This document shows, piece by piece, positions 1-64,000 of a stretch of 64,000 nucleotides of DNA. Every line of letters begins with the position of its first letter. Position 1 is the first letter of the stretch. This stretch comes from Ottowia flava (GTDB lineage: Bacteria > Pseudomonadota > Gammaproteobacteria > Burkholderiales > Burkholderiaceae_C). Both the position numbers and the translations under genes were made by a program. A model generated the notes under the pieces. The model saw only the letters and a list, made by a program, of their open reading frames with translations. It had not been told where the DNA came from and made no database searches. The DNA is taken from the NCBI RefSeq assembly GCF_008017535.1, contig NZ_VRUA01000004.1, forward strand, positions 1 through 64,000, given 5' to 3'.

Positions 1-2
1 TG

Positions 3-101
3 GGCAGCAAGACGCCTGTGCAGGCCATGAAACAGTCGTACCAGGAGCACCCCCAGCTATTCCACAAGCGACCCTATGATCGTCCGGGATGCGACATGTA
101 G
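3..101 (+). CDS. IS481-like transposase, C-terminal end only (gene starts before the window)
   Basis: An open frame enters from the left edge and stops at TAG 99-101, giving about 32 residues with the motif TPVQAMK followed by PQLFHKRPYDRPGCD. I recognise this as the usual C-terminal tail of integrase-core (DDE) transposases of the IS481 group, which move an insertion sequence by cut or copy and strand transfer. The catalytic core lies outside the window. The end of the element probably falls near 91-102, because the minus-strand DUF1566 frame to its right loses its family sequence there. The IS family assignment rests on the tail alone; an IS3-group element is the alternative. Confidence 0.6.
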   Translation, partial: GSKTPVQAMKQSYQEHPQLFHKRPYDRPGCDM

Positions 102-358
102 GCTACGAGGTTCAATGACTCGGTGGATTGCAGTGCTTCAGCCCAAGTCAGTTGGCCCGTGCTGATGGTGACGGGGCAACGCGCGTCACTGAGGCTCTGG
201 CCGAGATAGCACCGATCCCAGGTCAGACCGGTGGCGGCGTCGGTCGCGGTGCCGTCAGCATGGATGGTGAAAGGCGCAGCCCAGGCAACGGGCGCCATCG
301 CCGCTAGAGCGATCGCGCCCGCAAAAAAGCGGGTGACAGGCATGGCGATGGTGAACAT
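74..358 (-). pseudogene. DUF1566-type secreted protein truncated by the IS element
   Basis: The frame starts at ATG 358 and encodes a signal peptide (about residues 1-28, hydrophobic core FFAGAIALAAMAPVAWA). It continues into a DUF1566-like start with the motif TDAATGLTWDRC. After about 85 residues the family sequence ends and the last residues (YMSHPGRS) are read from the opposite strand of the transposase tail, so the protein has lost most of its domain. It lies 5 bp downstream of a complete DUF1566 gene and was probably co-transcribed with it. DUF1566 proteins are exported and often occur in paralogous sets; their function is not known. The truncation is visible directly; the original length is inferred. 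Confidence 0.7.
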
Positions 359-363
359 GGTTG

Positions 364-1101
364 TCACAGTCCGCTGGGCAGTACAAGCCGCACGTAGGCC
401 GCACTGAGGGTGTTGTAGAGGTTGTTGCCCCAGGTGGCGAAATCGACCACCCACGCAGTATTGGGGCTGGAGGAAGTGGTGGATGTCCAGTAGGCACTGC
501 CCTCTGTCAGCGGAAAGTGGCCCTGATCGATGGCCGGGCTGCTGCCGCCATAGGTGCCCAGCGTCAGAAGTTCGGCCACGGTGGGCAGCCGCCAGCCCGT
601 GGTGCTGCCGCAGCGGTTGATCGCGTTGTGTCCGGTCGCGGCGAAAGCGGGCGTGACGGCCGTAGGCCAAAACTCCAGCCTCGTCTGCAGCGACCACACC
701 AGACCGGTCACGTTGTCACGGGTGCACGCCCATTCCGTGGCGGGAGGGTTGGCGCCGGTGTTGTATGCGGGGCTCGTGGCGCAACTACCCGTTCCCGCCG
801 CTTCGCCGTTCATGCAGATTTTGGTGAAGTCAAAACCTGCACTGCCCGCGCCTTGCTTGACCAACGCGCCGGCCGCGATCGCGGCATCGCGGCCATGGCG
901 GCCATCCTGCCCTGGCCGCCCCGCAACAGCGGCGTTGCAAGCCACGGCAGCGTGGCTGGCGTCGAAGCACTGCGTTTGACCGGTGTCGTTGAGCTGCAGC
1001 GCCTGCGCGTCCACATGGCCTGCCGCGGCCGTCAGCGTCAGCGCTGCGAGAAGCGGCCGCACGCGCAGCACGTTCGGGTTGAAATCGCGGTGAGCCCTCA
1101 T
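364..1101 (-). CDS. DUF1566 domain-containing exported protein
   Basis: A 245-residue protein when started at ATG 1101; longer in-frame starts have no better ribosome site. Residues 1-32 look like a signal peptide (RPLLAALTLTAAAGHVDA). A cysteine-containing middle section is followed by the DUF1566 hallmarks: VTGLVWSLQT, the GWRLPTVAELLTL motif, and a tail with AYWTSTTSSS and WVVDFATW. The family is extracytoplasmic and related to lectin-like folds; its role is unknown. It is the first gene of a two-gene unit whose second gene (the paralogue at 74-358) has been broken by an insertion sequence. A LuxR-type regulator gene starts 77 bp away on the other strand and may share the promoter region. 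Confidence 0.75.
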   Translation of the reverse strand: MRAHRDFNPNVLRVRPLLAALTLTAAAGHVDAQALQLNDTGQTQCFDASHAAVACNAAVAGRPGQDGRHGRDAAIAAGALVKQGAGSAGFDFTKICMNGEAAGTGSCATSPAYNTGANPPATEWACTRDNVTGLVWSLQTRLEFWPTAVTPAFAATGHNAINRCGSTTGWRLPTVAELLTLGTYGGSSPAIDQGHFPLTEGSAYWTSTTSSSPNTAWVVDFATWGNNLYNTLSAAYVRLVLPSGL

Positions 1102-1178
1102 TTCATTCTCTGCATGATTGGCAATGCCGCCAATGTAGGGATCGCGCAGAGGCCATGTAACTCCACCCAGGTGGAGGG

Positions 1179-2379
1179 TTGCTGGGCAGCCGGTCGTGGC
1201 ATGCTGCACAGCTGGAACAACCTGAAAGATCACCCTTGCGCTACCAGCTCAGCGGCTTGCCAGCTGTGGAAATCGTTCCAGGTTTCGCGCGCAAGCGCGA
1301 CTGGTTGGCCCACCTCGATCTGCTGGCGGAACTGCCCTATCCCAGTCTGGCATTGATGCCGAGCATCCTCGCCGCGGTGCGCAGCCGCATCGACTGCACC
1401 GTAGGCGGTTTCGGCTGGACCGACGGCAGCTTGAATCCCACAGCGTTCATGACTGAGCACATGAGCCTGCGCGCTTACCAATGGTGGATCGACAACGCCA
1501 GCGAGTTTTTTACCCTGTGTCCCATCCAGACACAGTGGAGCAGCGGCGGAGAATCGTTCCGACGGCTCATCGCTGAGCCAGCGTTCGCGCGGACAACGTT
1601 CTTCGATGAGGTATTCGGCTCACAGGGCTTGCGCTGGGCGACGCTGGCACCGGTTCGCATCGGCGGAGGTTATGGTTTTCTGAGCGTGTACCGTCCGCTC
1701 GAAAGCGGCGCGTTCACTGACGATGAGCACGTCCTCCTGGGGCGCGGTGCACAGGCGCTCGGCGGGCTCGATCGGCGTCAACACCCCTGGCAGACACCAG
1801 CACCCGTAGAGACAGCTCTCGCAGGAGAGGCCACGCTGCTGGTGCAAGCCGATGGCGCACTGGCGGCGCGCAGCCAGGAAGCCGCCCGCTTGCTGTACCT
1901 GCAGGGTGGCGCCAATATGCACACACTCGAATGGGCACGCATGGACTGGCACGCTCTGCCGACGCTGGTGAAAGAGGCTGTACGCACCCTGTTCGAGCAG
2001 CCGGCACCTGAACTAAAGCGACGCATGTCGCTGTACCAGCCCTGGGGCCGGTTCGAATTTGTTCTGGAGAAGATGCCCCATCAGGCCGCGTGCACTGAGC
2101 CTCTGGTGGTGGTGGGCATCCGCTATTTCGAGGCGACCGACATCACCGTCGCCCGTCGGCTGGCCGCTCAGCCCCCGCGAAAAGCGGCTGGTGGTGGCCG
2201 CCACGCGAAGCACCAGTCTGGCCGAGTTGGCACAGACGCTCGGCATCACCGTGCTGACGCTCAAGACCTACAACCGTGAGCTGATGAGTCGCCTGGGCCT
2301 GGGATCGCGCCAGCAACTGATCGAATGGCTGCTTTCCGAAGAAGCCGGACGACGGGATCCGCTGTTCCGGCCACCTTGA
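1179..2379 (+). pseudogene. LuxR-type transcriptional regulator with an apparent frameshift before the HTH
   Basis: Two overlapping frames together make one protein. The first (from 1179) carries an N-terminal sensor-like region of about 320 residues without a recognised ligand motif. The second supplies a C-terminal LuxR helix-turn-helix (LSPREKRLVV, then SLAELAQTLGITVLTLKTY and SRLGLGSRQQLIEWLL). The switch from one frame to the other is needed between about 2155 and 2176, near a run of five C (2172-2176). One base too many there would explain it. As written, the first frame runs to 2279 without the DNA-binding domain, so no complete regulator is made. Whether this is a real mutation or a sequencing error cannot be decided here. 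The exact start is uncertain. Confidence 0.65.
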
Positions 2380-2398
2380 AGAGCCGCGCCGACCCTCT

Positions 2399-3151
2399 TC
2401 AGTGCTGCAGGATCTTGCTCAGGAAGTCCTTGGTACGCGGCTGGCGCGCTTCGGGGTTGCCGAAGAACTCGTCCTTCGAGCAGTCTTCCAGGATGCGGCC
2501 GCCCACGTCGATGAAGATCACGCGGTTGGCCACCTTGCGCGCAAAGCCCATTTCGTGCGTGACCACCATCATGGTCATGCCTTCCTTGGCCAGCGTGACC
2601 ATGACGTCCAGCACCTCGCCCACCATCTCGGGGTCGAGCGCGGAGGTGGGCTCGTCGAACAGCATGACGATCGGGTCCATGCTGAGCGCGCGGGCGATCG
2701 CCACGCGTTGCTGCTGACCGCCCGACAGCTGACCGGGAAACTTGTCCTTGTGCGCCATCAGGCCCACGCGGTCCAGCATCTTCAGGCCGCGCGCCTTGGC
2801 TTCATCCGGCTTGCGGCCCAGCACCTTGACCTGGGCGATGGTCAGGTTCTCGGTCACAGACAAGTGCGGGAACAACTCGAAGTGCTGGAACACCATGCCG
2901 ACCTTGCTGCGCAACTTGGGCAGATCGGTCTTGGGATCGGTCACCTTGATGCCGTTGACAATGATTTCGCCCTGCTGCACGGGCTCGAGCGCATTCACGG
3001 TCTTGATCAATGTGGATTTGCCCGAGCCGGACGGCCCGCACACCACCACGACATCGCCCTTGTTTACCTGAAGCGAGGCGTTGTTGAGCACCTGCACGGG
3101 TCCGTACCACTTGGACACGTTGGTCATCTGAATCATGTTGTGTTCAGCCAT
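2399..3151 (-). CDS. gltL: Glutamate/aspartate ABC transporter, ATP-binding protein
   Basis: This 250-residue ATPase energises uptake of acidic amino acids on the cytoplasmic face of the membrane. It has the full nucleotide-binding set: Walker [10 protein letters not shown] (residues 39-47), the Q-loop [10 protein letters not shown], the ABC signature [15 protein letters not shown], Walker [13 protein letters not shown] and the switch histidine in VVTHEMGF. The length is normal for the polar-amino-acid (HisP/GlnQ/GltL) group. The start has a GGAGA ribosome site. It is the last gene of gltI-gltJ-gltK-gltL, all on the minus strand and 17 bp after gltK. The substrate is inferred from the operon and the binding protein; glutamine or another polar amino acid cannot be excluded. 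Confidence 0.92.
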
Positions 3152-3168
3152 AAAGGTTCTCCAGGGGA

Positions 3169-3834
3169 TTAGCGAATGATGGCGATCTTCTTGTGCAATC
3201 GCTTGACCAGCCAGGACAGCGAGAAGCAGATGATGAAGTAGAGCACGGCCGCAGCCATGTACATCTCGACCGGGCGGCCGTAGTTCTTGCCCGCCGTTTC
3301 AAAGCCTTTGAGCAGGTCGTAAGCGCCGATGGCGTAGACCAGCGATGTGTCCTGGAACAGAATGATCGTTTGCGTCAACAGCACCGGCAGCATGTTGCGG
3401 AAGGCCTGCGGCAGGATGACCTGCATCATGTTCTGGCTGTAGGTCATGCCCAGCGCCTGACCAGCGAACACTTGGCCGCGCGGAATCGACTGGATGCCGG
3501 CGCGCATGATTTCGCTGAAGTAGGCTGCCTCGAACGCGATGAACGTGATGAAAGCCGAATACTCGGCGCCAATGGGACGCCCGATGATGAAGGGCACCAG
3601 AAGAAAGAACCACAGGATCACCATCACCAGCGGAATGCTGCGCATACCGTTGACGTAGATGGCAGCCGGGACATCAAGCCACTTCTTGCCCGACAAGCGC
3701 ATGAGCGCCAGCAGCGTGCCGAAGAAGATGCCTCCGAGGGTGGCAACCGCAGTGAGCGTAATGCTGAACCACAGGCCCTTCAGGATGAAGTTCTGGATCA
3801 GCGTCCAGTTGAAGAACGAAAAGTCGAGATTCAT
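3169..3834 (-). CDS. gltK: Glutamate/aspartate ABC transporter, permease subunit
   Basis: A 221-residue inner-membrane permease of the HisM/GltK type with about five membrane segments. The coupling motif contacting the ATPase is visible near residues 125-150 ([20 protein letters not shown], the EAA loop). The start lies 2 bp after the gltJ stop, so the two permeases are translationally linked and form the heterodimeric channel. The C-terminal basic tail ([12 protein letters not shown]) is typical of the family. The assignment to GltK rather than GltJ follows from order and length; the substrate is inferred from the operon. Confidence 0.9.
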
Positions 3835-3836
3835 GC

Positions 3837-4595
3837 TCAGTGCCCTCCCGCGCCCGTACCCGAAGTCACAAAGCCCGGCACCCGCGCACGCTTCTCGATG
3901 AACGCCATGATGCGGTTGATCACCAGTGCAGAAATCACGTAGAGCACCGTCACCGCGAGGTAAACCTCGATTGGCCGCGCCGTCTCCTCACCGGCCTGCA
4001 GGGCAAACTGCGTCAGTTCGGGGATCGACACCGCGAACGCCACCGAGGAGTTCTTGAAAATGTTCATCGACTCGCTGGTGAGCGGGGGAATGATGATCCG
4101 GTAGGCCATCGGCAGGATGACGTAGCGGTAGTACTGCACCGTGGTGAAACCCAGCGCCATGCCGGCGTAGCGCTGGCCCTTGGGCAGTGCCTGGATACCT
4201 GCCCGCACCTGCTCGGCGATTCGCGCCGAGGTAAAAAAGCCCAGCGCCAGCACCACCAACACAAAAGGCGGCACGCTCTTCATGGCCGGGATCAGCGCCG
4301 GCACGGCAAAGTACCAAAGGAAAATCTGCACCAGCAGCGGAACGTTGCGGAAGCCTTCAACCCAGGCGTTGCCAAAGCGCACCATCCAGGGGCTGTCCGG
4401 CAGCGTGCGCATCACGCCGATGACCGATCCAACCACCAGAGCGATCACCAGCGCAGACAAGGCCACGGCGACTGTCCAGCCCCAGGCGTTCAGGAGCCAG
4501 TTCAGGTAGGTCTGATCCTGTCCGGTGCCCAGGCAACCCTTGACCACCTCGCCCGTCAAGGTGTCCTTGCAGAGCACATCCCATTCCATCGCCAT
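3837..4595 (-). CDS. gltJ: Glutamate/aspartate ABC transporter, permease subunit
   Basis: A 252-residue permease when started at ATG 4595, chosen because a strong AGGAGG site lies 8 bp upstream; the open frame extends further but without such a site. A cytoplasmic or periplasmic N-terminal stretch precedes the first membrane helix (WLLNAWGWTVAVALSALVIALVVG). The EAA-type coupling loop is present (AEQVRAGIQALPKGQRYAGM). It pairs with the next gene product to form the transport channel. It lies about 100 bp after gltI, separated from it by a perfect 13-bp hairpin that may set the ratio of binding protein to permease mRNA. Confidence 0.9.
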   Translation of the reverse strand: MAMEWDVLCKDTLTGEVVKGCLGTGQDQTYLNWLLNAWGWTVAVALSALVIALVVGSVIGVMRTLPDSPWMVRFGNAWVEGFRNVPLLVQIFLWYFAVPALIPAMKSVPPFVLVVLALGFFTSARIAEQVRAGIQALPKGQRYAGMALGFTTVQYYRYVILPMAYRIIIPPLTSESMNIFKNSSVAFAVSIPELTQFALQAGEETARPIEVYLAVTVLYVISALVINRIMAFIEKRARVPGFVTSGTGAGGH

Positions 4596-4636
4596 ACGCT
4601 GATCCTCCTTCCCGCTCTTCAATCATCCCAAAACGC

Positions 4637-4669
4637 AGTGCGCCCACCCGCATGAGGGGTGGGCGCACT
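4637..4669 (-). promoter_or_regulatory. Intercistronic hairpin between gltI and gltJ
   Basis: A perfect 13-bp inverted repeat (4637-4649 with 4657-4669, 7-nt loop) lies just after the gltI stop. On the minus strand it is followed by only a short T stretch (GTTTTGG), so it looks like a leaky terminator or mRNA-stabilising hairpin. Such structures commonly let the periplasmic binding protein be made in excess over the membrane subunits. That role is inferred from position; the stem itself is seen directly. Confidence 0.7.
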
Positions 4670-4696
4670 TGCCATCAGGCTAGCCTGTCTCCGAGA

Positions 4697-5596
4697 TTAC
4701 TTGACGGCGTAGTCTTCCATCGGCTTGTCGTTCGGATGAGCCCAGGCGTCCTTGGTGCTGGCCGAAGCCGGCATGTTCAGGTTCACGTTGTTGGGCGGAA
4801 TCGGCTGCATGAACCACTTGTCGTACAGCTTGGCCAGCGAGCCGTCCTTGATCTGACGGACGATGCTGTCGTCGATGGCCTTCTTCAGCTTGGCGTCGCC
4901 CTTGGGCATCATGCAGGCAATCGGCTCGACCGACAGCACCTCACCCACCACCGCGTAGTCGTTGGGGCTCTTGGACTTGGCAGCGTTGGCCGCCAAAATC
5001 GAGCCGTCCATGACGAACGCGTCGGCACGACCGGACTCCAGCAGCAGGAAGCTGTCGGCGTGGTCTTTACCCGTGAGTTCCTTGAAGTCGATGCCTTCGG
5101 CGCGCTTGTTCTTGCGCAGGGTCTGCACCGACGTGGTGCCGGTGGTCGTGGCCACGGTCTTGCCCTTCAGGTCGGCAATGCCCTTGATGCCCGAATTCTT
5201 CTTGGTCAGGATGCGCACTTCTTCCACATAGGTGGTGACGGCGAAATCCACATCCTTCTTGCGTGCGGTGTTGTTGGTGGTAGAGCCGCACTCGAAGTCG
5301 ATCGTGCCGTTCTGGACCAGGGGCACGCGGTTCTGCGAGGTGATCACCTGGTAGTTGATCTTCGGCTTGATGCCCAGTTGTTTGCCCAGGTCATCGATGA
5401 TGCGCTCGGCCATTTCGGTGTGGAAACCCACGTACTTGCCGCCACCAATGGTGAACGCCAGGCCGGACGAATCGCGTACGCCCAGATTGACGGTGCCGCT
5501 GGACTTGATCTTGGCCAGCGTGTCGGGCGTCTGTGCCACAGCGCCGCCGGCGACGAGCGCCATCACGGACAGGGCCAGAAGTTGTTTTTTGAACAT
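4697..5596 (-). CDS. gltI: Glutamate/aspartate ABC transporter, periplasmic binding protein
   Basis: A 299-residue solute-binding protein of the SBP_bac_3 fold that captures the amino acid in the periplasm. ATG 5596 is chosen because an AAGGA site sits 6 bp upstream and the protein then begins with a clean signal peptide (FKKQLLALSVMALVAGGAVAQ, cut near AVA-Q). The mature part has the family segments GVRDSSGLAF, FECGSTTNNTARKKDVDFA and GKTVATTTGTTSVQ. The SGxxNNxxR-like stretch and overall pattern fit the GltI/AatJ glutamate-aspartate group rather than glutamine or histidine binders. It is first in the operon, so the promoter should lie in 5597-5740. Confidence 0.9.
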   Translation of the reverse strand: MFKKQLLALSVMALVAGGAVAQTPDTLAKIKSSGTVNLGVRDSSGLAFTIGGGKYVGFHTEMAERIIDDLGKQLGIKPKINYQVITSQNRVPLVQNGTIDFECGSTTNNTARKKDVDFAVTTYVEEVRILTKKNSGIKGIADLKGKTVATTTGTTSVQTLRKNKRAEGIDFKELTGKDHADSFLLLESGRADAFVMDGSILAANAAKSKSPNDYAVVGEVLSVEPIACMMPKGDAKLKKAIDDSIVRQIKDGSLAKLYDKWFMQPIPPNNVNLNMPASASTKDAWAHPNDKPMEDYAVK

Positions 5597-5740
5597 GCAG
5601 ATTCCTTTCAAGAATTCCCCGCGCCGAAGTGTGCAGGGCGAGAGTTTCACAACGACATTCTACGAAGCATGGTCTACAGGATAACCCTAGGCCTCACCAT
5701 GCAATTCGCATGCCATTCGATGCACGGCTGACCGTCGAGT

Positions 5741-7597
5741 TCAATCGGCAGTGTCGTCGCGTTCGGCACTTTGCTGCAAGGCCCACATCTGGGCATAGCG
5801 ACCTTGCGCCGCGAGCAGCGCCAGGTGCGTGCCGCGTTCGACGATCCGCCCACCGTCCATGACCAGTATCTCGTGCGCATCGACCACGGTCGACAGCCGG
5901 TGGGCGATCACCAGCGTGGTCTTGCCGCGCGCCGCCTGGCGCAACTCGGCCTGGATGGCGCGCTCGTTGGCCGAATCCAGCGCGCTGGTGGCTTCGTCGA
6001 AGATCAACACCGGCGGGTCTTTCAGCAGCGTGCGTGCGATGGCGATGCGCTGTTTTTCGCCGCCCGACAGCTTCAGCCCGCGCTCGCCGACCATGGTGGC
6101 ATAGCCGTTGGGCGTACTCTGGATGAAGTCGTGGATGTGCGCCGCGCGCGCGGCCTGCTCCACCTCGGCGTCCGTCGCCTCAGGCCGGCCGTAGCGGATG
6201 TTGTAGGCCACCGTGTCGTTGAACAACACCGTGTCCTGCGGCACGATGCCGATGGCGCAGCGCACGCTGGCCTGCGTCACGCTGCGGATGTCCTGCCCCG
6301 CGATCAGGATGCGGCCTGTCGGCTCCTCGGGGTGCCCGGGCCGGCCCACGTCGTAGAAGCGAAACAGCAGGCGCGCCAGCGTGGATTTGCCCGCGCCCGA
6401 CGCGCCGACCACCGCCACGGTCTTGCCCGCAGGCACGTCGAAACTGATGCCGTGCAGGATCGGCCGCGCCGCTTCGTAGGCGAAATGCACGTCCTCAAAG
6501 CGCACGTCCACCGGGCCGTTGGTGCGCAGCGGCTCGGCGCGCGGCGCGTCGGCCACCTCGCGTTCGCGGTCCATCAACGTGAACATCTTGTCGAGATCGG
6601 TGAGGTTCTGCTTGATCTCGCGGTAGATCACGCCCAGAAAGTTGAGCGGGATGTACAGCTGGATCATGAAGGCGTTGACCATCACCAGGTCGCCCAGCGT
6701 CAGCTTGCCGTCCACCACGCCCTGCGTGGCGCGCCACAGCATCACCACCAACGCCGTCGCGATGATCAGTTGCTGCCCGGTGTTCAGCAGCGACAGCGTG
6801 GTCTGGCTCTTTAGCCGCGCGGCGCGCAGGCGCTCCAGACTGTCGTCGTAGCGGCGCGCCTCGAACGCCTCGTTGTTGAAGTACTTGACCGTTTCGTAGT
6901 TCAGCAGCGAATCGATGGCCTTGGTGTGGGCCTGCGAATCCGCCTCGTTGGCCTGGCGCCGGAACTGCGTGCGCCATTCGGTCACCACCACGGTAAAGCC
7001 GATGTACAGCACCAGCGCGATGCCGGTGATCCAGGCAAAGCTGGCGTCGAACTTCACCGCCAGGATGGTCAGCACCATCACCACTTCGACCAGGGTCGGC
7101 ACGATCGAATAGAGCGAGAACGACACCAGCGATTCGATGCCGCGCACCCCGCGTTCGATGTCGCGCGTCATGCCGCCGGTCTGGCGCTCCAGGTGAAAGC
7201 GCAGGCTCAGCCCGTGTAGGTGCTCGAAGGTCTGCAGCGCGATCTGCCGCGACGCGCCCTGTGTCGCCTTGGCAAACACCAGCTCGCGCAGCTCGGTGAA
7301 CAGCGAGGTCATCAGCCGCAGGCCACCGTAGGCCAGCAACAGCCCGATCGGCACCACCAGCACCGCGGCCGGGTCGCCGGGTTGGATGCTCATCGCATCG
7401 ACGAGGTGCTTGAGCAGCACCGGCACGCTGACGTTCGCCACCTTGGCGCCGATGACGAACAGCAGCGCCGCCGCCACACGCCAGCGGTACTGCCACAGGT
7501 ACGGCAGCAGACGCGCCAGGGTGCGCCAGTCCGAACGCGGGCCGCCCGTTGAAGTAGAAGCCGCTGGAGAGTAGGAACGTTCGCCGCCGCCGCGCAT
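5741..7597 (-). CDS. Atm1-like ABC exporter (fused membrane and ATPase domains)
   Basis: A 618-residue half-transporter when started at ATG 7597. About six membrane helices occupy residues 30-320, then an ATPase domain with Walker A GASGAGKST, signature LSGGEKQRIAIARTL, Walker B VLIFDEATSALD and the H-loop VIAHRLSTV. The segment RDIERGVRGIESLVSFSLYS and the FNNEAFEARRYD region resemble the Atm1/ABCB7/HMT1 group, which exports glutathione-type or sulfur-containing compounds and protects against heavy metals. It would act as a homodimer in the inner membrane. No good ribosome site is seen, so the start is uncertain. The gene diverges from the thioesterase gene with only 39 bp between start codons. 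The exact substrate is unknown. Confidence 0.85.
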   Translation of the reverse strand: MRGGGERSYSPAASTSTGGPRSDWRTLARLLPYLWQYRWRVAAALLFVIGAKVANVSVPVLLKHLVDAMSIQPGDPAAVLVVPIGLLLAYGGLRLMTSLFTELRELVFAKATQGASRQIALQTFEHLHGLSLRFHLERQTGGMTRDIERGVRGIESLVSFSLYSIVPTLVEVVMVLTILAVKFDASFAWITGIALVLYIGFTVVVTEWRTQFRRQANEADSQAHTKAIDSLLNYETVKYFNNEAFEARRYDDSLERLRAARLKSQTTLSLLNTGQQLIIATALVVMLWRATQGVVDGKLTLGDLVMVNAFMIQLYIPLNFLGVIYREIKQNLTDLDKMFTLMDREREVADAPRAEPLRTNGPVDVRFEDVHFAYEAARPILHGISFDVPAGKTVAVVGASGAGKSTLARLLFRFYDVGRPGHPEEPTGRILIAGQDIRSVTQASVRCAIGIVPQDTVLFNDTVAYNIRYGRPEATDAEVEQAARAAHIHDFIQSTPNGYATMVGERGLKLSGGEKQRIAIARTLLKDPPVLIFDEATSALDSANERAIQAELRQAARGKTTLVIAHRLSTVVDAHEILVMDGGRIVERGTHLALLAAQGRYAQMWALQQSAERDDTAD

Positions 7598-7636
7598 GAA
7601 GGACAATTCAGAGCACTGAAGCTGCCGATTGTGCCC

Positions 7637-8128
7637 ATGTCCTCCACCCCTCGCGAAGCCTCCGACCACCTGCGCAAGCCCAACACCACCGCCGTTGACG
7701 CGCCCGAGGCCAGCCTGCCCACCGACCACGAACTGGTGCTGAAGGTCATGCCCATGCCGGCCGACGCCAACGGCAACGGCGACATCTTTGGCGGCTGGGT
7801 GATGGCTCAGGTCGACCTGGCTGGCTCCGTGCTGCCGGCGCGTTACGCCCAGGGCCGCATGGCCACGGTGGCGGTCAACCAGTTCGTGTTCAAGCAGCCC
7901 GTGCGCGTGGGCGACATCCTGAGCTTTCTGGCCAAAGTGGAACGGGTCGGCAAGACCTCGGTCACGGTGAAGGTGAGCGTGTTCGCCGAGCGTTTCGAGC
8001 GCCAGGGCCATTTCATCAAGGTCACCGAAGCATCGCTGACCTACGTGGCGATCGACGACACCGGCCGTCCGCGCGCCCTGCCCGGCCGCGAGGACACCGC
8101 CGCCCCATCGCCCGCCACGCCAGCATGA
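7637..8128 (+). CDS. YciA-type acyl-CoA thioesterase
   Basis: A 163-residue single hot-dog-fold protein from ATG 7637; a GTG two codons upstream is an alternative start. It has the YciA signature GNGDIFGGWVMAQVDLAG, in which the aspartate is the catalytic residue, then ARYAQGRMATVAVNQFVFKQPV and a final strand-turn segment GHFIKVTEASLTYVA. YciA enzymes hydrolyse a broad range of acyl-CoAs to free acid and CoA in the cytoplasm, usually as hexamers. The stop overlaps the start of the next gene by 4 bp (ATGA), so the two are translationally coupled. Confidence 0.85.
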   Translation: MSSTPREASDHLRKPNTTAVDAPEASLPTDHELVLKVMPMPADANGNGDIFGGWVMAQVDLAGSVLPARYAQGRMATVAVNQFVFKQPVRVGDILSFLAKVERVGKTSVTVKVSVFAERFERQGHFIKVTEASLTYVAIDDTGRPRALPGREDTAAPSPATPA

Positions 8129-9027
8129 CGGGCGCGCCGTCGCCCCGCTGGCGGCCGCTGCGCGAGCTGCCACCCGGCGCCTGGCGCGACGTGGTTGGCG
8201 TCTTCACCGACATCGACGACACGCTGACGACCGACGGCGCCATCACGCCCGATGCGCTGACCGCGCTGGCGGAGCTGCGTGCCGCCGGTGTGCACGTGAT
8301 CGCCGTGACCGGCCGCCCGGTCGGCTGGAGCGAGGCCTTCGCCCTCACCTGGCCGCTGGACGCCATCGTGGCCGAGAACGGCGCCGTCGCCCTCGTCCGC
8401 ACGCCGCCCGCGGAGGGCGCAAGCGGGTCCGCTGGCAGCGCACAGATTTCAAGCCAAATCAGGCCGAAGATGGCGCCAGAGCTGCGCCACCAGCTATCAA
8501 AACTGTATATCGATGATGCGCTCACCCGCCAGACCAACTTCGCCCACCTGCGGCGCGTGGCGGCCCGCGTCCTGCGCGAAGTGCCCGGCGCCACACTGGC
8601 GCAGGATTCGCCCGGGCGCGAAACCGACATCGCCGTCGATCACAGCGAATTTGCCCATCTGGGCGACGCGCAGATCGCCCAGGTCGTCGCCCTCATGCGC
8701 GCCGAAGGCCTGCAGGCCACGGTCAGCAGCATCCACATCAACGGCTGGATCGGCGACCACAACAAGTGGGTCGGCGCCTGCTGGATCGCACGCGAACTCC
8801 TCGGCATCGACGACCTGGCGGCGCAGCAGGAGCGCTGGGTCTACATCGGCGACTCCACCAACGACCAGGTGATGTTCGACCACTTCACCCACAGCGTGGG
8901 CGTGGCCAACATCGCGCGCTTTGCAGACCAGTTGCAGACACCGCCGCGCTATGTCACGGCGGGCGAACGCGGCGCCGGTTTCGCCGAAATGGCGCGCCTG
9001 CTGCTGGCGCAGCGCCAAGGCGACTGA
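8125..9027 (+). CDS. HAD-superfamily phosphatase (HAD-IIB type)
   Basis: A 300-residue protein with HAD motif I FTDIDDTLTTDG (nucleophile and acid aspartates, residues about 27-38), motif II VIAVTGRPVGWSE and motif IV GDSTNDQVMFDHF. The cap between them places it with HAD-IIB sugar-phosphate phosphatases such as mannosyl-3-phosphoglycerate or sucrose-phosphate phosphatase; the real substrate is not known. Residues about 108-128 are encoded by a family A repeat and interrupt the region after NGAVALV, so this segment is probably an insertion not found in close relatives. Translation is coupled to the thioesterase gene before it. Confidence 0.8.
   Translation: MTGAPSPRWRPLRELPPGAWRDVVGVFTDIDDTLTTDGAITPDALTALAELRAAGVHVIAVTGRPVGWSEAFALTWPLDAIVAENGAVALVRTPPAEGASGSAGSAQISSQIRPKMAPELRHQLSKLYIDDALTRQTNFAHLRRVAARVLREVPGATLAQDSPGRETDIAVDHSEFAHLGDAQIAQVVALMRAEGLQATVSSIHINGWIGDHNKWVGACWIARELLGIDDLAAQQERWVYIGDSTNDQVMFDHFTHSVGVANIARFADQLQTPPRYVTAGERGAGFAEMARLLLAQRQGD
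8448..8509 (-). repeat. Family A repeat, copy 1 (inside the HAD gene)
   Basis: The reverse strand reads TACAGTTTTGATAGCTG and then GTGGCGCAG, matching other copies over the left half (the first 17 bases are identical to the copy at 54702). It is read through in frame by the HAD gene, without a stop. Confidence 0.75.
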
Positions 9028-9098
9028 AGCTTCGCGCATCCTTGGGCATGATCGGCGCTGCCATCTCGGCACGACCGAACCATGACAGGAGACAACCG

Positions 9099-9551
9099 AT
9101 GCGCTTTCAACGCCTTTCCCGCCTCACCTTGGCCGCCGCCGCCCTGGCCGCCCTCTCTGCCTGCGCCAGCCCGCCGCAATACCTCAACTCCGGCAAGGTG
9201 CTGCCGACCACGCTGCCGTTTTCGGAAGCGGTCAAGGTCGGCAACACGCTGATCCTGTCCGGCCAGATCGGCAATCTGCCGGGCACGCTGAACCTCGCTC
9301 CAGGCGGCATCGCGGGCGAATCGAAGCAGGTCCTGGAGAACATCAAGACCGCGCTGGAGGCGCACGGCTACGCCATGACGGACGTGGTCAAGTGCACCGC
9401 CATGCTGGCCGACATGAAGGAATGGGGCGCCTTTAACGAGGTGTACCAGACCTACTTCCAGAAAGGGCGCTTCCCCGCGCGCAGCGCGTTCGGTGCGTCG
9501 GGCCTGGCGTTCAACGCGCGGGTCGAGCTGGAGTGTCTGGCGGCCAAGTAA
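9099..9551 (+). CDS. RidA-family protein with a lipoprotein signal
   Basis: A 150-residue protein from ATG 9099, with an AGGAG site 7 bp upstream. Residues 1-22 form a lipoprotein signal peptide ending in the lipobox LSAC, and the rest is a YjgF/RidA domain (LILSGQIGN, KQVLENIKTALEAHGY, KCTAMLADMKEWGAFNEVY, FPARSAFGASGLAFNARVEL). RidA proteins are usually cytoplasmic trimers that hydrolyse reactive enamine/imine intermediates, with an arginine in the R-S/T-x-V-G region. Here the corresponding arginine is in FPARSAF. A lipid-anchored periplasmic form is unusual and its substrate is unknown. It starts 71 bp after the HAD gene on the same strand. Confidence 0.85.
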   Translation: MRFQRLSRLTLAAAALAALSACASPPQYLNSGKVLPTTLPFSEAVKVGNTLILSGQIGNLPGTLNLAPGGIAGESKQVLENIKTALEAHGYAMTDVVKCTAMLADMKEWGAFNEVYQTYFQKGRFPARSAFGASGLAFNARVELECLAAK

Positions 9552-9588
9552 GGCGCGGGGCGGTGCCGGCGCCCAACCGGCCCGCACG

Positions 9589-12500
9589 TCAGCCCTGACC
9601 GCGCGCCAGCACCGGCTTCAGCGCCTGGCCGGTGTGCGTGCCCAGGCGCACCACGTCCTCGGGCGTGCCGGCCGCCACCAAACGGCCGCCGCCATCGCCG
9701 CCTTCGGGGCCCAGGTCCAGGATCCAGTCGGCCTCGGCGATCAGGTCGAGGTCGTGTTCGATCACCACCACGCTGTGGCCGCCGTCGACCAGGCGGTGCA
9801 GCACGTGGATCAGCTTTTCGACGTCCTGCATGTGCAGGCCCACCGTCGGCTCGTCCAGCACGTACAGCGTGTGCGGCGCCTTGTTGCCGCGGCGGGTGAC
9901 GTCGTCGCGCACCTTGGCTAATTCGGTCACCAGCTTGATGCGCTGCGCCTCGCCGCCGCTGAGGGTCGGTGAGGGCTGGCCCAGCGTCAGGTAGCCCAGG
10001 CCGACGTCCTTCAACAGCTGCAGCGGGTGCGCGATGTTGGGCATGCTGGCGAAGAATTCCACCGCCTCGTCAACCTCCATCTGCAGCACGTCACCGATGT
10101 TCTTGCCACGCCACGTGACGGCCAGCGTCTCGGGGTTGAAGCGCGCGCCGTGGCAGACCTCACACGGCACCTTCACGTCCGGCAGAAAGCTCATCTCGAT
10201 GGTGCGCATGCCCTGACCTTCACAGCTGGGGCAACGGCCTTCGCCGGTGTTGAAGCTGAAGCGCCCCGGCCCGTAGCCGCGCGCCTTGGCCTCCAGCGTG
10301 TCGGCGAACAGCTTGCGCACCGTGTCCCAGAAGCCGATGTAGGTCGCGGGGCAGCTGCGTGGGGTCTTGCCGATCGGCGTCTGGTCGACTTCCAGCACGC
10401 GGTCGATCTGGCCAAAGCCTTCCAGCGCGGTGCAGCCGATCAGGCCATTGCTATTGATTTCGTAGCTGATCGCGCTGTCTGCTGTAGGGCTAGACGCCTT
10501 TTTCCCTTTCATTTCCTGGCGGACAAAGCGCTGCACGCTGGCCAGCAACACATCGCGCGCCAGGGTGGATTTCCCCGAGCCGGACACGCCCGTCACCGCC
10601 ACCAGGCGCTTCAGCGGCACGGCCACGTCGACGTCCTTCAGGTTGTGCAGGTACGCGCCCTTCAGCGACAGCCAGCCGTCGCCTTCGGTCACCGCGACAG
10701 CCGGTGGCGCGGCACCGACGGCACGGCGCGTGTGCAGCGGGTGACGCATCGCCTCGCGCAGGTAACGCCCGGTGGCCGAATCGGCCGCGGCCGCCACGTC
10801 GGCCACCGTGCCTTGCGCGACCAAATGGCCGCCGCGCACGCCGGCGCCGGGGCCGATGTCGATCACGTGCTCGGCGCGGCGGATGGTGTCTTCGTCGTGC
10901 TCGACCACCACCAGCGTGTTGCCCTTGCTCGACAGGTTGTGCAGCGCGTCCAGCAGGATCTGGTTGTCACGCGCGTGCAGGCCGATGGTCGGCTCATCCA
11001 GCACGTAGCACACGCCCTGCAGGTTGCTGCCCAGCTGCGCCGCCAGGCGAATGCGCTGCGCTTCGCCACCACTGAGCGTGGGCGCGCCGCGGTCGAGCGT
11101 GAGGTAGCCCAGGCCCACCTGCTCCAGAAACGCCAGGCGGCTCAAGATTTCCGGCAGCAGGTCGCGCGCGATGTCGGCGTCGCGCCCTTGCAGTTGCAGG
11201 CCGTCAAACCACTGGTGCAAATCGCGTACCGACAGGCGCGCCAGGTCGGTGATGGCGATGCCGTCCACGCGGCCGCCGTCGCCGCGCGCGGGCGCGCCGT
11301 GCACCGGTGCGTGCAGGCGCACGTGGCGCGCGATCGGGTTCAGGCGCGTGCCCTGGCAGGTTGGGCAGGCGGCGTGGCCGACGTCGTCCACATCGGGTTC
11401 GTCAAAGGTCTGTTCGCGCCCTTTCTGGTCGTCGGCCAGCACCGAATCGTCCAGCGCACGGCGCTGCTCCTTGGTCAGCTTGACGCCGGTGCCGACGCAG
11501 TCGGGGCACCAGCCGTGCTTGCTGTTGTACGAGAACAGGCGCGGGTCCAGCTCCGCATAGCTGGTGGCGCAGACCGGGCAGGCGCGCTTGGTCGAAAACA
11601 CCTCCACGCGGCCGATGCGCGCGGTCGATTCGCCGTGCTCCATGGCGTGGCGCAGGCCGGCGATGTCGTGCAGCACGTGCACCACGCCCTTGCCGTGCTC
11701 CAGCGCGCGCGTCAGCGATTCGCGCAGCTGCGCTTCGTTACCGGGGATGACCGGCAGGCTCATCACCGGCAGCTCGATCGTGTGCTCCTTGAAGCGGTCG
11801 ATGCGCGGGAAGCCCGTGGTCGGCAAGAACTCGCCGTCGACGCGCAGGTGCGTGAAGCCGCGCGGGCGCGCCCAATCGGCCAGCTCGGTGTACACGCCCT
11901 TGCGGCCGACCACCAGCGGCGCCATCAGACCGATGGTCTGGTCGCGAAAGCGCGTCAGGATCTGCGCGGCGATGCGCTCGGGCGTTTGCGGCTGCACCGT
12001 GGCGTCGTCGTGCACGCAGTGCTGCACGCCCAGCTTGACGTACAGCAGGCGCAGGAAGTGCCACACCTCGGTCGTCGTGCCCACCGTGCTCTTGCGGCCG
12101 CCGCGCGACAGGCGCTGCTCGATCGCCACCGTGGGCGGGATGCCGTAGACCGCGTCCACCTCCGGCCGGCCGGCCGGCTGCACGATGGAGCGCGCGTAGG
12201 CGTTCAGCGATTCCAGGTAACGCCGCTGCCCTTCGTTGAACAGGATGTCGAACGCCAGCGTGGACTTGCCCGAGCCGCTGACGCCCGTGATCACGTTGAA
12301 CTTGCCCCGCGGAATGTCGACGCTGAGGTTCTTCAGGTTGTGCTCGCGCGCATGCACGATCTCAATCGCGTTGGAAGCTTTTTCGGCCTCTGGCCCTACA
12401 GCCACTTGCACGGCCAGCTTCGTTTTGTATAGCGGAACAGCTTCGTGCACGGACAGCGGTACGGCCTCGCGCAGCGCCGCCACGTAGGCACGCAGAGCGG

Positions 12501-15468
12501 CGCCGGTGTGCGACGTGGGGTGCTGCGCCACGTCATCCGGCGTGCCCTGCGCGACCACGGTGCCACCGGCGTCGCCGCCTTCGGGGCCGAGGTCGATCAG
12601 CCAGTCGCTGGCGCGCATGACGTCCAGGTTGTGCTCGATCACGACCAGCGAATGCCCCGCCTCCAGCAGCTTGCGGAAGGCCCGCATCAGCTTGGCGATG
12701 TCGTCAAAGTGCAGGCCGGTGGTCGGTTCGTCAAACAGGAACAGTTGGCCCTTCTTGGCCGTGGGTTGGCGGCTGGAGGACTGCGCCTTGGCCGCTTCGG
12801 CCAGGTGGCCGGCCAGCTTCAGGCGCTGCGCCTCGCCGCCGCTCAGCGTCGGCACGGGCTGGCCCAGCTTGACGTAGTCCAGGCCCACGTCAACGATGGG
12901 TTGCAGCGCGCGCAGCACCTCGCGGTCGCGCGCGAACAGCTGCACCGCTTCGGCCACCGTCAGGTCCAGCACGTCGGCCACGTTGAGGTGGCGCGCGCGC
13001 AAATCCTGCGGGCCCTGGCGGTCGATGCGCACTTCCAGAATCTCGGGCCGGTAGCGCTGGCCGTCGCAGTCGGGGCAGCGCAGGTAGACGTCGGAGAGGA
13101 ACTGCATCTCCACATGCTCGAAGCCCGAACCGCCGCAGGTCGGGCAGCGCCCGTCGCCGCTGTTGAAGCTGAACTTGGCCGCGGTGTAGCCGCGCTGCTT
13201 GGACAGCGGCGCGTTGGCGAACAGCGCGCGGATCGTGTCCCACGCGCCGACGTAGCTGACCGGGTTGGACCGCGCCGTCTTGCCGATGGGCGACTGGTCG
13301 ACAAACACCACGCCGCTCAGGTGGTCGGCGCCGAGCAGGCGGTCGTGCGCACCGGGCGTCTCGGTGGCCTGGCCGAAGTGGCGCATCAGCGCCGGCGCCA
13401 GCACGTCCTGGATCAGCGTGGACTTACCCGAGCCGGACACGCCCGTCACCGTGACCAGGCGCTGCAGCGGGAAGTCGACCGACACGTGCTTCAGGTTGTG
13501 CTCGGTCGCGCCTTCCAGAATCAGGCGCGGCGTGCTGTCGCTGACCGGGCGCGCCAGGCCGGTTTCAATGCTGCGGCGCCCGCCGAGGTATTCGCCAGTC
13601 AGCGTGTCGCTGGCGCGCAGGGCCTGCGGCGTGCCGTCGAACACGATGCGCCCGCCCGCCGCGCCGGGGCCGGGGCCGAAGTCCAGCACGCGGTCGGCCG
13701 CCAGCATGACGGCCGGGTCGTGCTCCACCACCACCAGCGTGTTGCCCGCGCGCTTGAGGCGCTGCATGGCTTCGGTGATGCGGTCCATGTCGCGCGGGTG
13801 CAGGCCGATGCTGGGCTCGTCCAGCACGAACAGCGTGTTGACCAGGCTGGTGCCCAGCGCGGTGGTCAGGTTGATGCGCTGCACCTCGCCGCCACTCAGC
13901 GTGCGGCTTTGGCGGTCGAGCGTGAGGTAGCCGATGCCGACGTCGGTCAGGTACTTCAGCCGCGTCTGGATTTCTTCCAGAATCAGCTTGCGCGCCTGCG
14001 CATCGGCCGATTCGGCATTCAATGGGGCGTCAGCCCTTGTAGAATCTGCCCGAACAGCTATCGAATGGGTAGCACCCGCCAATCGGTCAAAGAACTGCCG
14101 CAGCCGGTCGATGGGCAGCAGCATCAGATCGTGCAGGCACAAACCCGGCAGGCTTTCCAGCTGCGCGCGGCTCCACGCCACGCCTTGCGGCAGAAAGCGC
14201 TGCGCGGGCGGCAGCACGGCGTCGGCGTCCGCCTTGCCCCCGACGCGCCACAGCAGCGGCTCGGTCTTCAAGCGCGCGCCGGCGCACACCGGGCACGGCG
14301 TGTAGCTGCGGTACTTGGACAAGAGCACCCGGATGTGCATCTTGTACGCCTTGCTTTCCAGGTACTGGAAGAAGCGGCGGATGCCGTACCACTGCTTGTT
14401 CCAGTTGCCCGCCTTGAAGTTGGGCGTGCCTTCGATGACCCAGGCCTTCTGCTCGGCCGTGAGCTTGTTCCAGGCCGTGTCGCGCGGAATGCCGGCAGCT
14501 TCGGCGTAGCGCATCAGGTCGTCCTGGCACTCCTTCCAGGCCGGAGTCTGGATCGGCTTGACGGCCCCGGCGCGCAGGGTCAGCCGTTCGTCCGGGATGA
14601 CCAGACCCCAGTCCACGCCGATGACACGGCCGAAGCCGCGGCAGGTCTCGCACGCGCCGACCGGCGAGTTGAACGAGAACATGGACGGGATGGGCTCGGC
14701 GTAGCGCAGGTCGCTGTCGGGGCAGTGGAGCCCCGTTGAAAACTTCCACAGATCTGCCGTCCCACCTTCGTCGTCCAGCACGTAGACCGACAGACACCCG
14801 GTGCCCCGATGCAGCGCGACCTCGATCGCCTCCAGCACACGCGCTTTCTCGGCGGTGCCCAGGCGGAAGCGGTCGGCCACCACATCCAGCAGCTTCTTGC
14901 CGCCGTCTCCACGCTCCGCCTGTACGCGCGTGTAGCCGCTGGCGGACAGCCATTGCTCGACCTGCTCGGGCGGCGTGCCGGCGGGCAGTTCCACGGCGAA
15001 GGTCAGCACCACGCGCGGATCGCCGGCGGCGGTGGCGCGTTCGCGCAGCTCGGCATAGATCGTTTCCGGCGTGTCGTGGCGCACCGGTTGGGCGGTTTGC
15101 TTGTCGAACAGCTGGCCGGCGCGGGCGAACAGCAGCTTGAGGTGGTCGTTCAGCTCGGTCATCGTGCCAACCGTGGAGCGCGAGCTGCGCACCGGGTTGG
15201 TCTGGTCGATGGCGATCGCGGGCGGCACCCCCTCCACCTTGTCGACCGCCGGCTTGTCCATGCGGTCGAGAAACTGGCGCGCGTAGGCGCTGAAGGTTTC
15301 GACGTAGCGGCGCTGACCTTCGGCGTACAGCGTGTCGAACACCAGACTGGACTTGCCGGAACCGCTGGGGCCGGTCACCACCGTCATCTCGCCGGTGCGG
15401 ATGTCCAAGTCCAGGTTCTTGAGGTTGTGCTGGCGGGCGCCGCGGATGCGGATCAGGGGGCGCGACAT
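9589..15468 (-). CDS. uvrA: Tandem-duplicated UvrA-like excinuclease ATPase
   Basis: A 1959-residue protein from ATG 15468, about twice the usual UvrA length of 940. UvrA scans DNA for bulky damage and loads UvrB. Four ATPase sites are visible: Walker A at about residues 33-41, 680, 1065 and 1630, with four LSGGE signatures ([27 protein letters not shown] twice). Zinc-type cysteine pairs recur ([32 protein letters not shown]). It therefore reads as two UvrA-like units joined head to tail, with the second starting near residue 1030. Three family A repeats are read in frame, one at the junction. Long UvrA proteins of this kind exist in related bacteria, probably beside a normal UvrA; that gene is not in this window. 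Confidence 0.88.
10447..10505 (+). repeat. Family A repeat, copy 2 (inside uvrA)
   Basis: The sequence reads TTGCTATTGATTTCGTAGCT, then GATCGCGC and TGTAGGGCTAGACGCC. It encodes, on the minus strand, about residues 1654-1674 of the UvrA-like protein ([18 protein letters not shown]), a polar stretch between the fourth Walker A and the [15 protein letters not shown] segment. Confidence 0.75.
12379..12435 (-). repeat. Family A repeat, copy 3 (at the uvrA internal junction)
   Basis: The reverse strand reads CTATACAAAACGAAGCTGG, then CCGTGCAAGTGG and CTGTAGGGCCAGAGGCC, a near-complete match to the family. It encodes about residues 1011-1030, the linker just before the second UvrA unit begins at [12 protein letters not shown]. 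Confidence 0.75.
14014..14077 (-). repeat. Family A repeat, copy 4 (inside uvrA)
   Basis: The reverse strand reads GTGCTACCCATTCGATAGCT, then GTTCGGGCAG and AAGGGCTGACGCC. It encodes about residues 464-485 of the UvrA-like protein, between FFDRLAG and [11 protein letters not shown], a place where shorter relatives should have no extra sequence. Confidence 0.7.
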
Positions 15469-15538
15469 GGGTGCGGCTGGGGTGTAACGGCTGGGGGACA
15501 AAAATTCTATGCCCGTCCCATGTCGGGGCGCTCCGGCC

Positions 15539-15565
15539 AAAAAAAAGCCCGCACGAGGCGGGCTT
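15539..15565 (-). terminator. Rho-independent terminator after the MHS transporter gene
   Basis: An 8-bp perfect stem (15545-15552 with 15558-15565, 5-nt loop) is followed on the minus strand by eight T (15539-15546, overlapping the stem foot). It lies 60 bp after the transporter stop and just upstream of the uvrA start, so it separates the two genes. Confidence 0.85.
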
Positions 15566-15624
15566 CAAGTGATGTGGCCGAGTGCCGCCGGGCTAACCAG
15601 CCCGACTGGCACTCCAGCTTTCCG

Positions 15625-17292
15625 TCAATCCGTGGCGTAAATGTCCACGTCCTTGGTTTCACGCACGAACAGCACGCCGACGATGAAGGTGATCGCCGCG
15701 ATCACGATCGGGTACCAGAGGCCGTAATACATGTTGCCGTTGGACGCGACCATCGCGAACGAGATCGTGGGCAGCATGCCGCCGAACCAGCCGTTGCCGA
15801 TGTGGTAGGGCAGGCTCATCGAGGTGTAGCGAATGCGGGTCGGGAACATCTCCACCAATGCTGCGGCGATCGGGCCGTAGACCATGGTCACGTAGATCAC
15901 CAGCAGCGTCAGAATGGCGATCATCAGCGGCTTGTTCATCTTGGCCGGATCGGCCTTGGCAGGGTAGCCGTCGGCCTTCAGCGTGTCGCCCACTTCCTTC
16001 TTGAACGCGGCGATGGCCTTGGCGCTGGTCTCGTCGAACTTGCCACCCGCCACCACGCCGTTCGGTGCAGGGATCTCCTTCGGCCCGATCTTGACGACCG
16101 CCGGACCCGTGCCCACGGCATTCTCATAGCTCACCGACTGCTGCGCGAGGAAACGCTTGGCGATATCGCACGAAGTGTGGAAGTCGATGTCGCGCGCCAC
16201 GGGGTTGCCGCCGAACGAGCACTCCTTCGGATCGGCCGTCACGACCACCTGGTTGGCCTGCTGGGCCGCTGCGAGGTCGGGGTTGGCCGCGGCCGTCAGC
16301 GCCTTGAACAGCGGGAAGTAGGTCAGCACCGCCAAAAGCAGACCGGCCATGATGATCGGCTTGCGGCCAATCTTGTCCGACAGCGTGCCGAAGATCACGA
16401 AGAACGGCGTGGCGATCAGCAGCGCGATGGCGATCATGATGTTGGCAGTCGACGCGTCCACCTTCAGCACGCTTGTCAGGAAGAACAGCGAGTAGAACTG
16501 ACCCGTGTACCAGACCACGGCCTGACCAGCCACCAGACCGAAGAGGGCCAGCAGCACGATCTTCAGGTTCTTCCACTGGCCGAAGGACTCGGACAGCGGG
16601 GCCTTGGAGGTCTTGCCCTCGGCCTTCATCTTCTGGAAGGCGGGCGATTCGTTCATCGACAGGCGAATCCATACCGAGATGCCGAGCAGCGCGATCGAGA
16701 GGATGAACGGAATGCGCCAACCCCAGTCGGCAAACGCCTCCTCGCCCAGCACCGTGCGCACCACCAGAATGATGATCAGCGACAGGAACAGGCCCAGCGT
16801 CGCAGTGGTCTGGATCCACGCGGTGTAGGCGCCGCGCTTGCCGTTGGGGGCATGCTCGGCCACGTAGGTGGCAGCACCGCCGTACTCACCGCCCAGCGCC
16901 AAGCCTTGCAGCATGCGCAGGATGATCAGGATGACCGGGGCCATCACGCCAATGGAGGCGTAGGTCGGCAGGATACCGACCACGAAGGTCGACATGCCCA
17001 TGATCAGGATCGTCACCAGGAAGGTGTACTTGCGGCCGATCATGTCGCCCAGGCGGCCGAACACCAGCGCGCCGAATGGGCGCACGATGAAGCCCGCGGC
17101 AAATGCCAGCAGCGCGAAGATGAACGCGGACGTCGGGTCCAGACCAGCGAAGAACTGCTTGGCGATGATCGCTGCCAGCGAGCCGTACAGGTAGAAGTCG
17201 TACCACTCGAACACGGTGCCGAGTGACGAGGCGAAGATGACTTTCTTCTCCTCTGCGGTCATCGGCCGATTGGCCGCCGCTGCAGTTGCCAT
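15625..17292 (-). CDS. MHS-family MFS transporter (KgtP/ShiA-like) with a large loop
   Basis: A 555-residue permease from ATG 17292, with AAGGAG 8 bp upstream. It has the start MTAEEKKVIFASSLGTVFEWYD typical of metabolite:H+ symporters, the MFS motif GRLGDMIGRKYTF after helix 2 and its internal counterpart GTLSDKIGRKPII. Usual family members have 430-450 residues. The extra length is one hydrophilic stretch of about 120 residues (from NPDLAAAQQANQ to PAKADPAKMNKP), with three cysteines, between late membrane helices and probably facing the periplasm. Substrates of this family are organic acids such as 2-oxoglutarate, shikimate or citrate; which one applies here cannot be told. It is followed by a strong terminator. 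Confidence 0.85.
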   Translation of the reverse strand: MATAAAANRPMTAEEKKVIFASSLGTVFEWYDFYLYGSLAAIIAKQFFAGLDPTSAFIFALLAFAAGFIVRPFGALVFGRLGDMIGRKYTFLVTILIMGMSTFVVGILPTYASIGVMAPVILIILRMLQGLALGGEYGGAATYVAEHAPNGKRGAYTAWIQTTATLGLFLSLIIILVVRTVLGEEAFADWGWRIPFILSIALLGISVWIRLSMNESPAFQKMKAEGKTSKAPLSESFGQWKNLKIVLLALFGLVAGQAVVWYTGQFYSLFFLTSVLKVDASTANIMIAIALLIATPFFVIFGTLSDKIGRKPIIMAGLLLAVLTYFPLFKALTAAANPDLAAAQQANQVVVTADPKECSFGGNPVARDIDFHTSCDIAKRFLAQQSVSYENAVGTGPAVVKIGPKEIPAPNGVVAGGKFDETSAKAIAAFKKEVGDTLKADGYPAKADPAKMNKPLMIAILTLLVIYVTMVYGPIAAALVEMFPTRIRYTSMSLPYHIGNGWFGGMLPTISFAMVASNGNMYYGLWYPIVIAAITFIVGVLFVRETKDVDIYATD

Positions 17293-17959
17293 GAGATGTC
17301 TCCTTGGGTGGTGAACGCGCGAGCTGCGGACACGCAACGAGTTGTGTCCTGCGTCGAAATGTCCAAGCAGCGGCTGACCGATTTCTGACAAGCCCAGGCA
17401 GCGTCGCGAACGCAATCTGAACAAAGCCTGACAACTTTCGGGATAACCCTGCCGGTATTTTTTTTGATGCGAAATTTGGTGGACTCAGAGCGGTCTACGG
17501 CTTGCTTTTCTTGCTCCCTTGCCCCCGCGAAAACCCTGATAAAAAAAATTAAGCCACATGGGACACCAACGTCGCGTCAAACCCTCACTGCGCGGGCGCG
17601 CTCAGGCGGCCACATCGGCATGCGCCGCGCAGGTTGACTTTGTCTGCCTGTACGGGATTGGTGTTCAGGTGCGGGGAAAAGGCGCCCGCGGCTTTGTCGG
17701 CGTCAGCGCGTCGCACCGTGCGATCGCCTGCGTTGGTCGCGCGAAAAACAGGCCGTTCAAGCCCAATCCTGACCCCGCCCGGTACCTGCAGGGCCGCCAG
17801 CGTCCGTCACCTCGCGCACGAACCACGCCGACAGTCTGAGCGCTCGACGTTCCGCGCGATATTGGCCTCTAACCTATGCCCATTCTGCGCCAGAAGCTTC
17901 TCTTTTAATAGCAACCGCGTATCGCCATCGGCGCGCCGGCACGGGGCGCCGTCACACCG
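17293..17959. other. Intergenic region of 667 bp without a convincing gene
   Basis: This stretch separates the MHS transporter start from the end of the DsbA-like gene. It has an AT-rich part (about 17450-17560, with runs of T and A) that should hold the transporter promoter, and a family A repeat at 17859-17917. The short plus-strand frames across 17558-17839 have no family match that I recognise, no ribosome site, and a composition rich in arginine and alanine, as expected of chance frames. Confidence 0.6.
17859..17917 (-). repeat. Family A repeat, copy 5
   Basis: The reverse strand reads GGTTGCTATTAAAAGAGAAG, then CTTCTGGCGCAGAATGGGC and TAGAGGCCAAT. Intergenic, downstream of the DsbA-like gene. 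Confidence 0.75.
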
Positions 17960-18598
17960 TCAGCGCCTGACCGTACCAGCCCCGACGCGGGCAGCGTCTG
18001 CCCAGACAGCGTCCACGCGGTCATCGCCTTCGAGCTGCGCGCGCAGCATGGGCAGCGCGTCCAATCCCCAGAACAGGCGGCCGTCGACGGCCAGGGTCGG
18101 CACGCCAAACACACCGGCTGACAGGGCGCCTTCGGTGGCGACCTTCAGCATCTGCTTGACCTCGTCGCTGGCCGGGTCGCGTGCCGGGGCGAGCTGGGCC
18201 GTCACCTCCGCCAGCCTATCCGGGTCATCGGCCGCCGCACCGCCTGCACGCCAGACATGGTGCAGCAGGGTTTCGCACACATGGCGATTGGGGGTGCCCT
18301 GGCGCGCGCAGGCCCACGCCAGACGCAGCAGCGCCAGCGGATTGAACGGGTGCGCGGCGGGCAGTTGCATCGGGATACCCAGCGCCTGCGCCTGCCAGAG
18401 CACCTGACGGTACGTCCAGTCGCGCTTTGGCGGGATCTCGGCCGGCCCCAACTGACCGTGCGCCTTCAGCAGCGCGGCAAACAGGATCGGACGGTACACC
18501 ACCTCATAGCCCAAGCCCTCCAGCGCGCGCGGCAACTGCTCGAACGCAAGGTACGCATAGGGCGAAATGAAGTCGAGGTAGCAGTCGATGCGTTTCAT
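17960..18598 (-). CDS. DsbA-like 2-hydroxychromene-2-carboxylate isomerase family protein
   Basis: A 212-residue thioredoxin-fold protein of the HCCA-isomerase/kappa-GST group. The start MKRIDCYLDFISPYAYLAFE matches the conserved first strand and helix (DxxSPxxY). The FGVPTLAVDGRLFWGLDAL stretch is the cis-proline and glutathione-binding part. HCCA isomerases use glutathione to convert an intermediate of naphthalene degradation, but most chromosomal members have unknown glutathione-linked roles. It has no CxxC disulfide motif, so a DsbA-type oxidoreductase role is unlikely. The next gene upstream on this strand (DUF1289) ends 6 bp away, suggesting co-transcription. Confidence 0.8.
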   Translation of the reverse strand: MKRIDCYLDFISPYAYLAFEQLPRALEGLGYEVVYRPILFAALLKAHGQLGPAEIPPKRDWTYRQVLWQAQALGIPMQLPAAHPFNPLALLRLAWACARQGTPNRHVCETLLHHVWRAGGAAADDPDRLAEVTAQLAPARDPASDEVKQMLKVATEGALSAGVFGVPTLAVDGRLFWGLDALPMLRAQLEGDDRVDAVWADAARVGAGTVRR

Positions 18599-18604
18599 AC
18601 AGAC

Positions 18605-18859
18605 TTACGCTCCGGATCGTGCCTGCGGGTGAGCGTTGCGGCGCTCGGCCAGGCGGGCCAGCACCTCGCGTCGCGCGGCGGTGTCCATGGCCCCCCAGCG
18701 CGCGATTTCGTCGGTGCGGCGCAAGCAGCCTTCACACCAGCCGGTCGCCGGGTGCAACCGGCAGACGCCTGTGCAGGGTGACGCGATCTCGTCTTGGGAT
18801 TGGGGATTCAGCGAGCCTTCTGGGTCCGCCCCATCTGCGCAGGCAGCTTCTCTATTCAT
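18605..18859 (-). CDS. DUF1289 small cysteine-rich protein
   Basis: An 84-residue protein containing the DUF1289 core SPCTGVCRLHPATGWCEGCLR followed by DEIARWGAMD, with four cysteines spaced as in a small metal-binding site. The function of the family is unknown. The start is doubtful: ATG 18859 lies inside a family A repeat, and the first dozen or so residues (NREAACADGADPEG) are repeat-encoded; a TTG at 18868 is an alternative. It lies between ybaK and the DsbA-like gene on the same strand, overlapping or abutting both, so all three are probably one transcript. Confidence 0.75.
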   Translation of the reverse strand: MNREAACADGADPEGSLNPQSQDEIASPCTGVCRLHPATGWCEGCLRRTDEIARWGAMDTAARREVLARLAERRNAHPQARSGA

Positions 18860-18868
18860 AGCACTCAA
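18812..18868 (-). repeat. Family A repeat, copy 6 (at the DUF1289 start)
   Basis: The reverse strand reads TTGAGTGCTATGAATAGAGA, then AGCTGCCTGCGCAGATGGGG. It spans the ybaK stop and supplies the start codon and N-terminal codons of the DUF1289 gene. Confidence 0.75.
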
Positions 18869-19371
18869 GCAACGTCGACGGCCTGCACGACGTCGGCCAC
18901 CGGCGCGCCGGTCAGGCGCTCCAGATCCGCCGGACGCAACTGGAACACCCCATGCGGGTGTCCCGCGGCAGCCCAGATGACATCAAAGCGGTAAAGCTCG
19001 CGGTCGATCAAGGTGACCGGCGCCTCGGTGTGCGCCAGCGGCGCCACGCCGCCAATGGTGAAGCCGGTGCGCGCCTTCACGAAGTCGGCGTCGGCGCGGC
19101 CGATCTTGCCCACCAGCGCCGCCACGCGCTTCTCGTCCACGCGGCGGTCACCGCTGGTGATGACCAGCACGGCCACGTCGTCCTCCTTGCGGCGGAAGAT
19201 GATGCTTTTGGCAATCTGGCCAACGCCGATGCCCAGCGCGTCGGCAGCCTGCTGCGCGGTGCGTGCCGCGTCGTCCAGCATGACAGGCCCGTGCGCGTGG
19301 CCGGCTGCGGCCAGCGCGCGCGCCACGCGCTGCACACCCTCGGGCAGGTTCTGGGATGGGGTTGCGCTCAC
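18865..19371 (-). CDS. YbaK/EbsC-family aminoacyl-tRNA editing protein
   Basis: A 168-residue YbaK/ProX-type domain (RTAQQAADALGIGVGQIAKSI, FRRKEDDVAVLVITSGDRRV, GFTIGGVAPLAHT). Members remove wrongly attached amino acids from tRNA (for example Cys-tRNAPro) in the cytoplasm, using the conserved lysine in the GQIAKSI stretch. Short stand-alone members like this one have varied substrates, so the exact tRNA is not known. It is followed directly by the DUF1289 gene, whose start region overlaps its stop. Confidence 0.85.
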   Translation of the reverse strand: MSATPSQNLPEGVQRVARALAAAGHAHGPVMLDDAARTAQQAADALGIGVGQIAKSIIFRRKEDDVAVLVITSGDRRVDEKRVAALVGKIGRADADFVKARTGFTIGGVAPLAHTEAPVTLIDRELYRFDVIWAAAGHPHGVFQLRPADLERLTGAPVADVVQAVDVA

Positions 19372-19408
19372 GTCAGAAAAAGCCTTTCCGGTTGCCCGTA
19401 TCCGTTGC

Positions 19409-19957
19409 TCAGTAGCGGAGCATGGACTCGGTGTTCATGCGATCGCGCAGGCGGCGCAATTCGCGCTCGGCACGGTGAAGCCGGTCGCCCACGTTCTCGC
19501 CTTTGCGCTGACGCTCCCGCAGCCGGTCGATCTCACGGTACTGACGGTCAATGTCATTTTGCAGCTCGCGCATGCGACGCTGGTACTCGAAGCGCTCGAA
19601 CGCCGGCCGGTAGTAGTACAGGAATTGCGGCTCGAGCTCGGGAGGACAGTAGCCGGTCTCATAGCGGCCGCCGCGCCGAGCGAAATTCTCTGCGCCCCCG
19701 GGCGTGCAGAAAACGCGCAGTCCGTCCTGCCAACCGCGCCCATAGGCGCCCATATCGGCGCCAAAGCCCAGCTCCTGACACGCTTCGGCTCGGCGCCGCC
19801 CCGTGGCACTGCCGCTCCCGCTCGAAGCGTCGTTGTAGCCGAGAGACTGCCAGTCGGCTTTCTGACAGTCCTCTGCGTTCATCGTGGCGCAGCCACCCAG
19901 AACGCCAACCAAGGCCAGGCAGGCCCCGATGCGCAGCGCGATGCTCAGTCTTTGCAT
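19409..19957 (-). CDS. DUF2799 lipoprotein
   Basis: A 182-residue protein with a lipoprotein signal (lipobox VLGGC at residues about 19-23). The DUF2799 pattern follows: CQKADWQSLGYNDA, ACQELGFGADMGAYGRGWQ, LRVFCTPGGAENFARRGGRY. The C-terminal 70 residues are rich in Arg, Glu, Leu and Gln and are predicted to form a coiled coil (RELQNDIDRQYREIDRLRER). The family sits in the outer membrane or periplasm and its role is unknown. It stands alone, 37 bp upstream of ybaK on the same strand. Confidence 0.8.
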   Translation of the reverse strand: MQRLSIALRIGACLALVGVLGGCATMNAEDCQKADWQSLGYNDASSGSGSATGRRRAEACQELGFGADMGAYGRGWQDGLRVFCTPGGAENFARRGGRYETGYCPPELEPQFLYYYRPAFERFEYQRRMRELQNDIDRQYREIDRLRERQRKGENVGDRLHRAERELRRLRDRMNTESMLRY

Positions 19958-20054
19958 GCTTGCTCCTCACTCCACGTTGTTGTGAGCGAAGCATAATGCG
20001 GCGCCCGAAACCCTTGCAAGCCGGCCTTCACCATCGTGCCCGCAAGAAGTGGTG

Positions 20055-20104
20055 TGCCTGCGCCCATCTTTTGGACGCAGGCAGCTACTTTTTTTGATAG
20101 CTTT
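20055..20104 (-). repeat. Family A repeat, copy 7
   Basis: The reverse strand reads AAAGCTATCAAAAAAAGTAG, then CTGCCTGCGTCC. It is in the 253-bp gap between the DUF2799 gene and the HMG-CoA lyase gene; the 3' half is more diverged than in other copies. Confidence 0.65.
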
Positions 20105-20210
20105 CAGCCTGCACAGCGTTGTCCTAAACCCGCGGCCAACTGAGGGTGCAGGCGGGCACCGCCGACACCGCAATGCGTGGGCTGGCGGGCAGCCACCAGC
20201 TGCAGCGCGG

Positions 20211-21116
20211 TCAGGCGCGCTTGGCGATCAGGGCCGTGGCCACGCGTGAGCCGGTCTTGCGGCCGAGCTGCTCGCTGACGTAGGCGCCGGCGTCGATCAG
20301 TTGGTCCAGATCGATGCCGGTCTCGATGCCCATGCCCTGCAGCATGTAGACCACGTCTTCCGTCGCCACGTTGCCGGTCGCGCCCTTGGCGTACGGACAG
20401 CCGCCCAGGCCCGCCACCGAGGTGTCGTACTGCCAGACCCCCATTTCGAGCGCCGCCAGGGTGTTGGCCAGCGCCTGGCCATAGGTGTCGTGGAAGTGGC
20501 CAGATACGTCGTTCAGGTCGTAATGCTGCAGTGTGGCCTCGATCGCTGCCTGAACTTTGCGCGGCGTGCCGACGCCAATCGTGTCGGCCACCCCCACGTG
20601 CTGAACGCCAATGCCCTTCATCAGGCCAGCCAGGTAACCCACGCGCTCGGGCGCGATCTCGCCCTCATAGGGGCAGCCCACCGCGCAACTCATGGCGCCG
20701 CGCACATAAATGCCCTTGGCGCGTGCGGCCTCAACCACCGGCGCGAACCGCTCGATGCTTTCAGCGATGGAGCAATTGATGTTCTTCTGGCTGAAAGCCT
20801 CGCTGGCCGCGCCGAAGACGACGATCTCGTCCGGGCGGTCGGCCAGCGCAGCTTCAAAGCCCTTCAAGTTCGGCGTCAGCACGCTGTAGCGCACGCCCGG
20901 CTGACGCTGGACGCCGCTCATCACCTCGTGGTTGTCGGCCATCTGTGGCACCCACTTGGGGCTGACGTAGCTGGTGACTTCGATGTCCTTCAGGCCTGCT
21001 GCCTGCAGGCGGTGCACCAGCTCGATCTTGACCGCCGCGGGCACGGGCTGCTTTTCGTTCTGCAGACCGTCGCGCGGGCCGACATCGGTGATCTTGACTC
21101 GGAGGGGCAGTGTCAT
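20211..21116 (-). CDS. liuE: Hydroxymethylglutaryl-CoA lyase
   Basis: A 301-residue TIM-barrel enzyme that splits HMG-CoA into acetoacetate and acetyl-CoA, the last step of leucine breakdown. ATG 21116 is used; the open frame extends upstream without family similarity. Key motifs are VGPRDGLQNEK (catalytic Arg and metal Asp near residues 13-16), YVRGAMSCAVGCP, the metal-binding SGHFHDTYGQAL and the active-site cysteine in GGCPYAKGATGN. It is the most distal gene of the liu set here, separated from the methylcrotonyl-CoA carboxylase genes by a plus-strand kinase/phosphoesterase pair and a dehydrogenase gene. The symbol follows Pseudomonas usage. Confidence 0.92.
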   Translation of the reverse strand: MTLPLRVKITDVGPRDGLQNEKQPVPAAVKIELVHRLQAAGLKDIEVTSYVSPKWVPQMADNHEVMSGVQRQPGVRYSVLTPNLKGFEAALADRPDEIVVFGAASEAFSQKNINCSIAESIERFAPVVEAARAKGIYVRGAMSCAVGCPYEGEIAPERVGYLAGLMKGIGVQHVGVADTIGVGTPRKVQAAIEATLQHYDLNDVSGHFHDTYGQALANTLAALEMGVWQYDTSVAGLGGCPYAKGATGNVATEDVVYMLQGMGIETGIDLDQLIDAGAYVSEQLGRKTGSRVATALIAKRA

Positions 21117-21246
21117 GGCAATGTATCGGCTGTGTGGCACGGGAATTGGGCAGTGTAGCGCCGGGGCCGTGCGGGTGCTTCGCCGCCTCTGGCTTGCCCG
21201 CAACCTTAAGATGGCAGGCCGCGTCCCGGCGAATGGACCGTTCACG

Positions 21247-22011
21247 ATGAAGATTGCCCTGCTGTCAGACATTCATGCCAATCTGCATGCGCTTGACGCA
21301 TGCCTGGCCCACGCCGAAGCCGCGGGCGTGCAAGGCTATGCCTTGCTGGGCGATTTGGTCGGCTACGGCGCGTTTCCGGCCGAAGTGGTGCGGCGCGCGA
21401 TGGCGCTGGTCGCCGCGGGCGCCCCTGCCGTCATGGGCAACCACGACCATTACGCCAATGTGCAGGTCACTGACGCCAAGCAGATGGCGCACACCGGCGT
21501 GGCTTGGACGCAGGCGCAGCTGGGCGGCCCCGAACTCGGCTTCCTGGCGCAGCTGCCGATGACCGCCCGCCTGGGCAGCGCACTGCTGGTACATGCCAGC
21601 GCCGACGCGCCGCCACAGTGGCGCTACGTCACCAACCCGCAGCTGGCCGCCCTCAGCCTGGACGGCGCGACCGAGCCGCCCACGGGCAGCGACGCCGTGC
21701 ACTACGTCTTCGGCGGTCACGTGCACGCGCAGACGCTCTACTTTCGCGGCGGCGCAGGCAAGCTGATGCCCTTTGCGCCCACGCCCGGTGTGCCGATTCC
21801 GGTGCCGCGCCACCGGCGCTGGCTCGCCACGGTCGGCTCGGTCGGCCAGCCACGCGATGGTCGCGTGGACGCCATGTACGCGATCTTCGACGAGGCCGCC
21901 GCGCAGCTCACCTTCCACCGCGTGCCCTACGACGTGCAGGCCGCCGCCGCGGCCATCCGCGCCACCCCGTTGCCGCCCTTCTTCGCCGACCGGCTGGAGA
22001 CCGGCCAGTGA
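21247..22011 (+). CDS. Calcineurin-like metallophosphoesterase
   Basis: A 254-residue protein from ATG 21247 with the ordered metal-site motifs LLSDIHANLHAL (DxH), GDLVGYG (GD), MGNHDHY (GNHD) and GGHVHAQT (GHxH). This matches the YfcE/diadenosine-phosphatase-like group of cytoplasmic phosphoesterases. Its substrate is unknown. The last bases overlap the GTG start of the following protein-kinase gene (GTGA), so the two are made together; a phosphatase encoded with a kinase may act on the same targets. Confidence 0.85.
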   Translation: MKIALLSDIHANLHALDACLAHAEAAGVQGYALLGDLVGYGAFPAEVVRRAMALVAAGAPAVMGNHDHYANVQVTDAKQMAHTGVAWTQAQLGGPELGFLAQLPMTARLGSALLVHASADAPPQWRYVTNPQLAALSLDGATEPPTGSDAVHYVFGGHVHAQTLYFRGGAGKLMPFAPTPGVPIPVPRHRRWLATVGSVGQPRDGRVDAMYAIFDEAAAQLTFHRVPYDVQAAAAAIRATPLPPFFADRLETGQ

Positions 22012-23495
22012 AGGAGCTGGCGCCCGGCACCGTCGTCGACGGCTTTCGCATCGGCGACCTGCTGCACAAGGGCGGCATGGCGCTGATCTACGGCGTGACC
22101 TACGCCGACGACCGCCCCGCGCCCTTCCCCATGGTGATGAAGGTGCCACGCATGACCGCTGGCGACGCGGCCGAGACCATTGTCAGCTTCGAGGTGGAGC
22201 ACCAGATCCTGCGCACGCTCACCGGCCCGCACGTGCCGCAGCTCGTCGCGGCAGGCGACTTGGCCACGCTGCCCTACCTGGCCATGGAATACGTGCCAGG
22301 CCACACGCTGGACCACTGGCTGGCGCAGGCCACCAGCGGCCAGCCGCTGCCCGCCGCCACCTTGGCGGCGCTGGGCGCGGCCGTGGCCACCGCCGCGCAT
22401 GCGCTGCACCAGCAGAACGCGGTGCACCTGGACTTGAAGCCGGCCAACGTGATCGTCCGCGACCCTTCGGATGCCGCCGCCATCGCGCGCGCCGTGGCCG
22501 ACCCGCTGGCCATGCTGGATGCGGTGCTGCTGGACTTTGGCCTGTCCTGGCACGCGCACCTGCCCGACCTGCTGGCCGAGGAGATGCGCCCGGCGGTCGG
22601 CTCGCCCGCCTACATGTCGCCAGAACAGGTGGTCGGCGTGCGCGGCGACCCGCGCAGCGACGTGTTCGCGATCGGCGTGCTGCTGTACGAGTTGGCCACC
22701 GGCACGCTGCCTTTTGGCGCGCCGACCAGCCGCGGCGGCTTGCGTCAGCGCCTGTGGATGGACCCGGTGCCCCCGCGCAAGCTCCGGCCCGACCTGCCGC
22801 CCTGGTTGCAGGAGGTGATCCTGCGTTGCCTGGAGCCGACCGCCGCCGACCGCTACCCGTCCGCCGCGCACCTGGCGTTTGACCTGTCGCACCCTGCACA
22901 GGTGCGCGTCACCGAGCGGGGCGAGCGCCTCACGGGCACGGGCTTTCGCACGCACTTCAAGCGCTGGCTGCGCGCCGCGGGTGAGCAGTACCGGCCCAGC
23001 CCGCTGCCCGCGCGGCAGATCGCCGAGGTGCCGATCCTGATGGTCTGCGTGCCGCACCACGATGTGACCGACGCGACGCTGGAATCGCTGCGCGCAGCGG
23101 TCACGCGTTCGCTGGGCATCCGCCCTGGCGCGCGGCTGGCGGTGGTCACCGTCGTGTCGCCTGGCGCCAGCAGCGCCACCGACAGGGCGCGCAGCGAAAC
23201 CGCGCTACAGCGGCAGATGCTGGCCATGCTCAAGCGCTGGGCCCAGCCGCTGAAGCTGGAGGGGCACCAGGTGTCGTTTCACGTGCTGGAAGACAGCGAC
23301 CGCGCCGACGCCATCGTGCGCTACGCCAGCACCAACAACGTCAGCATGATCGTCCTGGGTGCCGCCACGCACGGCGTGCAACTGCAGCGCTTCATTGCCA
23401 CGGTGCCCATCAAGGTGGCCATGAACGCGCCCTGTACGGTGATCCTGGTCAAGCAGACGCAGCCGCCGGCACCGCTGGGCGGTTTATCTGGCTGA
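22008..23495 (+). CDS. Serine/threonine protein kinase with a C-terminal UspA domain
   Basis: A 495-residue protein from GTG 22008, overlapping the phosphoesterase stop by 4 bp. The kinase domain (about residues 8-300) has the ATP lysine in VMKVPR, the catalytic loop VHLDLKPANV (HLD in place of HRD), the metal DFG in LLDFGLSW, and SPAYMSPEQV. The glycine loop is atypical (LLHKGGMALIYG). After a linker, residues 340-485 form a universal stress protein domain (PILMVCVPHHD, the nucleotide-site segment MIVLGAATHGV, and APCTVILVK). There is no membrane segment, so it is a soluble kinase. Its substrates and the signal read by the UspA domain are unknown. Confidence 0.85.
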   Translation: MKELAPGTVVDGFRIGDLLHKGGMALIYGVTYADDRPAPFPMVMKVPRMTAGDAAETIVSFEVEHQILRTLTGPHVPQLVAAGDLATLPYLAMEYVPGHTLDHWLAQATSGQPLPAATLAALGAAVATAAHALHQQNAVHLDLKPANVIVRDPSDAAAIARAVADPLAMLDAVLLDFGLSWHAHLPDLLAEEMRPAVGSPAYMSPEQVVGVRGDPRSDVFAIGVLLYELATGTLPFGAPTSRGGLRQRLWMDPVPPRKLRPDLPPWLQEVILRCLEPTAADRYPSAAHLAFDLSHPAQVRVTERGERLTGTGFRTHFKRWLRAAGEQYRPSPLPARQIAEVPILMVCVPHHDVTDATLESLRAAVTRSLGIRPGARLAVVTVVSPGASSATDRARSETALQRQMLAMLKRWAQPLKLEGHQVSFHVLEDSDRADAIVRYASTNNVSMIVLGAATHGVQLQRFIATVPIKVAMNAPCTVILVKQTQPPAPLGGLSG

Positions 23496-23514
23496 TCACA
23501 TCGCTTCAGGAATT

Positions 23515-23580
23515 CAAAGAAAATCGGGCTGCAGCCCTACAACCCCCTGCGCAGTCAGCTCCTATTTCGTGAGCAAAAAA
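23515..23580 (-). repeat. Family A repeat, copy 8
   Basis: The reverse strand reads TTTTTTGCTCACGAAATAGG, then AGCTGACTGCGCAGG and GTTGTAGGGCTGCAG. It lies in the convergent gap between the kinase and the dehydrogenase genes. Confidence 0.75.
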
Positions 23581-23603
23581 CCACCAACCAACGTACGACG
23601 CAC

Positions 23604-24530
23604 TCAGTAGCCGCGGTCGCGCTGCACCACGCCACTGGGCATCTCGCCGCGCGCCAGTGCCTGCAGCGCACGCACGACCTGCGCCACCGCTTCCGGGCGC
23701 AGTGTCTGCGCGCTGATGTGCGGTGTCAGCGTCACGTGGGGCTGCGTCCAGAGCCAGTGCTCGGGCGGCAGCGGCTCTTCCTGCATCACGTCCAGCGTGG
23801 CACCGGCCAGGTGGCCCTCGTCCAGCAGGGCGCGCAGATCGTCTTCCACCAGCAGCCCACCGCGCGCCACGTTGATGACGTAGCCAGCCAGCTGGATCTG
23901 CTCCAGCGTTTGCCGGTTGAGGAGGCCGCGCGTCGCCGGTGTGAGCGGCAGCAAGCTGACCAGCACGCGTGTGCCCTGCAGGAAGTCGGGCAGACCGTCG
24001 TCGCCATGGAAGCAGCGCACGCCCGGCAGATCGCGCGGCGTGCGGCTCCAACCCAGCACCGGGAAGTCGAACTGCTGCACCGCCTGTGCCACGCGCGCGC
24101 CCAGCGCGCCCAGGCCCATCACCCCCACCGGGAACTCGCTGCGCACATGCGGCCGGCGCGGGCGCCAGCGCGCTTCGCGTTGCTGACGCTCATAGGCGTC
24201 GAATTCTCGAAAGAAGCGGATCAGCGCATGGCACACGTACTCGGCCATCTGCACCGCCATGCCCGCGTCTTCCAGCCGCACCACCGTCATGCTGGCCGGC
24301 AAAGGCAGCGCCATCAGCTTGTCCACACCGGCACCCAGATTCAGCAGCGCGCGCAACTGCGGTTGCTCGTCGATCAGTTGCCGCGGTGGGCTCCAGACCA
24401 CGGCCGCGTCGTACACCGGCGGCAAGCCAGGCTGCCACTCATCGAACTGCAGACCGGGCATGCCCCCACGCAGATGGGCCAGCCAGGCTGCGTTGTCCTT
24501 GGCTGCGGGTTGGCAGAGCAGCACTTTCAT
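23604..24530 (-). CDS. GhrA-type 2-hydroxyacid dehydrogenase (glyoxylate/hydroxypyruvate reductase)
   Basis: A 308-residue D-2-hydroxyacid dehydrogenase of the GhrA type. It has the NAD(P) motif GVMGLGALGARVAQ (GxGxxG), the catalytic arginine in NVARGG, the glutamate in MQEEPLPPEHWLW and the catalytic histidine in LTPHISAQ. Enzymes of this group reduce glyoxylate or hydroxypyruvate with NADPH in the cytoplasm. It lies on the same strand downstream of the methylcrotonyl-CoA carboxylase alpha gene but 155 bp away, and has no obvious part in leucine catabolism. Confidence 0.85.
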   Translation of the reverse strand: MKVLLCQPAAKDNAAWLAHLRGGMPGLQFDEWQPGLPPVYDAAVVWSPPRQLIDEQPQLRALLNLGAGVDKLMALPLPASMTVVRLEDAGMAVQMAEYVCHALIRFFREFDAYERQQREARWRPRRPHVRSEFPVGVMGLGALGARVAQAVQQFDFPVLGWSRTPRDLPGVRCFHGDDGLPDFLQGTRVLVSLLPLTPATRGLLNRQTLEQIQLAGYVINVARGGLLVEDDLRALLDEGHLAGATLDVMQEEPLPPEHWLWTQPHVTLTPHISAQTLRPEAVAQVVRALQALARGEMPSGVVQRDRGY

Positions 24531-24685
24531 GCCAGCCCCTTGCGTATGGGAACGCTTGCGCGGATAAAAAATGCTGCAGCGCCATCACGGCGACGCGCTT
24601 CGGTTCGGTGGGCGACGGTCATGGTGACCGATGGTCGCACACCAAAGATGGCCGCGGAGCATGCGCTGCGCCGTCGGCCGCGCGT

Positions 24686-26701
<2,016 letters not shown>

Positions 26702-26726
26702 GGGTCTGTCTCCTAGAAACTCAAAA

Positions 26727-27038
26727 TCAAACTGGGTCCGCTGCGTCCGCCGCATTGGCAGGCAACACGTGGCGGCAATAGCGCCAATCGCTGACCGCCT
26801 GGTCGTCGATGTAGGCATCGGGTTTGGGCAGAAAGCCCGCAAAGCCGTCTTCGATGCCCAGCTCTACCGCCGACTGGCGCGCATAGTTGGCGCTGCCGGA
26901 ACTCCACAAGAACAGGGTCATGCCGCCGGACTTCAAACCCTTCACGGTCTGCACCACGCCCGGCATCGGCACGCGCTTGGCGCCGATGGAGCGCACCAAG
27001 GTGTCGTCGACATCCACAAATACGGTACGCGGGCCCAT
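26727..27038 (-). CDS. Small HAD-like hydrolase
   Basis: A 103-residue protein with HAD motif I FVDVDDTLVRS (DxD) at residues 7-17, a motif II-type LFLWSSGSANYARQ, and a late PKPDAYIDDQAV segment in place of motifs III and IV. It is at the short end for the superfamily and lacks a cap, like small phosphatases acting on macromolecules or phosphopeptides; the function is unknown. The ATG directly abuts the stop of the DUF4126 gene, and it lies 25 bp before the carboxylase alpha gene, so it is within the same minus-strand unit. Confidence 0.7.
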   Translation of the reverse strand: MGPRTVFVDVDDTLVRSIGAKRVPMPGVVQTVKGLKSGGMTLFLWSSGSANYARQSAVELGIEDGFAGFLPKPDAYIDDQAVSDWRYCRHVLPANAADAADPV

Positions 27039-27800
27039 CTACGCCCCTTCCGGCACTGACGCGCCACCGCCGAAGAACGCCCGCAGCTTGCGAATCACCA
27101 GTTTCAAGAACTTGTACAGCACCACCAGCAGCAGCACCGACACCAGCAGCATCAGCACCAGCACGATGGCGAAAGCAAGGGGGTGCTGGGTGGCCAGCCA
27201 CATGACGAAGACGACCAGGCCGTCTTCGAAAAACGAGGCCAGCCAGTTGCTGAAAGGCTCAGGCGAGCTGTTGATGGCCGCGCGTGTGGTGGCCTTGGTG
27301 GCGAAAGACGTGGCCGCGAGCGAGCCGCCCAGCAGCCCCGCGACCAGGCCCATGGTGCCGCTGTCGGCGCCGAACACGCCGGCTGCCAGCAGCGCGCCGG
27401 CGGGAATGCGGATGACCGCGTTGACGCTGTCCCACAGGCTGTCGACCCAGGGAATCTTGTCGGCAAAGAATTCGACCAGCAGCATGAAGCCGCTGGCCGC
27501 CAGCACGGCCGGGTGCATCAGCAGCTTGAGCCCTTCAGGCAGCGGGATCCAGCCGACGTAGCCCATGGCACCGGTCAGAAAAACCACGGCGTACAGGCGA
27601 AAGCCGCTGGCCCAGCCCAGCGCCGCGGCCAGGGCCAGCAGCGACGGCATGTCCATCTTGGCGACCACGGGCGCCACCGCGCCGCCCACGGCCGCACCGG
27701 CCTGGCCCACCGCGTTGCCGACCGCGGCCGCGCCGTCTGTGGTCGGGTGGATGCCGATGCTGTGCAGCCACTGCACCACGCTTTGCAGCCAATCGTTCAT
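27039..27800 (-). CDS. DUF4126 membrane protein
   Basis: A 253-residue integral membrane protein. After an N-terminal region with Ala/Gly-rich stretches it has about five to six hydrophobic segments (SLLALAAALGWASGFRLYAV, LAASGFMLLVEFFADKIPWV, a Gly-rich GLVAGLLGGSLAAT, and a strong final helix IVLVLMLLVSVLLLVVLYKF) and a basic tail. The GWASGFRLY and FFADKIPWVDSLWD motifs are those of DUF4126, a family of unknown function. It is in the liu gene cluster between the hydratase and the small HAD gene; no link to leucine breakdown is known. Confidence 0.8.
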   Translation of the reverse strand: MNDWLQSVVQWLHSIGIHPTTDGAAAVGNAVGQAGAAVGGAVAPVVAKMDMPSLLALAAALGWASGFRLYAVVFLTGAMGYVGWIPLPEGLKLLMHPAVLAASGFMLLVEFFADKIPWVDSLWDSVNAVIRIPAGALLAAGVFGADSGTMGLVAGLLGGSLAATSFATKATTRAAINSSPEPFSNWLASFFEDGLVVFVMWLATQHPLAFAIVLVLMLLVSVLLLVVLYKFLKLVIRKLRAFFGGGASVPEGA

Positions 27801-27904
27801 CGTGCCCTCCTGGCGCGCACCGGCGCGCGCACGTGCAGCGCCACAACGCCGCGGGCGGCGGTGGGGACGACAGTGGCGCGGCGACGCGGTGTGTGGCGGG
27901 GCAT

Positions 27905-27962
27905 GGTTGCTATATCAACAATAGCTGGGTGCGCAAGTGGTTGTACGGCTGGAAGGCGATTT
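27905..27962 (+). repeat. Family A repeat, copy 9
   Basis: The sequence reads GGTTGCTATATCAACAATAG, then CTGGGTGCGCAAGTGGTTGT and ACGGCTGGAAGGC. The GCTAT/ATAGC inverted pair at its left end is clear in this copy. It lies between the DUF4126 and hydratase genes. Confidence 0.75.
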
Positions 27963-27979
27963 GATGCTCAAACTGATCT

Positions 27980-28765
27980 TCAATCCGCCAGCCACGCTGG
28001 CTTGCGTTTTTGCAGAAAGCTCTGCACGCCTTCCTTGCCTTCATCGCTGGCGCGGATGTCGGCAATGCCTTCCACCGTGCGGTCGATCAGCAGGCGCGAG
28101 ATGTCGCGTTCGGCCACGTCCTGCACCAGCTTCTTGCATTCGCGCACGGCATTGGGGCTGGCGCTGGTCAGCGCGTTGACCAACTCGCCCACCTTGGCGT
28201 CCAACTGGTCGGCGGGCACCACTTCGTGCACGAAGCCGACGCGCAGCGCCTCGGCGGCATTGAAGCGCTCGGCGGTCAGGAAATAGCGGTGCGCCGCACG
28301 CGCACCCATGGCGCGGATCACATAAGGGCTGATGGTGGCGGGGATCAGGCCCAGCTTGACTTCGCTCAGGCAGTAGTGGGCCGTGTCGACGCTGACGGCC
28401 ATGTCGCAGGCCGCCACCAGGCCCATGCCACCGGCGTACACATCGCCCTGCACCCGGGCGATGGTCGGTTTGGGGCATTCGTAGATGGCGCGCAGCATGA
28501 AGGCCAGCTTGCCCGCGTCTTCGATGTTCTCGTCGCGCGTGTAGTCCGCCATGCGGCGCATCCAGTTCAGGTCGGCCCCGGCACAGAAGGCCGGCCCTTC
28601 GGCCATCAGCACGATGGCGCGCACCTCGGGCGTTTCACCGAGTTGCACGAAGGCTTGCGACAGCTCGGCGATCACCTCGTCGTTGAAGGCGTTGCGCACG
28701 TCGGGGCGCGACAGCACGATGGTGGCCACACGGTTCTGGGTGGCGATGCGGATGGCGGAAGTCAT
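27980..28765 (-). CDS. liuC: Enoyl-CoA hydratase, probably methylglutaconyl-CoA hydratase
   Basis: A 261-residue crotonase-fold enzyme. The oxyanion-hole stretches are GPAFCAGADLNWM and QGDVYAGGMGLVAACDMAV, and the helix with SEVKLGLIPATISPYV carries the catalytic glutamate region. Placed with the methylcrotonyl-CoA carboxylase subunits and HMG-CoA lyase, it most likely hydrates 3-methylglutaconyl-CoA to HMG-CoA in leucine breakdown. The start overlaps the DinB gene stop by 4 bp (ATGA). The general family is certain; the substrate is inferred from context. Confidence 0.88.
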   Translation of the reverse strand: MTSAIRIATQNRVATIVLSRPDVRNAFNDEVIAELSQAFVQLGETPEVRAIVLMAEGPAFCAGADLNWMRRMADYTRDENIEDAGKLAFMLRAIYECPKPTIARVQGDVYAGGMGLVAACDMAVSVDTAHYCLSEVKLGLIPATISPYVIRAMGARAAHRYFLTAERFNAAEALRVGFVHEVVPADQLDAKVGELVNALTSASPNAVRECKKLVQDVAERDISRLLIDRTVEGIADIRASDEGKEGVQSFLQKRKPAWLAD

Positions 28766-29274
28766 GCGGGTTTTTGCTCCTGTTGCAGCATGTAGACCAG
28801 ATCGAGCTCAGGGCAACGCTGGCCCAGAGCGGTGAGCGCCGCCGTGATCTGTGCGCGGTGGTGCGTACTGTGGTTGAAGACGTGCGCCAGCGTGGGCGCA
28901 AACGGCAACGAGGCGAAGGTGCCCCGATTGGTCACGTAGTCCAGCGTGCTGGCCCAGCGCTCGGGCGCGATGGCGGCGATTACCGACGGCCAGCGCGTCG
29001 CGCCTTCCAGCAAGCGCTCACCCAGGCGCGCGCGGTCGGCCTCCAGCTCGGTGTCCAACGGGATGCGCTGCGACTGGCCTTCGATGAAGCGCACCTGCCA
29101 CAGGTGCACCTCACCCACCAGCAAATGGTTCAGCGTGCCGTGGATGCTCTTAAAGAACAGCCCCACGTCGCGCCGGTAGTCGTCGTCCGGCAGCACCGCC
29201 ACCGCGTCCAGCAGCCGCTGTGTGGCCCAAACGTTGTATCGCGCGAGCGTGGTGAAGTAAGCGACGAGGTCCAT
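28762..29274 (-). CDS. DinB-family protein
   Basis: A 170-residue four-helix-bundle protein of the DinB/DfrB group. The three metal histidines fit the positions in GTLNHLLVGEVHLW and FNHSTHHRAQITAAL, the latter being the family signature. Members are often thiol S-transferases (for example mycothiol or bacillithiol dependent) or of unknown function; proteobacterial members like this one are not characterised. It is translationally coupled to the hydratase gene that follows. It is separated from the carboxylase beta gene upstream by a 200-bp gap that holds a family B repeat. Confidence 0.8.
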   Translation of the reverse strand: MDLVAYFTTLARYNVWATQRLLDAVAVLPDDDYRRDVGLFFKSIHGTLNHLLVGEVHLWQVRFIEGQSQRIPLDTELEADRARLGERLLEGATRWPSVIAAIAPERWASTLDYVTNRGTFASLPFAPTLAHVFNHSTHHRAQITAALTALGQRCPELDLVYMLQQEQKPA

Positions 29275-29309
29275 GTCAGTCTCCCATCAGCCGTCGACTC
29301 GGCCAGCGC

Positions 29310-29476
29310 ACCGCAACGCAGCGCCAAAGCCCAACCACGCCCCCCACACCCCGGGACGAATGGCCGCAAAGCAGGCCAGCTCAGCGAACGCCGTGCTCGG
29401 ACCTGCGCCGAGCACTGGCGTTGTCCCCCCTCGTGCAACAGAGGGGGGAAGGCGCGTCAGCGACTCAGGGGGGTGT
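29310..29476 (-). repeat. Family B repeat, copy 1 (after the liuB stop)
   Basis: The minus strand begins 4-5 bp after the carboxylase stop with ACACCCCCCTGAGTCGC and CTTCCCCCC, and ends near GGCCTGCTTTGCGGCC and a G-rich tail. It contains a perfect 8-bp stem (29425-29432 with 29441-29448) and a larger hairpin at 29387-29422: 6 plus 8 pairs, one bulge, loop CGCAGGT. The same order of motifs is found in the copy at 36876. Confidence 0.75.
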
Positions 29477-29480
29477 TCCA

Positions 29481-31103
29481 TCACATCCTGAAGATGCCGA
29501 ACTTCACGTCTTCAATCGGCGCGTTCTGCGCCGCCGACAGGCCCAGCGCCAGCACGCGGCGAGTGTCAGCAGGGTCGATCACGCCGTCGTCCCACAGGCG
29601 CGCGGTGGCGTAGTACGGGTGGCCCTGGTGTTCGTACTGGTCGCGCACCGGGGCTTTGAAGGCCTCTTCTTCCTCGGCGCTCCAGGTGCCCCCCTTGGCT
29701 TCGATGCCGTCACGGCGGATGGTGGCCAGCACGCTGGCGGCCTGCTCGCCGCCCATGACGCTGATGCGCGCGTTGGGCCACATCCACAAGAAGCGCGGGC
29801 TGTACGCGCGGCCGCACATGCCGTAGTTGCCGGCGCCGAAGCTGCCGCCAATGATGATGGTGAACTTGGGCACGTTGGCCGTGGCAACGGCGGTGACCAG
29901 CTTGGCGCCGTGGCGCGCGATGCCTTCGTTTTCGTACTTGCGCCCGACCATGAAGCCGGTGATGTTCTGCAAGAAGATCAGCGGGATCTTGCGCTGGCAG
30001 CACAGCTCGATGAAGTGCGCGCCTTTTTGCGCCGATTCGCTGAACAGGATGCCGTTGTTGGCGATGATGCCGACGGGCATGCCTTCGATGTGCGCGAAGC
30101 CGCACACCAGCGTGGTGCCAAAGCGCGCCTTGAATTCGTGGAACTCGCTGCCGTCGACGATGCGGGCGATGATCTCGCGCACGTCGAACGGCTTGCGCGT
30201 GTCGGTGGGGATCACGCCGTACAGTTCTTCGGCCGCAAACTTGGGCGGCACCGGCACGCGCAAATCGCCGTGCGGCTTCTTGACGTGGTTCAGGTCCGAC
30301 ACGATCTGCCGCGCCAACGCCAGGGCGTGCAAATCGTTCTGCGCCAGGTGGTCGGCCACGCCGGACAGGCGCGTGTGCACGTCGCCACCGCCCAGGTCTT
30401 CGGCACTCACCACCTCGCCGGTGGCCGCTTTGACCAGCGGCGGACCGCCCAGAAAGATCGTGCCCTGGTTCTTGACGATGATGGATTCATCGCTCATCGC
30501 CGGCACGTAGGCGCCGCCGGCCGTGCAGCTGCCCATGACCACGGCGATCTGGGCGATGCCTTGCGCGCTCATGTTGGCCTGGTTGTAGAAGATGCGGCCG
30601 AAGTGCTCGCGGTCGGGGAACACGTCGTCCTGGTTGGGCAGGTTGGCGCCACCCGAATCGACCAGGTAGATGCAGGGCAAGCGGTTCTGCGCGGCGATCT
30701 CTTGGGCGCGCAGGTGCTTCTTCACCGTCATCGGGTAGTAGGTGCCGCCTTTCACCGTCGCGTCGTTGCAGACGATCATGCAGTCCACGCCCGACACGCG
30801 GCCGATGCCGGCCACCATGCCCGCTGAAGGCGCGGCGTCCTTGCCGTCTTTTTCGACGTACATGTGCAGCGCGGCGAGCGGCGCGATTTCCAGGAAGGGC
30901 GTGCCCGGGTCCAGCAGCATCTGCACGCGCACGCGCGGCAGCAGTTTGCCGCGGCCAGTGTGCTTGGCGCGCGCGGCTTCACCGCCGCCTTGGGCCACCT
31001 GGTCGATCTGCTGGCGCAGGTCGTCGACTAGGGCGCGCATGGCGTCGGCGTTGGCCTGGAAGTCGGCCGAACGGGGATTGAGCTTGCTCTCGAGTGCGGG
31101 CAT
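29481..31103 (-). CDS. liuB: Methylcrotonyl-CoA carboxylase, carboxyltransferase beta subunit
   Basis: A 540-residue carboxyltransferase. The N-terminus [19 protein letters not shown] is characteristic of the MccB branch. The acyl-CoA half ([35 protein letters not shown]) and the biotin half ([28 protein letters not shown]-like [30 protein letters not shown]) are both complete. It moves the carboxyl group from biotin on the alpha subunit to 3-methylcrotonyl-CoA. A GGAG site precedes ATG 31103. The acyl-CoA synthetase gene upstream ends 57 bp away, with a family A repeat between. Confidence 0.92.
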
Positions 31104-31117
31104 GAAGACTCCGGTTT

Positions 31118-31165
31118 GTCTATTGTTTTGATAGCTGTCTGCGCAGGCCCCACTAGGGCTCAGGC
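31118..31165 (+). repeat. Family A repeat, copy 10
   Basis: The sequence reads TCTATTGTTTTGATAGCTG, then TCTGCGCAGG and CACTAGGGCTCAGGCC. It fills the gap between the acyl-CoA synthetase stop and the carboxylase beta start and slightly overlaps the end of the synthetase gene. Confidence 0.75.
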
Positions 31166-32866
31166 CGTCTTTTGTTCAGAAATACCCAATTCTTCGACCA
31201 TCGCGTCGCGGATCTTGAACTTCTGGATCTTGCCGGTCACCGTCATCGGGAATTCCTCCACGAAGCGGATGTAGCGCGGCACCTTGTAGTGCGCGATCTT
31301 GCCCTTGCAGAAGTCGCGCACGCCGTCCTCATGAAGCGTCTGGCCGGGTTTGACGACGATCCATGCGCACAGCTCTTCACCGAACTTGGTGTCGGGGATG
31401 CCGACGACCTGCACGTCCTGCACCTGCGGGTGGCGGTACAGAAATTCTTCGATCTCGCGCGGGTACACGTTTTCGCCGCCGCGGATCACCATGTCCTTGC
31501 TGCGCCCGACGATGTTGACGTAGCCCTCGTCGTCCATGGTGGCCAAATCGCCCGTGTGCATGTAGCCCTCGGCGTCGATCGCCTCGCGCGTGCGCGTGGG
31601 GTCTTCCCAATAACCCTGCATCACCGAATAGCCCTTGGTGCACAGCTCGCCTGTGGCGCCGCGCGGCAGGGTGGCGCCGGTCTCGGGGTCGATGATCTTC
31701 ACCTCCAGGTGGGGCTGCACCAGACCGACGGTGGATACGCGCTTGTCCAGCGGGGTGTCGGTGCTGCTCTGGCAGCTGACGGGGCTGGTTTCGGTCATGC
31801 CGTAAGCGATGGTGACTTCGCCCATGTTCATGTCGCGCTGCACGCGCTTCATCACCTCGATCGGGCACGGGCTGCCGGCCATGATGCCGGTGCGCAGCGT
31901 GGACAGGTCGAACTCGGCAAAGCGCGGGTGATCCAGCTCGGCAATGAACATGGTGGGCACGCCGTGCAGGCCGGTGCACTTTTCTGCCTGCACGGTCTGC
32001 AGCACGCTGAGCGGCTCGAACGCGTCGTTCGGGTAGACGATGCAGGCGCCGTGCGTCAGCACCGCCAGGTTGCCCAGCACCATGCCAAAGCAGTGGTACA
32101 GCGGCACGGGGATGCACAGGCGGTCTTCCTGCGTCAGCTTCATGGCTTCGCCGATGAAGAACCCGTTGTTCAGGATGTTGCGGTGCGTCAGCGTCGCGCC
32201 CTTGGGGAAGCCCGTGGTGCCGCTGGTGAACTGCAGGTTGATGGGGTCGGTGTTGTGCAGCAGGCGCGCGGTGCTGGCCAGGCGCGGGTCCTGCGGGTCG
32301 CCGCTTTTGAGCAGGTCCGAAAAGCGCGCAAAGCTGGAATGCTCGGCGCCCTCGCCCGCCACGTCAATCCAGAACACGTGCTTCAAATAAGGCAGCTTCT
32401 CACTGCTGAGTTCGCCCGACGCCTGGCCGGCCCATTCGGGCGCCAGCTCCCGCAGCATGCCGATGTAGTCGCTGGTCTTGAAGGTGGGCATGGTCACCAG
32501 CGCGGCGCAGCCGACCTTGTTCAGCGCGTATTCGACCTCGGCCGTGCGGTAGGCCGGGTTGATGTTGACCAGCACCAGACCGACCTTGGCGGTGGCCAGC
32601 TGCATCAGCACCCATTCGGTGTTGTTGTGCGACCAGATGCCGACGCGGTCGCCCGGCTTGAGCCCCAGGCCCAGCAGCGCGCTGGCCAGGCGGTTGACTT
32701 CGGTCTGCAACTGGCGGTAGGTGTAGCGGCGCTGCTGGTGCACCACGACCAGCGCTTCGCGCTCGGGCACGCGCTCCACCATGGCGTCGAAGAACGCGCC
32801 AATGGTTTGCTCGATCAGCGGCGGCTGATCCGCGCCGCGCGCATAGCTGTCGGAACCGGTGGCCAT
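31160..32866 (-). CDS. AMP-binding acyl-CoA synthetase
   Basis: A 568-residue member of the ANL family. It has the P-loop-like [18 protein letters not shown], the A5 motif [11 protein letters not shown], the [15 protein letters not shown] and [20 protein letters not shown] motifs of the hinge, and the catalytic lysine in [12 protein letters not shown]. It makes acyl-CoA from a fatty acid, ATP and CoA through an acyl-adenylate. As the first gene of the minus-strand liu cluster it may activate isovalerate or another medium/branched acid; the substrate is inferred. ATG 32866 has AAGGAG upstream. A divergent AraC-type regulator starts 150 bp away. Confidence 0.9.
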
Positions 32867-33016
32867 CTCGCCTGTCTCCTTGTGTTCGCCCTACCCTGGC
32901 GCTGGGGGCCACTTTAGCCAATCGGCGTGACCTCGCGCGACAGCTTACGCCGATCGCTCTCGTCTTTGGTGCCAGCACGGTTGCAGATTGCGCCAAGCTT
33001 TGCCACACTGCCCACC

Positions 33017-34033
33017 ATGCCCTTGCGCACCGATTCCACGGCCCGCCGTACGCCTTGGCCTTTCGTTGAAGCCGTGCTGCATGCGTACGCGGCGCGCGGG
33101 TTGGACCCCGCGCCAGCACTGCTGGCAGCACATATTGCGCCAGACGCCAATGGCAACTGGCCCGCCCGTGTGTCGGCCCTGCAGTTCGAGCGCCTGTGCG
33201 CCGCCGCCATGCATGCGCTGGACGACGAGGCGCCCGGCTGGTTCAGCCGCCCGCTGGCCTGGGGCAGCTACGGCCTGCTGGCGCGCGCCTCGCACAGCGC
33301 GCCCACGCTGGGCGTGGCGCTGGGCCGCTGGTGCCGCCACCACGGCCTGCTGACGCGCGACGTCACCCTGCAGCTGACCGATGCCGGCGGCGTGGCCGAA
33401 GTGCGCATCGACGAACACCGGGCGATGGGTGCGGTGCGCGAATTCGCGCTGACATCGCTCCTGCGCAACGTGCACGGCCTGGCTTGCTGGTGGGTCGATT
33501 CGGCCATCGCGCTGCAGCGCGCCGACTTCCCCTTTGCCGCGCCCGCGCACGCCGAGGTGTACGACACGCTGTTCCCCGGCCCGGTGCGCTTCGGCGCGCC
33601 GCACGCCGCGCTGCGCTTTGACGCGGCCTACCTCGGGCTGCCGCAGCGCCGAGACGCCGCCGCGCTGGACCAGATGCTGCGCCGCGCGCTGCCGCTGATG
33701 GTGCTGCCCTACCGGCGCGACCGCCTGCTGGCGCTGCGCGTGCGCCAGCGCCTGCACGAGCGGCCGACCCACACCGCCACCACGCTGGCGGCCGAGCTGG
33801 CGCTGTCGCCGCGCAGCCTGCACCGCCAGCTGGCGGCCGAGGGCACGCAGCTGCAAACCCTGAAGGACGAAGCGCGCCGCGCGCACGCAACAGAGCTGCT
33901 GCTGCGCACCCAGCAACCCATGAAGCAAGTCGCGCACGCCGCCGGTTTTGGCAACGACAAGAGCTTCATCCGCGCCTTTCGCAGCTGGACCGGCCAGACG
34001 CCGGAGGCGTTTCGCGCACGGGGTACGCGGTGA
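33017..34033 (+). CDS. AraC-family transcriptional regulator
   Basis: A 338-residue regulator from ATG 33017. The N-terminal 200 residues resemble the Arabinose_bd/OruR-type ligand domain (FERLCAAAMHALDDEAPGWF, WGSYGLLARASHSAPTLGVA). The C-terminal 100 residues hold the two AraC helix-turn-helix motifs (TTLAAELALSPRSLHRQLAA and MKQVAHAAGFGNDKSFIRAF, ending RSWTGQTPEAFR). Since it diverges from the acyl-CoA synthetase gene across 150 bp, it is the likely regulator of the liu cluster, probably responding to an acid or acyl-CoA; that role is inferred. Confidence 0.85.
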   Translation: MPLRTDSTARRTPWPFVEAVLHAYAARGLDPAPALLAAHIAPDANGNWPARVSALQFERLCAAAMHALDDEAPGWFSRPLAWGSYGLLARASHSAPTLGVALGRWCRHHGLLTRDVTLQLTDAGGVAEVRIDEHRAMGAVREFALTSLLRNVHGLACWWVDSAIALQRADFPFAAPAHAEVYDTLFPGPVRFGAPHAALRFDAAYLGLPQRRDAAALDQMLRRALPLMVLPYRRDRLLALRVRQRLHERPTHTATTLAAELALSPRSLHRQLAAEGTQLQTLKDEARRAHATELLLRTQQPMKQVAHAAGFGNDKSFIRAFRSWTGQTPEAFRARGTR

Positions 34034-34157
34034 TTGGCGGAGGCAGAGAGGCCACGCGTTCACCGCGCCGCGAGCGTGTGCGAATCGGCCGCCGCGCAGG
34101 CCTTGCGCGGCCGCTGTCGCCCGCGCGCCAGTGCGGCCTTGGCGAAGGCGGAGTTTC

Positions 34158-34222
34158 ATGATCAAAATGGCCTCTGGCGCTACAACCATCTGCGCAAGCA
34201 GCTTCTGTTTTTGTAGCATTTA
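34158..34222 (-). repeat. Family A repeat, copy 11
   Basis: The reverse strand reads AAATGCTACAAAAACAGAAG, then CTGCTTGCGCAGATGGTTGT and AGCGCCAGAGGCCATTTTGA. This is one of the best-preserved full-length copies, lying between the AraC gene and the amidase gene. Confidence 0.85.
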
Positions 34223-34267
34223 GTTTTTATCTGGCGACTGAATTCACCCCGCTGACAGGAGCACGCC

Positions 34268-35698
34268 GTGTCGACATCCGCCCTGCCCACCGAGCTCTGG
34301 CGCCTGGGCGCCACCCAAACCGCCGCTCTGGTGCGCAGCCGCGCCGTCAGCGCGACCGAAGTGGCCCAGGCCGCGCTGGCGCGGCTGGGCGCCGTCAACC
34401 CGCGCATCAACGCTGTGGTCGAGGTGCATCCCGACGAGGTGCTGGCGCAGGCGCAGGCCATCGACGCGGCGCTGGCGCGCGGCGACGCGCTGGGGCCGCT
34501 GGCCGGCGTGCCGGTGACGACCAAGGTCAACGTCGACCAAGCCGGTTACGCCACCACCAACGGCGTGCACGCGCAAAAAGACTGGCTCGCGCACGACGAC
34601 GCGCCGATGGTGCGCGGCCTGCGCGCGGCGGGCGCCGTGCTGCTGGGGCGCACCAACACGCCGGCCTTCAGCTACCGCTGGTTCACCAACAACCAACTGC
34701 ACGGCCACACGCACAACCCGCGCGTGCGCGGGTTGACGCCGGGCGGCTCGTCCGGCGGCGCGGCCAGCGCGGTGGCGGCCGGCATTGGCGCCATCGCACA
34801 CGGCTCGGACATCGCTGGCTCCATCCGCTACCCGGCCTATGCCTGCGGCGTGCACGGGCTGCGGCCCAGCTTTGGCCGCGTCGGCAACTTCAACGGCACG
34901 GCGCCGCGGGATCGGCCCATCGGCGCGCAGATCATGGCCGTGTCCGGCCCGCTGGCGCGCCAGGTGGCCGATCTGCGCCTGGGCCTGCACGCCATGGCCG
35001 CGGCCGACGCGCGCGACCCCTGGCAAGTGCCCGCGCCGCTGACCGGCCCCGATGTGCCGCGCCGCGCCGCCGTCTGCCTGCGCCCCGACGGCATGGCCAC
35101 CGCGCAGGAGATCTGCGCCGCGCTGCTGGACGCCGCCGCGCGCCTGCGCGACGCCGGCTGGGTGGTCGACGAAGTAGATGCGCTGCCGCCGCTGCAGCCG
35201 GCCGTGGCGCTGCAGGTCACGCTGTGGATGGGCGACGGCTACGCTGCGCAGGTGCGGGCCGCCGAGACCGAAGGCGACCCCGGCGCCATCGCCGCGCTGG
35301 CCGGCAAGGCCGAACTGGCGCGCAGCGTCGGCCTGCCGGAGTATTCCAACGCGCTGGTGCAACGCGCCACCCTGGCGCGCGCCTGGCAGCGCTACCTGGC
35401 CGAGGACTACAGCGCCGTGCTGCTGCCCAACAGCGCGGAGCTGCCGTTTGCAGACCAGCTGGATCTGAAAGACGCCGCCAGCTACCAGCGCGTGTGGGCG
35501 GCGCAATTGCCGCAAATCGCGCTGGCCGTCACCGGCCTGCCCGCGCTGGCGCTGACCACCGGCCTGCTGCCGAACGGCACACCGGTCGGCGTGCAAATCG
35601 TGGCCGGCAAGTTCCGCGACGACGTCTGCCTGGCCGTGGCCGAAGCGATTGAAGCGCGCGGCCCGGCCATCCCGGTGGCCGAGCCGGCGGCGGCCTGA
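34268..35698 (+). CDS. Amidase-signature-family hydrolase
   Basis: A 476-residue enzyme from GTG 34268, with AGGAG 7 bp upstream. The Ser-cisSer-Lys triad of amidases is visible: Lys86 in VTTKVN, Ser161 in TPGGSSGGAAS and Ser185 in GSDIAGSIRYPA. The 24-residue spacing between the two serines is the family norm. It hydrolyses an amide to acid and ammonia in the cytoplasm. Family members act on many amides, and the substrate is not predictable here; the nearby acyl-CoA dehydrogenase gene, which follows after 28 bp, suggests a catabolic unit. Confidence 0.88.
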   Translation: MSTSALPTELWRLGATQTAALVRSRAVSATEVAQAALARLGAVNPRINAVVEVHPDEVLAQAQAIDAALARGDALGPLAGVPVTTKVNVDQAGYATTNGVHAQKDWLAHDDAPMVRGLRAAGAVLLGRTNTPAFSYRWFTNNQLHGHTHNPRVRGLTPGGSSGGAASAVAAGIGAIAHGSDIAGSIRYPAYACGVHGLRPSFGRVGNFNGTAPRDRPIGAQIMAVSGPLARQVADLRLGLHAMAAADARDPWQVPAPLTGPDVPRRAAVCLRPDGMATAQEICAALLDAAARLRDAGWVVDEVDALPPLQPAVALQVTLWMGDGYAAQVRAAETEGDPGAIAALAGKAELARSVGLPEYSNALVQRATLARAWQRYLAEDYSAVLLPNSAELPFADQLDLKDAASYQRVWAAQLPQIALAVTGLPALALTTGLLPNGTPVGVQIVAGKFRDDVCLAVAEAIEARGPAIPVAEPAAA

Positions 35699-35726
35699 AA
35701 CCCTACTTCCTCGTCACGATCACACC

Positions 35727-36887
35727 ATGACCCCACTGCCCCGCACCCTTTTCAGCCCCGAGCACGACGCCTTCCGCGACCAGGTGCGTCGCTTCGTCGA
35801 CAAACACATCACGCCGCAGCACGCCGAATGGGAGGCCGCGCACGGCGTGCCGCGCGAAGTCTGGCGCCAAGCGGGCGAGGCCGGCCTGCTGTGCTGCTGG
35901 CTGCCTGAAGAAGAAGGCGGTTTGGGCGCGGACCGGCTGTTTGACTTCATCGTCAGCGAAGAGCTGGGCCGCGCCGGCGCCACCGGGCCGGGCTTTCCGC
36001 TGCATTCGCTGATCGTCGCGCCCTACCTGTCGCACCACGCCACGCCCCAGCTCAAGGCCCAGGTGCTGCCCGGCATGACCCGTGGCGAGCTGATCGGCGC
36101 CATCGCCATGACCGAGCCCGGCACCGGCAGCGACTTGGCGGGCGTGCGCACGCGGGCTGAGCGCGCGGCGGATGGCGGTTACGTCATCAACGGCCAGAAG
36201 ACCTTCATCACCAACGGCCACAACGCCGACGTGATCATCGTGGTGTGCAAGACCGACGCCGACAAGGGCGCACACGGCGTGTCGCTGCTGGTGGTCACGG
36301 CCGACATGCCGGGCTTTTCGCGCGGGCGCAACCTGCACAAGATCGGCCAGCACGCGCAGGACACGGCCGAGCTGTTTTTTGACAACGTGCACGTGCCTGC
36401 CCACCACCTGCTGGGCGAAGAGAACAAAGGCTTCAAGTACCTTATGCAGGAGCTGGCGCAGGAGCGCCTGTTGATCAGCGTGCAGTGCCAGGCGCGCGCC
36501 GAAGCCGCGCTGGCCTGGACCATCGACTACGTCAAAGAGCGCAAGGCCTTCCGCCAGCGCATCGCCGACTTCCAAAACACGCGCTTCGTGCTGGCCAAGC
36601 TGGCGGCCGACGTGCAGGCCGGCCGCGCGTACTGCGACCGGCTGATGGAGCTGCACCAGGCCGGCCAGCTGGACGCGCCCGGCGCTTCGGCCGGCAAGCT
36701 GTGGCACAGCGAACTGCTGGCGCGCGTGACGGACGAATGCCTGCAGCTGTTTGGCGGCTATGGCTACATGCAGGAATACCCGATCGCCCGCGCGTTTGCC
36801 GATGCGCGCATCGAGCGCATTTATGGGGGCACGTCGGAGATCATGAAAGAAATCGTCGCCCGAAGCTTGCTGGATACACCCCCCTGA
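35727..36887 (+). CDS. Acyl-CoA dehydrogenase (LCAD-like)
   Basis: A 386-residue flavoenzyme from ATG 35727. FAD/substrate motifs are present: IGAIAMTEPGTGSDLAG, INGQKTFITNGHNAD and LFGGYGYMQEYPIARAFADA. In place of the common catalytic glutamate in IYEGT it has IYGGTSEIMKE. As in long-chain acyl-CoA dehydrogenases, the likely catalytic base is the glutamate in YLMQELAQERLLI (about residue 240). It oxidises an acyl-CoA to the trans-2-enoyl form and passes electrons to ETF. The stop codon TGA lies within the first bases of a family B repeat. Confidence 0.88.
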   Translation: MTPLPRTLFSPEHDAFRDQVRRFVDKHITPQHAEWEAAHGVPREVWRQAGEAGLLCCWLPEEEGGLGADRLFDFIVSEELGRAGATGPGFPLHSLIVAPYLSHHATPQLKAQVLPGMTRGELIGAIAMTEPGTGSDLAGVRTRAERAADGGYVINGQKTFITNGHNADVIIVVCKTDADKGAHGVSLLVVTADMPGFSRGRNLHKIGQHAQDTAELFFDNVHVPAHHLLGEENKGFKYLMQELAQERLLISVQCQARAEAALAWTIDYVKERKAFRQRIADFQNTRFVLAKLAADVQAGRAYCDRLMELHQAGQLDAPGASAGKLWHSELLARVTDECLQLFGGYGYMQEYPIARAFADARIERIYGGTSEIMKEIVARSLLDTPP

Positions 36888-37066
36888 GCGGGGTATTCGG
36901 TACACCCCCTGAGCGGCTGCGCCGCTTCCCCCCGCTCTCTCCGCGCTGCGCGCTTCGGGCAGGGGGACAACGCCGGTCGCCGCCGCAGGTGCGGCGACGG
37001 CGTTGGCTGGGGCGGCCTGCTCCGCGGCCATTGGAGCGGTGGGGGGCGATGCGGGGCTGGGCACCA
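36876..37066 (+). repeat. Family B repeat, copy 2 (spanning the acyl-CoA dehydrogenase stop)
   Basis: It begins ACACCCCCCTGAGCGG at the end of the dehydrogenase gene (its TGA is the gene's stop). A second ACACCCCCTGAGCGGC follows 27 bp later, so the leading edge is partly duplicated. The hairpin at 36969-37004 has outer pairs AACGCC/GGCGTT, one bulge, stem GTCGCCGC/GCGGCGAC and loop CGCAGGT. The rest, with GGCCTGCTCCGCGGCCATT, matches copy 1. The gap 36888-37211 (324 bp) holds only this repeat and a short unremarkable stretch before the next gene. Confidence 0.75.
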
Positions 37067-37211
37067 GCGACCGGGCACTTGGGATACGTTGACAGCGGCG
37101 CCTTTGCATCCGCACTTGAAGTCCTGCAAGACTCGTGTGGATGCGGGCTGATCTCTGACTCATTGAGAATCGTGTTCTCGCTTGCAGATCGATAGCCTCT
37201 TTGTGACCCCC

Positions 37212-37673
37212 ATGAACTTCGCCAACCCCGACCAGGCCTTGATCCACCGCTTCATCGACGGTGGCAGCCGGCCGATGCCGTTTGACGCGAACCCGATGGC
37301 GCGGGCGCTGGGGGCGGAGTTGCGTGGCGCCGACCTGACGGCGGGGACGGTCGAGCTGGCGTTTGCACCTCAGCCCTTGTTCATCCAGGGCACGGGCGTG
37401 CTGCAAGGGGGCGCGGTCACCGCCATGCTGGACTTTGCGATGGCCTTTGCCACGTTGGCGCAGCTGCCGGTGGGCGCGTCCTGCGCCACGGTCAACCTGA
37501 ACACCGCCTTCTTGCGGCCGGCCCCGCAAGGCCGCTACATCGCGGTGGGTGAGGTGGAGCGGCGCGGCAAGCAGATCGCTTTCACGCACGCGCGGCTGCT
37601 GCGCGAGGCCGACCGGCAAGTGGTCGCCACGGCCACATCGACGCTGGCGGTGGTGCCCGCGCCCGCGGCCTGA
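37212..37673 (+). CDS. PaaI-type hot-dog thioesterase
   Basis: A 153-residue hot-dog-fold protein, with ATG 37212 chosen because the family similarity (NPDQALIHRFIDGG) starts there; no good ribosome site is seen, and GTG 37203 and TTG 37182 are alternatives. The central helix GTGVLQGGAVTAMLDFAMAF has the HGG-like QGG pattern of PaaI enzymes. These cleave aromatic or acyl-CoA thioesters in the cytoplasm; the substrate is unknown. It lies between two catabolic genes but 324 bp away from the nearest one. Confidence 0.8.
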   Translation: MNFANPDQALIHRFIDGGSRPMPFDANPMARALGAELRGADLTAGTVELAFAPQPLFIQGTGVLQGGAVTAMLDFAMAFATLAQLPVGASCATVNLNTAFLRPAPQGRYIAVGEVERRGKQIAFTHARLLREADRQVVATATSTLAVVPAPAA

Positions 37674-37702
37674 CGGCGGTGGTGCGGCACCACCCGGATT
37701 CG

Positions 37703-37765
37703 ATTCTATTTGGCCGCCAGCGCTACAGCCAATTGCGCGAGCAGCTACTTATTTGATAGCAAAAA
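37703..37765 (-). repeat. Family A repeat, copy 12
   Basis: The reverse strand reads CTTTTTGCTATCAAATAAGT, then AGCTGCTCGCGCAATTGGCT and GTAGCGCTGGCGGCCAAATA. It is a full-length copy in the convergent gap between the thioesterase and the Pat-like genes. Confidence 0.85.
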
Positions 37766-37770
37766 GTGAC

Positions 37771-40461
37771 TCACAGCGCGTGCGTCACCAACCGGAAGTC
37801 GGGGTCGTCCGGGTAGGCCTTGACCTCAAACCCCAGGCTGCGCATCAGCTTGAGCATGCCGTTGTTGTGGGTCAGCACCAGGCCAATGATTTCCTGCAGG
37901 CCTTTCTCGCGCGCGACGTCCATGATGCTGAGCATCAGACGCGTGCCCAGGCCCTGGCCAGCGTAGGCGTCGTCGACCACGAGCGAGAACTCGCAGCTGG
38001 TCTGGTCGGGGTTGGTGATGTAGCGCGACACGCCGATGATGCGGCGCTTCTTCACCTTCTGACCATCTTCGCCCACCTCCTCGGTGTCGGCCACCGCGCA
38101 CAGCGCCATTTCGCGGTCGTAGTCGATCAGGGTGAAGCGCGACAGCATGGTGGGCGGCAGCTCGGCCATGCTGGAGACAAAGCGGAAGTAGCGGCTTTCG
38201 GGCGACAGGCGCTTGGTCATTTCCTGCAGCATCTGCGCGTCGTCCGGGTGGATCGGGCGCAGCACGTATTCACCGCCGCCACGCATCGGCCAGACCTGCT
38301 CGAAGCGCGCCGGGTACGGCAGGATGGCCAGGTGGCCGTAGCGCCCCGCGCGGCCGGGCGCGGTCTGCGCCGCCGCACCGATGACGATGCGCGCGTCGAC
38401 CGACACGGCGCCGTGCTCATCGACGATGATGGGGTTGATGTCCATCTCGCGCAGTTGCGGCAGCTCGCACACCATTTCGGACACGCGCAGCAGCACCTGC
38501 TCCAGCGCGGCCAAATCCACCGCGGGCGCGCCTCGCCAGGCTTTCAGGGTGTCGTGCACGCGCGAGCGCTCGATCAGCCGCCGCGCCAGGAACTGGTTGA
38601 GCGGCGGCAGTTCCATGGCATGGTCGTCCATCAGCTCGATCATGGTGCCGCCGGCGCCGAAGGCGATCACCGGGCCGAACGGGTCGTCCGTGACCACGCC
38701 GATGTACAGCTCGCGCCCCTGCTTCTTGCGCGCCATGGCCTGCACGGTCACGCCGTTGATGCGCGCATCCGGCTCCCTGGCGCGCACCGCCTCCATCATG
38801 TCCTGGTAGATGTCGCGCACGGCGGTGGCGTTCATCACGTTAAGCGCCACGCCGCCGACATCGCTCTTGTGCGGGATGTCGGGCGAATCGATCTTCAGCG
38901 CGACGGGAAAGCCGATTTGCGACGCGATCATCATGGCTTCGGTCGGGTTGCGCGCCAGCAGCGTCTGCGTGACCGGGATATGGAAGGCCGCCAGCAGCGC
39001 CTTGGACTCCATCTCTGTCAGCACCTGGCGGCGTTCGGCCAGCGCGCTTTCGATCAGCAGGCGCGCCCCATCCACATCGGGCGCCGCCAGGTTCGACAGC
39101 GGCGGCGGCGTCTGCTGCAGCATCTGCTGGTTCTGGTAGAAGCTCGCGATGTTGCCGAAGGCGCCGACCGCGGCTTCGGGCGTGCGAAAGCTCGGAATCT
39201 GCGCGTCGCTCAGCGCGCGGCGCGCGGGGCCGACGCTGGCGTCGCCCAGCCAGCAGGCGACCAGCGGCTTGCTCATGCGCGGGCGCATCTGCACCAGCTC
39301 CTGCGCCACCGCCATCGCGTCACCGCCGAACTTGGGCGAATACAGCGCCAGCACGCCATCGATGCCGCGGTCCTTGTAGGCGGCTTCGAGGGCGGCGCGG
39401 TACTGCGCGGGCGTGGCCTCCTCGGTCAGGTCGATCAGGTCGGACAGCGACGCCCCAGGCGCCAGTTGCGGCAGCAGCGCACCGCGCGTTTCCTCGGACA
39501 GCACGCCCAGCTTCAGGTTCAGCTCGCTCACCCAGTCTGCCGCCAGCACGCCGGGGCCGCCGCCATTGGTGATGACCGCCAGGCGCGGGCCCACCGGGCG
39601 GTAGCGCGAGGCCAGGCATTTGGCCGCGGAGAACAGCTCGACAAAGGAGCGCACCCGCACCGCGCCCGCGCGGCGCAGCACGGCGTCGAACACGTCGTCG
39701 CTGCCCACGATGGCGCCGGAATGGGTCTGCGCCGCCGCGTTGCCGGCCTGCTTGCGACCGGCCTTGAGCACCACCACCGGCTTCGCGTTGGCCGCGGCGC
39801 GCAGCGCACTGGTGAAGCGCCGCGCGTTGGTGATGCCTTCCATGTAGACCACGATGCCGTGCGTGTGTCGATCAGAAGCCAGGTAATCCAGCGTGGCCGC
39901 CAGGTTGACCTGGGTGTGTGCCCCCAGCGCCACCACGGTGGAAAAGCCCACCCGGTTCTGCTTGGCCCAGTCGAGAATCGCGGCCGTCAGCGCGCCCGAT
40001 TGCGACACCAGCGCCAGTTGGCCCTGCGCGGCCAGTTCGCCCACCGTGCTGGCGTTGAGCTGCAGTTGCGGCCGCTGAAAACCCGGACTGTTGGGGCCCA
40101 GCAGCCAGAAGCCGTGGCGGCGCGCCACGCGGTGCATGTCCTGTGCCTTCTGCGCGGACACGCCTGCGGACAGCACCAGCGCCGCGCCCACCTTGATGCG
40201 GCCTGCGAGCTCCAGCGCGGGCAGGATCTCGTCGTCCGGCAGCGCGATGATGGCCAGATCGGCCTTGGCCTGCGCCAGATCGGCCAGCGTACCGCTGGTG
40301 TGCACGTCCAGCGGCGTGATATGGCCTTTGAACGGCTGCTCGGCCAGATACCCCAGCAGCGCGCGCGCCTGCGGCGTCTGCTGGTCGGGAGCGTCCTGCG
40401 CGCCGGTGAACAGCGCGATCGACTGGGGTTCGAACAAGGGGGTGAGAAAGTGCTGGTCCAT
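37771..40461 (-). CDS. Pat-like protein: ADP-forming acyl-CoA synthetase domains fused to a GNAT acetyltransferase
   Basis: An 896-residue multidomain protein from ATG 40461. The CoA-binding (FEPQSIALFTGA, with LLGPNSPGF), succinyl-CoA-ligase-like (VITNGGGPGVLAADW) and ATP-grasp parts (PVALKIDSPDIPHKSDVGG) take up about residues 1-720. The C-terminal 160 residues form a GNAT domain whose acetyl-CoA loop is AYAGQGLGTRLM. In enteric and related bacteria such proteins (Pat/YfiQ) acetylate lysines of metabolic enzymes, notably acetyl-CoA synthetase, with the synthetase part usually regulatory. The function is inferred from this architecture. Confidence 0.85.
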   Translation of the reverse strand: MDQHFLTPLFEPQSIALFTGAQDAPDQQTPQARALLGYLAEQPFKGHITPLDVHTSGTLADLAQAKADLAIIALPDDEILPALELAGRIKVGAALVLSAGVSAQKAQDMHRVARRHGFWLLGPNSPGFQRPQLQLNASTVGELAAQGQLALVSQSGALTAAILDWAKQNRVGFSTVVALGAHTQVNLAATLDYLASDRHTHGIVVYMEGITNARRFTSALRAAANAKPVVVLKAGRKQAGNAAAQTHSGAIVGSDDVFDAVLRRAGAVRVRSFVELFSAAKCLASRYRPVGPRLAVITNGGGPGVLAADWVSELNLKLGVLSEETRGALLPQLAPGASLSDLIDLTEEATPAQYRAALEAAYKDRGIDGVLALYSPKFGGDAMAVAQELVQMRPRMSKPLVACWLGDASVGPARRALSDAQIPSFRTPEAAVGAFGNIASFYQNQQMLQQTPPPLSNLAAPDVDGARLLIESALAERRQVLTEMESKALLAAFHIPVTQTLLARNPTEAMMIASQIGFPVALKIDSPDIPHKSDVGGVALNVMNATAVRDIYQDMMEAVRAREPDARINGVTVQAMARKKQGRELYIGVVTDDPFGPVIAFGAGGTMIELMDDHAMELPPLNQFLARRLIERSRVHDTLKAWRGAPAVDLAALEQVLLRVSEMVCELPQLREMDINPIIVDEHGAVSVDARIVIGAAAQTAPGRAGRYGHLAILPYPARFEQVWPMRGGGEYVLRPIHPDDAQMLQEMTKRLSPESRYFRFVSSMAELPPTMLSRFTLIDYDREMALCAVADTEEVGEDGQKVKKRRIIGVSRYITNPDQTSCEFSLVVDDAYAGQGLGTRLMLSIMDVAREKGLQEIIGLVLTHNNGMLKLMRSLGFEVKAYPDDPDFRLVTHAL

Positions 40462-40706
40462 GGTCTTTGAGCGAGGGTGTGCGCCGCGACAGCAGAGGGT
40501 GGTGACAGGCGTCACGCGCCCGGTTGGCGCAGCGCCAGCATCGGGTTGTAGCACGCGCCCGAGGCCGCGGCATGGCAGTGCGGCCCTGCCAGCGCTCCGC
40601 GGCCCGCACGACGCGCATGACCTCACAGGTAATTGCCGCCAGGCGCACCGCTCAAGACACTGCAAGCACCCGGATACGCGGGCATTCAGCTTGAAAGGAC
40701 AACCTC

Positions 40707-41072
40707 ATGGACAAGGCCCAAACCCTGGCAGAACAGTACATCGCCACCTGGAACGCGACCGACCCGGCGCAGCGCCAGCGCCTGCTGCAGCAGGCTTGGA
40801 CGGCGGACGCACGCTACACCGACCCGATGGCCCAGGCGGACACGCCCCAGCAAATCGACGCACTGATCGGCGCCGTGCAGACGCGTTTCGACGGCTTCCG
40901 CTTCGCCCTGACCGGCCAGCCCGACGGCCATGGAGCGCACCTGCGCTTTTCCTGGACCTTGGGGCCGGCGGCGCAACCCGACCTGATCCAGGGCACCGAT
41001 TTCGCCGAGATCGAAGACGGCAAGCTCAAGTCCGTCACGGGTTTTCTGGACAAGGTGCCGGTCGGGGCCTGA
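40707..41072 (+). CDS. NTF2/SnoaL-like small protein
   Basis: A 121-residue protein with AAAGGA upstream of ATG 40707. The start AEQYIATWNATDPAQRQRLL and the DGKLKSVTGFLD strand match the nuclear-transport-factor-2/SnoaL-like fold, a cone-shaped barrel used for isomerases, lyases and binding proteins. No catalytic residues can be assigned, so no function is given. It is followed after 66 bp by a phosphoesterase gene on the same strand. Confidence 0.7.
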   Translation: MDKAQTLAEQYIATWNATDPAQRQRLLQQAWTADARYTDPMAQADTPQQIDALIGAVQTRFDGFRFALTGQPDGHGAHLRFSWTLGPAAQPDLIQGTDFAEIEDGKLKSVTGFLDKVPVGA

Positions 41073-41138
41073 GCCCACGGCAAGTCGCAGGCCGCGCACA
41101 CGTGGCCTGGGCAAGGGCTGATCGCTGACAATCTTCGG

Positions 41139-42251
41139 ATGGCCCTTGCTTCCCCCCCATCGACGCCGTCCGCCAGTCTGGTCCAGCCGCTTTTCAACGG
41201 CCCGCTCGACATCGTGGGCGATTTGCACGGCGAGCTGGGCGCGCTGCAAGCGCTGCTGACGCAGCTGGGCTACGACGCGGAAGGTCAGCACCCGGAGGGC
41301 CGGCGCCTGGTCTTCGTCGGCGACCTGTGCGACCGCGGGCCCGACAGCCCGGCTGTGCTGCGCTGGGTGCAGACACTGATCGCCGCCGGGCGCGCCCAGG
41401 CCGTGGCCGGCAACCACGAAATCAACCTGATGCGCAACGACGCCAAGGACGGCGCGGGCTGGTTCTTCGATTCGCGCATCGAGCGCGACACCCCCAAGTA
41501 CGCCCCATTCGCGCGAGCCACGGCGGCCGAGCGCGAAGCGCTCCAGCGTGTGGCCTTCGACTGGCCGGTCGCGCTGGAACGCCCGGATCTGCGCATCGTG
41601 CACGCCGCCTGGGATCCCGCCGCCATCGCCCAGGCCCGTCAACTGCCGTTGGGCAGTCTGGTCAGCGCCTACGACGCCTGGGAAGAGGAAGCGCGCGAGC
41701 TGGCGCGCACCGAGCACCTGCGCGAGAGCATGGCCAGCGAGCTGGCCGCCTGGGGCGGCGACCTGGAATCGGACCGCGACGCGCCGCCTTTCCTGCTGGC
41801 CCACGCGCTGAACGAGGCCAACAAGCAGATGCGCAACCCGCTGAAGGTGTTGACGTCCGGCGTCGAGCGCCAGGGCACGGTGCCCTTCTTCGCCGGCGGC
41901 AAGTGGCGCTTTGTCGAGCGCGTGGCCTGGTGGGACGCCTACGCCGACGCCACGCCCGTGGTCGTTGGCCACTACTGGCGGCGTCTGCACCCGATCGACC
42001 GCGGCACGGTGGGCAAGCACGACGAAGACCTGTTCGGGCGCATCCCGCCGCTGGCTTGGCACGGGCAGCGCCACAACGTGTTCTGCGTCGACTATTCGGT
42101 GGGTGGGCGCTGGGTGGCGCGCCGCGACGGTCAGCCGCCCACGCGCGACTTCAAGCTGGCCGCGCTGCGCTGGCCCGAGCGCGAACTGGTCTTCGACGAC
42201 GGCAGCCGGGCGATGACCGAGGGTTTTGGCGCCGACGGCCCCGCAGCCTGA
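41139..42251 (+). CDS. Metallophosphoesterase of the PP2A-like (PPP) type
   Basis: A 370-residue protein with the PPP-type metal-site order: DIVGDLHGELGAL (GDxHG), VFVGDLCDRGPDS (GDxxDRG) and AVAGNHEINLM (GNHE), then later histidines in VVVGHYWRR. This is the serine/threonine phosphatase or diadenosine-tetraphosphatase branch, with a long C-terminal extension (residues 210-370). The substrate is unknown. It lies upstream of a CoA-binding protein gene on the same strand, 68 bp apart. Confidence 0.8.
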   Translation: MALASPPSTPSASLVQPLFNGPLDIVGDLHGELGALQALLTQLGYDAEGQHPEGRRLVFVGDLCDRGPDSPAVLRWVQTLIAAGRAQAVAGNHEINLMRNDAKDGAGWFFDSRIERDTPKYAPFARATAAEREALQRVAFDWPVALERPDLRIVHAAWDPAAIAQARQLPLGSLVSAYDAWEEEARELARTEHLRESMASELAAWGGDLESDRDAPPFLLAHALNEANKQMRNPLKVLTSGVERQGTVPFFAGGKWRFVERVAWWDAYADATPVVVGHYWRRLHPIDRGTVGKHDEDLFGRIPPLAWHGQRHNVFCVDYSVGGRWVARRDGQPPTRDFKLAALRWPERELVFDDGSRAMTEGFGADGPAA

Positions 42252-42319
42252 GGCGCTCGCGCCCAACCGCCCCGGTCGCCGGCACCGGCCTGGCCTCAGC
42301 GCTGGCCGACAATGCGCCC

Positions 42320-42835
42320 ATGCCCCGCACCCCCGACACCATCAGCACCTTGCGCGACGTGCTCACGCGCTGCCGCACCCTGGCCGTGGTCGGCCTGTCG
42401 CCGCAATGGCACCGGCCCAGCCACTTTGCCGCCAAGTACATGCAGGCGCACGGCTACCGCGTCATCCCCATCAACCCGCTGGTCGCGCAGGAAGGCGGCA
42501 GCATCCTGGGTGAGCGCGCCTACGCCAGCGTGCGCGAGGCCGACGCCGCGGTGCGCGCCGAAGGCGGCCGCATCGCCCTGGTCGACTGCTTCCGCAAGAG
42601 CGAGGACATCCCGCCGCTGGCCGACGACGCCGTCGCCATCGGCGCGCGCTGCCTGTGGCTGCAATTGGGCGTCGAGAACGAAGCCGCCGCCGACGTGGCC
42701 GAAGCCGCCGGCTTGCAGGTGGTGCGCAACCGCTGCGTGAAGATCGAACACGCGCGCCTGTTCGGCGGGCTGGGCTGGGCCGGCGTGAACACGCGCGTGA
42801 TCTCGGCCAAGCGGCCCACCGTGCTGCCTTACTGA
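42320..42835 (+). CDS. CoA-binding domain protein (YccU-like)
   Basis: A 171-residue single-domain Rossmann-type protein from ATG 42320. It has the CoA_binding_2 features RTLAVVGLSPQWHRPSHFAAKYMQAHGYRV in outline (positions 19-48), INPLVAQEGGSILGERAY, LVDCFRKSEDIPPLADDAV and CLWLQLGVENEAA. The family resembles the CoA-binding domain of succinyl-CoA synthetase; its role in the cell is not known. It ends 75 bp before the O-acetylhomoserine sulfhydrylase gene, with a family A repeat in between. Confidence 0.85.
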   Translation: MPRTPDTISTLRDVLTRCRTLAVVGLSPQWHRPSHFAAKYMQAHGYRVIPINPLVAQEGGSILGERAYASVREADAAVRAEGGRIALVDCFRKSEDIPPLADDAVAIGARCLWLQLGVENEAAADVAEAAGLQVVRNRCVKIEHARLFGGLGWAGVNTRVISAKRPTVLPY

Positions 42836-42850
42836 GGCCCGCACGCCGCC

Positions 42851-42909
42851 AACGAATACTCTTTATTTCATAGCTGCCCGCGCAGATGGTTGTGGGGCCA
42901 GAGCAAGAA
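42851..42909 (+). repeat. Family A repeat, copy 13 (leader of the sulfhydrylase gene)
   Basis: The sequence reads CTCTTTATTTCATAGCTGCC, then CGCGCAGATGGTTGTGGGGC and CAGAGCAAGAA. It ends against the start codon at 42910, so the leader and ribosome-binding region of that gene are repeat sequence. Confidence 0.8.
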
Positions 42910-44238
42910 ATGACTCAAAAACCCGAGAACACCCCCGGCGCCGACCGCGCCTTCGGCTTCGGCACCCGCGCCATCCACGCCGCCGCCGTGCCCGACCCGG
43001 TGACCGGCGCGCGCGCCACGCCCATCCACCAGACCACCAGTTTTGTCTTCGACAACGCCGAGCACGCGGCCAGCCTGTTCAACCTGCAGACCTTTGGCAA
43101 CGTCTACAGCCGCATCAGCAACCCCACGGTGGCGGTGCTGGAAGAGCGCATCGCCAGCCTGGAAAACGGCCGCGCCGCGCTGGCCTGCGCCAGCGGCATG
43201 GCGGCGCAGATGTCGGCGCTGCTGGCCATCTTGAAAAATGGCGATCACATCGTCGTCGCCAGTACGCTGTACGGCGGCACCGTCGGCCAGCTGGGCGTGG
43301 GCTTTGGCCGCTTGGGCATTGAAACGACTTTTGTCGACCCGTCCGACCCCGAGCACTTCGCCGCCGCCATCCGCCCCAACACCCGCGCGCTGTACGCCGA
43401 AACCATCGGCAACCCGCTGGTCAACGTGGTCGACATCGTCGCCCTGGCCGACGTGGCGCACGCGCACGGGCTGCCGCTGGTGATCGACAATACCGTTGCC
43501 AGCCCCTACCTGTGCAACCCGCTCGACCTCGGCGCCGACATCGTCGTGCACAGCGCCACCAAGTACATCGGCGGCCACGGCACGACCATGGGCGGCGTCA
43601 TTGTCGAAGGCGGTAAATTCCCTTGGGACAACGGCAAATTCCCCGAGATGGTCGAGCCCAGCCGCGCCTACCATGGCGTGAAGTTTTACGAGACGTTTGG
43701 CGACTTCGGCTACACCATGAAGGCGCGCATGGAAGTCAACCGCACCTTCGGCGCCGTGCTCTCGCCGCTGAACGCCTGGCTGCTGCTGCAAGGCGCTGAA
43801 ACCCTGCATCTGCGCATGCGCGAACACTGCCGCAACGCGCTGGCCGTGGCCCAGTTTTTGCAAAAGCACCCGCAAGTCGCCTGGGTCAACTACCCCGGTC
43901 TGGCCAACTCGCCTTACTTTGACTTGGCCAAGAAGCAGTTCCGCGCCGTGGACGGCCAACCCGGCGCGTCCGGCATCCTCACCTTCGGCATCCGCGGCGG
44001 CGCGGCGGCGGGTGAGCGCTTCATCGACGCCTGCGAATTCTTGAGCCACCTGGCCAACATCGGCGACGCCAAGACCCTGGTCATCCACCCCGCGTCCACC
44101 ACCCACCGCCAGCTGACCGACGACGAGCTGCAACGCGCCGGCGTCAGCGCCGACATGGTGCGCCTGTCCGTTGGCATCGAAGACCTGGACGACATCCTGT
44201 GGGACATCGACCAGGCGCTGGCGCGGGCCGCGGCATGA
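42910..44238 (+). CDS. metY: O-acetylhomoserine sulfhydrylase / aminocarboxypropyltransferase
   Basis: A 442-residue PLP enzyme of the Cys/Met metabolism family. ATG 42910 is preferred over the longer frame because upstream codons are repeat-derived. Motifs: TPIHQTTSFVFDNAEHAA, the GNVYSRISNPTV substrate stretch, ASGMAAQMSALLAI and the PLP lysine in HSATKYIGGHGTTMGG. It makes homocysteine (or methionine) from O-acetylhomoserine and sulfide or methanethiol in the cytoplasm. The length and FGDFGYTMKARME insertion are typical of MetY; O-succinylhomoserine use (MetZ) is less likely. A bidirectional terminator follows. Confidence 0.9.
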   Translation: MTQKPENTPGADRAFGFGTRAIHAAAVPDPVTGARATPIHQTTSFVFDNAEHAASLFNLQTFGNVYSRISNPTVAVLEERIASLENGRAALACASGMAAQMSALLAILKNGDHIVVASTLYGGTVGQLGVGFGRLGIETTFVDPSDPEHFAAAIRPNTRALYAETIGNPLVNVVDIVALADVAHAHGLPLVIDNTVASPYLCNPLDLGADIVVHSATKYIGGHGTTMGGVIVEGGKFPWDNGKFPEMVEPSRAYHGVKFYETFGDFGYTMKARMEVNRTFGAVLSPLNAWLLLQGAETLHLRMREHCRNALAVAQFLQKHPQVAWVNYPGLANSPYFDLAKKQFRAVDGQPGASGILTFGIRGGAAAGERFIDACEFLSHLANIGDAKTLVIHPASTTHRQLTDDELQRAGVSADMVRLSVGIEDLDDILWDIDQALARAAA

Positions 44239-44323
44239 ACGCGCCTGCGGAGCGCGGCCGCAGTGCGAGCCCGGCCGGCCCAAGCCACCTTCCCGCCGCG
44301 ACACGCCATCGGTCCTCCCCAAC

Positions 44324-44352
44324 AAAAACGCCACCCTAAAGGTGGCGTTTTG
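44324..44352. terminator. Bidirectional terminator between metY and csbD
   Basis: A perfect 11-bp stem (44325-44335 with 44341-44351, 5-nt loop) has A-rich and T-rich flanks, so it can act on both strands. It lies 86 bp after the metY stop and 60 bp after the CsbD stop. Confidence 0.88.
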
Positions 44353-44411
44353 CTTGCAGGCCAGCGCTGGCCTGTAGCCGCGCTCGCCTCGCCCGGCGGT
44401 GCCGGGACACG

Positions 44412-44591
44412 TTACTTGACGGCTTTCTCGACCTTGTTGGCGATGTCGCCTGCCTTGGCTTCGGCCTTGCCGGCGTTCTTCTCCAGCATGCCTTTCGCTT
44501 CCAGCTCTTTGTTGCCGACGAGCTTGCCCGCGGCTTCCTTGACGGCGCCCTTGGCTTCTTCAACGCGGCCGGTGACTTGATGCTTGTTCAT
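44412..44591 (-). CDS. CsbD-family small stress protein
   Basis: A 59-residue hydrophilic protein, with AAGGAG 8 bp before ATG 44591. The sequence is a CsbD-type repeat of amphipathic helices (HQVTGRVEEAKGAVKEAAGK, KELEAKGMLEKNAGKAEAKA). CsbD proteins are induced by general stress in many bacteria; their molecular role is unknown. It follows the DUF1328 gene on the same strand but behind a terminator, so it probably has its own promoter. Confidence 0.88.
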   Translation of the reverse strand: MNKHQVTGRVEEAKGAVKEAAGKLVGNKELEAKGMLEKNAGKAEAKAGDIANKVEKAVK

Positions 44592-44727
44592 GCAATCGCT
44601 CCTTATACAGATGGATCGGCTGTCGATCCGGGAAGGGACGTTGCGCAGTCTGCGCGGGGTGTGCATTTCGCCCCATCAGCGCGCGCCGAAAGCGGCTGTA
44701 GGTCCGCGCTGACGCACCAGCGCGCCC

Positions 44728-44756
44728 AAAAAAAAGCCGCCGGCAGAGCGGCGGCT
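44728..44756 (-). terminator. Terminator after the DUF1328 gene
   Basis: An 8-bp perfect stem (44735-44742 with 44749-44756, 6-nt loop) is followed on the minus strand by eight T (44728-44735). It lies 40 bp after the DUF1328 stop. Confidence 0.85.
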
Positions 44757-44795
44757 GTTGCGGGCGTGCCGGACGAGCTGCCCGGCAGCGGCGCC

Positions 44796-44957
44796 CTACT
44801 TCTTGACAACGTTGGCGATCAGCGAGACCACGGCCAGCACCAGGAAGATGATGAACAGGATCTTGGCGATGCCTGCCGCGCCTGCGGCGATGCCACCGAA
44901 GCCGAACACGGCCGCGATGATGGCGATGATGAAGAAAACCACGGCGTAGTGAAGCAT
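44796..44957 (-). CDS. DUF1328 (YtjA-like) small membrane protein
   Basis: A 53-residue protein made almost entirely of two membrane helices ([20 protein letters not shown] and [20 protein letters not shown]) with the [14 protein letters not shown] turn of DUF1328/YtjA and a C-terminal VKK. GAGGAG lies 6 bp before ATG 44957. Its function is unknown; it is common beside CsbD genes, as here, and both are thought to belong to envelope or general stress responses. Confidence 0.9.
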
Positions 44958-45255
44958 GTCTGTCTCCTCGTTGCGTTAATGACTCTCTGCACGGCGATGA
45001 AAAGACGCTGTGCTGTCGGCGCCATTTCTGGTGCAGCGTTTCACATGGCACCAGGCTGACGGTCAGCCGATAGGGGGCAGTGTGGGGCGCGCCGCCAGAT
45101 ACCCCCAGTAGTCAAGCGCTAAAGCTGCTGTCGGCTGGGCGGCATGTGGGTGCGTAGGACATTCGCTCACTGTCCGAAGCGCCGGCTGCACCCCGCCAGA
45201 CCGGATACGAGGCGACCTCCCCGAAACGTCGTGGCGCGCCTGCGACAATCCCCCC
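44958..45255. other. Intergenic region of 298 bp between DUF1328 and hemE
   Basis: Divergent promoters for the DUF1328 gene (minus) and hemE (plus) must lie here. I see no repeat copy, no RNA gene and no convincing small gene. Confidence 0.5.
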
Positions 45256-46437
45256 ATGAGCTTCGCCCCCTTGACCAACGACACCTTCTTGCGCGCCTGC
45301 CTGGGGCAGGCGACCGATCACACCCCCGTCTGGCTGATGCGCCAGGCCGGCCGCTATCTGCCGGAGTACTGCGCCACGCGCGCGCAGGCCGGCAGCTTCA
45401 TGGGCCTAGCCACCAACGTGGACTATGCGACCGAGGTCACGCTGCAGCCGCTGGCGCGCTACCCGCTTGACGCGTCGATCCTGTTTTCCGACATCCTCAC
45501 CGTGCCCGACGCCATGGGCCTGGGCCTGTCCTTTCAGCAGGGCGAAGGCCCGAAGTTTGAAAAAGTGGTGCGCGACGAGGCCGCCGTGGCCCAACTGGCC
45601 GTGCCCGACATGGACAAGCTGCGCTACGTATTCGACGCCGTGACCAGCATCCGCAAGGCGCTGAACGGGCGCGTGCCGCTGATCGGCTTTTCGGGCAGCC
45701 CCTGGACGCTGGCCTGTTACATGGTCGAAGGCGGCGGCAGCAGCGATTACCGCCACGTCAAGACGCTGATGTACGCGCGGCCCGATCTGATGCACCGCGT
45801 GCTGGAAATCAACGCCGACGCGGTCGCGCTGTACCTGAACCACCAGATCGACGCCGGCGCGCAGGCGGTGATGGTGTTCGACAGCTGGGGTGGCGTGCTG
45901 GCCGACGGCGCTTTCCAAGCGTTCAGCCTGGCCTACACGCGGCGCGTGCTGGCGCAACTGAAGCGCAACGGGCGCGACGGCGCGGTGGTGCCCCGCATCG
46001 TCTTCACCAAAGGCGGCGGCCTGTGGCTGGGCGAGATGACGGGGCTGGACTGCGACGTGCTGGGCCTGGACTGGACCATGAACCTGGGCCAAGCGCGCCA
46101 GATCGTGCGCCAGGCAGCGGCAAATGCTACACAAAACATAGCTGCTTGCGCAGATGGTTCTAGGGCTGACGTCACAAAAGACACCCCATCGACTGTGCCC
46201 AAGGCGCTGCAGGGCAATATCGACCCGAACGTGCTGTTTGCCCCGCCCGACGCCATCCGCGCCCAGGTGCGGCAGGTGCTGGACAGCTTTGGCACGCCGC
46301 ACACCGACCGCAGCGCGCCCGGAAGCACGCACATCTTCAACCTGGGCCACGGCATCAGCCAGTTCACGCCGCCGGAGCACGTGTCGCACCTGGTGGACGA
46401 GGTGCACGCCTATTCGCGCCGTTTGCGTCAAGGCTGA
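45256..46437 (+). CDS. hemE: Uroporphyrinogen decarboxylase with a repeat-encoded insertion
   Basis: A 393-residue enzyme that removes four carboxyl groups from uroporphyrinogen III to give coproporphyrinogen III in haem synthesis. Both signatures are present: [13 protein letters not shown] near the start and [16 protein letters not shown] around residues 140-155. Usual length is 350-370. The excess is a stretch of about 28 residues, [20 protein letters not shown] and what follows up to [10 protein letters not shown], read from a family A repeat at 46123-46180. It lies in a surface region before the conserved LQGNIDP motif, so the enzyme is probably still active; this is inferred. Confidence 0.92.
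46123..46180 (+). repeat. Family A repeat, copy 14 (inside hemE)
   Basis: The sequence reads AATGCTACACAAAACATAGC, then TGCTTGCGCAGATGGTTCTA and GGGCTGACG. It is read through in frame by hemE and adds about 20-28 codons. Confidence 0.85.
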
Positions 46438-46524
46438 GCGCTGGACGGCCTACGACGACCGAAGGCCCTCGTCAAGCGCCTTAACCCTTTTTTTGGGCAA
46501 ATAAATGGGGGCTCAGCGCTTGAC

Positions 46525-46533
46525 TTATGCACA
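46525..46533 (+). promoter_or_regulatory. Candidate DnaA box 1 (hemE-priA gap)
   Basis: The 9-mer TTATGCACA fits the DnaA-box consensus TTATNCACA. It lies in the 299-bp gap between hemE and priA (46438-46736), an AT-richer stretch with runs of T and A and otherwise no recognisable gene. Confidence 0.4.
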
Positions 46534-46701
46534 AATCGCGCGATGGCTTAAAAAACGGCCCGTGCCGTGCTGCTCCCAGCTTGATAGCCCCGTAAGTGCT
46601 TGATTTGTATGGCGCTGAAGGGCTGCCATTTTGCTGAGCAGGCTAAGGGAAGCCTTGTCAGACAAGGGCTTCGGGCGGCTTGACCCGGGTTCTCAACAAA
46701 G

Positions 46702-46710
46702 TTATCCACA
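46702..46710 (+). promoter_or_regulatory. Candidate DnaA box 2 (upstream of priA)
   Basis: A perfect TTATCCACA, in the same orientation as the box 177 bp upstream and 27 bp before the priA start. It may couple priA expression to DnaA. Confidence 0.45.
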
Positions 46711-46736
46711 GATTCTGGGCATGAACGAACAAGCGA

Positions 46737-48917
46737 TTGCAAATCAAGGACTTAGCCGCCACAGTGCAAGTCGATCCTGATAGCGCAACCGGGCAGCCCC
46801 CCGTTCACTGGCTGGCGGTCGCGGTGCCGACCCCTGCGCACAGCAGTCTGGCCGAGCCGCTGACTTACCGCGCAGACCAGGCGCTGGCACCCGGCACGCT
46901 GGTGCGCGTGCCCTTGGGCGCGCGCGAAGTGCTGGGCGTGGTGTGGGCCAACGACCTCCCTGCGCCCGCCGCGGAACTGGCGGTGCAGGTGCGCCCCATC
47001 GCTGGCGCGCTGGACGGCCTGCCGCCGCTGGACGACCACTGGCGCGCGCTGATCGGCTTTACCGCGCGCTATTACCAGCGGGCACTCGGCGAAGTCGCGC
47101 TGGCCGCGCTGCCGCCGCAGCTGCGCACACTGACCAGCGTGCAGTTGGCGCGGCGCCTGAAGCGCCAGAGCGCGGCGGCCACGGTGCAACCGGGCACGCC
47201 AACCCTGGAGGCGTTGTCGGGCGAGCAAGCGGCGGCGCTGCAGGCCATCGAGGCGGAACGCGGGCCGTTTTTGCTGTTCGGCGCGACCGGCAGCGGCAAG
47301 ACCGAGGTCTACATGCGCGCCGCCGCCGATGCCCTGGCGCGCGACCCGGCGGCGCAGGTGCTGGTGCTGGTGCCCGAGATCAACCTGACGCCGCAGCTGG
47401 AGGCGCGCTTTGCCGCGCGTTTTGGCGCGGAAGCGGTCGTGTCGCTGCACAGCGGGTTGACGCCGGCGCAGCGCCTGGGCCATTGGCTGGCGGCGCACCT
47501 CGGCCACGCGCGCATCGTACTGGGCACGCGCGTGGCGGTGCTGGCGTCGGTGCCGTGGCTGGCGCTGATCGTGGTCGACGAAGAACACGACCCGAGCTAC
47601 AAGCAGCAGGAAGGCGCGCGCTATTCGGCGCGCGATCTGGCCGTCTACCGCGGCCACCTGTCGGGCGCCAAGGTGGTGCTGGGCTCGGCCACGCCGTCGC
47701 TGGAAAGCTGGCACGCCAGTACCCCGGCGCCAGACGGGCCGGGGCGCTACCAGCGCCTGGCGATGCCGCGGCGCATCGGCACCGCCGCGACCGACGACCC
47801 CAACGCCGGGCTGCCGCGCGTGCGCCGCGTCGACATGACGCGCCAGCCCAAGGGCACGCTGCTGGCACCGCCCCTGCTGGCCGCCTTGACCGAGCGCGTA
47901 GGCCGCGGCGAACAGGTGCTGCTGCTGCTGAACCGCCGCGGCTGGGCGCCCGTGCTGGCCTGCGGCGACTGCGGCTGGAAGAGCGAATGCCCGCACTGCA
48001 GCGCCTACCGCGTATTCCACAAGATCGACCGCACGCTGCGCTGCCACCACTGCGGCTTCACCCAGCGCGTGCCGCGCGCCTGCCCGAGCTGCGGTAACCC
48101 CGATATCGGCACCCTGGGGCGCGGCACCGAACAACTGGAAGAACGCCTGGTCGAGCTGCTGGCCGAGGTGCGCCGCCCGGATGGCAGCCCGGTGCAGGTG
48201 CTGCGCATCGACGCCGATTCGGCCCGCGGCGCCGGTCGGCTGGAAGCGCAGTTGGCGCAGGTCCACGGCGGCGACGTTGACGTGCTGGTGGGCACACAGA
48301 TGGTGGCCAAGGGCCACGACTTCCGGCGCGTTTCGCTGGTAGCCGCCATCAACCCGGACGGCGCGCTGTACGCCAGCGACTTCCGCGCGCCCGAGCGCCT
48401 GTTTGCGCTGCTGATGCAGGCCGCCGGCCGCGCCGGGCGAGATGCCGCCAGCGGCATGGACAGCGAAATGTGGGTCCAGACCCAGCACCCGAAACACGCC
48501 TTGTTTGCCGCGCTGAAGACGCACGACTACCCCGGTTTCGCCGCGGGCCAGTTAAAGGAGCGCGCCGAGGCCGGTCTGCCACCCTTCTGCCATCTGGCCC
48601 TGCTGCGCGCAGAAGCACGCACGCAGGAAGCTGCGCAGGGGTTTCTGAACGCCGTGGCCGAAACCGCCGCCGAAGCGCTGGCCCAAGGCGAATTGGCCGA
48701 GGCCTTCAGCAACCTGACCTGGTACCCGGCCGTGCCGCTGACGGTGCAGCGCGTGGCCAACATCGAACGCGCGCAGATGCTGATCGAAAGCCCGTCGCGC
48801 ATGGCCTTGCAGCGCGTGCTGGCCGCTTGCCAGCCGCTGCTGCACGCGTTGCGCGCCTCGGCCGAACACAAGGCCGTGGTGCGCTGGGCGATGGATGTGG
48901 ATCCGCTGGCCGTCTGA
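46737..48917 (+). CDS. priA: Primosomal protein N' (replication restart helicase)
   Basis: A 726-residue helicase when read from TTG 46737; a shorter start is possible and the true one is not clear. PriA rebuilds stalled replication forks by loading the replicative helicase. Seen in order: the DNA-binding N-terminal region, Walker A FGATGSGKTEVYM, the DEEH box VVDEEHDPSYKQ, VLGSATPSLESW, the zinc-binding cysteines CGDCGWKSECPHC, CHHCGF and CPSCGNPD, and the late motifs VGTQMVAKGHDF and GRAGR. The length is normal for the family. It lies 299 bp after hemE. Confidence 0.92.
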   Translation: MQIKDLAATVQVDPDSATGQPPVHWLAVAVPTPAHSSLAEPLTYRADQALAPGTLVRVPLGAREVLGVVWANDLPAPAAELAVQVRPIAGALDGLPPLDDHWRALIGFTARYYQRALGEVALAALPPQLRTLTSVQLARRLKRQSAAATVQPGTPTLEALSGEQAAALQAIEAERGPFLLFGATGSGKTEVYMRAAADALARDPAAQVLVLVPEINLTPQLEARFAARFGAEAVVSLHSGLTPAQRLGHWLAAHLGHARIVLGTRVAVLASVPWLALIVVDEEHDPSYKQQEGARYSARDLAVYRGHLSGAKVVLGSATPSLESWHASTPAPDGPGRYQRLAMPRRIGTAATDDPNAGLPRVRRVDMTRQPKGTLLAPPLLAALTERVGRGEQVLLLLNRRGWAPVLACGDCGWKSECPHCSAYRVFHKIDRTLRCHHCGFTQRVPRACPSCGNPDIGTLGRGTEQLEERLVELLAEVRRPDGSPVQVLRIDADSARGAGRLEAQLAQVHGGDVDVLVGTQMVAKGHDFRRVSLVAAINPDGALYASDFRAPERLFALLMQAAGRAGRDAASGMDSEMWVQTQHPKHALFAALKTHDYPGFAAGQLKERAEAGLPPFCHLALLRAEARTQEAAQGFLNAVAETAAEALAQGELAEAFSNLTWYPAVPLTVQRVANIERAQMLIESPSRMALQRVLAACQPLLHALRASAEHKAVVRWAMDVDPLAV

Positions 48918-49080
48918 CCTGGGCCCACGGGCAGTTCGCGGCCTTGTCCGACATGCCCACCATGCCGCCCGGCCTAGACTGCTGCGTGGAAGGTCGGCGG
49001 CGTACCCTGCGGTGCGCCCTGATGCCCGTACAAGCGCCGCGCTGGGACGCGGCCCACCCGATTGGAGAAAGGAAATCCCC

Positions 49081-49449
49081 ATGAACAAGCTGTTTGCTGT
49101 GATCGCCCTTGGCAGCGCCCTGAGCCTGCCCGCCCTGGCCCAGATGACTCCGGCCGAGACCAACATGGACAAAAGCGCTGCGCGCATGGAAACGCGCAAT
49201 GCCCGTGGTGCCCAGTTGACCAGTGTGACGGCTGATCAGGCACGTCAGAATGAGTTGCAGCGCTGCGCCAACCTGCCCGCTTTCTACAAAGTCGACTGCG
49301 AGAATCGCGTCAACGGCAAGGGCGAAGCTTCTGGCAGCGTGATCGGCGGCGGCATGATCCGCGAAACCGTGACCACCATGCCCAAAACCGAGCTGGATGC
49401 CGAAATGCAGAAGATCCAGCCGATGACGCTGCCAGCCCAACGCAACTAA
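49081..49449 (+). CDS. Small exported protein of unknown function
   Basis: A 122-residue protein starting MNKLFAVIALGSALSLPALA, a clear signal peptide cut near residue 20. The mature part is hydrophilic, with two cysteines (LQRCANLPAFYKVDCENRV), likely one disulfide, and a GSVIGGGMIRETVT turn. The ribosome site GAGAAAGGAA precedes ATG 49081. I do not recognise the family with confidence; similar short periplasmic proteins with an RCANLP...KxDCENRV motif occur in related bacteria. A terminator follows after about 45 bp. Confidence 0.7.
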   Translation: MNKLFAVIALGSALSLPALAQMTPAETNMDKSAARMETRNARGAQLTSVTADQARQNELQRCANLPAFYKVDCENRVNGKGEASGSVIGGGMIRETVTTMPKTELDAEMQKIQPMTLPAQRN

Positions 49450-49483
49450 CGCCCTCGCTGAGAGGACGCGCTGTGGGCCTCTC

Positions 49484-49521
49484 CAAAAAAATGGTCTTGC
49501 CAACGCGGCAAGGCCGTTTTT
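49484..49521. terminator. Bidirectional terminator after the exported-protein gene
   Basis: A 9-bp stem (49493-49501 with 49507-49515, one G-T pair, 5-nt loop) is preceded by seven A and followed by GTTTTT. It serves the gene ending at 49449 and, on the other strand, the AEC transporter gene ending at 49551. Confidence 0.85.
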
Positions 49522-49550
49522 CTATTGGGCTGAGCGTGCTGAACGAGCGT

Positions 49551-50531
49551 TCAGCGCAGCAAGGCGACGAAGCCCGAGAAAGTAAAGAACGCCAACGCGG
49601 TGGACCACAGGATCACGCGCGCCACGCGCCCGTTGTCTGCGCCAAAGCGTTCGGCCAGGAGTGACACGTTGCTGGCCGCCGGCAATGCCGCCGCCAACAC
49701 CAGCGGCACCAACGCGGATGGCGACAGCCATCCCTGGCGCAGTGCCAACCAACCCAGGCCCCAGACCAGCGCTGGGTGCAGCAGCAGCTTGATGGCCGCC
49801 AGCACAGGCTCGTCGCCCAGCCGCGGGCCTTCGCCCAACACGCGCGCCTTCATTTGAGAACGCGCCAGCACCGCGCCGATGGTGAACAGCGCCACGGGCG
49901 AGGCCGCGTCCGCCAGCAGCGCCACCGTCTTGCCCAGCGGTGCCCACAGGGTGAGCCCAAGTGCGCCCGCCGCGGCGCCGATCAGGATTGACCATGGCAT
50001 TGGGTTGCGCAACACGCCTTGGAGCGCACGCAGCACAGCCTTGGCCGGGCCATGCTCGCCCGCCGCTCCCCACTGCGACAGACCGATGCACAGCGACGTG
50101 GTGACGACCAGATCCACCAACAGCGTCGCCATGACCGGGCCGGCACCACCATCGCCCAGTAGCGCCAGGATCAGCGGCACGCCCATGAAGCCCGAATTGG
50201 GGAACGCCGCCACCAGCGCGCCCATGGCCGCATCGGGCCAGCCCGCGCCGCGCGATCGCGCCCAAGCGGCCGCCAAGGCGATCACCGCTGCACCGCACAC
50301 CAGCCAGAGCAAGGCCACGGCTGGGTTGAACAACTGCGCCGCCGGCGTCGTGCTGCCGAAGCGGTAGAGCATGCACGGCAGCGCAAAGTACAGCACGAAC
50401 ATGTTCAGCCCGGGCACGGCTTCCAGCGGCAGCAGGCGCGAGCGCGCTGCCACGTAGCCACAGAGCACGAGCGCAAAGAACGGGAAGGTGACGGCAAGGA
50501 TGGCGAGCAAATCGGGGCCGCGCTGAAGCAA
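49551..50531 (-). CDS. AEC-family auxin-efflux-type permease
   Basis: A 326-residue membrane protein with about ten helices (AILAVTFPFFALVLCGYVAA, VALLWLVCGAAVIALAAAWA, ending ILWSTALAFFTFSGFVALL). The AFPNSGFMGVPL motif at about residue 105 and the later AALPAASNVSLLAERFG stretch are those of the AEC (membrane transport protein) family, which carries small organic acids and similar compounds. The start is TTG 50531, so the N-terminus is uncertain. The substrate is unknown. It lies downstream of the CHI-like gene on the same strand, 69 bp apart. Confidence 0.85.
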   Translation of the reverse strand: MLQRGPDLLAILAVTFPFFALVLCGYVAARSRLLPLEAVPGLNMFVLYFALPCMLYRFGSTTPAAQLFNPAVALLWLVCGAAVIALAAAWARSRGAGWPDAAMGALVAAFPNSGFMGVPLILALLGDGGAGPVMATLLVDLVVTTSLCIGLSQWGAAGEHGPAKAVLRALQGVLRNPMPWSILIGAAAGALGLTLWAPLGKTVALLADAASPVALFTIGAVLARSQMKARVLGEGPRLGDEPVLAAIKLLLHPALVWGLGWLALRQGWLSPSALVPLVLAAALPAASNVSLLAERFGADNGRVARVILWSTALAFFTFSGFVALLR

Positions 50532-50600
50532 GGTGTCCGCGGCGGGTGCGGCATCCCGTGGGCGCCGCGTGCCGTCTGGCCGATCATGCCACGCCGCGCA

Positions 50601-51227
50601 TCAGCCGGTTTCTGGCCGGCGCGCCTCGATGCCCAGCAAGGCGTCCTTGAGATTGCTGTCCACGGGCTTGGGACCCAACCAGATGCGGGCCACGGCGCCG
50701 AAGTAGGTCGGGTCGGTCACCACTTCGCCTTTTTGGACGCCGTCGACGTAGAAGATCGTGCCCTTGCCGGGGACGAAGTCGATCACAACCTCGGACCCTG
50801 GCGAGACGCTGGGTTCGGCCTGGAAGATGCGGGTCAGCCGGTCCATGTGCGGAATCAGCTTGAGGCGTTCGCCCGGCGCGGCGTTGTCCTGCATGCCCTG
50901 CACCATGGCCACGCCGAGCGAATCGCCCGTCAGCGTCCGCAATGGGACGATCAGCAAGCGCTTGGGGCCGGGGGCGGCCAGCAGTTGCTCCAGGCTCGAG
51001 ACCTTGGTGCCCACGTACAGCCCAATGTCGTACACCTTGATGATGGCGCGGTAGCGTGTGCCCTTGCCGTTCAACCGCAGGTTCTGTCCTGCGAGCTGGA
51101 GCGAAGGAGGGAGCCCACCCCGCGCAGAAGCTTCGCGCGCCGGTGCTGCGGCTTGTTGCGCACAGACGGGCCCACCCAACACCGTGGCCGCGGCCACCAG
51201 CCATCCGAAAACGCCTACCGATCTCAT
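50601..51227 (-). CDS. Exported chalcone-isomerase-like protein
   Basis: A 208-residue protein with a signal peptide (GVFGWLVAAATVLGGPVCAQ). The mature part has the bacterial CHI-like pattern LRLNGKGTRYRAIIKVYDIG, LYVGTKVSSLEQLLAAPGPK, and a late FYVDGVQKGEV and TYFGAVARIWLG. The fold resembles plant chalcone isomerase, but bacterial secreted members lack flavonoid substrates; their role is unknown. It stands between the AEC transporter gene and the divergent helicase gene rep. Confidence 0.8.
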   Translation of the reverse strand: MRSVGVFGWLVAAATVLGGPVCAQQAAAPAREASARGGLPPSLQLAGQNLRLNGKGTRYRAIIKVYDIGLYVGTKVSSLEQLLAAPGPKRLLIVPLRTLTGDSLGVAMVQGMQDNAAPGERLKLIPHMDRLTRIFQAEPSVSPGSEVVIDFVPGKGTIFYVDGVQKGEVVTDPTYFGAVARIWLGPKPVDSNLKDALLGIEARRPETG

Positions 51228-51434
51228 GTTTGTCCGCTCCTTTGTCCCTTGAGGAAACGTGCTGCCTACCGCAGCGCGCCCGCCAGCGAATTGCTACCAA
51301 CCGCAGCGCCCAATTTTTAGGCCAATCGCCCCAGGCCTCCCGCTGTCCTGCACACTTTTTTCTACGATTGGTGAACAAGTTGGCGCCTGTGTCGCACGAC
51401 CGACGGCCGGACGCCGCACGCTAAGATTCGGCTT

Positions 51435-53516
51435 TTGCCCCAGCCAGCTGTTTTGTCCGATCACGGTCTCAATCTCGCGCAACAGGATGCCGTCAACCAT
51501 CTGCGGGGGCCGTGTCTGGTTCTGGCGGGCGCCGGCTCCGGCAAGACACGGGTGATCACCCACAAGATCGCCCGCCTGATCGAATGCGGCGTCGCCCCAA
51601 AACGCATCGCTGCGATCACCTTCACCAACAAGGCCGCCGCTGAAATGCGCGAGCGCGCGCGCGGCCTCGTCGGCAAGGCGGCGAGCCAGGTGCTGATCTG
51701 CACCTTCCACGCACTGGGGGTGCGCCTGATGCGAGAAGACGGTGCGGCCATGGGCCTCAAGCCGCAGTTCAGCATCCTCGACAGCGACGATGTGCTGTCC
51801 CTGCTCAAGGACTGCGGTGCCACCACCGATGCCGCCACCGCGCGCCAATGGCAATGGACGATCAGCCGGTGGAAGAACGCGGGCTGGACGTCCGCCGAAG
51901 CGCGCGCGCAAGCCCAGTCGGAAGGCGAGCGCCAGACGGCCGAGTTGATGGCCCGTTACGAAGAGCGCCTGGCCGCCTACCAGAGCGTGGACTTCGACGA
52001 TCTGATCGGCCTGCCCTTGCGTATGCTACGAAAAGATGAGCTGCTTGCGCAGAAATGGCAAGCGCGACTGGCGCATACGCTGGTAGACGAATACCAGGAC
52101 ACCAACGCCACGCAGTACGAATTGATGAAGCTACTGGTGGGCAGCGCGGGCAACTTCACCGCGGTGGGAGACGATGACCAGAGCATCTACGGCTGGCGCG
52201 GCGCCACGCTGGACAACCTCAAGCGGCTGCCGCAGGACTACCCGGCGCTGAAGGTGATCAAGCTGGAGCAGAACTACCGCTCCACCAGCGCCATCCTGCG
52301 CGCGGCCAACAACGTGATCGGCCCGAACCCGAAACTGTTCCCGAAGACGTTGTATTCCGAATTGGGGGAAGGCGAGCCCGTGCGCGTGGTCGACAGCGAC
52401 CACGAGCAGCACGAGGCGGACCGCGCCGTGATGCGCATCCAATCGCTGCGTCAAACCTCACCCCACAAGGAATGGCGCGACTTTGCCATCCTCTACCGCG
52501 CCAACCACCAGGCGCGCGTGCTGGAACAGGCCTTGCGCCGCGCCCAGATCCCCTACAAGGTCACCGGGGGCCAGAGCTTTTTTGACCGCGCCGAGATCAA
52601 GGACCTGTGCGCCTGGCTGCGGCTGTGGATCAACGAAGACGACGACCCCGCCTTTCTGCGCGCCATCACCACGCCCAAGCGCGGCATCGGCCACCAGACG
52701 CTGGCGCAGCTGGGCGACTTTGCCAGCCGTTCGCACCTGTCGCTGTTTAGCGCGCTGTTCGCCCAGTCGCTGGCGGGCACACTGCCTGCGCGTGCCGTCG
52801 GCAGTCTGCAGGAATTCGGGCGGGAGGTGAACGATTTGCGCTACCGCGCCGGACAGACCCTGGGGCACGAAGCCGCGCGCACGTTCCTCAGCGACTGGCT
52901 CAAGGCGCTGGGTTACGAGCAGTACCTGTACGACAGCGAGGACAGTGAAACCGTGGCGGCCTCGCGCTGGTCGAACGTGCTGGAGTTCTGCGACTGGATG
53001 GCCGGGCGCTGCGGCGGGCAGATCGACGACACGGCGGGCACCACCACGTCGCGCGAGCTCAGCTCCTTGCTGGAAGTGGCGCAGACCGTGTCATTGATCT
53101 CCACCCTGGGGGAGCGTGAGCAGGACCCGAACATGGTCACCTTGTCCACACTGCACGCCGCCAAGGGCCTGGAGTGGCCGCACGTGATTCTCGCCGGCGT
53201 CGTCGAGGGCATGCTGCCCTTCCGCCCTGACGAAGACGCCAGCGCCGCCACGCTGGCCGCACGGATCGAAGAGGAGCGGCGCCTGATGTACGTCGGCATC
53301 ACCCGTGCCCGCAACACGCTCGCCGTGAGCTGGACGCGCCGCCGCAAGAAGGCGCGCGAGCTGGTGCCCGCCCTGCCGAGTCGCTTCATCGCCGAAATGG
53401 CGCTGGACCAGGCCACGGTGCGCGAAGATCCGCGCGAAAAGCTCAAGGCCTTGCGTGCCGAATTCGCCCAGCGCGCCCAACAACAAGCCGCCGCATCGGC
53501 GGCGCCGCCCAACTGA
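51435..53516 (+). CDS. rep: Rep-type superfamily 1 DNA helicase
   Basis: A 693-residue 3'-5' helicase from TTG 51435. All SF1 motifs are visible: Q motif LNLAQQDAVNHL, Walker A LAGAGSGKTRVIT, Ia TFTNKAAAEM, II LVDEYQDTN, III GDDDQSIYGWRGA, IV LEQNYRST, V TLSTLHAAKGLEWPHV and VI YVGITRAR. The length (about 670 for E. coli Rep) and the sequence after motif II fit Rep rather than UvrD. Rep removes protein blocks ahead of forks. Codons at 52022-52058 resemble part of a family A repeat. The stop overlaps the next gene's ATG by one base. Confidence 0.9.
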   Translation: MPQPAVLSDHGLNLAQQDAVNHLRGPCLVLAGAGSGKTRVITHKIARLIECGVAPKRIAAITFTNKAAAEMRERARGLVGKAASQVLICTFHALGVRLMREDGAAMGLKPQFSILDSDDVLSLLKDCGATTDAATARQWQWTISRWKNAGWTSAEARAQAQSEGERQTAELMARYEERLAAYQSVDFDDLIGLPLRMLRKDELLAQKWQARLAHTLVDEYQDTNATQYELMKLLVGSAGNFTAVGDDDQSIYGWRGATLDNLKRLPQDYPALKVIKLEQNYRSTSAILRAANNVIGPNPKLFPKTLYSELGEGEPVRVVDSDHEQHEADRAVMRIQSLRQTSPHKEWRDFAILYRANHQARVLEQALRRAQIPYKVTGGQSFFDRAEIKDLCAWLRLWINEDDDPAFLRAITTPKRGIGHQTLAQLGDFASRSHLSLFSALFAQSLAGTLPARAVGSLQEFGREVNDLRYRAGQTLGHEAARTFLSDWLKALGYEQYLYDSEDSETVAASRWSNVLEFCDWMAGRCGGQIDDTAGTTTSRELSSLLEVAQTVSLISTLGEREQDPNMVTLSTLHAAKGLEWPHVILAGVVEGMLPFRPDEDASAATLAARIEEERRLMYVGITRARNTLAVSWTRRRKKARELVPALPSRFIAEMALDQATVREDPREKLKALRAEFAQRAQQQAAASAAPPN
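52022..52058 (+). repeat. Possible partial family A repeat, copy 15 (inside rep)
   Basis: The sequence reads TATGCTACGAAAAGATGAGC and then TGCTTGCGCAGAAATGG, a good match to the left half of the family only. It encodes MLRKDELLAQKW just before motif II. It could be chance similarity in a conserved helix, as the right half of the repeat is missing. Confidence 0.45.
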
Positions 53517-53986
53517 TGCCATTGTCTATTCGCACCTTTGTCGCACGTGCCGCCTTGCTCGCCGCAGTCGCCGCGCTCACCGCCTGTGCCGGCGCGCCGA
53601 CCTCTGTGGCCAACGACGTCAATCAGTCCGACTGCGCCGACGTGCGCACGCTGCGCGCGGGCCAGTTGTACGGCACCTGGGAGCTGGAGCTCACCGCCTT
53701 GAACCAGCGCGGCCAACTCACGCTGCGCCAGCACCCCGAGTTCAGCGAAAGCCTTCGCGGGGAATTCCGCTACGGTGACCAGCGCTCCATTGCTTCCGGC
53801 GACGTGGAAGCAGGCGAGTTCAATCTGGACGAATCGCTCGATGGCAAAAGTCTGCACGCGTTCTGGAGCGGGAAGCTGACCCCAAGTGCCTGTGGTGCAG
53901 AGATTCGGGGCACCTGGCAGACTTTGGCCCAACCGGGCAAGCCCGCGCAGGAAAGCCCGTTTGTGTTGCGCCGTGGCGGGCATTGA
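53516..53986 (+). CDS. Small lipoprotein of unknown function
   Basis: A 156-residue protein with a lipoprotein signal (LLAAVAALTACAG, lipobox LTAC at residues about 21-24). The mature part contains a beta-rich domain (YGTWELELTALNQRGQLTLR, SGDVEAGEFNLDESLDGKSL, CGAEIRGTWQTLAQ) with two further cysteines. I do not recognise the family with confidence. The start overlaps the rep stop by one base, so it is translated from the rep mRNA. A terminator lies about 127 bp downstream but serves the opposite strand as well. Confidence 0.7.
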   Translation: MPLSIRTFVARAALLAAVAALTACAGAPTSVANDVNQSDCADVRTLRAGQLYGTWELELTALNQRGQLTLRQHPEFSESLRGEFRYGDQRSIASGDVEAGEFNLDESLDGKSLHAFWSGKLTPSACGAEIRGTWQTLAQPGKPAQESPFVLRRGGH

Positions 53987-54112
53987 GCGGCACCGCAGGC
54001 AAGCCTGATTTGCCCCGACGCCGTCCGCAGCGATCCCAGCGCACGCCGCAGTCATACACACCCTCGCCTCACGGGATTTTGCCGCCCACTCCACACTGCT
54101 GAGCCGCCCAAC

Positions 54113-54141
54113 AAAAAAGCCCACCAGATGGTGGGCTTTTT
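54113..54141. terminator. Bidirectional terminator between the lipoprotein and tRNA genes
   Basis: A perfect 11-bp stem (54115-54125 with 54130-54140, 4-nt loop) with A and T flanks. It ends transcription of the initiator tRNA (and any upstream ribosomal mRNA) on the minus strand, 10 bp after the tRNA, and of rep/lipoprotein on the plus strand. Confidence 0.9.
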
Positions 54142-54150
54142 CTTGCAACT

Positions 54151-54227
<77 letters not shown>

Positions 54228-54249
54228 GTAAGCTAATAAGTATAACAGA

Positions 54250-54636
54250 TTATTCGGCTTTGGGTGCATCCGTCGCTTCAGCGCGGTCCACCAATTCGAC
54301 GAAAGCCATCGGCGCGTTATCGCCGACGCGGTAGCCCATCTTCAGGATGCGCGTGTAGCCGCCCGGACGTGCCTTGAAGCGCGGACCCAGATCGGTGAAC
54401 AGCTTGGCCACGCTGGCGTCATCGCGCAGGCGGGCAAACGCCAGACGGCGATTGGCCACGCTGTCGACCTTGCTCAGCGTGATCATGGGCTCGATCACTT
54501 TACGCAGTTCCTTGGCCTTGGGGACCGTGGTCTTGATCGCTTCGTGGGCGATCAGCGAGTTCATCATGTTGCGCAGCATCGCCAGACGGTGCGAGCTGGT
54601 GCGGTTGAGTTTGCGAAGGCCGAGACCGTGACGCAT
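54250..54636 (-). CDS. rplQ: 50S ribosomal protein L17
   Basis: A 128-residue protein (start [20 protein letters not shown], core [20 protein letters not shown]) of the large subunit near the exit of the peptide tunnel. It is the last protein gene of the alpha operon, after rpoA. The gap to rpoA is 125 bp, longer than usual here, and holds a family A repeat; the initiator tRNA follows 22 bp downstream. The length and sequence are typical of proteobacterial L17. Confidence 0.97.
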
Positions 54637-54701
54637 GGTGCTTTTTCCTTTATTTGCTTGTTAAGAGGACCGCCGTATCAGGTACGGCCCTTGCACTTGA
54701 A

Positions 54702-54758
54702 AACTACAGTTTTGATAGCTGCCCGCGCAGATTGCACTAGGGCGGAAATCCCAAAACG
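54702..54758 (+). repeat. Family A repeat, copy 16 (between rpoA and rplQ)
   Basis: The sequence reads TACAGTTTTGATAGCTGCCC, then GCGCAGATTGCACTAGGGCG and GAAATCC. It is inserted within the ribosomal operon, in the leader of rplQ (relative to transcription it is in reverse orientation). Confidence 0.85.
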
Positions 54759-54761
54759 CTA

Positions 54762-55757
54762 TTAACGCTTGTCCAGGCCGGTGGGCGGCCAGTTCTCGAG
54801 CTTCATGCCCAAGGTCAGACCGCGGGAAGCCAGAACTTCCTTGATCTCGTTGAGCGACTTGCGACCCAGGTTGGGGGTCTTCAGCAGCTCGTTCTCGGTG
54901 CGCTGGATCAGGTCACCGATGTAGTAGATGTTTTCGGCCTTCAGGCAGTTGGCCGAACGCACGGTCAGCTCCAGCTCGTCGACCGGACGCAGCAGGATCG
55001 GGTCGAAGCTCGAAGCACCGCTGCGCGGCGAACTCTGCTCGAACGCGGCGGCCAGTTCGCTGCCTTCCAGCTGCGCGAAGACAGCCAGCTGCTCGACCAG
55101 GATCTTGGCCGAGGCACGCACCGCGTCTTCTGCGGTGACGGCGCCGTTGGTTTCGATCTCCATGACCAGCTTGTCCAGGTCGGTGCGCTGCTCGACGCGG
55201 GCGTTTTCGACAGCGTAGCTCACGCGCTTGACGGGCGAGAACGATGCGTCCAGCACGATGCGGCCGATCGACTTGGTCGGCTCGTCGGCGTAGCGGCGCA
55301 ACGTACCCGGCACGTAGCCACGGCCTTTTTCCACCTTGATCTGCATGTCCAGCTTGCCGCCTTGCGACAGGTTGGCGATGACGTGCTCGGGGTTGATGAT
55401 CTCGACGTCGTGCGGCGTCTGGATGTCGGCGGCGGTAACCACCCCTTCGCCATCCTTGCGCAGGCTCAGCGTGACTTCATCGCGGTTGTGGAGCTTGAAC
55501 ACCACGCCCTTGAGGTTCAGCAGGATGCTGACGACGTCTTCCTGAACACCGTCGATGCTGGAGTACTCGTGCAGCACGCCGGCGATCGTGACTTCGGTGG
55601 GGGCATAACCCAGCATCGAGGACAGCAGCACACGGCGCAGGGCGTTGCCCAGGGTGTGGCCGTAGCCGCGTTCGAACGGCTCGAGCGTGACCTTGGCTTT
55701 GTTGTCGCTCAGGGGCTCGACGTTGATGGCTTTGGGTTTCAGCAGTTGGGTTTGCAT
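54762..55757 (-). CDS. rpoA: RNA polymerase alpha subunit
   Basis: A 331-residue protein. The N-terminal domain (residues 1-235) has the dimerisation and assembly segments [20 protein letters not shown] and [15 protein letters not shown]. After a linker ([17 protein letters not shown]) the C-terminal domain carries the two DNA-binding HhH parts [16 protein letters not shown] and [20 protein letters not shown] used for UP elements and activator contacts. It belongs to the rpsM-rpsK-rpsD-rpoA-rplQ unit. Confidence 0.98.
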
Positions 55758-55867
55758 TCTCTAGACTTCCTCTCAATACCCCCGGCTCGTTACACCGGTA
55801 AGGCTGGCGAAGCACCAAACCCGCCAGGACGGCGGGTCGGAACAAAGTGGGCGCTGAAGCGCAAAGA

Positions 55868-56491
55868 TCAGCGCGAATACAGTTCGACGATCAGCGATTC
55901 GTTGATGTCGGCGCCGAACTCATCGCGGTCCGGCACTTTCTTGAACGTACCTTCGACCTTATCGGCGTTCACTTCGACCCAGGCCGGGAAGCCCACCTGG
56001 CCAGCCAGTTGCAGCGCTTCGACCACGCGGTTCTGCTTCTTGGACTGCTCGCGCACAGCGACCACGTCGCCGGTCTTGACCATGTACGACGGAATGTTCA
56101 CGGGCTTACCGTTGACCGTGACGGCCTTGTGCGACACCAGCTGGCGCGCCTCGGCCCGGGTAGAGCCAAAGCCCATGCGGTAGACGACGTTGTCCAGGCG
56201 CGATTCGAGCAGCGACAGCAGGTTGGCACCGGTATTGCCGCGGCGGCGATCGGCCTCTTCGAAGTAGCGGCGGAACTGCTTTTCCAGCACGCCGTACATG
56301 CGCTTGACCTTCTGCTTTTCACGCAGTTGCAGACCGTAGTCGGAGGTGCGCTGACCCGAAGTGCGGCCATGCTGACCGGGCTTGGTGTCGAATTTGGCCT
56401 TATCGCTGATCGAGCGGCGGGCGCTCTTCAGGAACAGGTCGGTGCCTTCACGGCGGGAAAGTTTGGCTTTGGGGCCGAGGTAACGTGCCAC
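55868..56491 (-). CDS. rpsD: 30S ribosomal protein S4
   Basis: A 207-residue protein starting [20 protein letters not shown], with the C-terminal S4 RNA-binding domain ([20 protein letters not shown], then [20 protein letters not shown]). It binds 16S rRNA early in 30S assembly and in E. coli represses this operon by binding its mRNA; such control is likely but a target site was not identified here. It lies between rpsK and rpoA with gaps of about 110 bp on each side. Only one cysteine-poor form without a zinc site is seen. Confidence 0.97.
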
Positions 56492-56598
56492 GTGGATTTC
56501 CTAGTAATGTCATCTGCCATGGCCAGACTGCCATGGGAGCCGCAGGCGCTTCGCGCTGCGGCGGTGGGCTTAATGGGTCGGCTGAACCGACAAACGAA

Positions 56599-57000
56599 TC
56601 AGATACGACGGCGCTTTTGCGGGCGGCAACCGTTGTGAGGAACCGGCGTCACGTCGGAGATCGAATTGATGCGGATACCCAGGGCAGCCAGTGCACGAAC
56701 GGAGGATTCGCGGCCAGGACCGGGGCCCTTGATCTCGACGTCCAGGTTCTTGATGCCCTGATCCACGGCCGCGCGGCCCGCCACTTCCGATGCCACCTGG
56801 GCAGCGAAAGGCGTCGACTTGCGCGAGCCCTTGAAGCCCTGACCGCCCGAAGAAGCCCAGGACAAAGCGTTGCCTTGGCGATCCGTGATCGTGATGATAG
56901 TGTTGTTGAACGACGCGTGCACGTGCGCAATACCGTCGGCAATGTTCTTGCGGACCTTCTTGCGAACGCGCTGAGCGGCGTTGGAGGGTGCTTTAGCCAT
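56599..57000 (-). CDS. rpsK: 30S ribosomal protein S11
   Basis: A 133-residue platform protein of the small subunit with the conserved [40 protein letters not shown] and the C-terminal [18 protein letters not shown]. It contacts the 3' end of 16S rRNA and the mRNA exit. The start is 18 bp after the rpsM stop. Confidence 0.98.
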
Positions 57001-57018
57001 AGTTCAGCAGTTCCTTGA

Positions 57019-57384
57019 TTATTTCTTGAGCGACTGCGCTGCCTTGCGCGGACCCTTGCGGGTACGGGCGTTGGTGCGCGTGCGCTGACCGCGCATGGGT
57101 AGACCACGACGGTGGCGGAAACCACGGTAGCAACCAATGTCCATCAGGCGCTTGATGTTCATCGTGGTTTCGCGACGCAGGTCACCTTCGATGATGAAGC
57201 CGGCCAGCTGGTCACGCAGCTTTTCCTGGTCCCCATCCGTCAGGTCCTTGACCTTCTTGTCGTAAGGGATGCCGCAGGCTTCGCAAATCTTGCGAGCGCG
57301 CGAGCGACCGATGCCGAAGATCGCCGTCAGGCCGATCTCGGCGTGCTTGTGCGGCGGAATGTTGATACCAGCAATACGTGCCAT
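57019..57384 (-). CDS. rpsM: 30S ribosomal protein S13
   Basis: A 121-residue protein ([20 protein letters not shown]; tail [20 protein letters not shown] and [12 protein letters not shown]) of the 30S head that contacts the P-site tRNA and the 50S subunit. It follows rpmJ by 40 bp, with no infA gene between secY and this gene. Confidence 0.98.
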
Positions 57385-57424
57385 GTGCTCTTATCCTATT
57401 AACGTTCGTGCGGGCAACGCGCGC

Positions 57425-57538
57425 TCAACCTTGGCGCTGCTTGTGGCGCGGGTCGGTGCAGATCACGCGCACCACGCCTTTGCGGCGGATGATCTTGCAG
57501 TTGCGGCAAATCTTCTTGACCGAAGCTGAAACTCTCAT
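57425..57538 (-). CDS. rpmJ: 50S ribosomal protein L36
   Basis: A 37-residue protein ([20 protein letters not shown], then [17 protein letters not shown]). The cysteines and histidine (CxxC, then C and H) form the zinc-binding version of L36. It lies 76 bp after secY on the same strand and is too short for many gene finders. Confidence 0.96.
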
Positions 57539-57614
57539 TTCACTCTCCTAAAACTTTCCCGGACATTGGGCTTGATCGCCCGTACCCGTCTTTTCCTTGA
57601 CTGTGTCGGTCGGG

Positions 57615-58934
57615 TCAACCCGGCAACGACGTTTTGAAATTGGCCTTCTTGAGCAGCGAGTCGTACTGCTGGCTCATCATGTAGTTCTGCACCTGAGCCA
57701 TGAAGTCCATGGTCACCACCACCAAAATCAGCAACGAGGTCCCACCGAAATAGAACGGTACGTTGTAGCGCAGGATCAGGAACTCTGGCAGCAGGCAAAC
57801 TGCAGTGATGTAGATCGCACCTGCCAGCGTCAGACGCATCAGGATCTTGTCGATGTACTTGGCCGTCTGGTCACCCGGACGGATACCCGGAATGAACGCA
57901 CCGCTCTTCTTCAGGTTGTCTGCTGTTTCGCGGCTGTTGAACACAAGCGCGGTGTAGAAGAAGCAGAAGAAGATGATCGCGGTGGCGTACAGCAGCACGT
58001 AGATCGGTTGACCCGGGGTCAGGGCCGAAGCCATGTCCTTGAGCCAGCGCATCGAATCACCTGCGCTGAACCAACCCACCACCGTCGCCGGCAACAGAAT
58101 GATCGACGACGCAAAGATCGGCGGGATCACGCCAGCCATATTCAGCTTCAAGGGCAAGTGCGAGGATTGTCCGCCATACACCTTGTTGCCGACCTGTCGC
58201 CGTGCGTAATTGACCAATATCTTGCGTTGACCACGTTCGACGAACACGACGAAGTAGGTCACGGCCACCACCAGAACGACGATGAACAGTGCCACGATGA
58301 TGCTCATCGCGCCGGTGCGCACCAGTTCCAGCAATCCACCAATCGCATTCGGCAGGCCAGCTGCGATACCCGCGAAGATCAGGATCGAGATACCGTTGCC
58401 CAGACCGCGCTCGGTGATCTGCTCACCCAGCCACATCAGGAACATCGTGCCAGCGGTCAGACTGACCACCGCAGTGAGGCGGAAACCCCAACCCGGGCTG
58501 ATGACCAACCCTTGCTGAGCTTCCAGCGCAACCGCAATGCCGAAAGACTGAAACAGCGCCAACGCCAGCGTACCGTAACGGGTGTACTGGGTGATCTTGC
58601 GACGACCGGCCTCACCTTCCTTCTTCAATTGCTCGAAGGTAGGCACGACGTAGGTCATCAACTGCATGATGATCGATGCCGAGATGTACGGCATGATCCC
58701 CAGTGCAAACACTGTGAAGCGAGACAGCGCGCCACCCGAGAACATGTTGAACAGGTTCAGAATGCCACCTTGCTGGCCCTGGAACAGCTGGCGAAGCTGA
58801 TCCGGGTTGATGCCTGGCACGGGGATATGCGCACCGATCCGGTACACCACCAACGCGAGCAGCAGGAACACCAGCCGGCGACGCAGGTCGCCGTACTTCC
58901 CGGTCTTCGCGATTTGCGTTGCGCTCGTGGCCAC
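57615..58934 (-). CDS. secY: Protein translocase subunit SecY
   Basis: A 439-residue channel protein with ten membrane helices, the core of the SecYEG pore for protein export and membrane insertion. The N-terminal [25 protein letters not shown], given here in outline (residues 19-43), the plug region with [20 protein letters not shown], and the cytoplasmic loop with [20 protein letters not shown] are all standard. It follows rplO by 56 bp and precedes rpmJ. Confidence 0.98.
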
Positions 58935-58990
58935 TACTCGATCACCTTAAGTTCAAGACAGCTGAGAAAGCCCAAAGTGCTGGTCGCCGA

Positions 58991-59422
58991 TCAGGCCAGC
59001 GAGCCGCCGGCCGCTTCGATCGCCGCCTTGGCACCCGCGGTGGCGCCCACGCCCGTCAGTTTGACAGCGCGCTTGAGCTCACCCGACTTGATGACCTTAA
59101 CGACTTTGGCGATTTCACGGACCAGGCCGGACTTTTTCAGTGCCAGCACGTCGATCTCGGTGATGTCGAGGCGGTCGAGGTCCGACAGCGTCACTTCGGC
59201 GTTGTATTTCAGCAAAGCGGATTTGAAGCCACGCTTGGGCAGACGGCGCTGCAGGGGCATCTGGCCGCCTTCAAAGCCGACCTTATGATAGCCACCGGCA
59301 CGCGATTTCTGGCCTTTGTGGCCACGACCGGCGGTTTTACCCAGACCGGAGCCGATGCCGCGACCGACGCGACGGCGCGGACGCTTCGAGCCTTCGCCCG
59401 GCTTGATGGTATTGAGTTCCAT
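58991..59422 (-). CDS. rplO: 50S ribosomal protein L15
   Basis: A 143-residue protein with the Gly/Arg-rich extended N-terminus ([40 protein letters not shown]) that threads into 23S rRNA, and a globular C-terminal part. It is followed by secY, as in nearly all bacteria. The gap to rpmD is 11 bp. Confidence 0.98.
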
Positions 59423-59433
59423 GATCCGATTCC

Positions 59434-59619
59434 TCAGACGATCTTGACCAGGTAGTCAATCTTGTTGATCATGCCGCGCACTGCCGGGGTGTCCTGCAGC
59501 TCGCTCACGCTGTTCAGCTTGCGCAGGCCCAGGCCGCGCACGGTGGCGCGGTGGGACTCTTTGCAGCCGATCGGGCTGCGCACGAGCTGAACCTTGATGG
59601 TTTTCTGTTCGGTTGCCAT
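59434..59619 (-). CDS. rpmD: 50S ribosomal protein L30
   Basis: A 61-residue protein ([40 protein letters not shown]) of the large subunit. It lies between rpsE and rplO with gaps of 14 and 11 bp. The length is normal. Confidence 0.97.
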
Positions 59620-59633
59620 GACGAGACTCCGGA

Positions 59634-60155
59634 TCAGGCGGTGAAGATGTCTTCGACCGACTTGCCGCGCTTGGCCGCCACCTCAGCGGGGGTCGTGCTG
59701 TTGCGCAGGGCATCCAGCGTGGCGCGAACCATGTTGTAGGGATTCGACGTGCCGTGGCTCTTGGCCACGATGTCGGTGATGCCCAGCACTTCGAAGACGG
59801 CGCGCATCGGGCCGCCGGCAATGATGCCGGTACCGCGAGGGGCAGGGGCCATCATGACGCGAGCGGCACCGTGGTGACCGGTCACGTCGTGGTGGATCGT
59901 GCCGTCCTTCAACGACACCTTCAGCATGTTGCGGCGGGCCTCTTCCATGGCCTTCTGCACGGCAGCCGGCACTTCCTTGGATTTACCCTTGCCCATGCCC
60001 ACGCGGCCATCACCGTCGCCGACCACGGTCAGTGCAGCGAAGCCGAGGATACGGCCGCCCTTCACCACCTTGGTCACGCGGTTCACCGCGATCATCTTCT
60101 CGCGCAGGCCGTCCTCGGGACCATCACCCTGCGTCTTAGCGTGAAACTTTGCCAT
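59634..60155 (-). CDS. rpsE: 30S ribosomal protein S5
   Basis: A 173-residue protein with the double-stranded-RNA-binding N-terminal domain ([40 protein letters not shown]) and the C-terminal [20 protein letters not shown]. It takes part in translational accuracy and mRNA unwinding at the entry site. Gaps to rplR and rpmD are 17 and 14 bp. Confidence 0.98.
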
Positions 60156-60172
60156 TTTTCTGTCCTGCCGTC

Positions 60173-60538
60173 TTAGAACTGCAGACCCGCTTCGCGGGCT
60201 GCTTCGGCGAGCGCCTTGACGCGGCCGTGGTATGCAAAACCTGCACGGTCGAAGGCCACCTTTTCCACGCCGGCGGCTTTCGCGCGCTCAGCGATGCGCT
60301 TGCCGATGGCTTCGGCGGCAGCCACGTTGCCACCCTTGCCTGCGGCGCCGAGCGACTTACGCATCTCGGCTTCGGCGGTGGAGGCACTGGCCAGCACCTT
60401 GGTGCCGTCTTCGGACACCACGGTGGCGTAGATGTGCAGGTTAGTGCGGTTCACGGAGAGACGCGCCACGCCTTTGTCGGCGATGCGGATGCGCGTCTGA
60501 CGTGCACGACGAAGACGCTGCGCTTTCTTGGTCAACAT
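60173..60538 (-). CDS. rplR: 50S ribosomal protein L18
   Basis: A 121-residue 5S-rRNA-binding protein ([39 protein letters not shown], and [20 protein letters not shown]). It lies between rplF and rpsE. Confidence 0.98.
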
Positions 60539-60549
60539 GATGCAGGTCC

Positions 60550-61083
60550 TTATTTCTTCTTGGTTTCCTTGATGACGACGCGTTCGTCGGCATACCGGAT
60601 GCCCTTGCCCTTGTAGGGCTCGGGCGGACGCACTTCGCGCACCTTGGCGGCCACCTGGCCCACGCTCTGGCGGTCAGCGCCCTTGATGATGATTTCAGTC
60701 GGCGACGGGGTCGCAACGCTGATGCCGGCAGGCATCTCGAAGTTCACCGGGTGCGAAAAACCAATGGCCAGGTTCAGCTTGTTGCCCTGGGCCTGGGCAC
60801 GGAAGCCCACGCCGACGAGGGTCAGCTTCTTCTCGAAGCCTTTGCTGACGCCGACCACCATGTTGTTCACCATTTGGCGCATGGTGCCGCTCATGGCGTT
60901 GGCTTCGCGGGACTCGTCGACCGGCACGAACGACAGCTTGCCGTTGTCCGAGGTTATCTTGACCAGCGGGTTGGGGGTCAGCTTCAGCTCACCACCCGTG
61001 CCTTTGACCGTGATCAGATTGTCTTTTAGCTGGACATCGACGCCAGTCGGCACCGACACGCCCATTTTTGCGATACGTGACAT
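60550..61083 (-). CDS. rplF: 50S ribosomal protein L6
   Basis: A 177-residue protein with two related RNA-binding domains and the conserved C-terminal signature [14 protein letters not shown]. It sits near the factor-binding site of the large subunit. It follows rpsH by 12 bp and precedes rplR by 11 bp. Confidence 0.98.
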
Positions 61084-61095
61084 CTGTGCTTCTCC

Positions 61096-61491
61096 TTAGG
61101 CCACGTAGCACAGCACTTCGCCACCGACACCGGTAGCGCGGGCCTTGCGGTCGGTCATCACGCCTTTCGGGGTAGTGACGATGGCCACGCCCAGGCCGTT
61201 CATGACCTGGGGAATCGAAGTGCTGCCTTTGTAGACACGCAGGCCAGGGCGGCTGACGCGTTCGATACGCTCGATGACCGGACGGCCAGCGTAGTACTTC
61301 AGCGCGATTTGGAGTTCGGACTTGCCGCCGTCGGACTTGACTTCAAAGCCGTCGATGTACCCTTCGTCCTTCAGGACCTGGGCAATCGCCACCTTGACTT
61401 TGGAGGACGGCACCGACACCGTCTGCTTGGCCACCATCTGCGCGTTGCGGATGCGGGTCAACAGGTCGGCAATGGGATCACTCATGCTCAT
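61096..61491 (-). CDS. rpsH: 30S ribosomal protein S8
   Basis: A 131-residue 16S-rRNA-binding protein ([20 protein letters not shown]; signature [20 protein letters not shown]). In E. coli S8 represses the spc operon through an mRNA site near rplE; whether the same site exists here was not determined. The gap to rpsN is 18 bp. Confidence 0.97.
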
Positions 61492-61509
61492 GTTGTTCTC
61501 TCCTGCCGA

Positions 61510-61815
61510 TTACCAGCTGGCTTTGGTCACGCCCGGAATCTGGCCTTCGAAGGCGAGTTCACGGATCTTGGCGCGGCCGAGACCAAATTGGCGGAAGGTG
61601 CCACGCGGGCGACCGGTCATTTCGCAACGGTTGCGCTGACGGGTCGGGTTGGCGTTGCGGGGGAGCTTTTGCAATCCCAGACGAGCCTGCGCGCGCTCTT
61701 CGTCGCTGCGCTTGACATCATTGGCGATGGCCTTCAGCTCGGCGTGCTTTTGGGCGTACTTGGCGACGAGTTTCTCGCGCTTGAGTTCGCGTTCGATCAA
61801 AGCTACTTTTGCCAC
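61510..61815 (-). CDS. rpsN: 30S ribosomal protein S14 (long, zinc-free form)
   Basis: A 101-residue S14 of the zinc-free type: it has a single cysteine ([19 protein letters not shown]) in place of the CxxC pairs of the 61-residue form. The C-terminal [20 protein letters not shown] contacts 16S rRNA in the head. It lies between rplE and rpsH. Confidence 0.97.
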
Positions 61816-61824
61816 GTCGTTACC

Positions 61825-62364
61825 TTAGTTCTTGAACGGGAAACGGAAGGCCGACAGCAGCGCTTTGGCTTCGTCGTCGGTCTTGGCCGTCGTGGTGATG
61901 CTGATATTCAGGCCGCGCAGCGCATCCACCTTGTCGTACTCGATCTCAGGGAAGATGATCTGCTCTTTGACGCCCACGTTGTAGTTGCCGCGACCGTCGA
62001 ACGAACGACCCGAAATACCGCGGAAGTCACGCACACGGGGCAGCGCCACGGTGACGAAACGGTCCAGGAATTCGTACATGCGAACGCCACGCAGCGTCAC
62101 CATCGTGCCGATGGGCTGCTCTTCGCGGATCTTGAAACCGGCGATGGCTTTCTTGGCCTTGGTAACCACGGGCTTCTGGCCGGCGATCTTGGTCAGGTCG
62201 GCGACGGCGTTGTCCATCACCTTCTTGTCCGCCACAGCCTCGCTCACACCCATGTTGAGCGTGATCTTGGTGATGCGCGGCACCTCCATGGGCGACTTGT
62301 AGCCGAACTTCTTGATCAGTTCGGGCGCCACTTTTTCACGGTAGAGTTTTTGCAGTCGTGCCAT
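61825..62364 (-). CDS. rplE: 50S ribosomal protein L5
   Basis: A 179-residue 5S-rRNA-binding protein ([60 protein letters not shown]) of the central protuberance, touching the P-site tRNA. It follows rplX by 10 bp. Confidence 0.98.
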
Positions 62365-62374
62365 TTTTTTAACC

Positions 62375-62695
62375 TCACGCCGCCTTGATTTCGTCGCCGC
62401 TGGACTTGAACACGCGCACGCGGGTTCCGTCTTGCAGGGTCTTGACGCCGACGCGGTCAGCTTTGCCAGTGGCCTTGTTGTAGATGGCCACGTTGGACTG
62501 ATGGATCGGCATGGCTTTTTCGATGATGCCGCCGGTCACGCCCTTCATGGGGTTCGGCTTGGCATGCTTCTTGACCATGTTGACGCCGTCCACCAGGACG
62601 CGCTCTTCGCACACGCGCATCGACACGGTGCCACGCTTGCCCTTGTCGCGACCGGTCAACACGATGACCTCGTCGCCCTTGCGAATCTTGTTCAT
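62375..62695 (-). CDS. rplX: 50S ribosomal protein L24
   Basis: A 106-residue assembly-initiator protein with a KOW motif ([20 protein letters not shown]) that binds the 5' end of 23S rRNA. It follows rplN by 12 bp. Confidence 0.98.
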
Positions 62696-62707
62696 GACGC
62701 GCTTTCC

Positions 62708-63076
62708 TTACAGGACTTCAGGGGCCAGCGACACGATCTTCATGAACCGCTCGGAGCGCAGTTCGCGCGTCACCGGGCCAAAGATGCGGGTGCCGATCGG
62801 CTCCAACTTGCTGTTGAGAAGAACGGCGGCGTTGCCGTCGAACTTGATGAGCGAGCCATCGCCACGGCGGATGCCTTTGGCGGTACGGACCACCACGGCG
62901 CTGTAAATCTCGCCTTTCTTGACGCGACCGCGCGGAGCGGCTTCTTTCACGCTCACCTTGATGATGTCGCCAACGCTCGCATAGCGGCGCTTGGAGCCAC
63001 CCAGCACCTTGATGCACTGGACGGACTTGGCGCCGGTGTTATCGGCCACCTCGAGTCGAGATTCAGTCTGGATCAT
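62708..63076 (-). CDS. rplN: 50S ribosomal protein L14
   Basis: A 122-residue protein starting [20 protein letters not shown] at ATG 63076; the longer open frame upstream overlaps the end of glpD in another frame and is not part of it. L14 lies at the subunit interface ([20 protein letters not shown]). It is the first gene of the ribosomal unit here: rpsQ, which precedes rplN in many bacteria, is absent. A 196-bp gap separates it from glpD and should hold the promoter. Confidence 0.97.
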
Positions 63077-63272
63077 TTCAAATGTTTCCCAACTTGCACC
63101 CAACAAAACGGCCGCTTGAAAAAACGGCGCAGCGCCTTGCTGGATCAGTCTTGGGCCCGCCGCCGAAAAAGCTTGTGCACCGACTGCTGTCAGCGCGCTC
63201 CCGGCGATTGGGGCAGATTTTTCCACCCAGATTGGGTGAAGCCCGCCATTGTGGCAGCTTGAAATGGCGATG

Positions 63273-64000
63273 TCAAGCGCTGCCGTCGATTGATTGTGCA
63301 CCCGGCGCCGCGTAGGCGGCCGCCAGCGCCTGGAAGGCGGCCAGTTGCATGCCTTCGTCCGGCCCCGCCATGCCCAATTCTTCCCGCAGCAACGCGGCAA
63401 CGGCCGGTGCGGCGGCCGCGGCCTGGGCCGCGTCCAAAAACAACTGGCGTGAGCGGCGCGCCAGCACGTCTTCCACCGTGCGCGCGTATTCGTGCCGCAC
63501 GGCAAAACGCACCATGGCTTCGCTCAGGCCGGGCGCCAGCCAGCGCTCGGCGCCCGGCAGGGCGTTGACCTGCTCGGCCTCACTGCCGTACAGGTGCAGC
63601 CCAGGCGCCTGGCTGAGCGACACGCGCTGCGCGCCCGCGGGGCCACCGGCGCCAACCAGGTGCAGCCCCGCCGTGGCGCACGGCCCACGCGGCAGCAGTA
63701 CGCCGGCCTGCGTACAACGCGCCAGCACGTCGGCCGCCATGGCGCGGTAGGTGGTCCATTTGCCGCCGGTCACGCTGACCATGCCCGAGCGCGCGACGAC
63801 CACCGTGTGTTCGCGACTGATCCCCGCCGTGCCGCCCTCTTCTCCCCCTGGCTTGACCAGCGGGCGCAGGCCGGCCCAGCAGCTCTTGATGTCGGCGCGA
63901 GTGGGTGCTCGCTTTAAATAGTTGCCGGCTTCGCGCAGGATGAAGTCCAGCTCCGGCTCGGTCGCGCCGGGCTCCAGCGGCAGGTCGCTGCGCGGGGTGT
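63273..64000 (-). CDS. glpD: Aerobic glycerol-3-phosphate dehydrogenase, C-terminal part (gene continues beyond the window)
   Basis: About 242 residues of a FAD-dependent dehydrogenase that oxidises glycerol 3-phosphate to dihydroxyacetone phosphate at the inner membrane and feeds electrons to quinone. Recognised from [13 protein letters not shown], the segment with [20 protein letters not shown] and [15 protein letters not shown], and the C-terminal domain with [20 protein letters not shown], all characteristic of GlpD. The N-terminal FAD-binding part lies past 64000. It is transcribed toward rplN on the same strand. Confidence 0.9.

What the first reader, a model, noticed from the sequence alone, without database searches (positions are those of the whole stretch)
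8448..54758. Family A: about 16 copies of a short dispersed repeat in 64 kb, several of them inside conserved genes
Copies share the order GCTA(T/C)nnAAA ... (T/A)AGCTGC(T/C)(T/C)GCGCAGATGG ... TAGGGC ... GAGGCC over about 50-65 bp and occur in both orientations (listed as repeat features). That is roughly one per 4 kb. Most lie between genes, but some lie in conserved coding sequence without breaking the frame. I recall similar sequences between genes in Comamonadaceae, but know of no accepted name or function. In-frame insertion into proteins has a precedent in the Rickettsia palindromic elements. A non-autonomous mobile or spreading element with a tolerated reading frame is the simplest reading.
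Basis: partly seen in the sequence, partly recalled or inferred. Interest (0 to 1): 0.75.

Follow-up and report, generated by a model that had tools for sequence, protein, structure and literature searches.

The report
Genome-wide 65-base signal motif, uptake-like
The short repeat is one of over a thousand copies (by extrapolation) of a fixed-length double-stranded DNA motif in this bacterium and two relatives, also found in several other Comamonadaceae; it is evenly spaced, often keeps its place between species, and changes a few letters genome-wide from species to species, so it behaves more like a DNA self-recognition (uptake) signal than like a jumping element.

Summary
The repeat is real: 15 copies in the window (13 strong, 2 weaker), none in controls. 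Unbiased 400-kb samples of this genome and two congeners give 134, 135 and 133 copies, about 1,200-1,400 per genome by extrapolation.

It is not a simple mobile insert. Copies keep a 65-nt register; those of this genome are at most 82% alike. Where synteny could be traced, most sit at orthologous positions in congeners (137 of 192 comparisons), and they are spaced too evenly for chance. Pooled, they ignore gene orientation. Pairing in putative stems is near chance. A few central columns carry a species 'dialect' that copies at shared sites follow (for example 24 of 29 and 29 of 29). Some coding copies align gaplessly to orthologues lacking the motif, others go with extra length, so origin is mixed. 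The genome's RAYT gene is flanked by a different repeat.

Best explanation (about 0.55): a long DNA-uptake-type self-recognition motif kept by molecular drive, like DUS/USS of Neisseriaceae and Pasteurellaceae. Sequence-selective natural transformation is reported in Comamonadaceae (PMC4212676); the parts I read name no signal. Function is inferred, not shown.

The parts
8446..8510 (-). motif copy (weaker), inside ORF 8125-9027
   Evidence: 32.6 bits; orthologous copies in G011, G014, G023
10449..10513 (+). motif copy, antisense in uvrA-like gene 9589-15540(-)
   Evidence: 61.9 bits; shared with G011, G016, absent in G014, G023, G017; outgroups 7 aa shorter in 47 of 84
12370..12434 (-). motif copy, sense in uvrA-like gene, variable linker
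   Evidence: 49.9 bits; shared with G011, G016, G014, G023, absent in G017
14010..14074 (-). motif copy, sense in uvrA-like gene, variable linker
   Evidence: 50.6 bits
17849..17913 (-). motif copy
   Evidence: 47.6 bits
18799..18863 (-). motif copy
   Evidence: 33.4 bits
23511..23575 (-). motif copy; shared with G011, G016
   Evidence: 58.6 bits
27908..27972 (+). motif copy; a syntenic copy in 13 of the 16 congeners compared here (absent in G012, G004, G009)
   Evidence: 56.1 bits
31118..31182 (+). motif copy overlapping the 3' end of ORF 31160-32866(-); shared, central word differs between genomes
   Evidence: 50.7 bits
34154..34218 (-). motif copy at the start of ORF 32945-34219(-)
   Evidence: 69.7 bits
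37697..37761 (-). motif copy
   Evidence: 67.3 bits
42857..42921 (+). motif copy just upstream of or overlapping the start of the next gene
   Evidence: 68.6 bits
46125..46189 (+). motif copy inside ORF 45256-46437(+); shared with G011, G016, G014, G023
   Evidence: 54.6 bits
52024..52088 (+). weak motif copy inside a UvrD/PcrA-like helicase ORF 51435-53516(+) (family name recalled from the sequence); gapless to a G023 orthologue lacking it
   Evidence: 30.2 bits
54702..54766 (+). motif copy
   Evidence: 55.2 bits

Best explanation
The repeats are instances of a genome-wide, double-stranded, sequence-specific recognition motif about 65 bp long: A/T tract, nearly fixed AGC and GCGC core blocks, A/T tracts on the 3' side. 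The likeliest mechanism is that of DNA uptake sequences. A sequence-specific receptor of the natural-transformation machinery (perhaps a type IV minor pilin such as the ComP family) prefers DNA carrying the motif; imported fragments recombine into the chromosome; sites that match better therefore spread (molecular drive), and when receptor specificity drifts all sites follow, giving species dialects. Shown here: copy number, fixed register, orthologous placement, dialect at shared sites, even spacing, no pooled orientation preference, pairing near chance. Inferred: that a protein reads it, that the process is DNA uptake, and which receptor it is.
For: 134/135/133 copies per 400 kb in three species, 0 reversed. 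137 of 192 syntenic comparisons have one orthologous same-orientation copy (comparisons share loci). Dialect: columns 27, 28, 36, 39 agree within a genome beyond between-genome non-orthologues by +0.26, +0.20, +0.16, +0.16, most others near 0; at those four, orthologues are only 0.03-0.10 above non-orthologues; profiles trained on copies without a called orthologue assign shared copies to their own genome 16/18 and 18/18, 24/29 and 29/29, 13/16 and 14/16 by 7 columns. Even spacing: neighbours <500 bp 5, 8, 5 vs 33.2, 31.5, 30.2 under an intergenic-matched null. Orientation: tandem gaps 103 co-oriented vs 112 opposite; coding 69 sense vs 65 antisense (sums over five samples). Watson-Crick counts in 21 putative pairs close to expectation. 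A/T tracts pure A or pure T more than expected at cols 7-10 and 51-54. Gapless ladder of match scores in one carboxylase-like gene: 40, 31, 23, 3, -23, -29, -47, -49 across 8 genomes; 983 sampled 65-mers median -75, maximum -19. 64 non-coding orthologue pairs: AGC and first GCGC 0.98 identical, second GCGC 0.75, 30-nt flanks 0.35-0.38, not gap-corrected. Convergent gaps denser than divergent. ComP_DUS family present in G000. Natural transformation in Comamonadaceae: Verminephrobacter eiseniae (T4P-dependent, selective binding) and Acidovorax temperans (own-species DNA only) (PMC4212676, abstract, passages, section 21).
Against: 65 bp and 52-54 bits is far longer than known uptake motifs (9-10 bp cores; 31 bp with tracts). 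USS evolve by point mutation and are not inserted (PMC7811141 passage), but here many copies go with extra length: median +56.5 bp intergenic, 7-19 aa in many UvrA outgroup comparisons, 110 gapped vs 106 gapless coding comparisons. Competence PF03772 (52 of 60 genomes) and ComP_DUS PF16732 (51 of 60) occur also in motif-free congeners such as G012, so no gene tested tracks the motif. The 55 non-dialect columns also assign orthologues partly to their own genome. Single samples deviate in orientation (G014b coding 28 vs 15; G000a tandem 5 vs 16). Columns 28 and 36, a putative pair, are dependent in G000 (Z 10) though Watson-Crick is 0.20 vs 0.17 expected. I did not test the motif in A. temperans or V. 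eiseniae, and no uptake experiment on it is known to me.
Confidence: 0.55

Rival explanations
1. An old non-autonomous mobile element (MITE/REPIN-like) that inserted about a thousand times in a Comamonadaceae ancestor and has since decayed; coding copies survive where in frame.
For: Extra length at many copy sites; lineage-restricted distribution; preference for intergenic and linker positions; a few identical copies in the G011 and G014 samples (maximum 1.00).
Against: Decay would not leave AGC and the first GCGC 91-100% fixed beside free columns (though a profile favours such copies), nor shift the same columns in parallel at shared sites, nor give even spacing, nor gapless gain or loss in conserved proteins. 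No terminal repeats by eye.
Confidence: 0.15
2. A binding site of an abundant chromosome-organising or topology protein (nucleoid protein, gyrase-type site), spaced evenly by selection and placed at gene ends where supercoils meet.
For: No pooled orientation preference, A/T-tract flanked, evenly spaced, dense between convergent genes, pairing near chance.
Against: A selected network of over a thousand sites should resist change of specificity, yet dialects differ between congeners, and near-complete congeners G012, G024 and G027 gave no match (none either in 120 kb of G012 and 25 kb of G024).
Confidence: 0.2
3. REP elements moved by the resident RAYT (Y1_Tnp) transposase.
For: One Y1_Tnp gene in the genome; 5 of 9 RAYT loci examined have a copy at the gene's 3' end; ATAG/GTAG-like word.
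Against: G017 (99% complete, 71 matches), G005 and G021 have no Y1_Tnp match while motif-free G012 has one. The 9 loci share gene and downstream flank, so the 3' copy is one inherited site. In L031 the gene is flanked by inverted CTGACCCC(A/C)ATT boxes, a different repeat. Pairing near chance.
Confidence: 0.05
4. A structured RNA or transcript-end signal.
For: Palindrome-like GCGC...GCGC centre; enrichment near convergent gene ends; dependence of columns 28 and 36 in G000.
Against: No Rfam match at gathering score in the window except a tRNA; Watson-Crick pairing near expectation; no pooled orientation preference relative to genes.
Confidence: 0.05

Closest known systems
DNA uptake sequences (DUS) of Neisseriaceae and their dialects (Frye 2013, PMC3630211; abstract and passages seen)
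   Same: Thousands of copies per genome, dialects around a core shared by all, family members without any, copies inside genes
   Different: DUS is a 10-mer (12-mer recalled); this is 65 nt and degenerate; uptake function not shown here; no proven receptor
Uptake signal sequences (USS) of Haemophilus influenzae (PMC7811141; passages seen)
   Same: Core plus A/T tracts, relatively even distribution, under-represented in coding and newly acquired DNA, lineage variants, point-mutational evolution (here in part)
   Different: Length; many copies here go with extra length
REP/REPIN elements and RAYT transposases (listing seen; one paper searched for genus names)
   Same: High copy number, intergenic preference, palindrome-like centre
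   Different: No RAYT correlation, pairing near chance, not clustered, a different repeat flanks the RAYT
BRE, beta-proteobacterial repeat element (Hot 2011, PMC3110155; abstract and passages seen)
   Same: Repeat reported also from Comamonadaceae, some copies inside genes
   Different: BRE in Bordetella is 75-91 bp, 69% GC, at some loci in tandem (VNTR); this is 65 bp, 51.5% GC, usually single, about 3 kb apart. Sequences were not compared
Rickettsia palindromic elements (recalled; listing seen)
   Same: Repeat tolerated in frame inside proteins
   Different: Here several frames are used and most copies are not wholly inside genes

Membership tests
DNA uptake sequence (DUS/USS) | Hundreds to thousands of over-represented copies | tested here: met
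   133-135 per 400 kb, 0 control
DNA uptake sequence (DUS/USS) | Lineage dialects with a shared core | tested here: met
DNA uptake sequence (DUS/USS) | Even spacing, both strands, no orientation preference | tested here: met
   (large samples G000, G011, G014; the small G023 sample is not significant; single samples deviate in orientation)
DNA uptake sequence (DUS/USS) | Arises by point mutation in place, not insertion | tested here: inconclusive
   106 gapless, 110 gapped, 40 at alignment edges of 256 coding comparisons; intergenic length excess
DNA uptake sequence (DUS/USS) | Depleted in newly acquired DNA and coding sequence | tested here: inconclusive
   Coding depletion clear; GC correlation as a proxy for acquired DNA weak, rho 0.39, 0.21, 0.35, P 0.013, 0.187, 0.027
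DNA uptake sequence (DUS/USS) | Promotes DNA uptake via a specific receptor | not testable with these tools
   ComP_DUS family in 51 of 60 genomes incl. motif-free ones
REP/RAYT | Co-occurrence with a RAYT gene | tested here: not met
   G017, G005, G021 carry the motif without Y1_Tnp; G012 the reverse
REP/RAYT | RAYT flanked by the same repeat | tested here: inconclusive
   a motif copy at the 3' end in 5 of 9 loci, one inherited site, but other boxes flank the gene on both sides in L031
REP/RAYT | Hairpin with conserved pairing | tested here: not met
MITE | Terminal inverted repeats and target duplications | tested here: inconclusive
   no terminal repeats by eye in the logo; no duplications seen, but divergence limits the test
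BRE (Hot 2011) | About 90 bp, 69% GC, tandem at some loci | tested here: not met
   65 nt, 51.5% GC, mean spacing about 3 kb; sequences not compared
Structured RNA family | Rfam match or covariation | tested here: not met

The most novel reading that the evidence does not exclude
Comamonadaceae have an independently evolved DNA uptake signal, as far as my searches show the first outside Neisseriaceae and Pasteurellaceae, several times longer than those known to me, with species dialects that rewrite about a thousand shared sites in concert and so set the species barrier to transformation.
Probability: 0.45. Interest if true: 0.92.

Novelty: new variant of a known kind. Interest (0 to 1): 0.85.

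Why it matters
If it is an uptake signal it would be a third origin of self-DNA recognition, and a candidate for the unnamed sequence behind the selective transformation reported in Acidovorax and Verminephrobacter (PMC4212676). If it is not, a fixed 65-bp double-stranded motif at over a thousand evenly spaced sites that changes in concert between species still needs a driver, and no element class I know explains it.

Tried and rejected
RNA or ssDNA hairpin: the first covariance model found only 2 pairs and within-genome pairing is near chance. RAYT/REP: no correlation, other flanking boxes. Simple insertion with precise borders: not found. Single tolerated frame: rejected. Competence and ComP genes as discriminators: present in motif-free genomes too. 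PF11773 was misremembered as ComP; it is ComGE, 0 of 60 genomes. An early impression that whole second hairpins are overwritten was narrowed to a few dialect columns. Literature: motif strings gave one unrelated paper; 'uptake sequence' + Comamonadaceae + 'natural transformation' gave none; in the listings only BRE came near; none of six taxon names in PMC3733652, and of six taxon names only Bordetella in PMC2267715. 'Not in print' rests only on these searches of an open-access library.

Weak points: gene calls come from a simple caller of mine; comparisons share loci and are not independent; relatives are unnamed; genome counts are capped (150, 81, 150 scored). Before the dependence test 1 of 172 (G011) and 3 of 134 (G014) copies were dropped as near-duplicates or at sample edges. 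Copies with indels score low in an ungapped profile; in the half-motif test paired halves always had offset 0, but 122 of 240 and 92 of 212 (cut 22) and 108 of 221 and 68 of 188 (cut 24) first-half hits had no second half and were not followed up. Model R2 used 90 of 94 listed copies (four of seven Comamonas testosteroni copies left out) and contains copies from five of the named genomes then searched (Acidovorax, Comamonas x2, Simplicispira, Polaromonas CG_9.7), so those are not independent finds. G022: 10-13 copies in 110 kb with 1 reversed hit.

Full report
Observation. The window (66% GC) lies in an unnamed 4.12-Mb genome, G000. Its nearest UvrA relatives in the named collection are Burkholderiales, mostly Comamonadaceae genera (family placement of the genera recalled). 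The repeat is a 65-column motif; a consensus over several genera is TGCTACnnAATnnATAGCTGCTnGCGCnnGnnnnnCnAGCGCTnGAGGCCnATTTnnCnnnAAAn. The window holds 15 copies with no control hits. Exact cores: 39 in the genome, 0 in the reversed control. Profiles re-trained on unbiased 400-kb samples give 134 copies in G000, 135 in G011 and 133 in G014, each with 0 reversed hits. With the 47 copies of another 164 kb that extrapolates to about 1,200-1,400 in G000.

Distribution. In the relatives scan 24 of 60 genomes match at E<=0.001, in 5 of 32 genera; near-complete congeners G012, G024 and G027 have none (the model is tuned to G000, so other dialects may be undercounted; a profile scan of 120, 77, 25 and 19 kb of G012, G004, G024 and G009 also found none). 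Five Variovorax genomes have 1-21, Xenophilus azovorans 12, Rubrivivax gelatinosus and Pseudorhodoferax 1 each. Ramlibacter, Pseudacidovorax, Giesbergeria, Roseateles, Rivibacter, Ralstonia, Cupriavidus, Pandoraea and Limnohabitans, one genome each, have 0. Two other genera of the family sampled at 200 kb give 35 (G032) and 21 (G031) copies.

Not a set of recent copies. Mean pairwise identity within a genome is 0.52-0.53. In G000 the maximum among 184 copies is 0.82; the G011 and G014 samples hold identical pairs (maximum 1.00), in G014 at least partly in a duplicated gene, collapsed before the dependence test. Paired halves of the motif are always in the same register (118/118 and 120/120). 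Conservation is very uneven: AGC 99-100%, first GCGC 91-100%, many neighbours free (large samples; a profile search favours such copies). In 64 non-coding orthologous pairs AGC and the first GCGC are 0.98 identical, the second GCGC 0.75, the 30-nt flanks 0.35-0.38 without gap correction.

Shared places, concerted letters. Of 192 syntenic comparisons among five genomes, 137 have one orthologous copy in the same orientation, 44 none, 7 only an inverted one, 4 are ambiguous (sums). At most columns orthologues resemble each other more than non-orthologues, as in vertical descent. Columns 27, 28, 36 and 39 (and weakly 34, 35, 37, 20-22) instead agree within each genome. Commonest central words: AGA/AGG...TAG in G000, TTG...CAAG in G014, AGG/TGG/TTG mixed in G011, CC...GG in a small G016 sample (15 copies). 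Profiles trained only on copies without a called orthologue assign shared copies to the right species (16/18 and 18/18; 24/29 and 29/29; 13/16 and 14/16). The 55 remaining columns carry a signal of the same kind, weaker per column.

Double-stranded and orientation-free. In 21 putative pairs and three genomes Watson-Crick counts are close to what column composition predicts, with small deviations either way; columns 28 and 36 are dependent in G000 (Z 10) with Watson-Crick 0.20 against 0.17 expected and G-T 0.53. Strong column dependence is mainly between neighbours (of pairs with Z>4, 41 of 114, 29 of 90 and 46 of 113 are more than 3 columns apart), with pure A or pure T tracts favoured over mixed ones. 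Inside genes 69 copies are sense and 65 antisense; in tandem gaps 103 point with the genes and 112 against (sums over five samples; single samples deviate, for example G014b 28 vs 15 and G000a 5 vs 16). Copies are depleted in coding DNA (36 of 137 wholly inside genes in G000b, coding fraction 0.86) and denser between convergent than divergent genes (30 in 8.1 kb vs 8 in 10.9 kb, G000b; counts include copies overlapping gene ends).

Even spacing. Neighbours closer than 500 bp number 5, 8 and 5 in the three large samples, against 33.2, 31.5 and 30.2 expected when positions are redrawn with the same coding/intergenic split. The two mid-sized samples agree (1 vs 8.8 and 1 vs 6.8); for the small G023 and G016 samples this count is not significant (P 0.12, 0.09).

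Origin of copies is mixed. Of 256 coding comparisons 106 are gapless, 110 gapped and 40 at alignment edges. Some gapless cases show a ladder of match quality across species in one carboxylase-like gene (name recalled from the sequence; G014 40, G011 31, G023 23, G022 3, G012 -23, G004 -29, G016 -47, G000 -49; 983 sampled 65-mers median -75, maximum -19). But UvrA linkers with strong copies are often 7-19 aa longer than in outgroups, and intergenic spaces with a copy are a median 56.5 bp longer than in motif-free G012/G004 (n=28, quartiles -22 and +150; copy-free controls 0, n=53; over all one-versus-none pairs +24, n=55). I found no exact borders or target duplications. Coding copies use several phases; in the sense phase where TAG would fall in frame, 25 of 26 copies lack the T, while 293 of 356 copies not wholly inside genes have it.

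Mechanism. A double-stranded motif with a near-fixed core, dialect letters, even spacing and no pooled orientation preference is what biased DNA uptake with molecular drive is said to produce in Haemophilus and Neisseria (PMC7811141 and PMC3630211, passages). Natural transformation is reported for Verminephrobacter eiseniae (T4P-dependent, selective binding) and for Acidovorax temperans and A. facilis, A. temperans only with DNA of its own species; two other Acidovorax species gave no transformants; the abstract, passages and section I read name no signal sequence (PMC4212676). I did not test those strains for the motif. I therefore favour an uptake-type signal at 0.55. Not shown: any protein reading the motif, any uptake effect, and how a 65-nt, 52-54-bit motif was first seeded. 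PF03772 and ComP_DUS occur also in motif-free genomes, so receptor identity is open. Rivals are given separately.

Noticed in passing
L031:1336-2278 (G000:C23 near 30025): The genome's one Y1_Tnp/RAYT-like gene is flanked by inverted CTGACCCC(A/C)ATT boxes (1436-, 2218+, 2267+, up to 2 mismatches), a separate REP-like family; inverted box pairs 57-61 bp apart occur in L095 (11576-/11633+) and L097 (12076-/12137+), both within the uvrA match.
   Followed up: partly
window 9589-15540 and UvrA orthologues L066, L070, L073, L079, L084, L098: The variable linkers of the double-length UvrA hold other in-frame repeat-like inserts in relatives (PSPSGGG...GEG, GSDP-type, SLRGTKQSM...RVARNDA): a hot spot for different small repeats, not analysed further.
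   Followed up: no
G000:C12:165812-180413 (L173-L174): 14.6-kb copy-free stretch of 57.3% GC in a 66.7% GC sample, possibly an acquired island.
   Followed up: no
G060:C24:45947-53843 (Acidovorax sp. GW101-3H11): Six listed co-oriented copies within 8 kb, two only about 300 bp apart, against the even spacing elsewhere; perhaps a repetitive gene.
   Followed up: no
   Followed up: no
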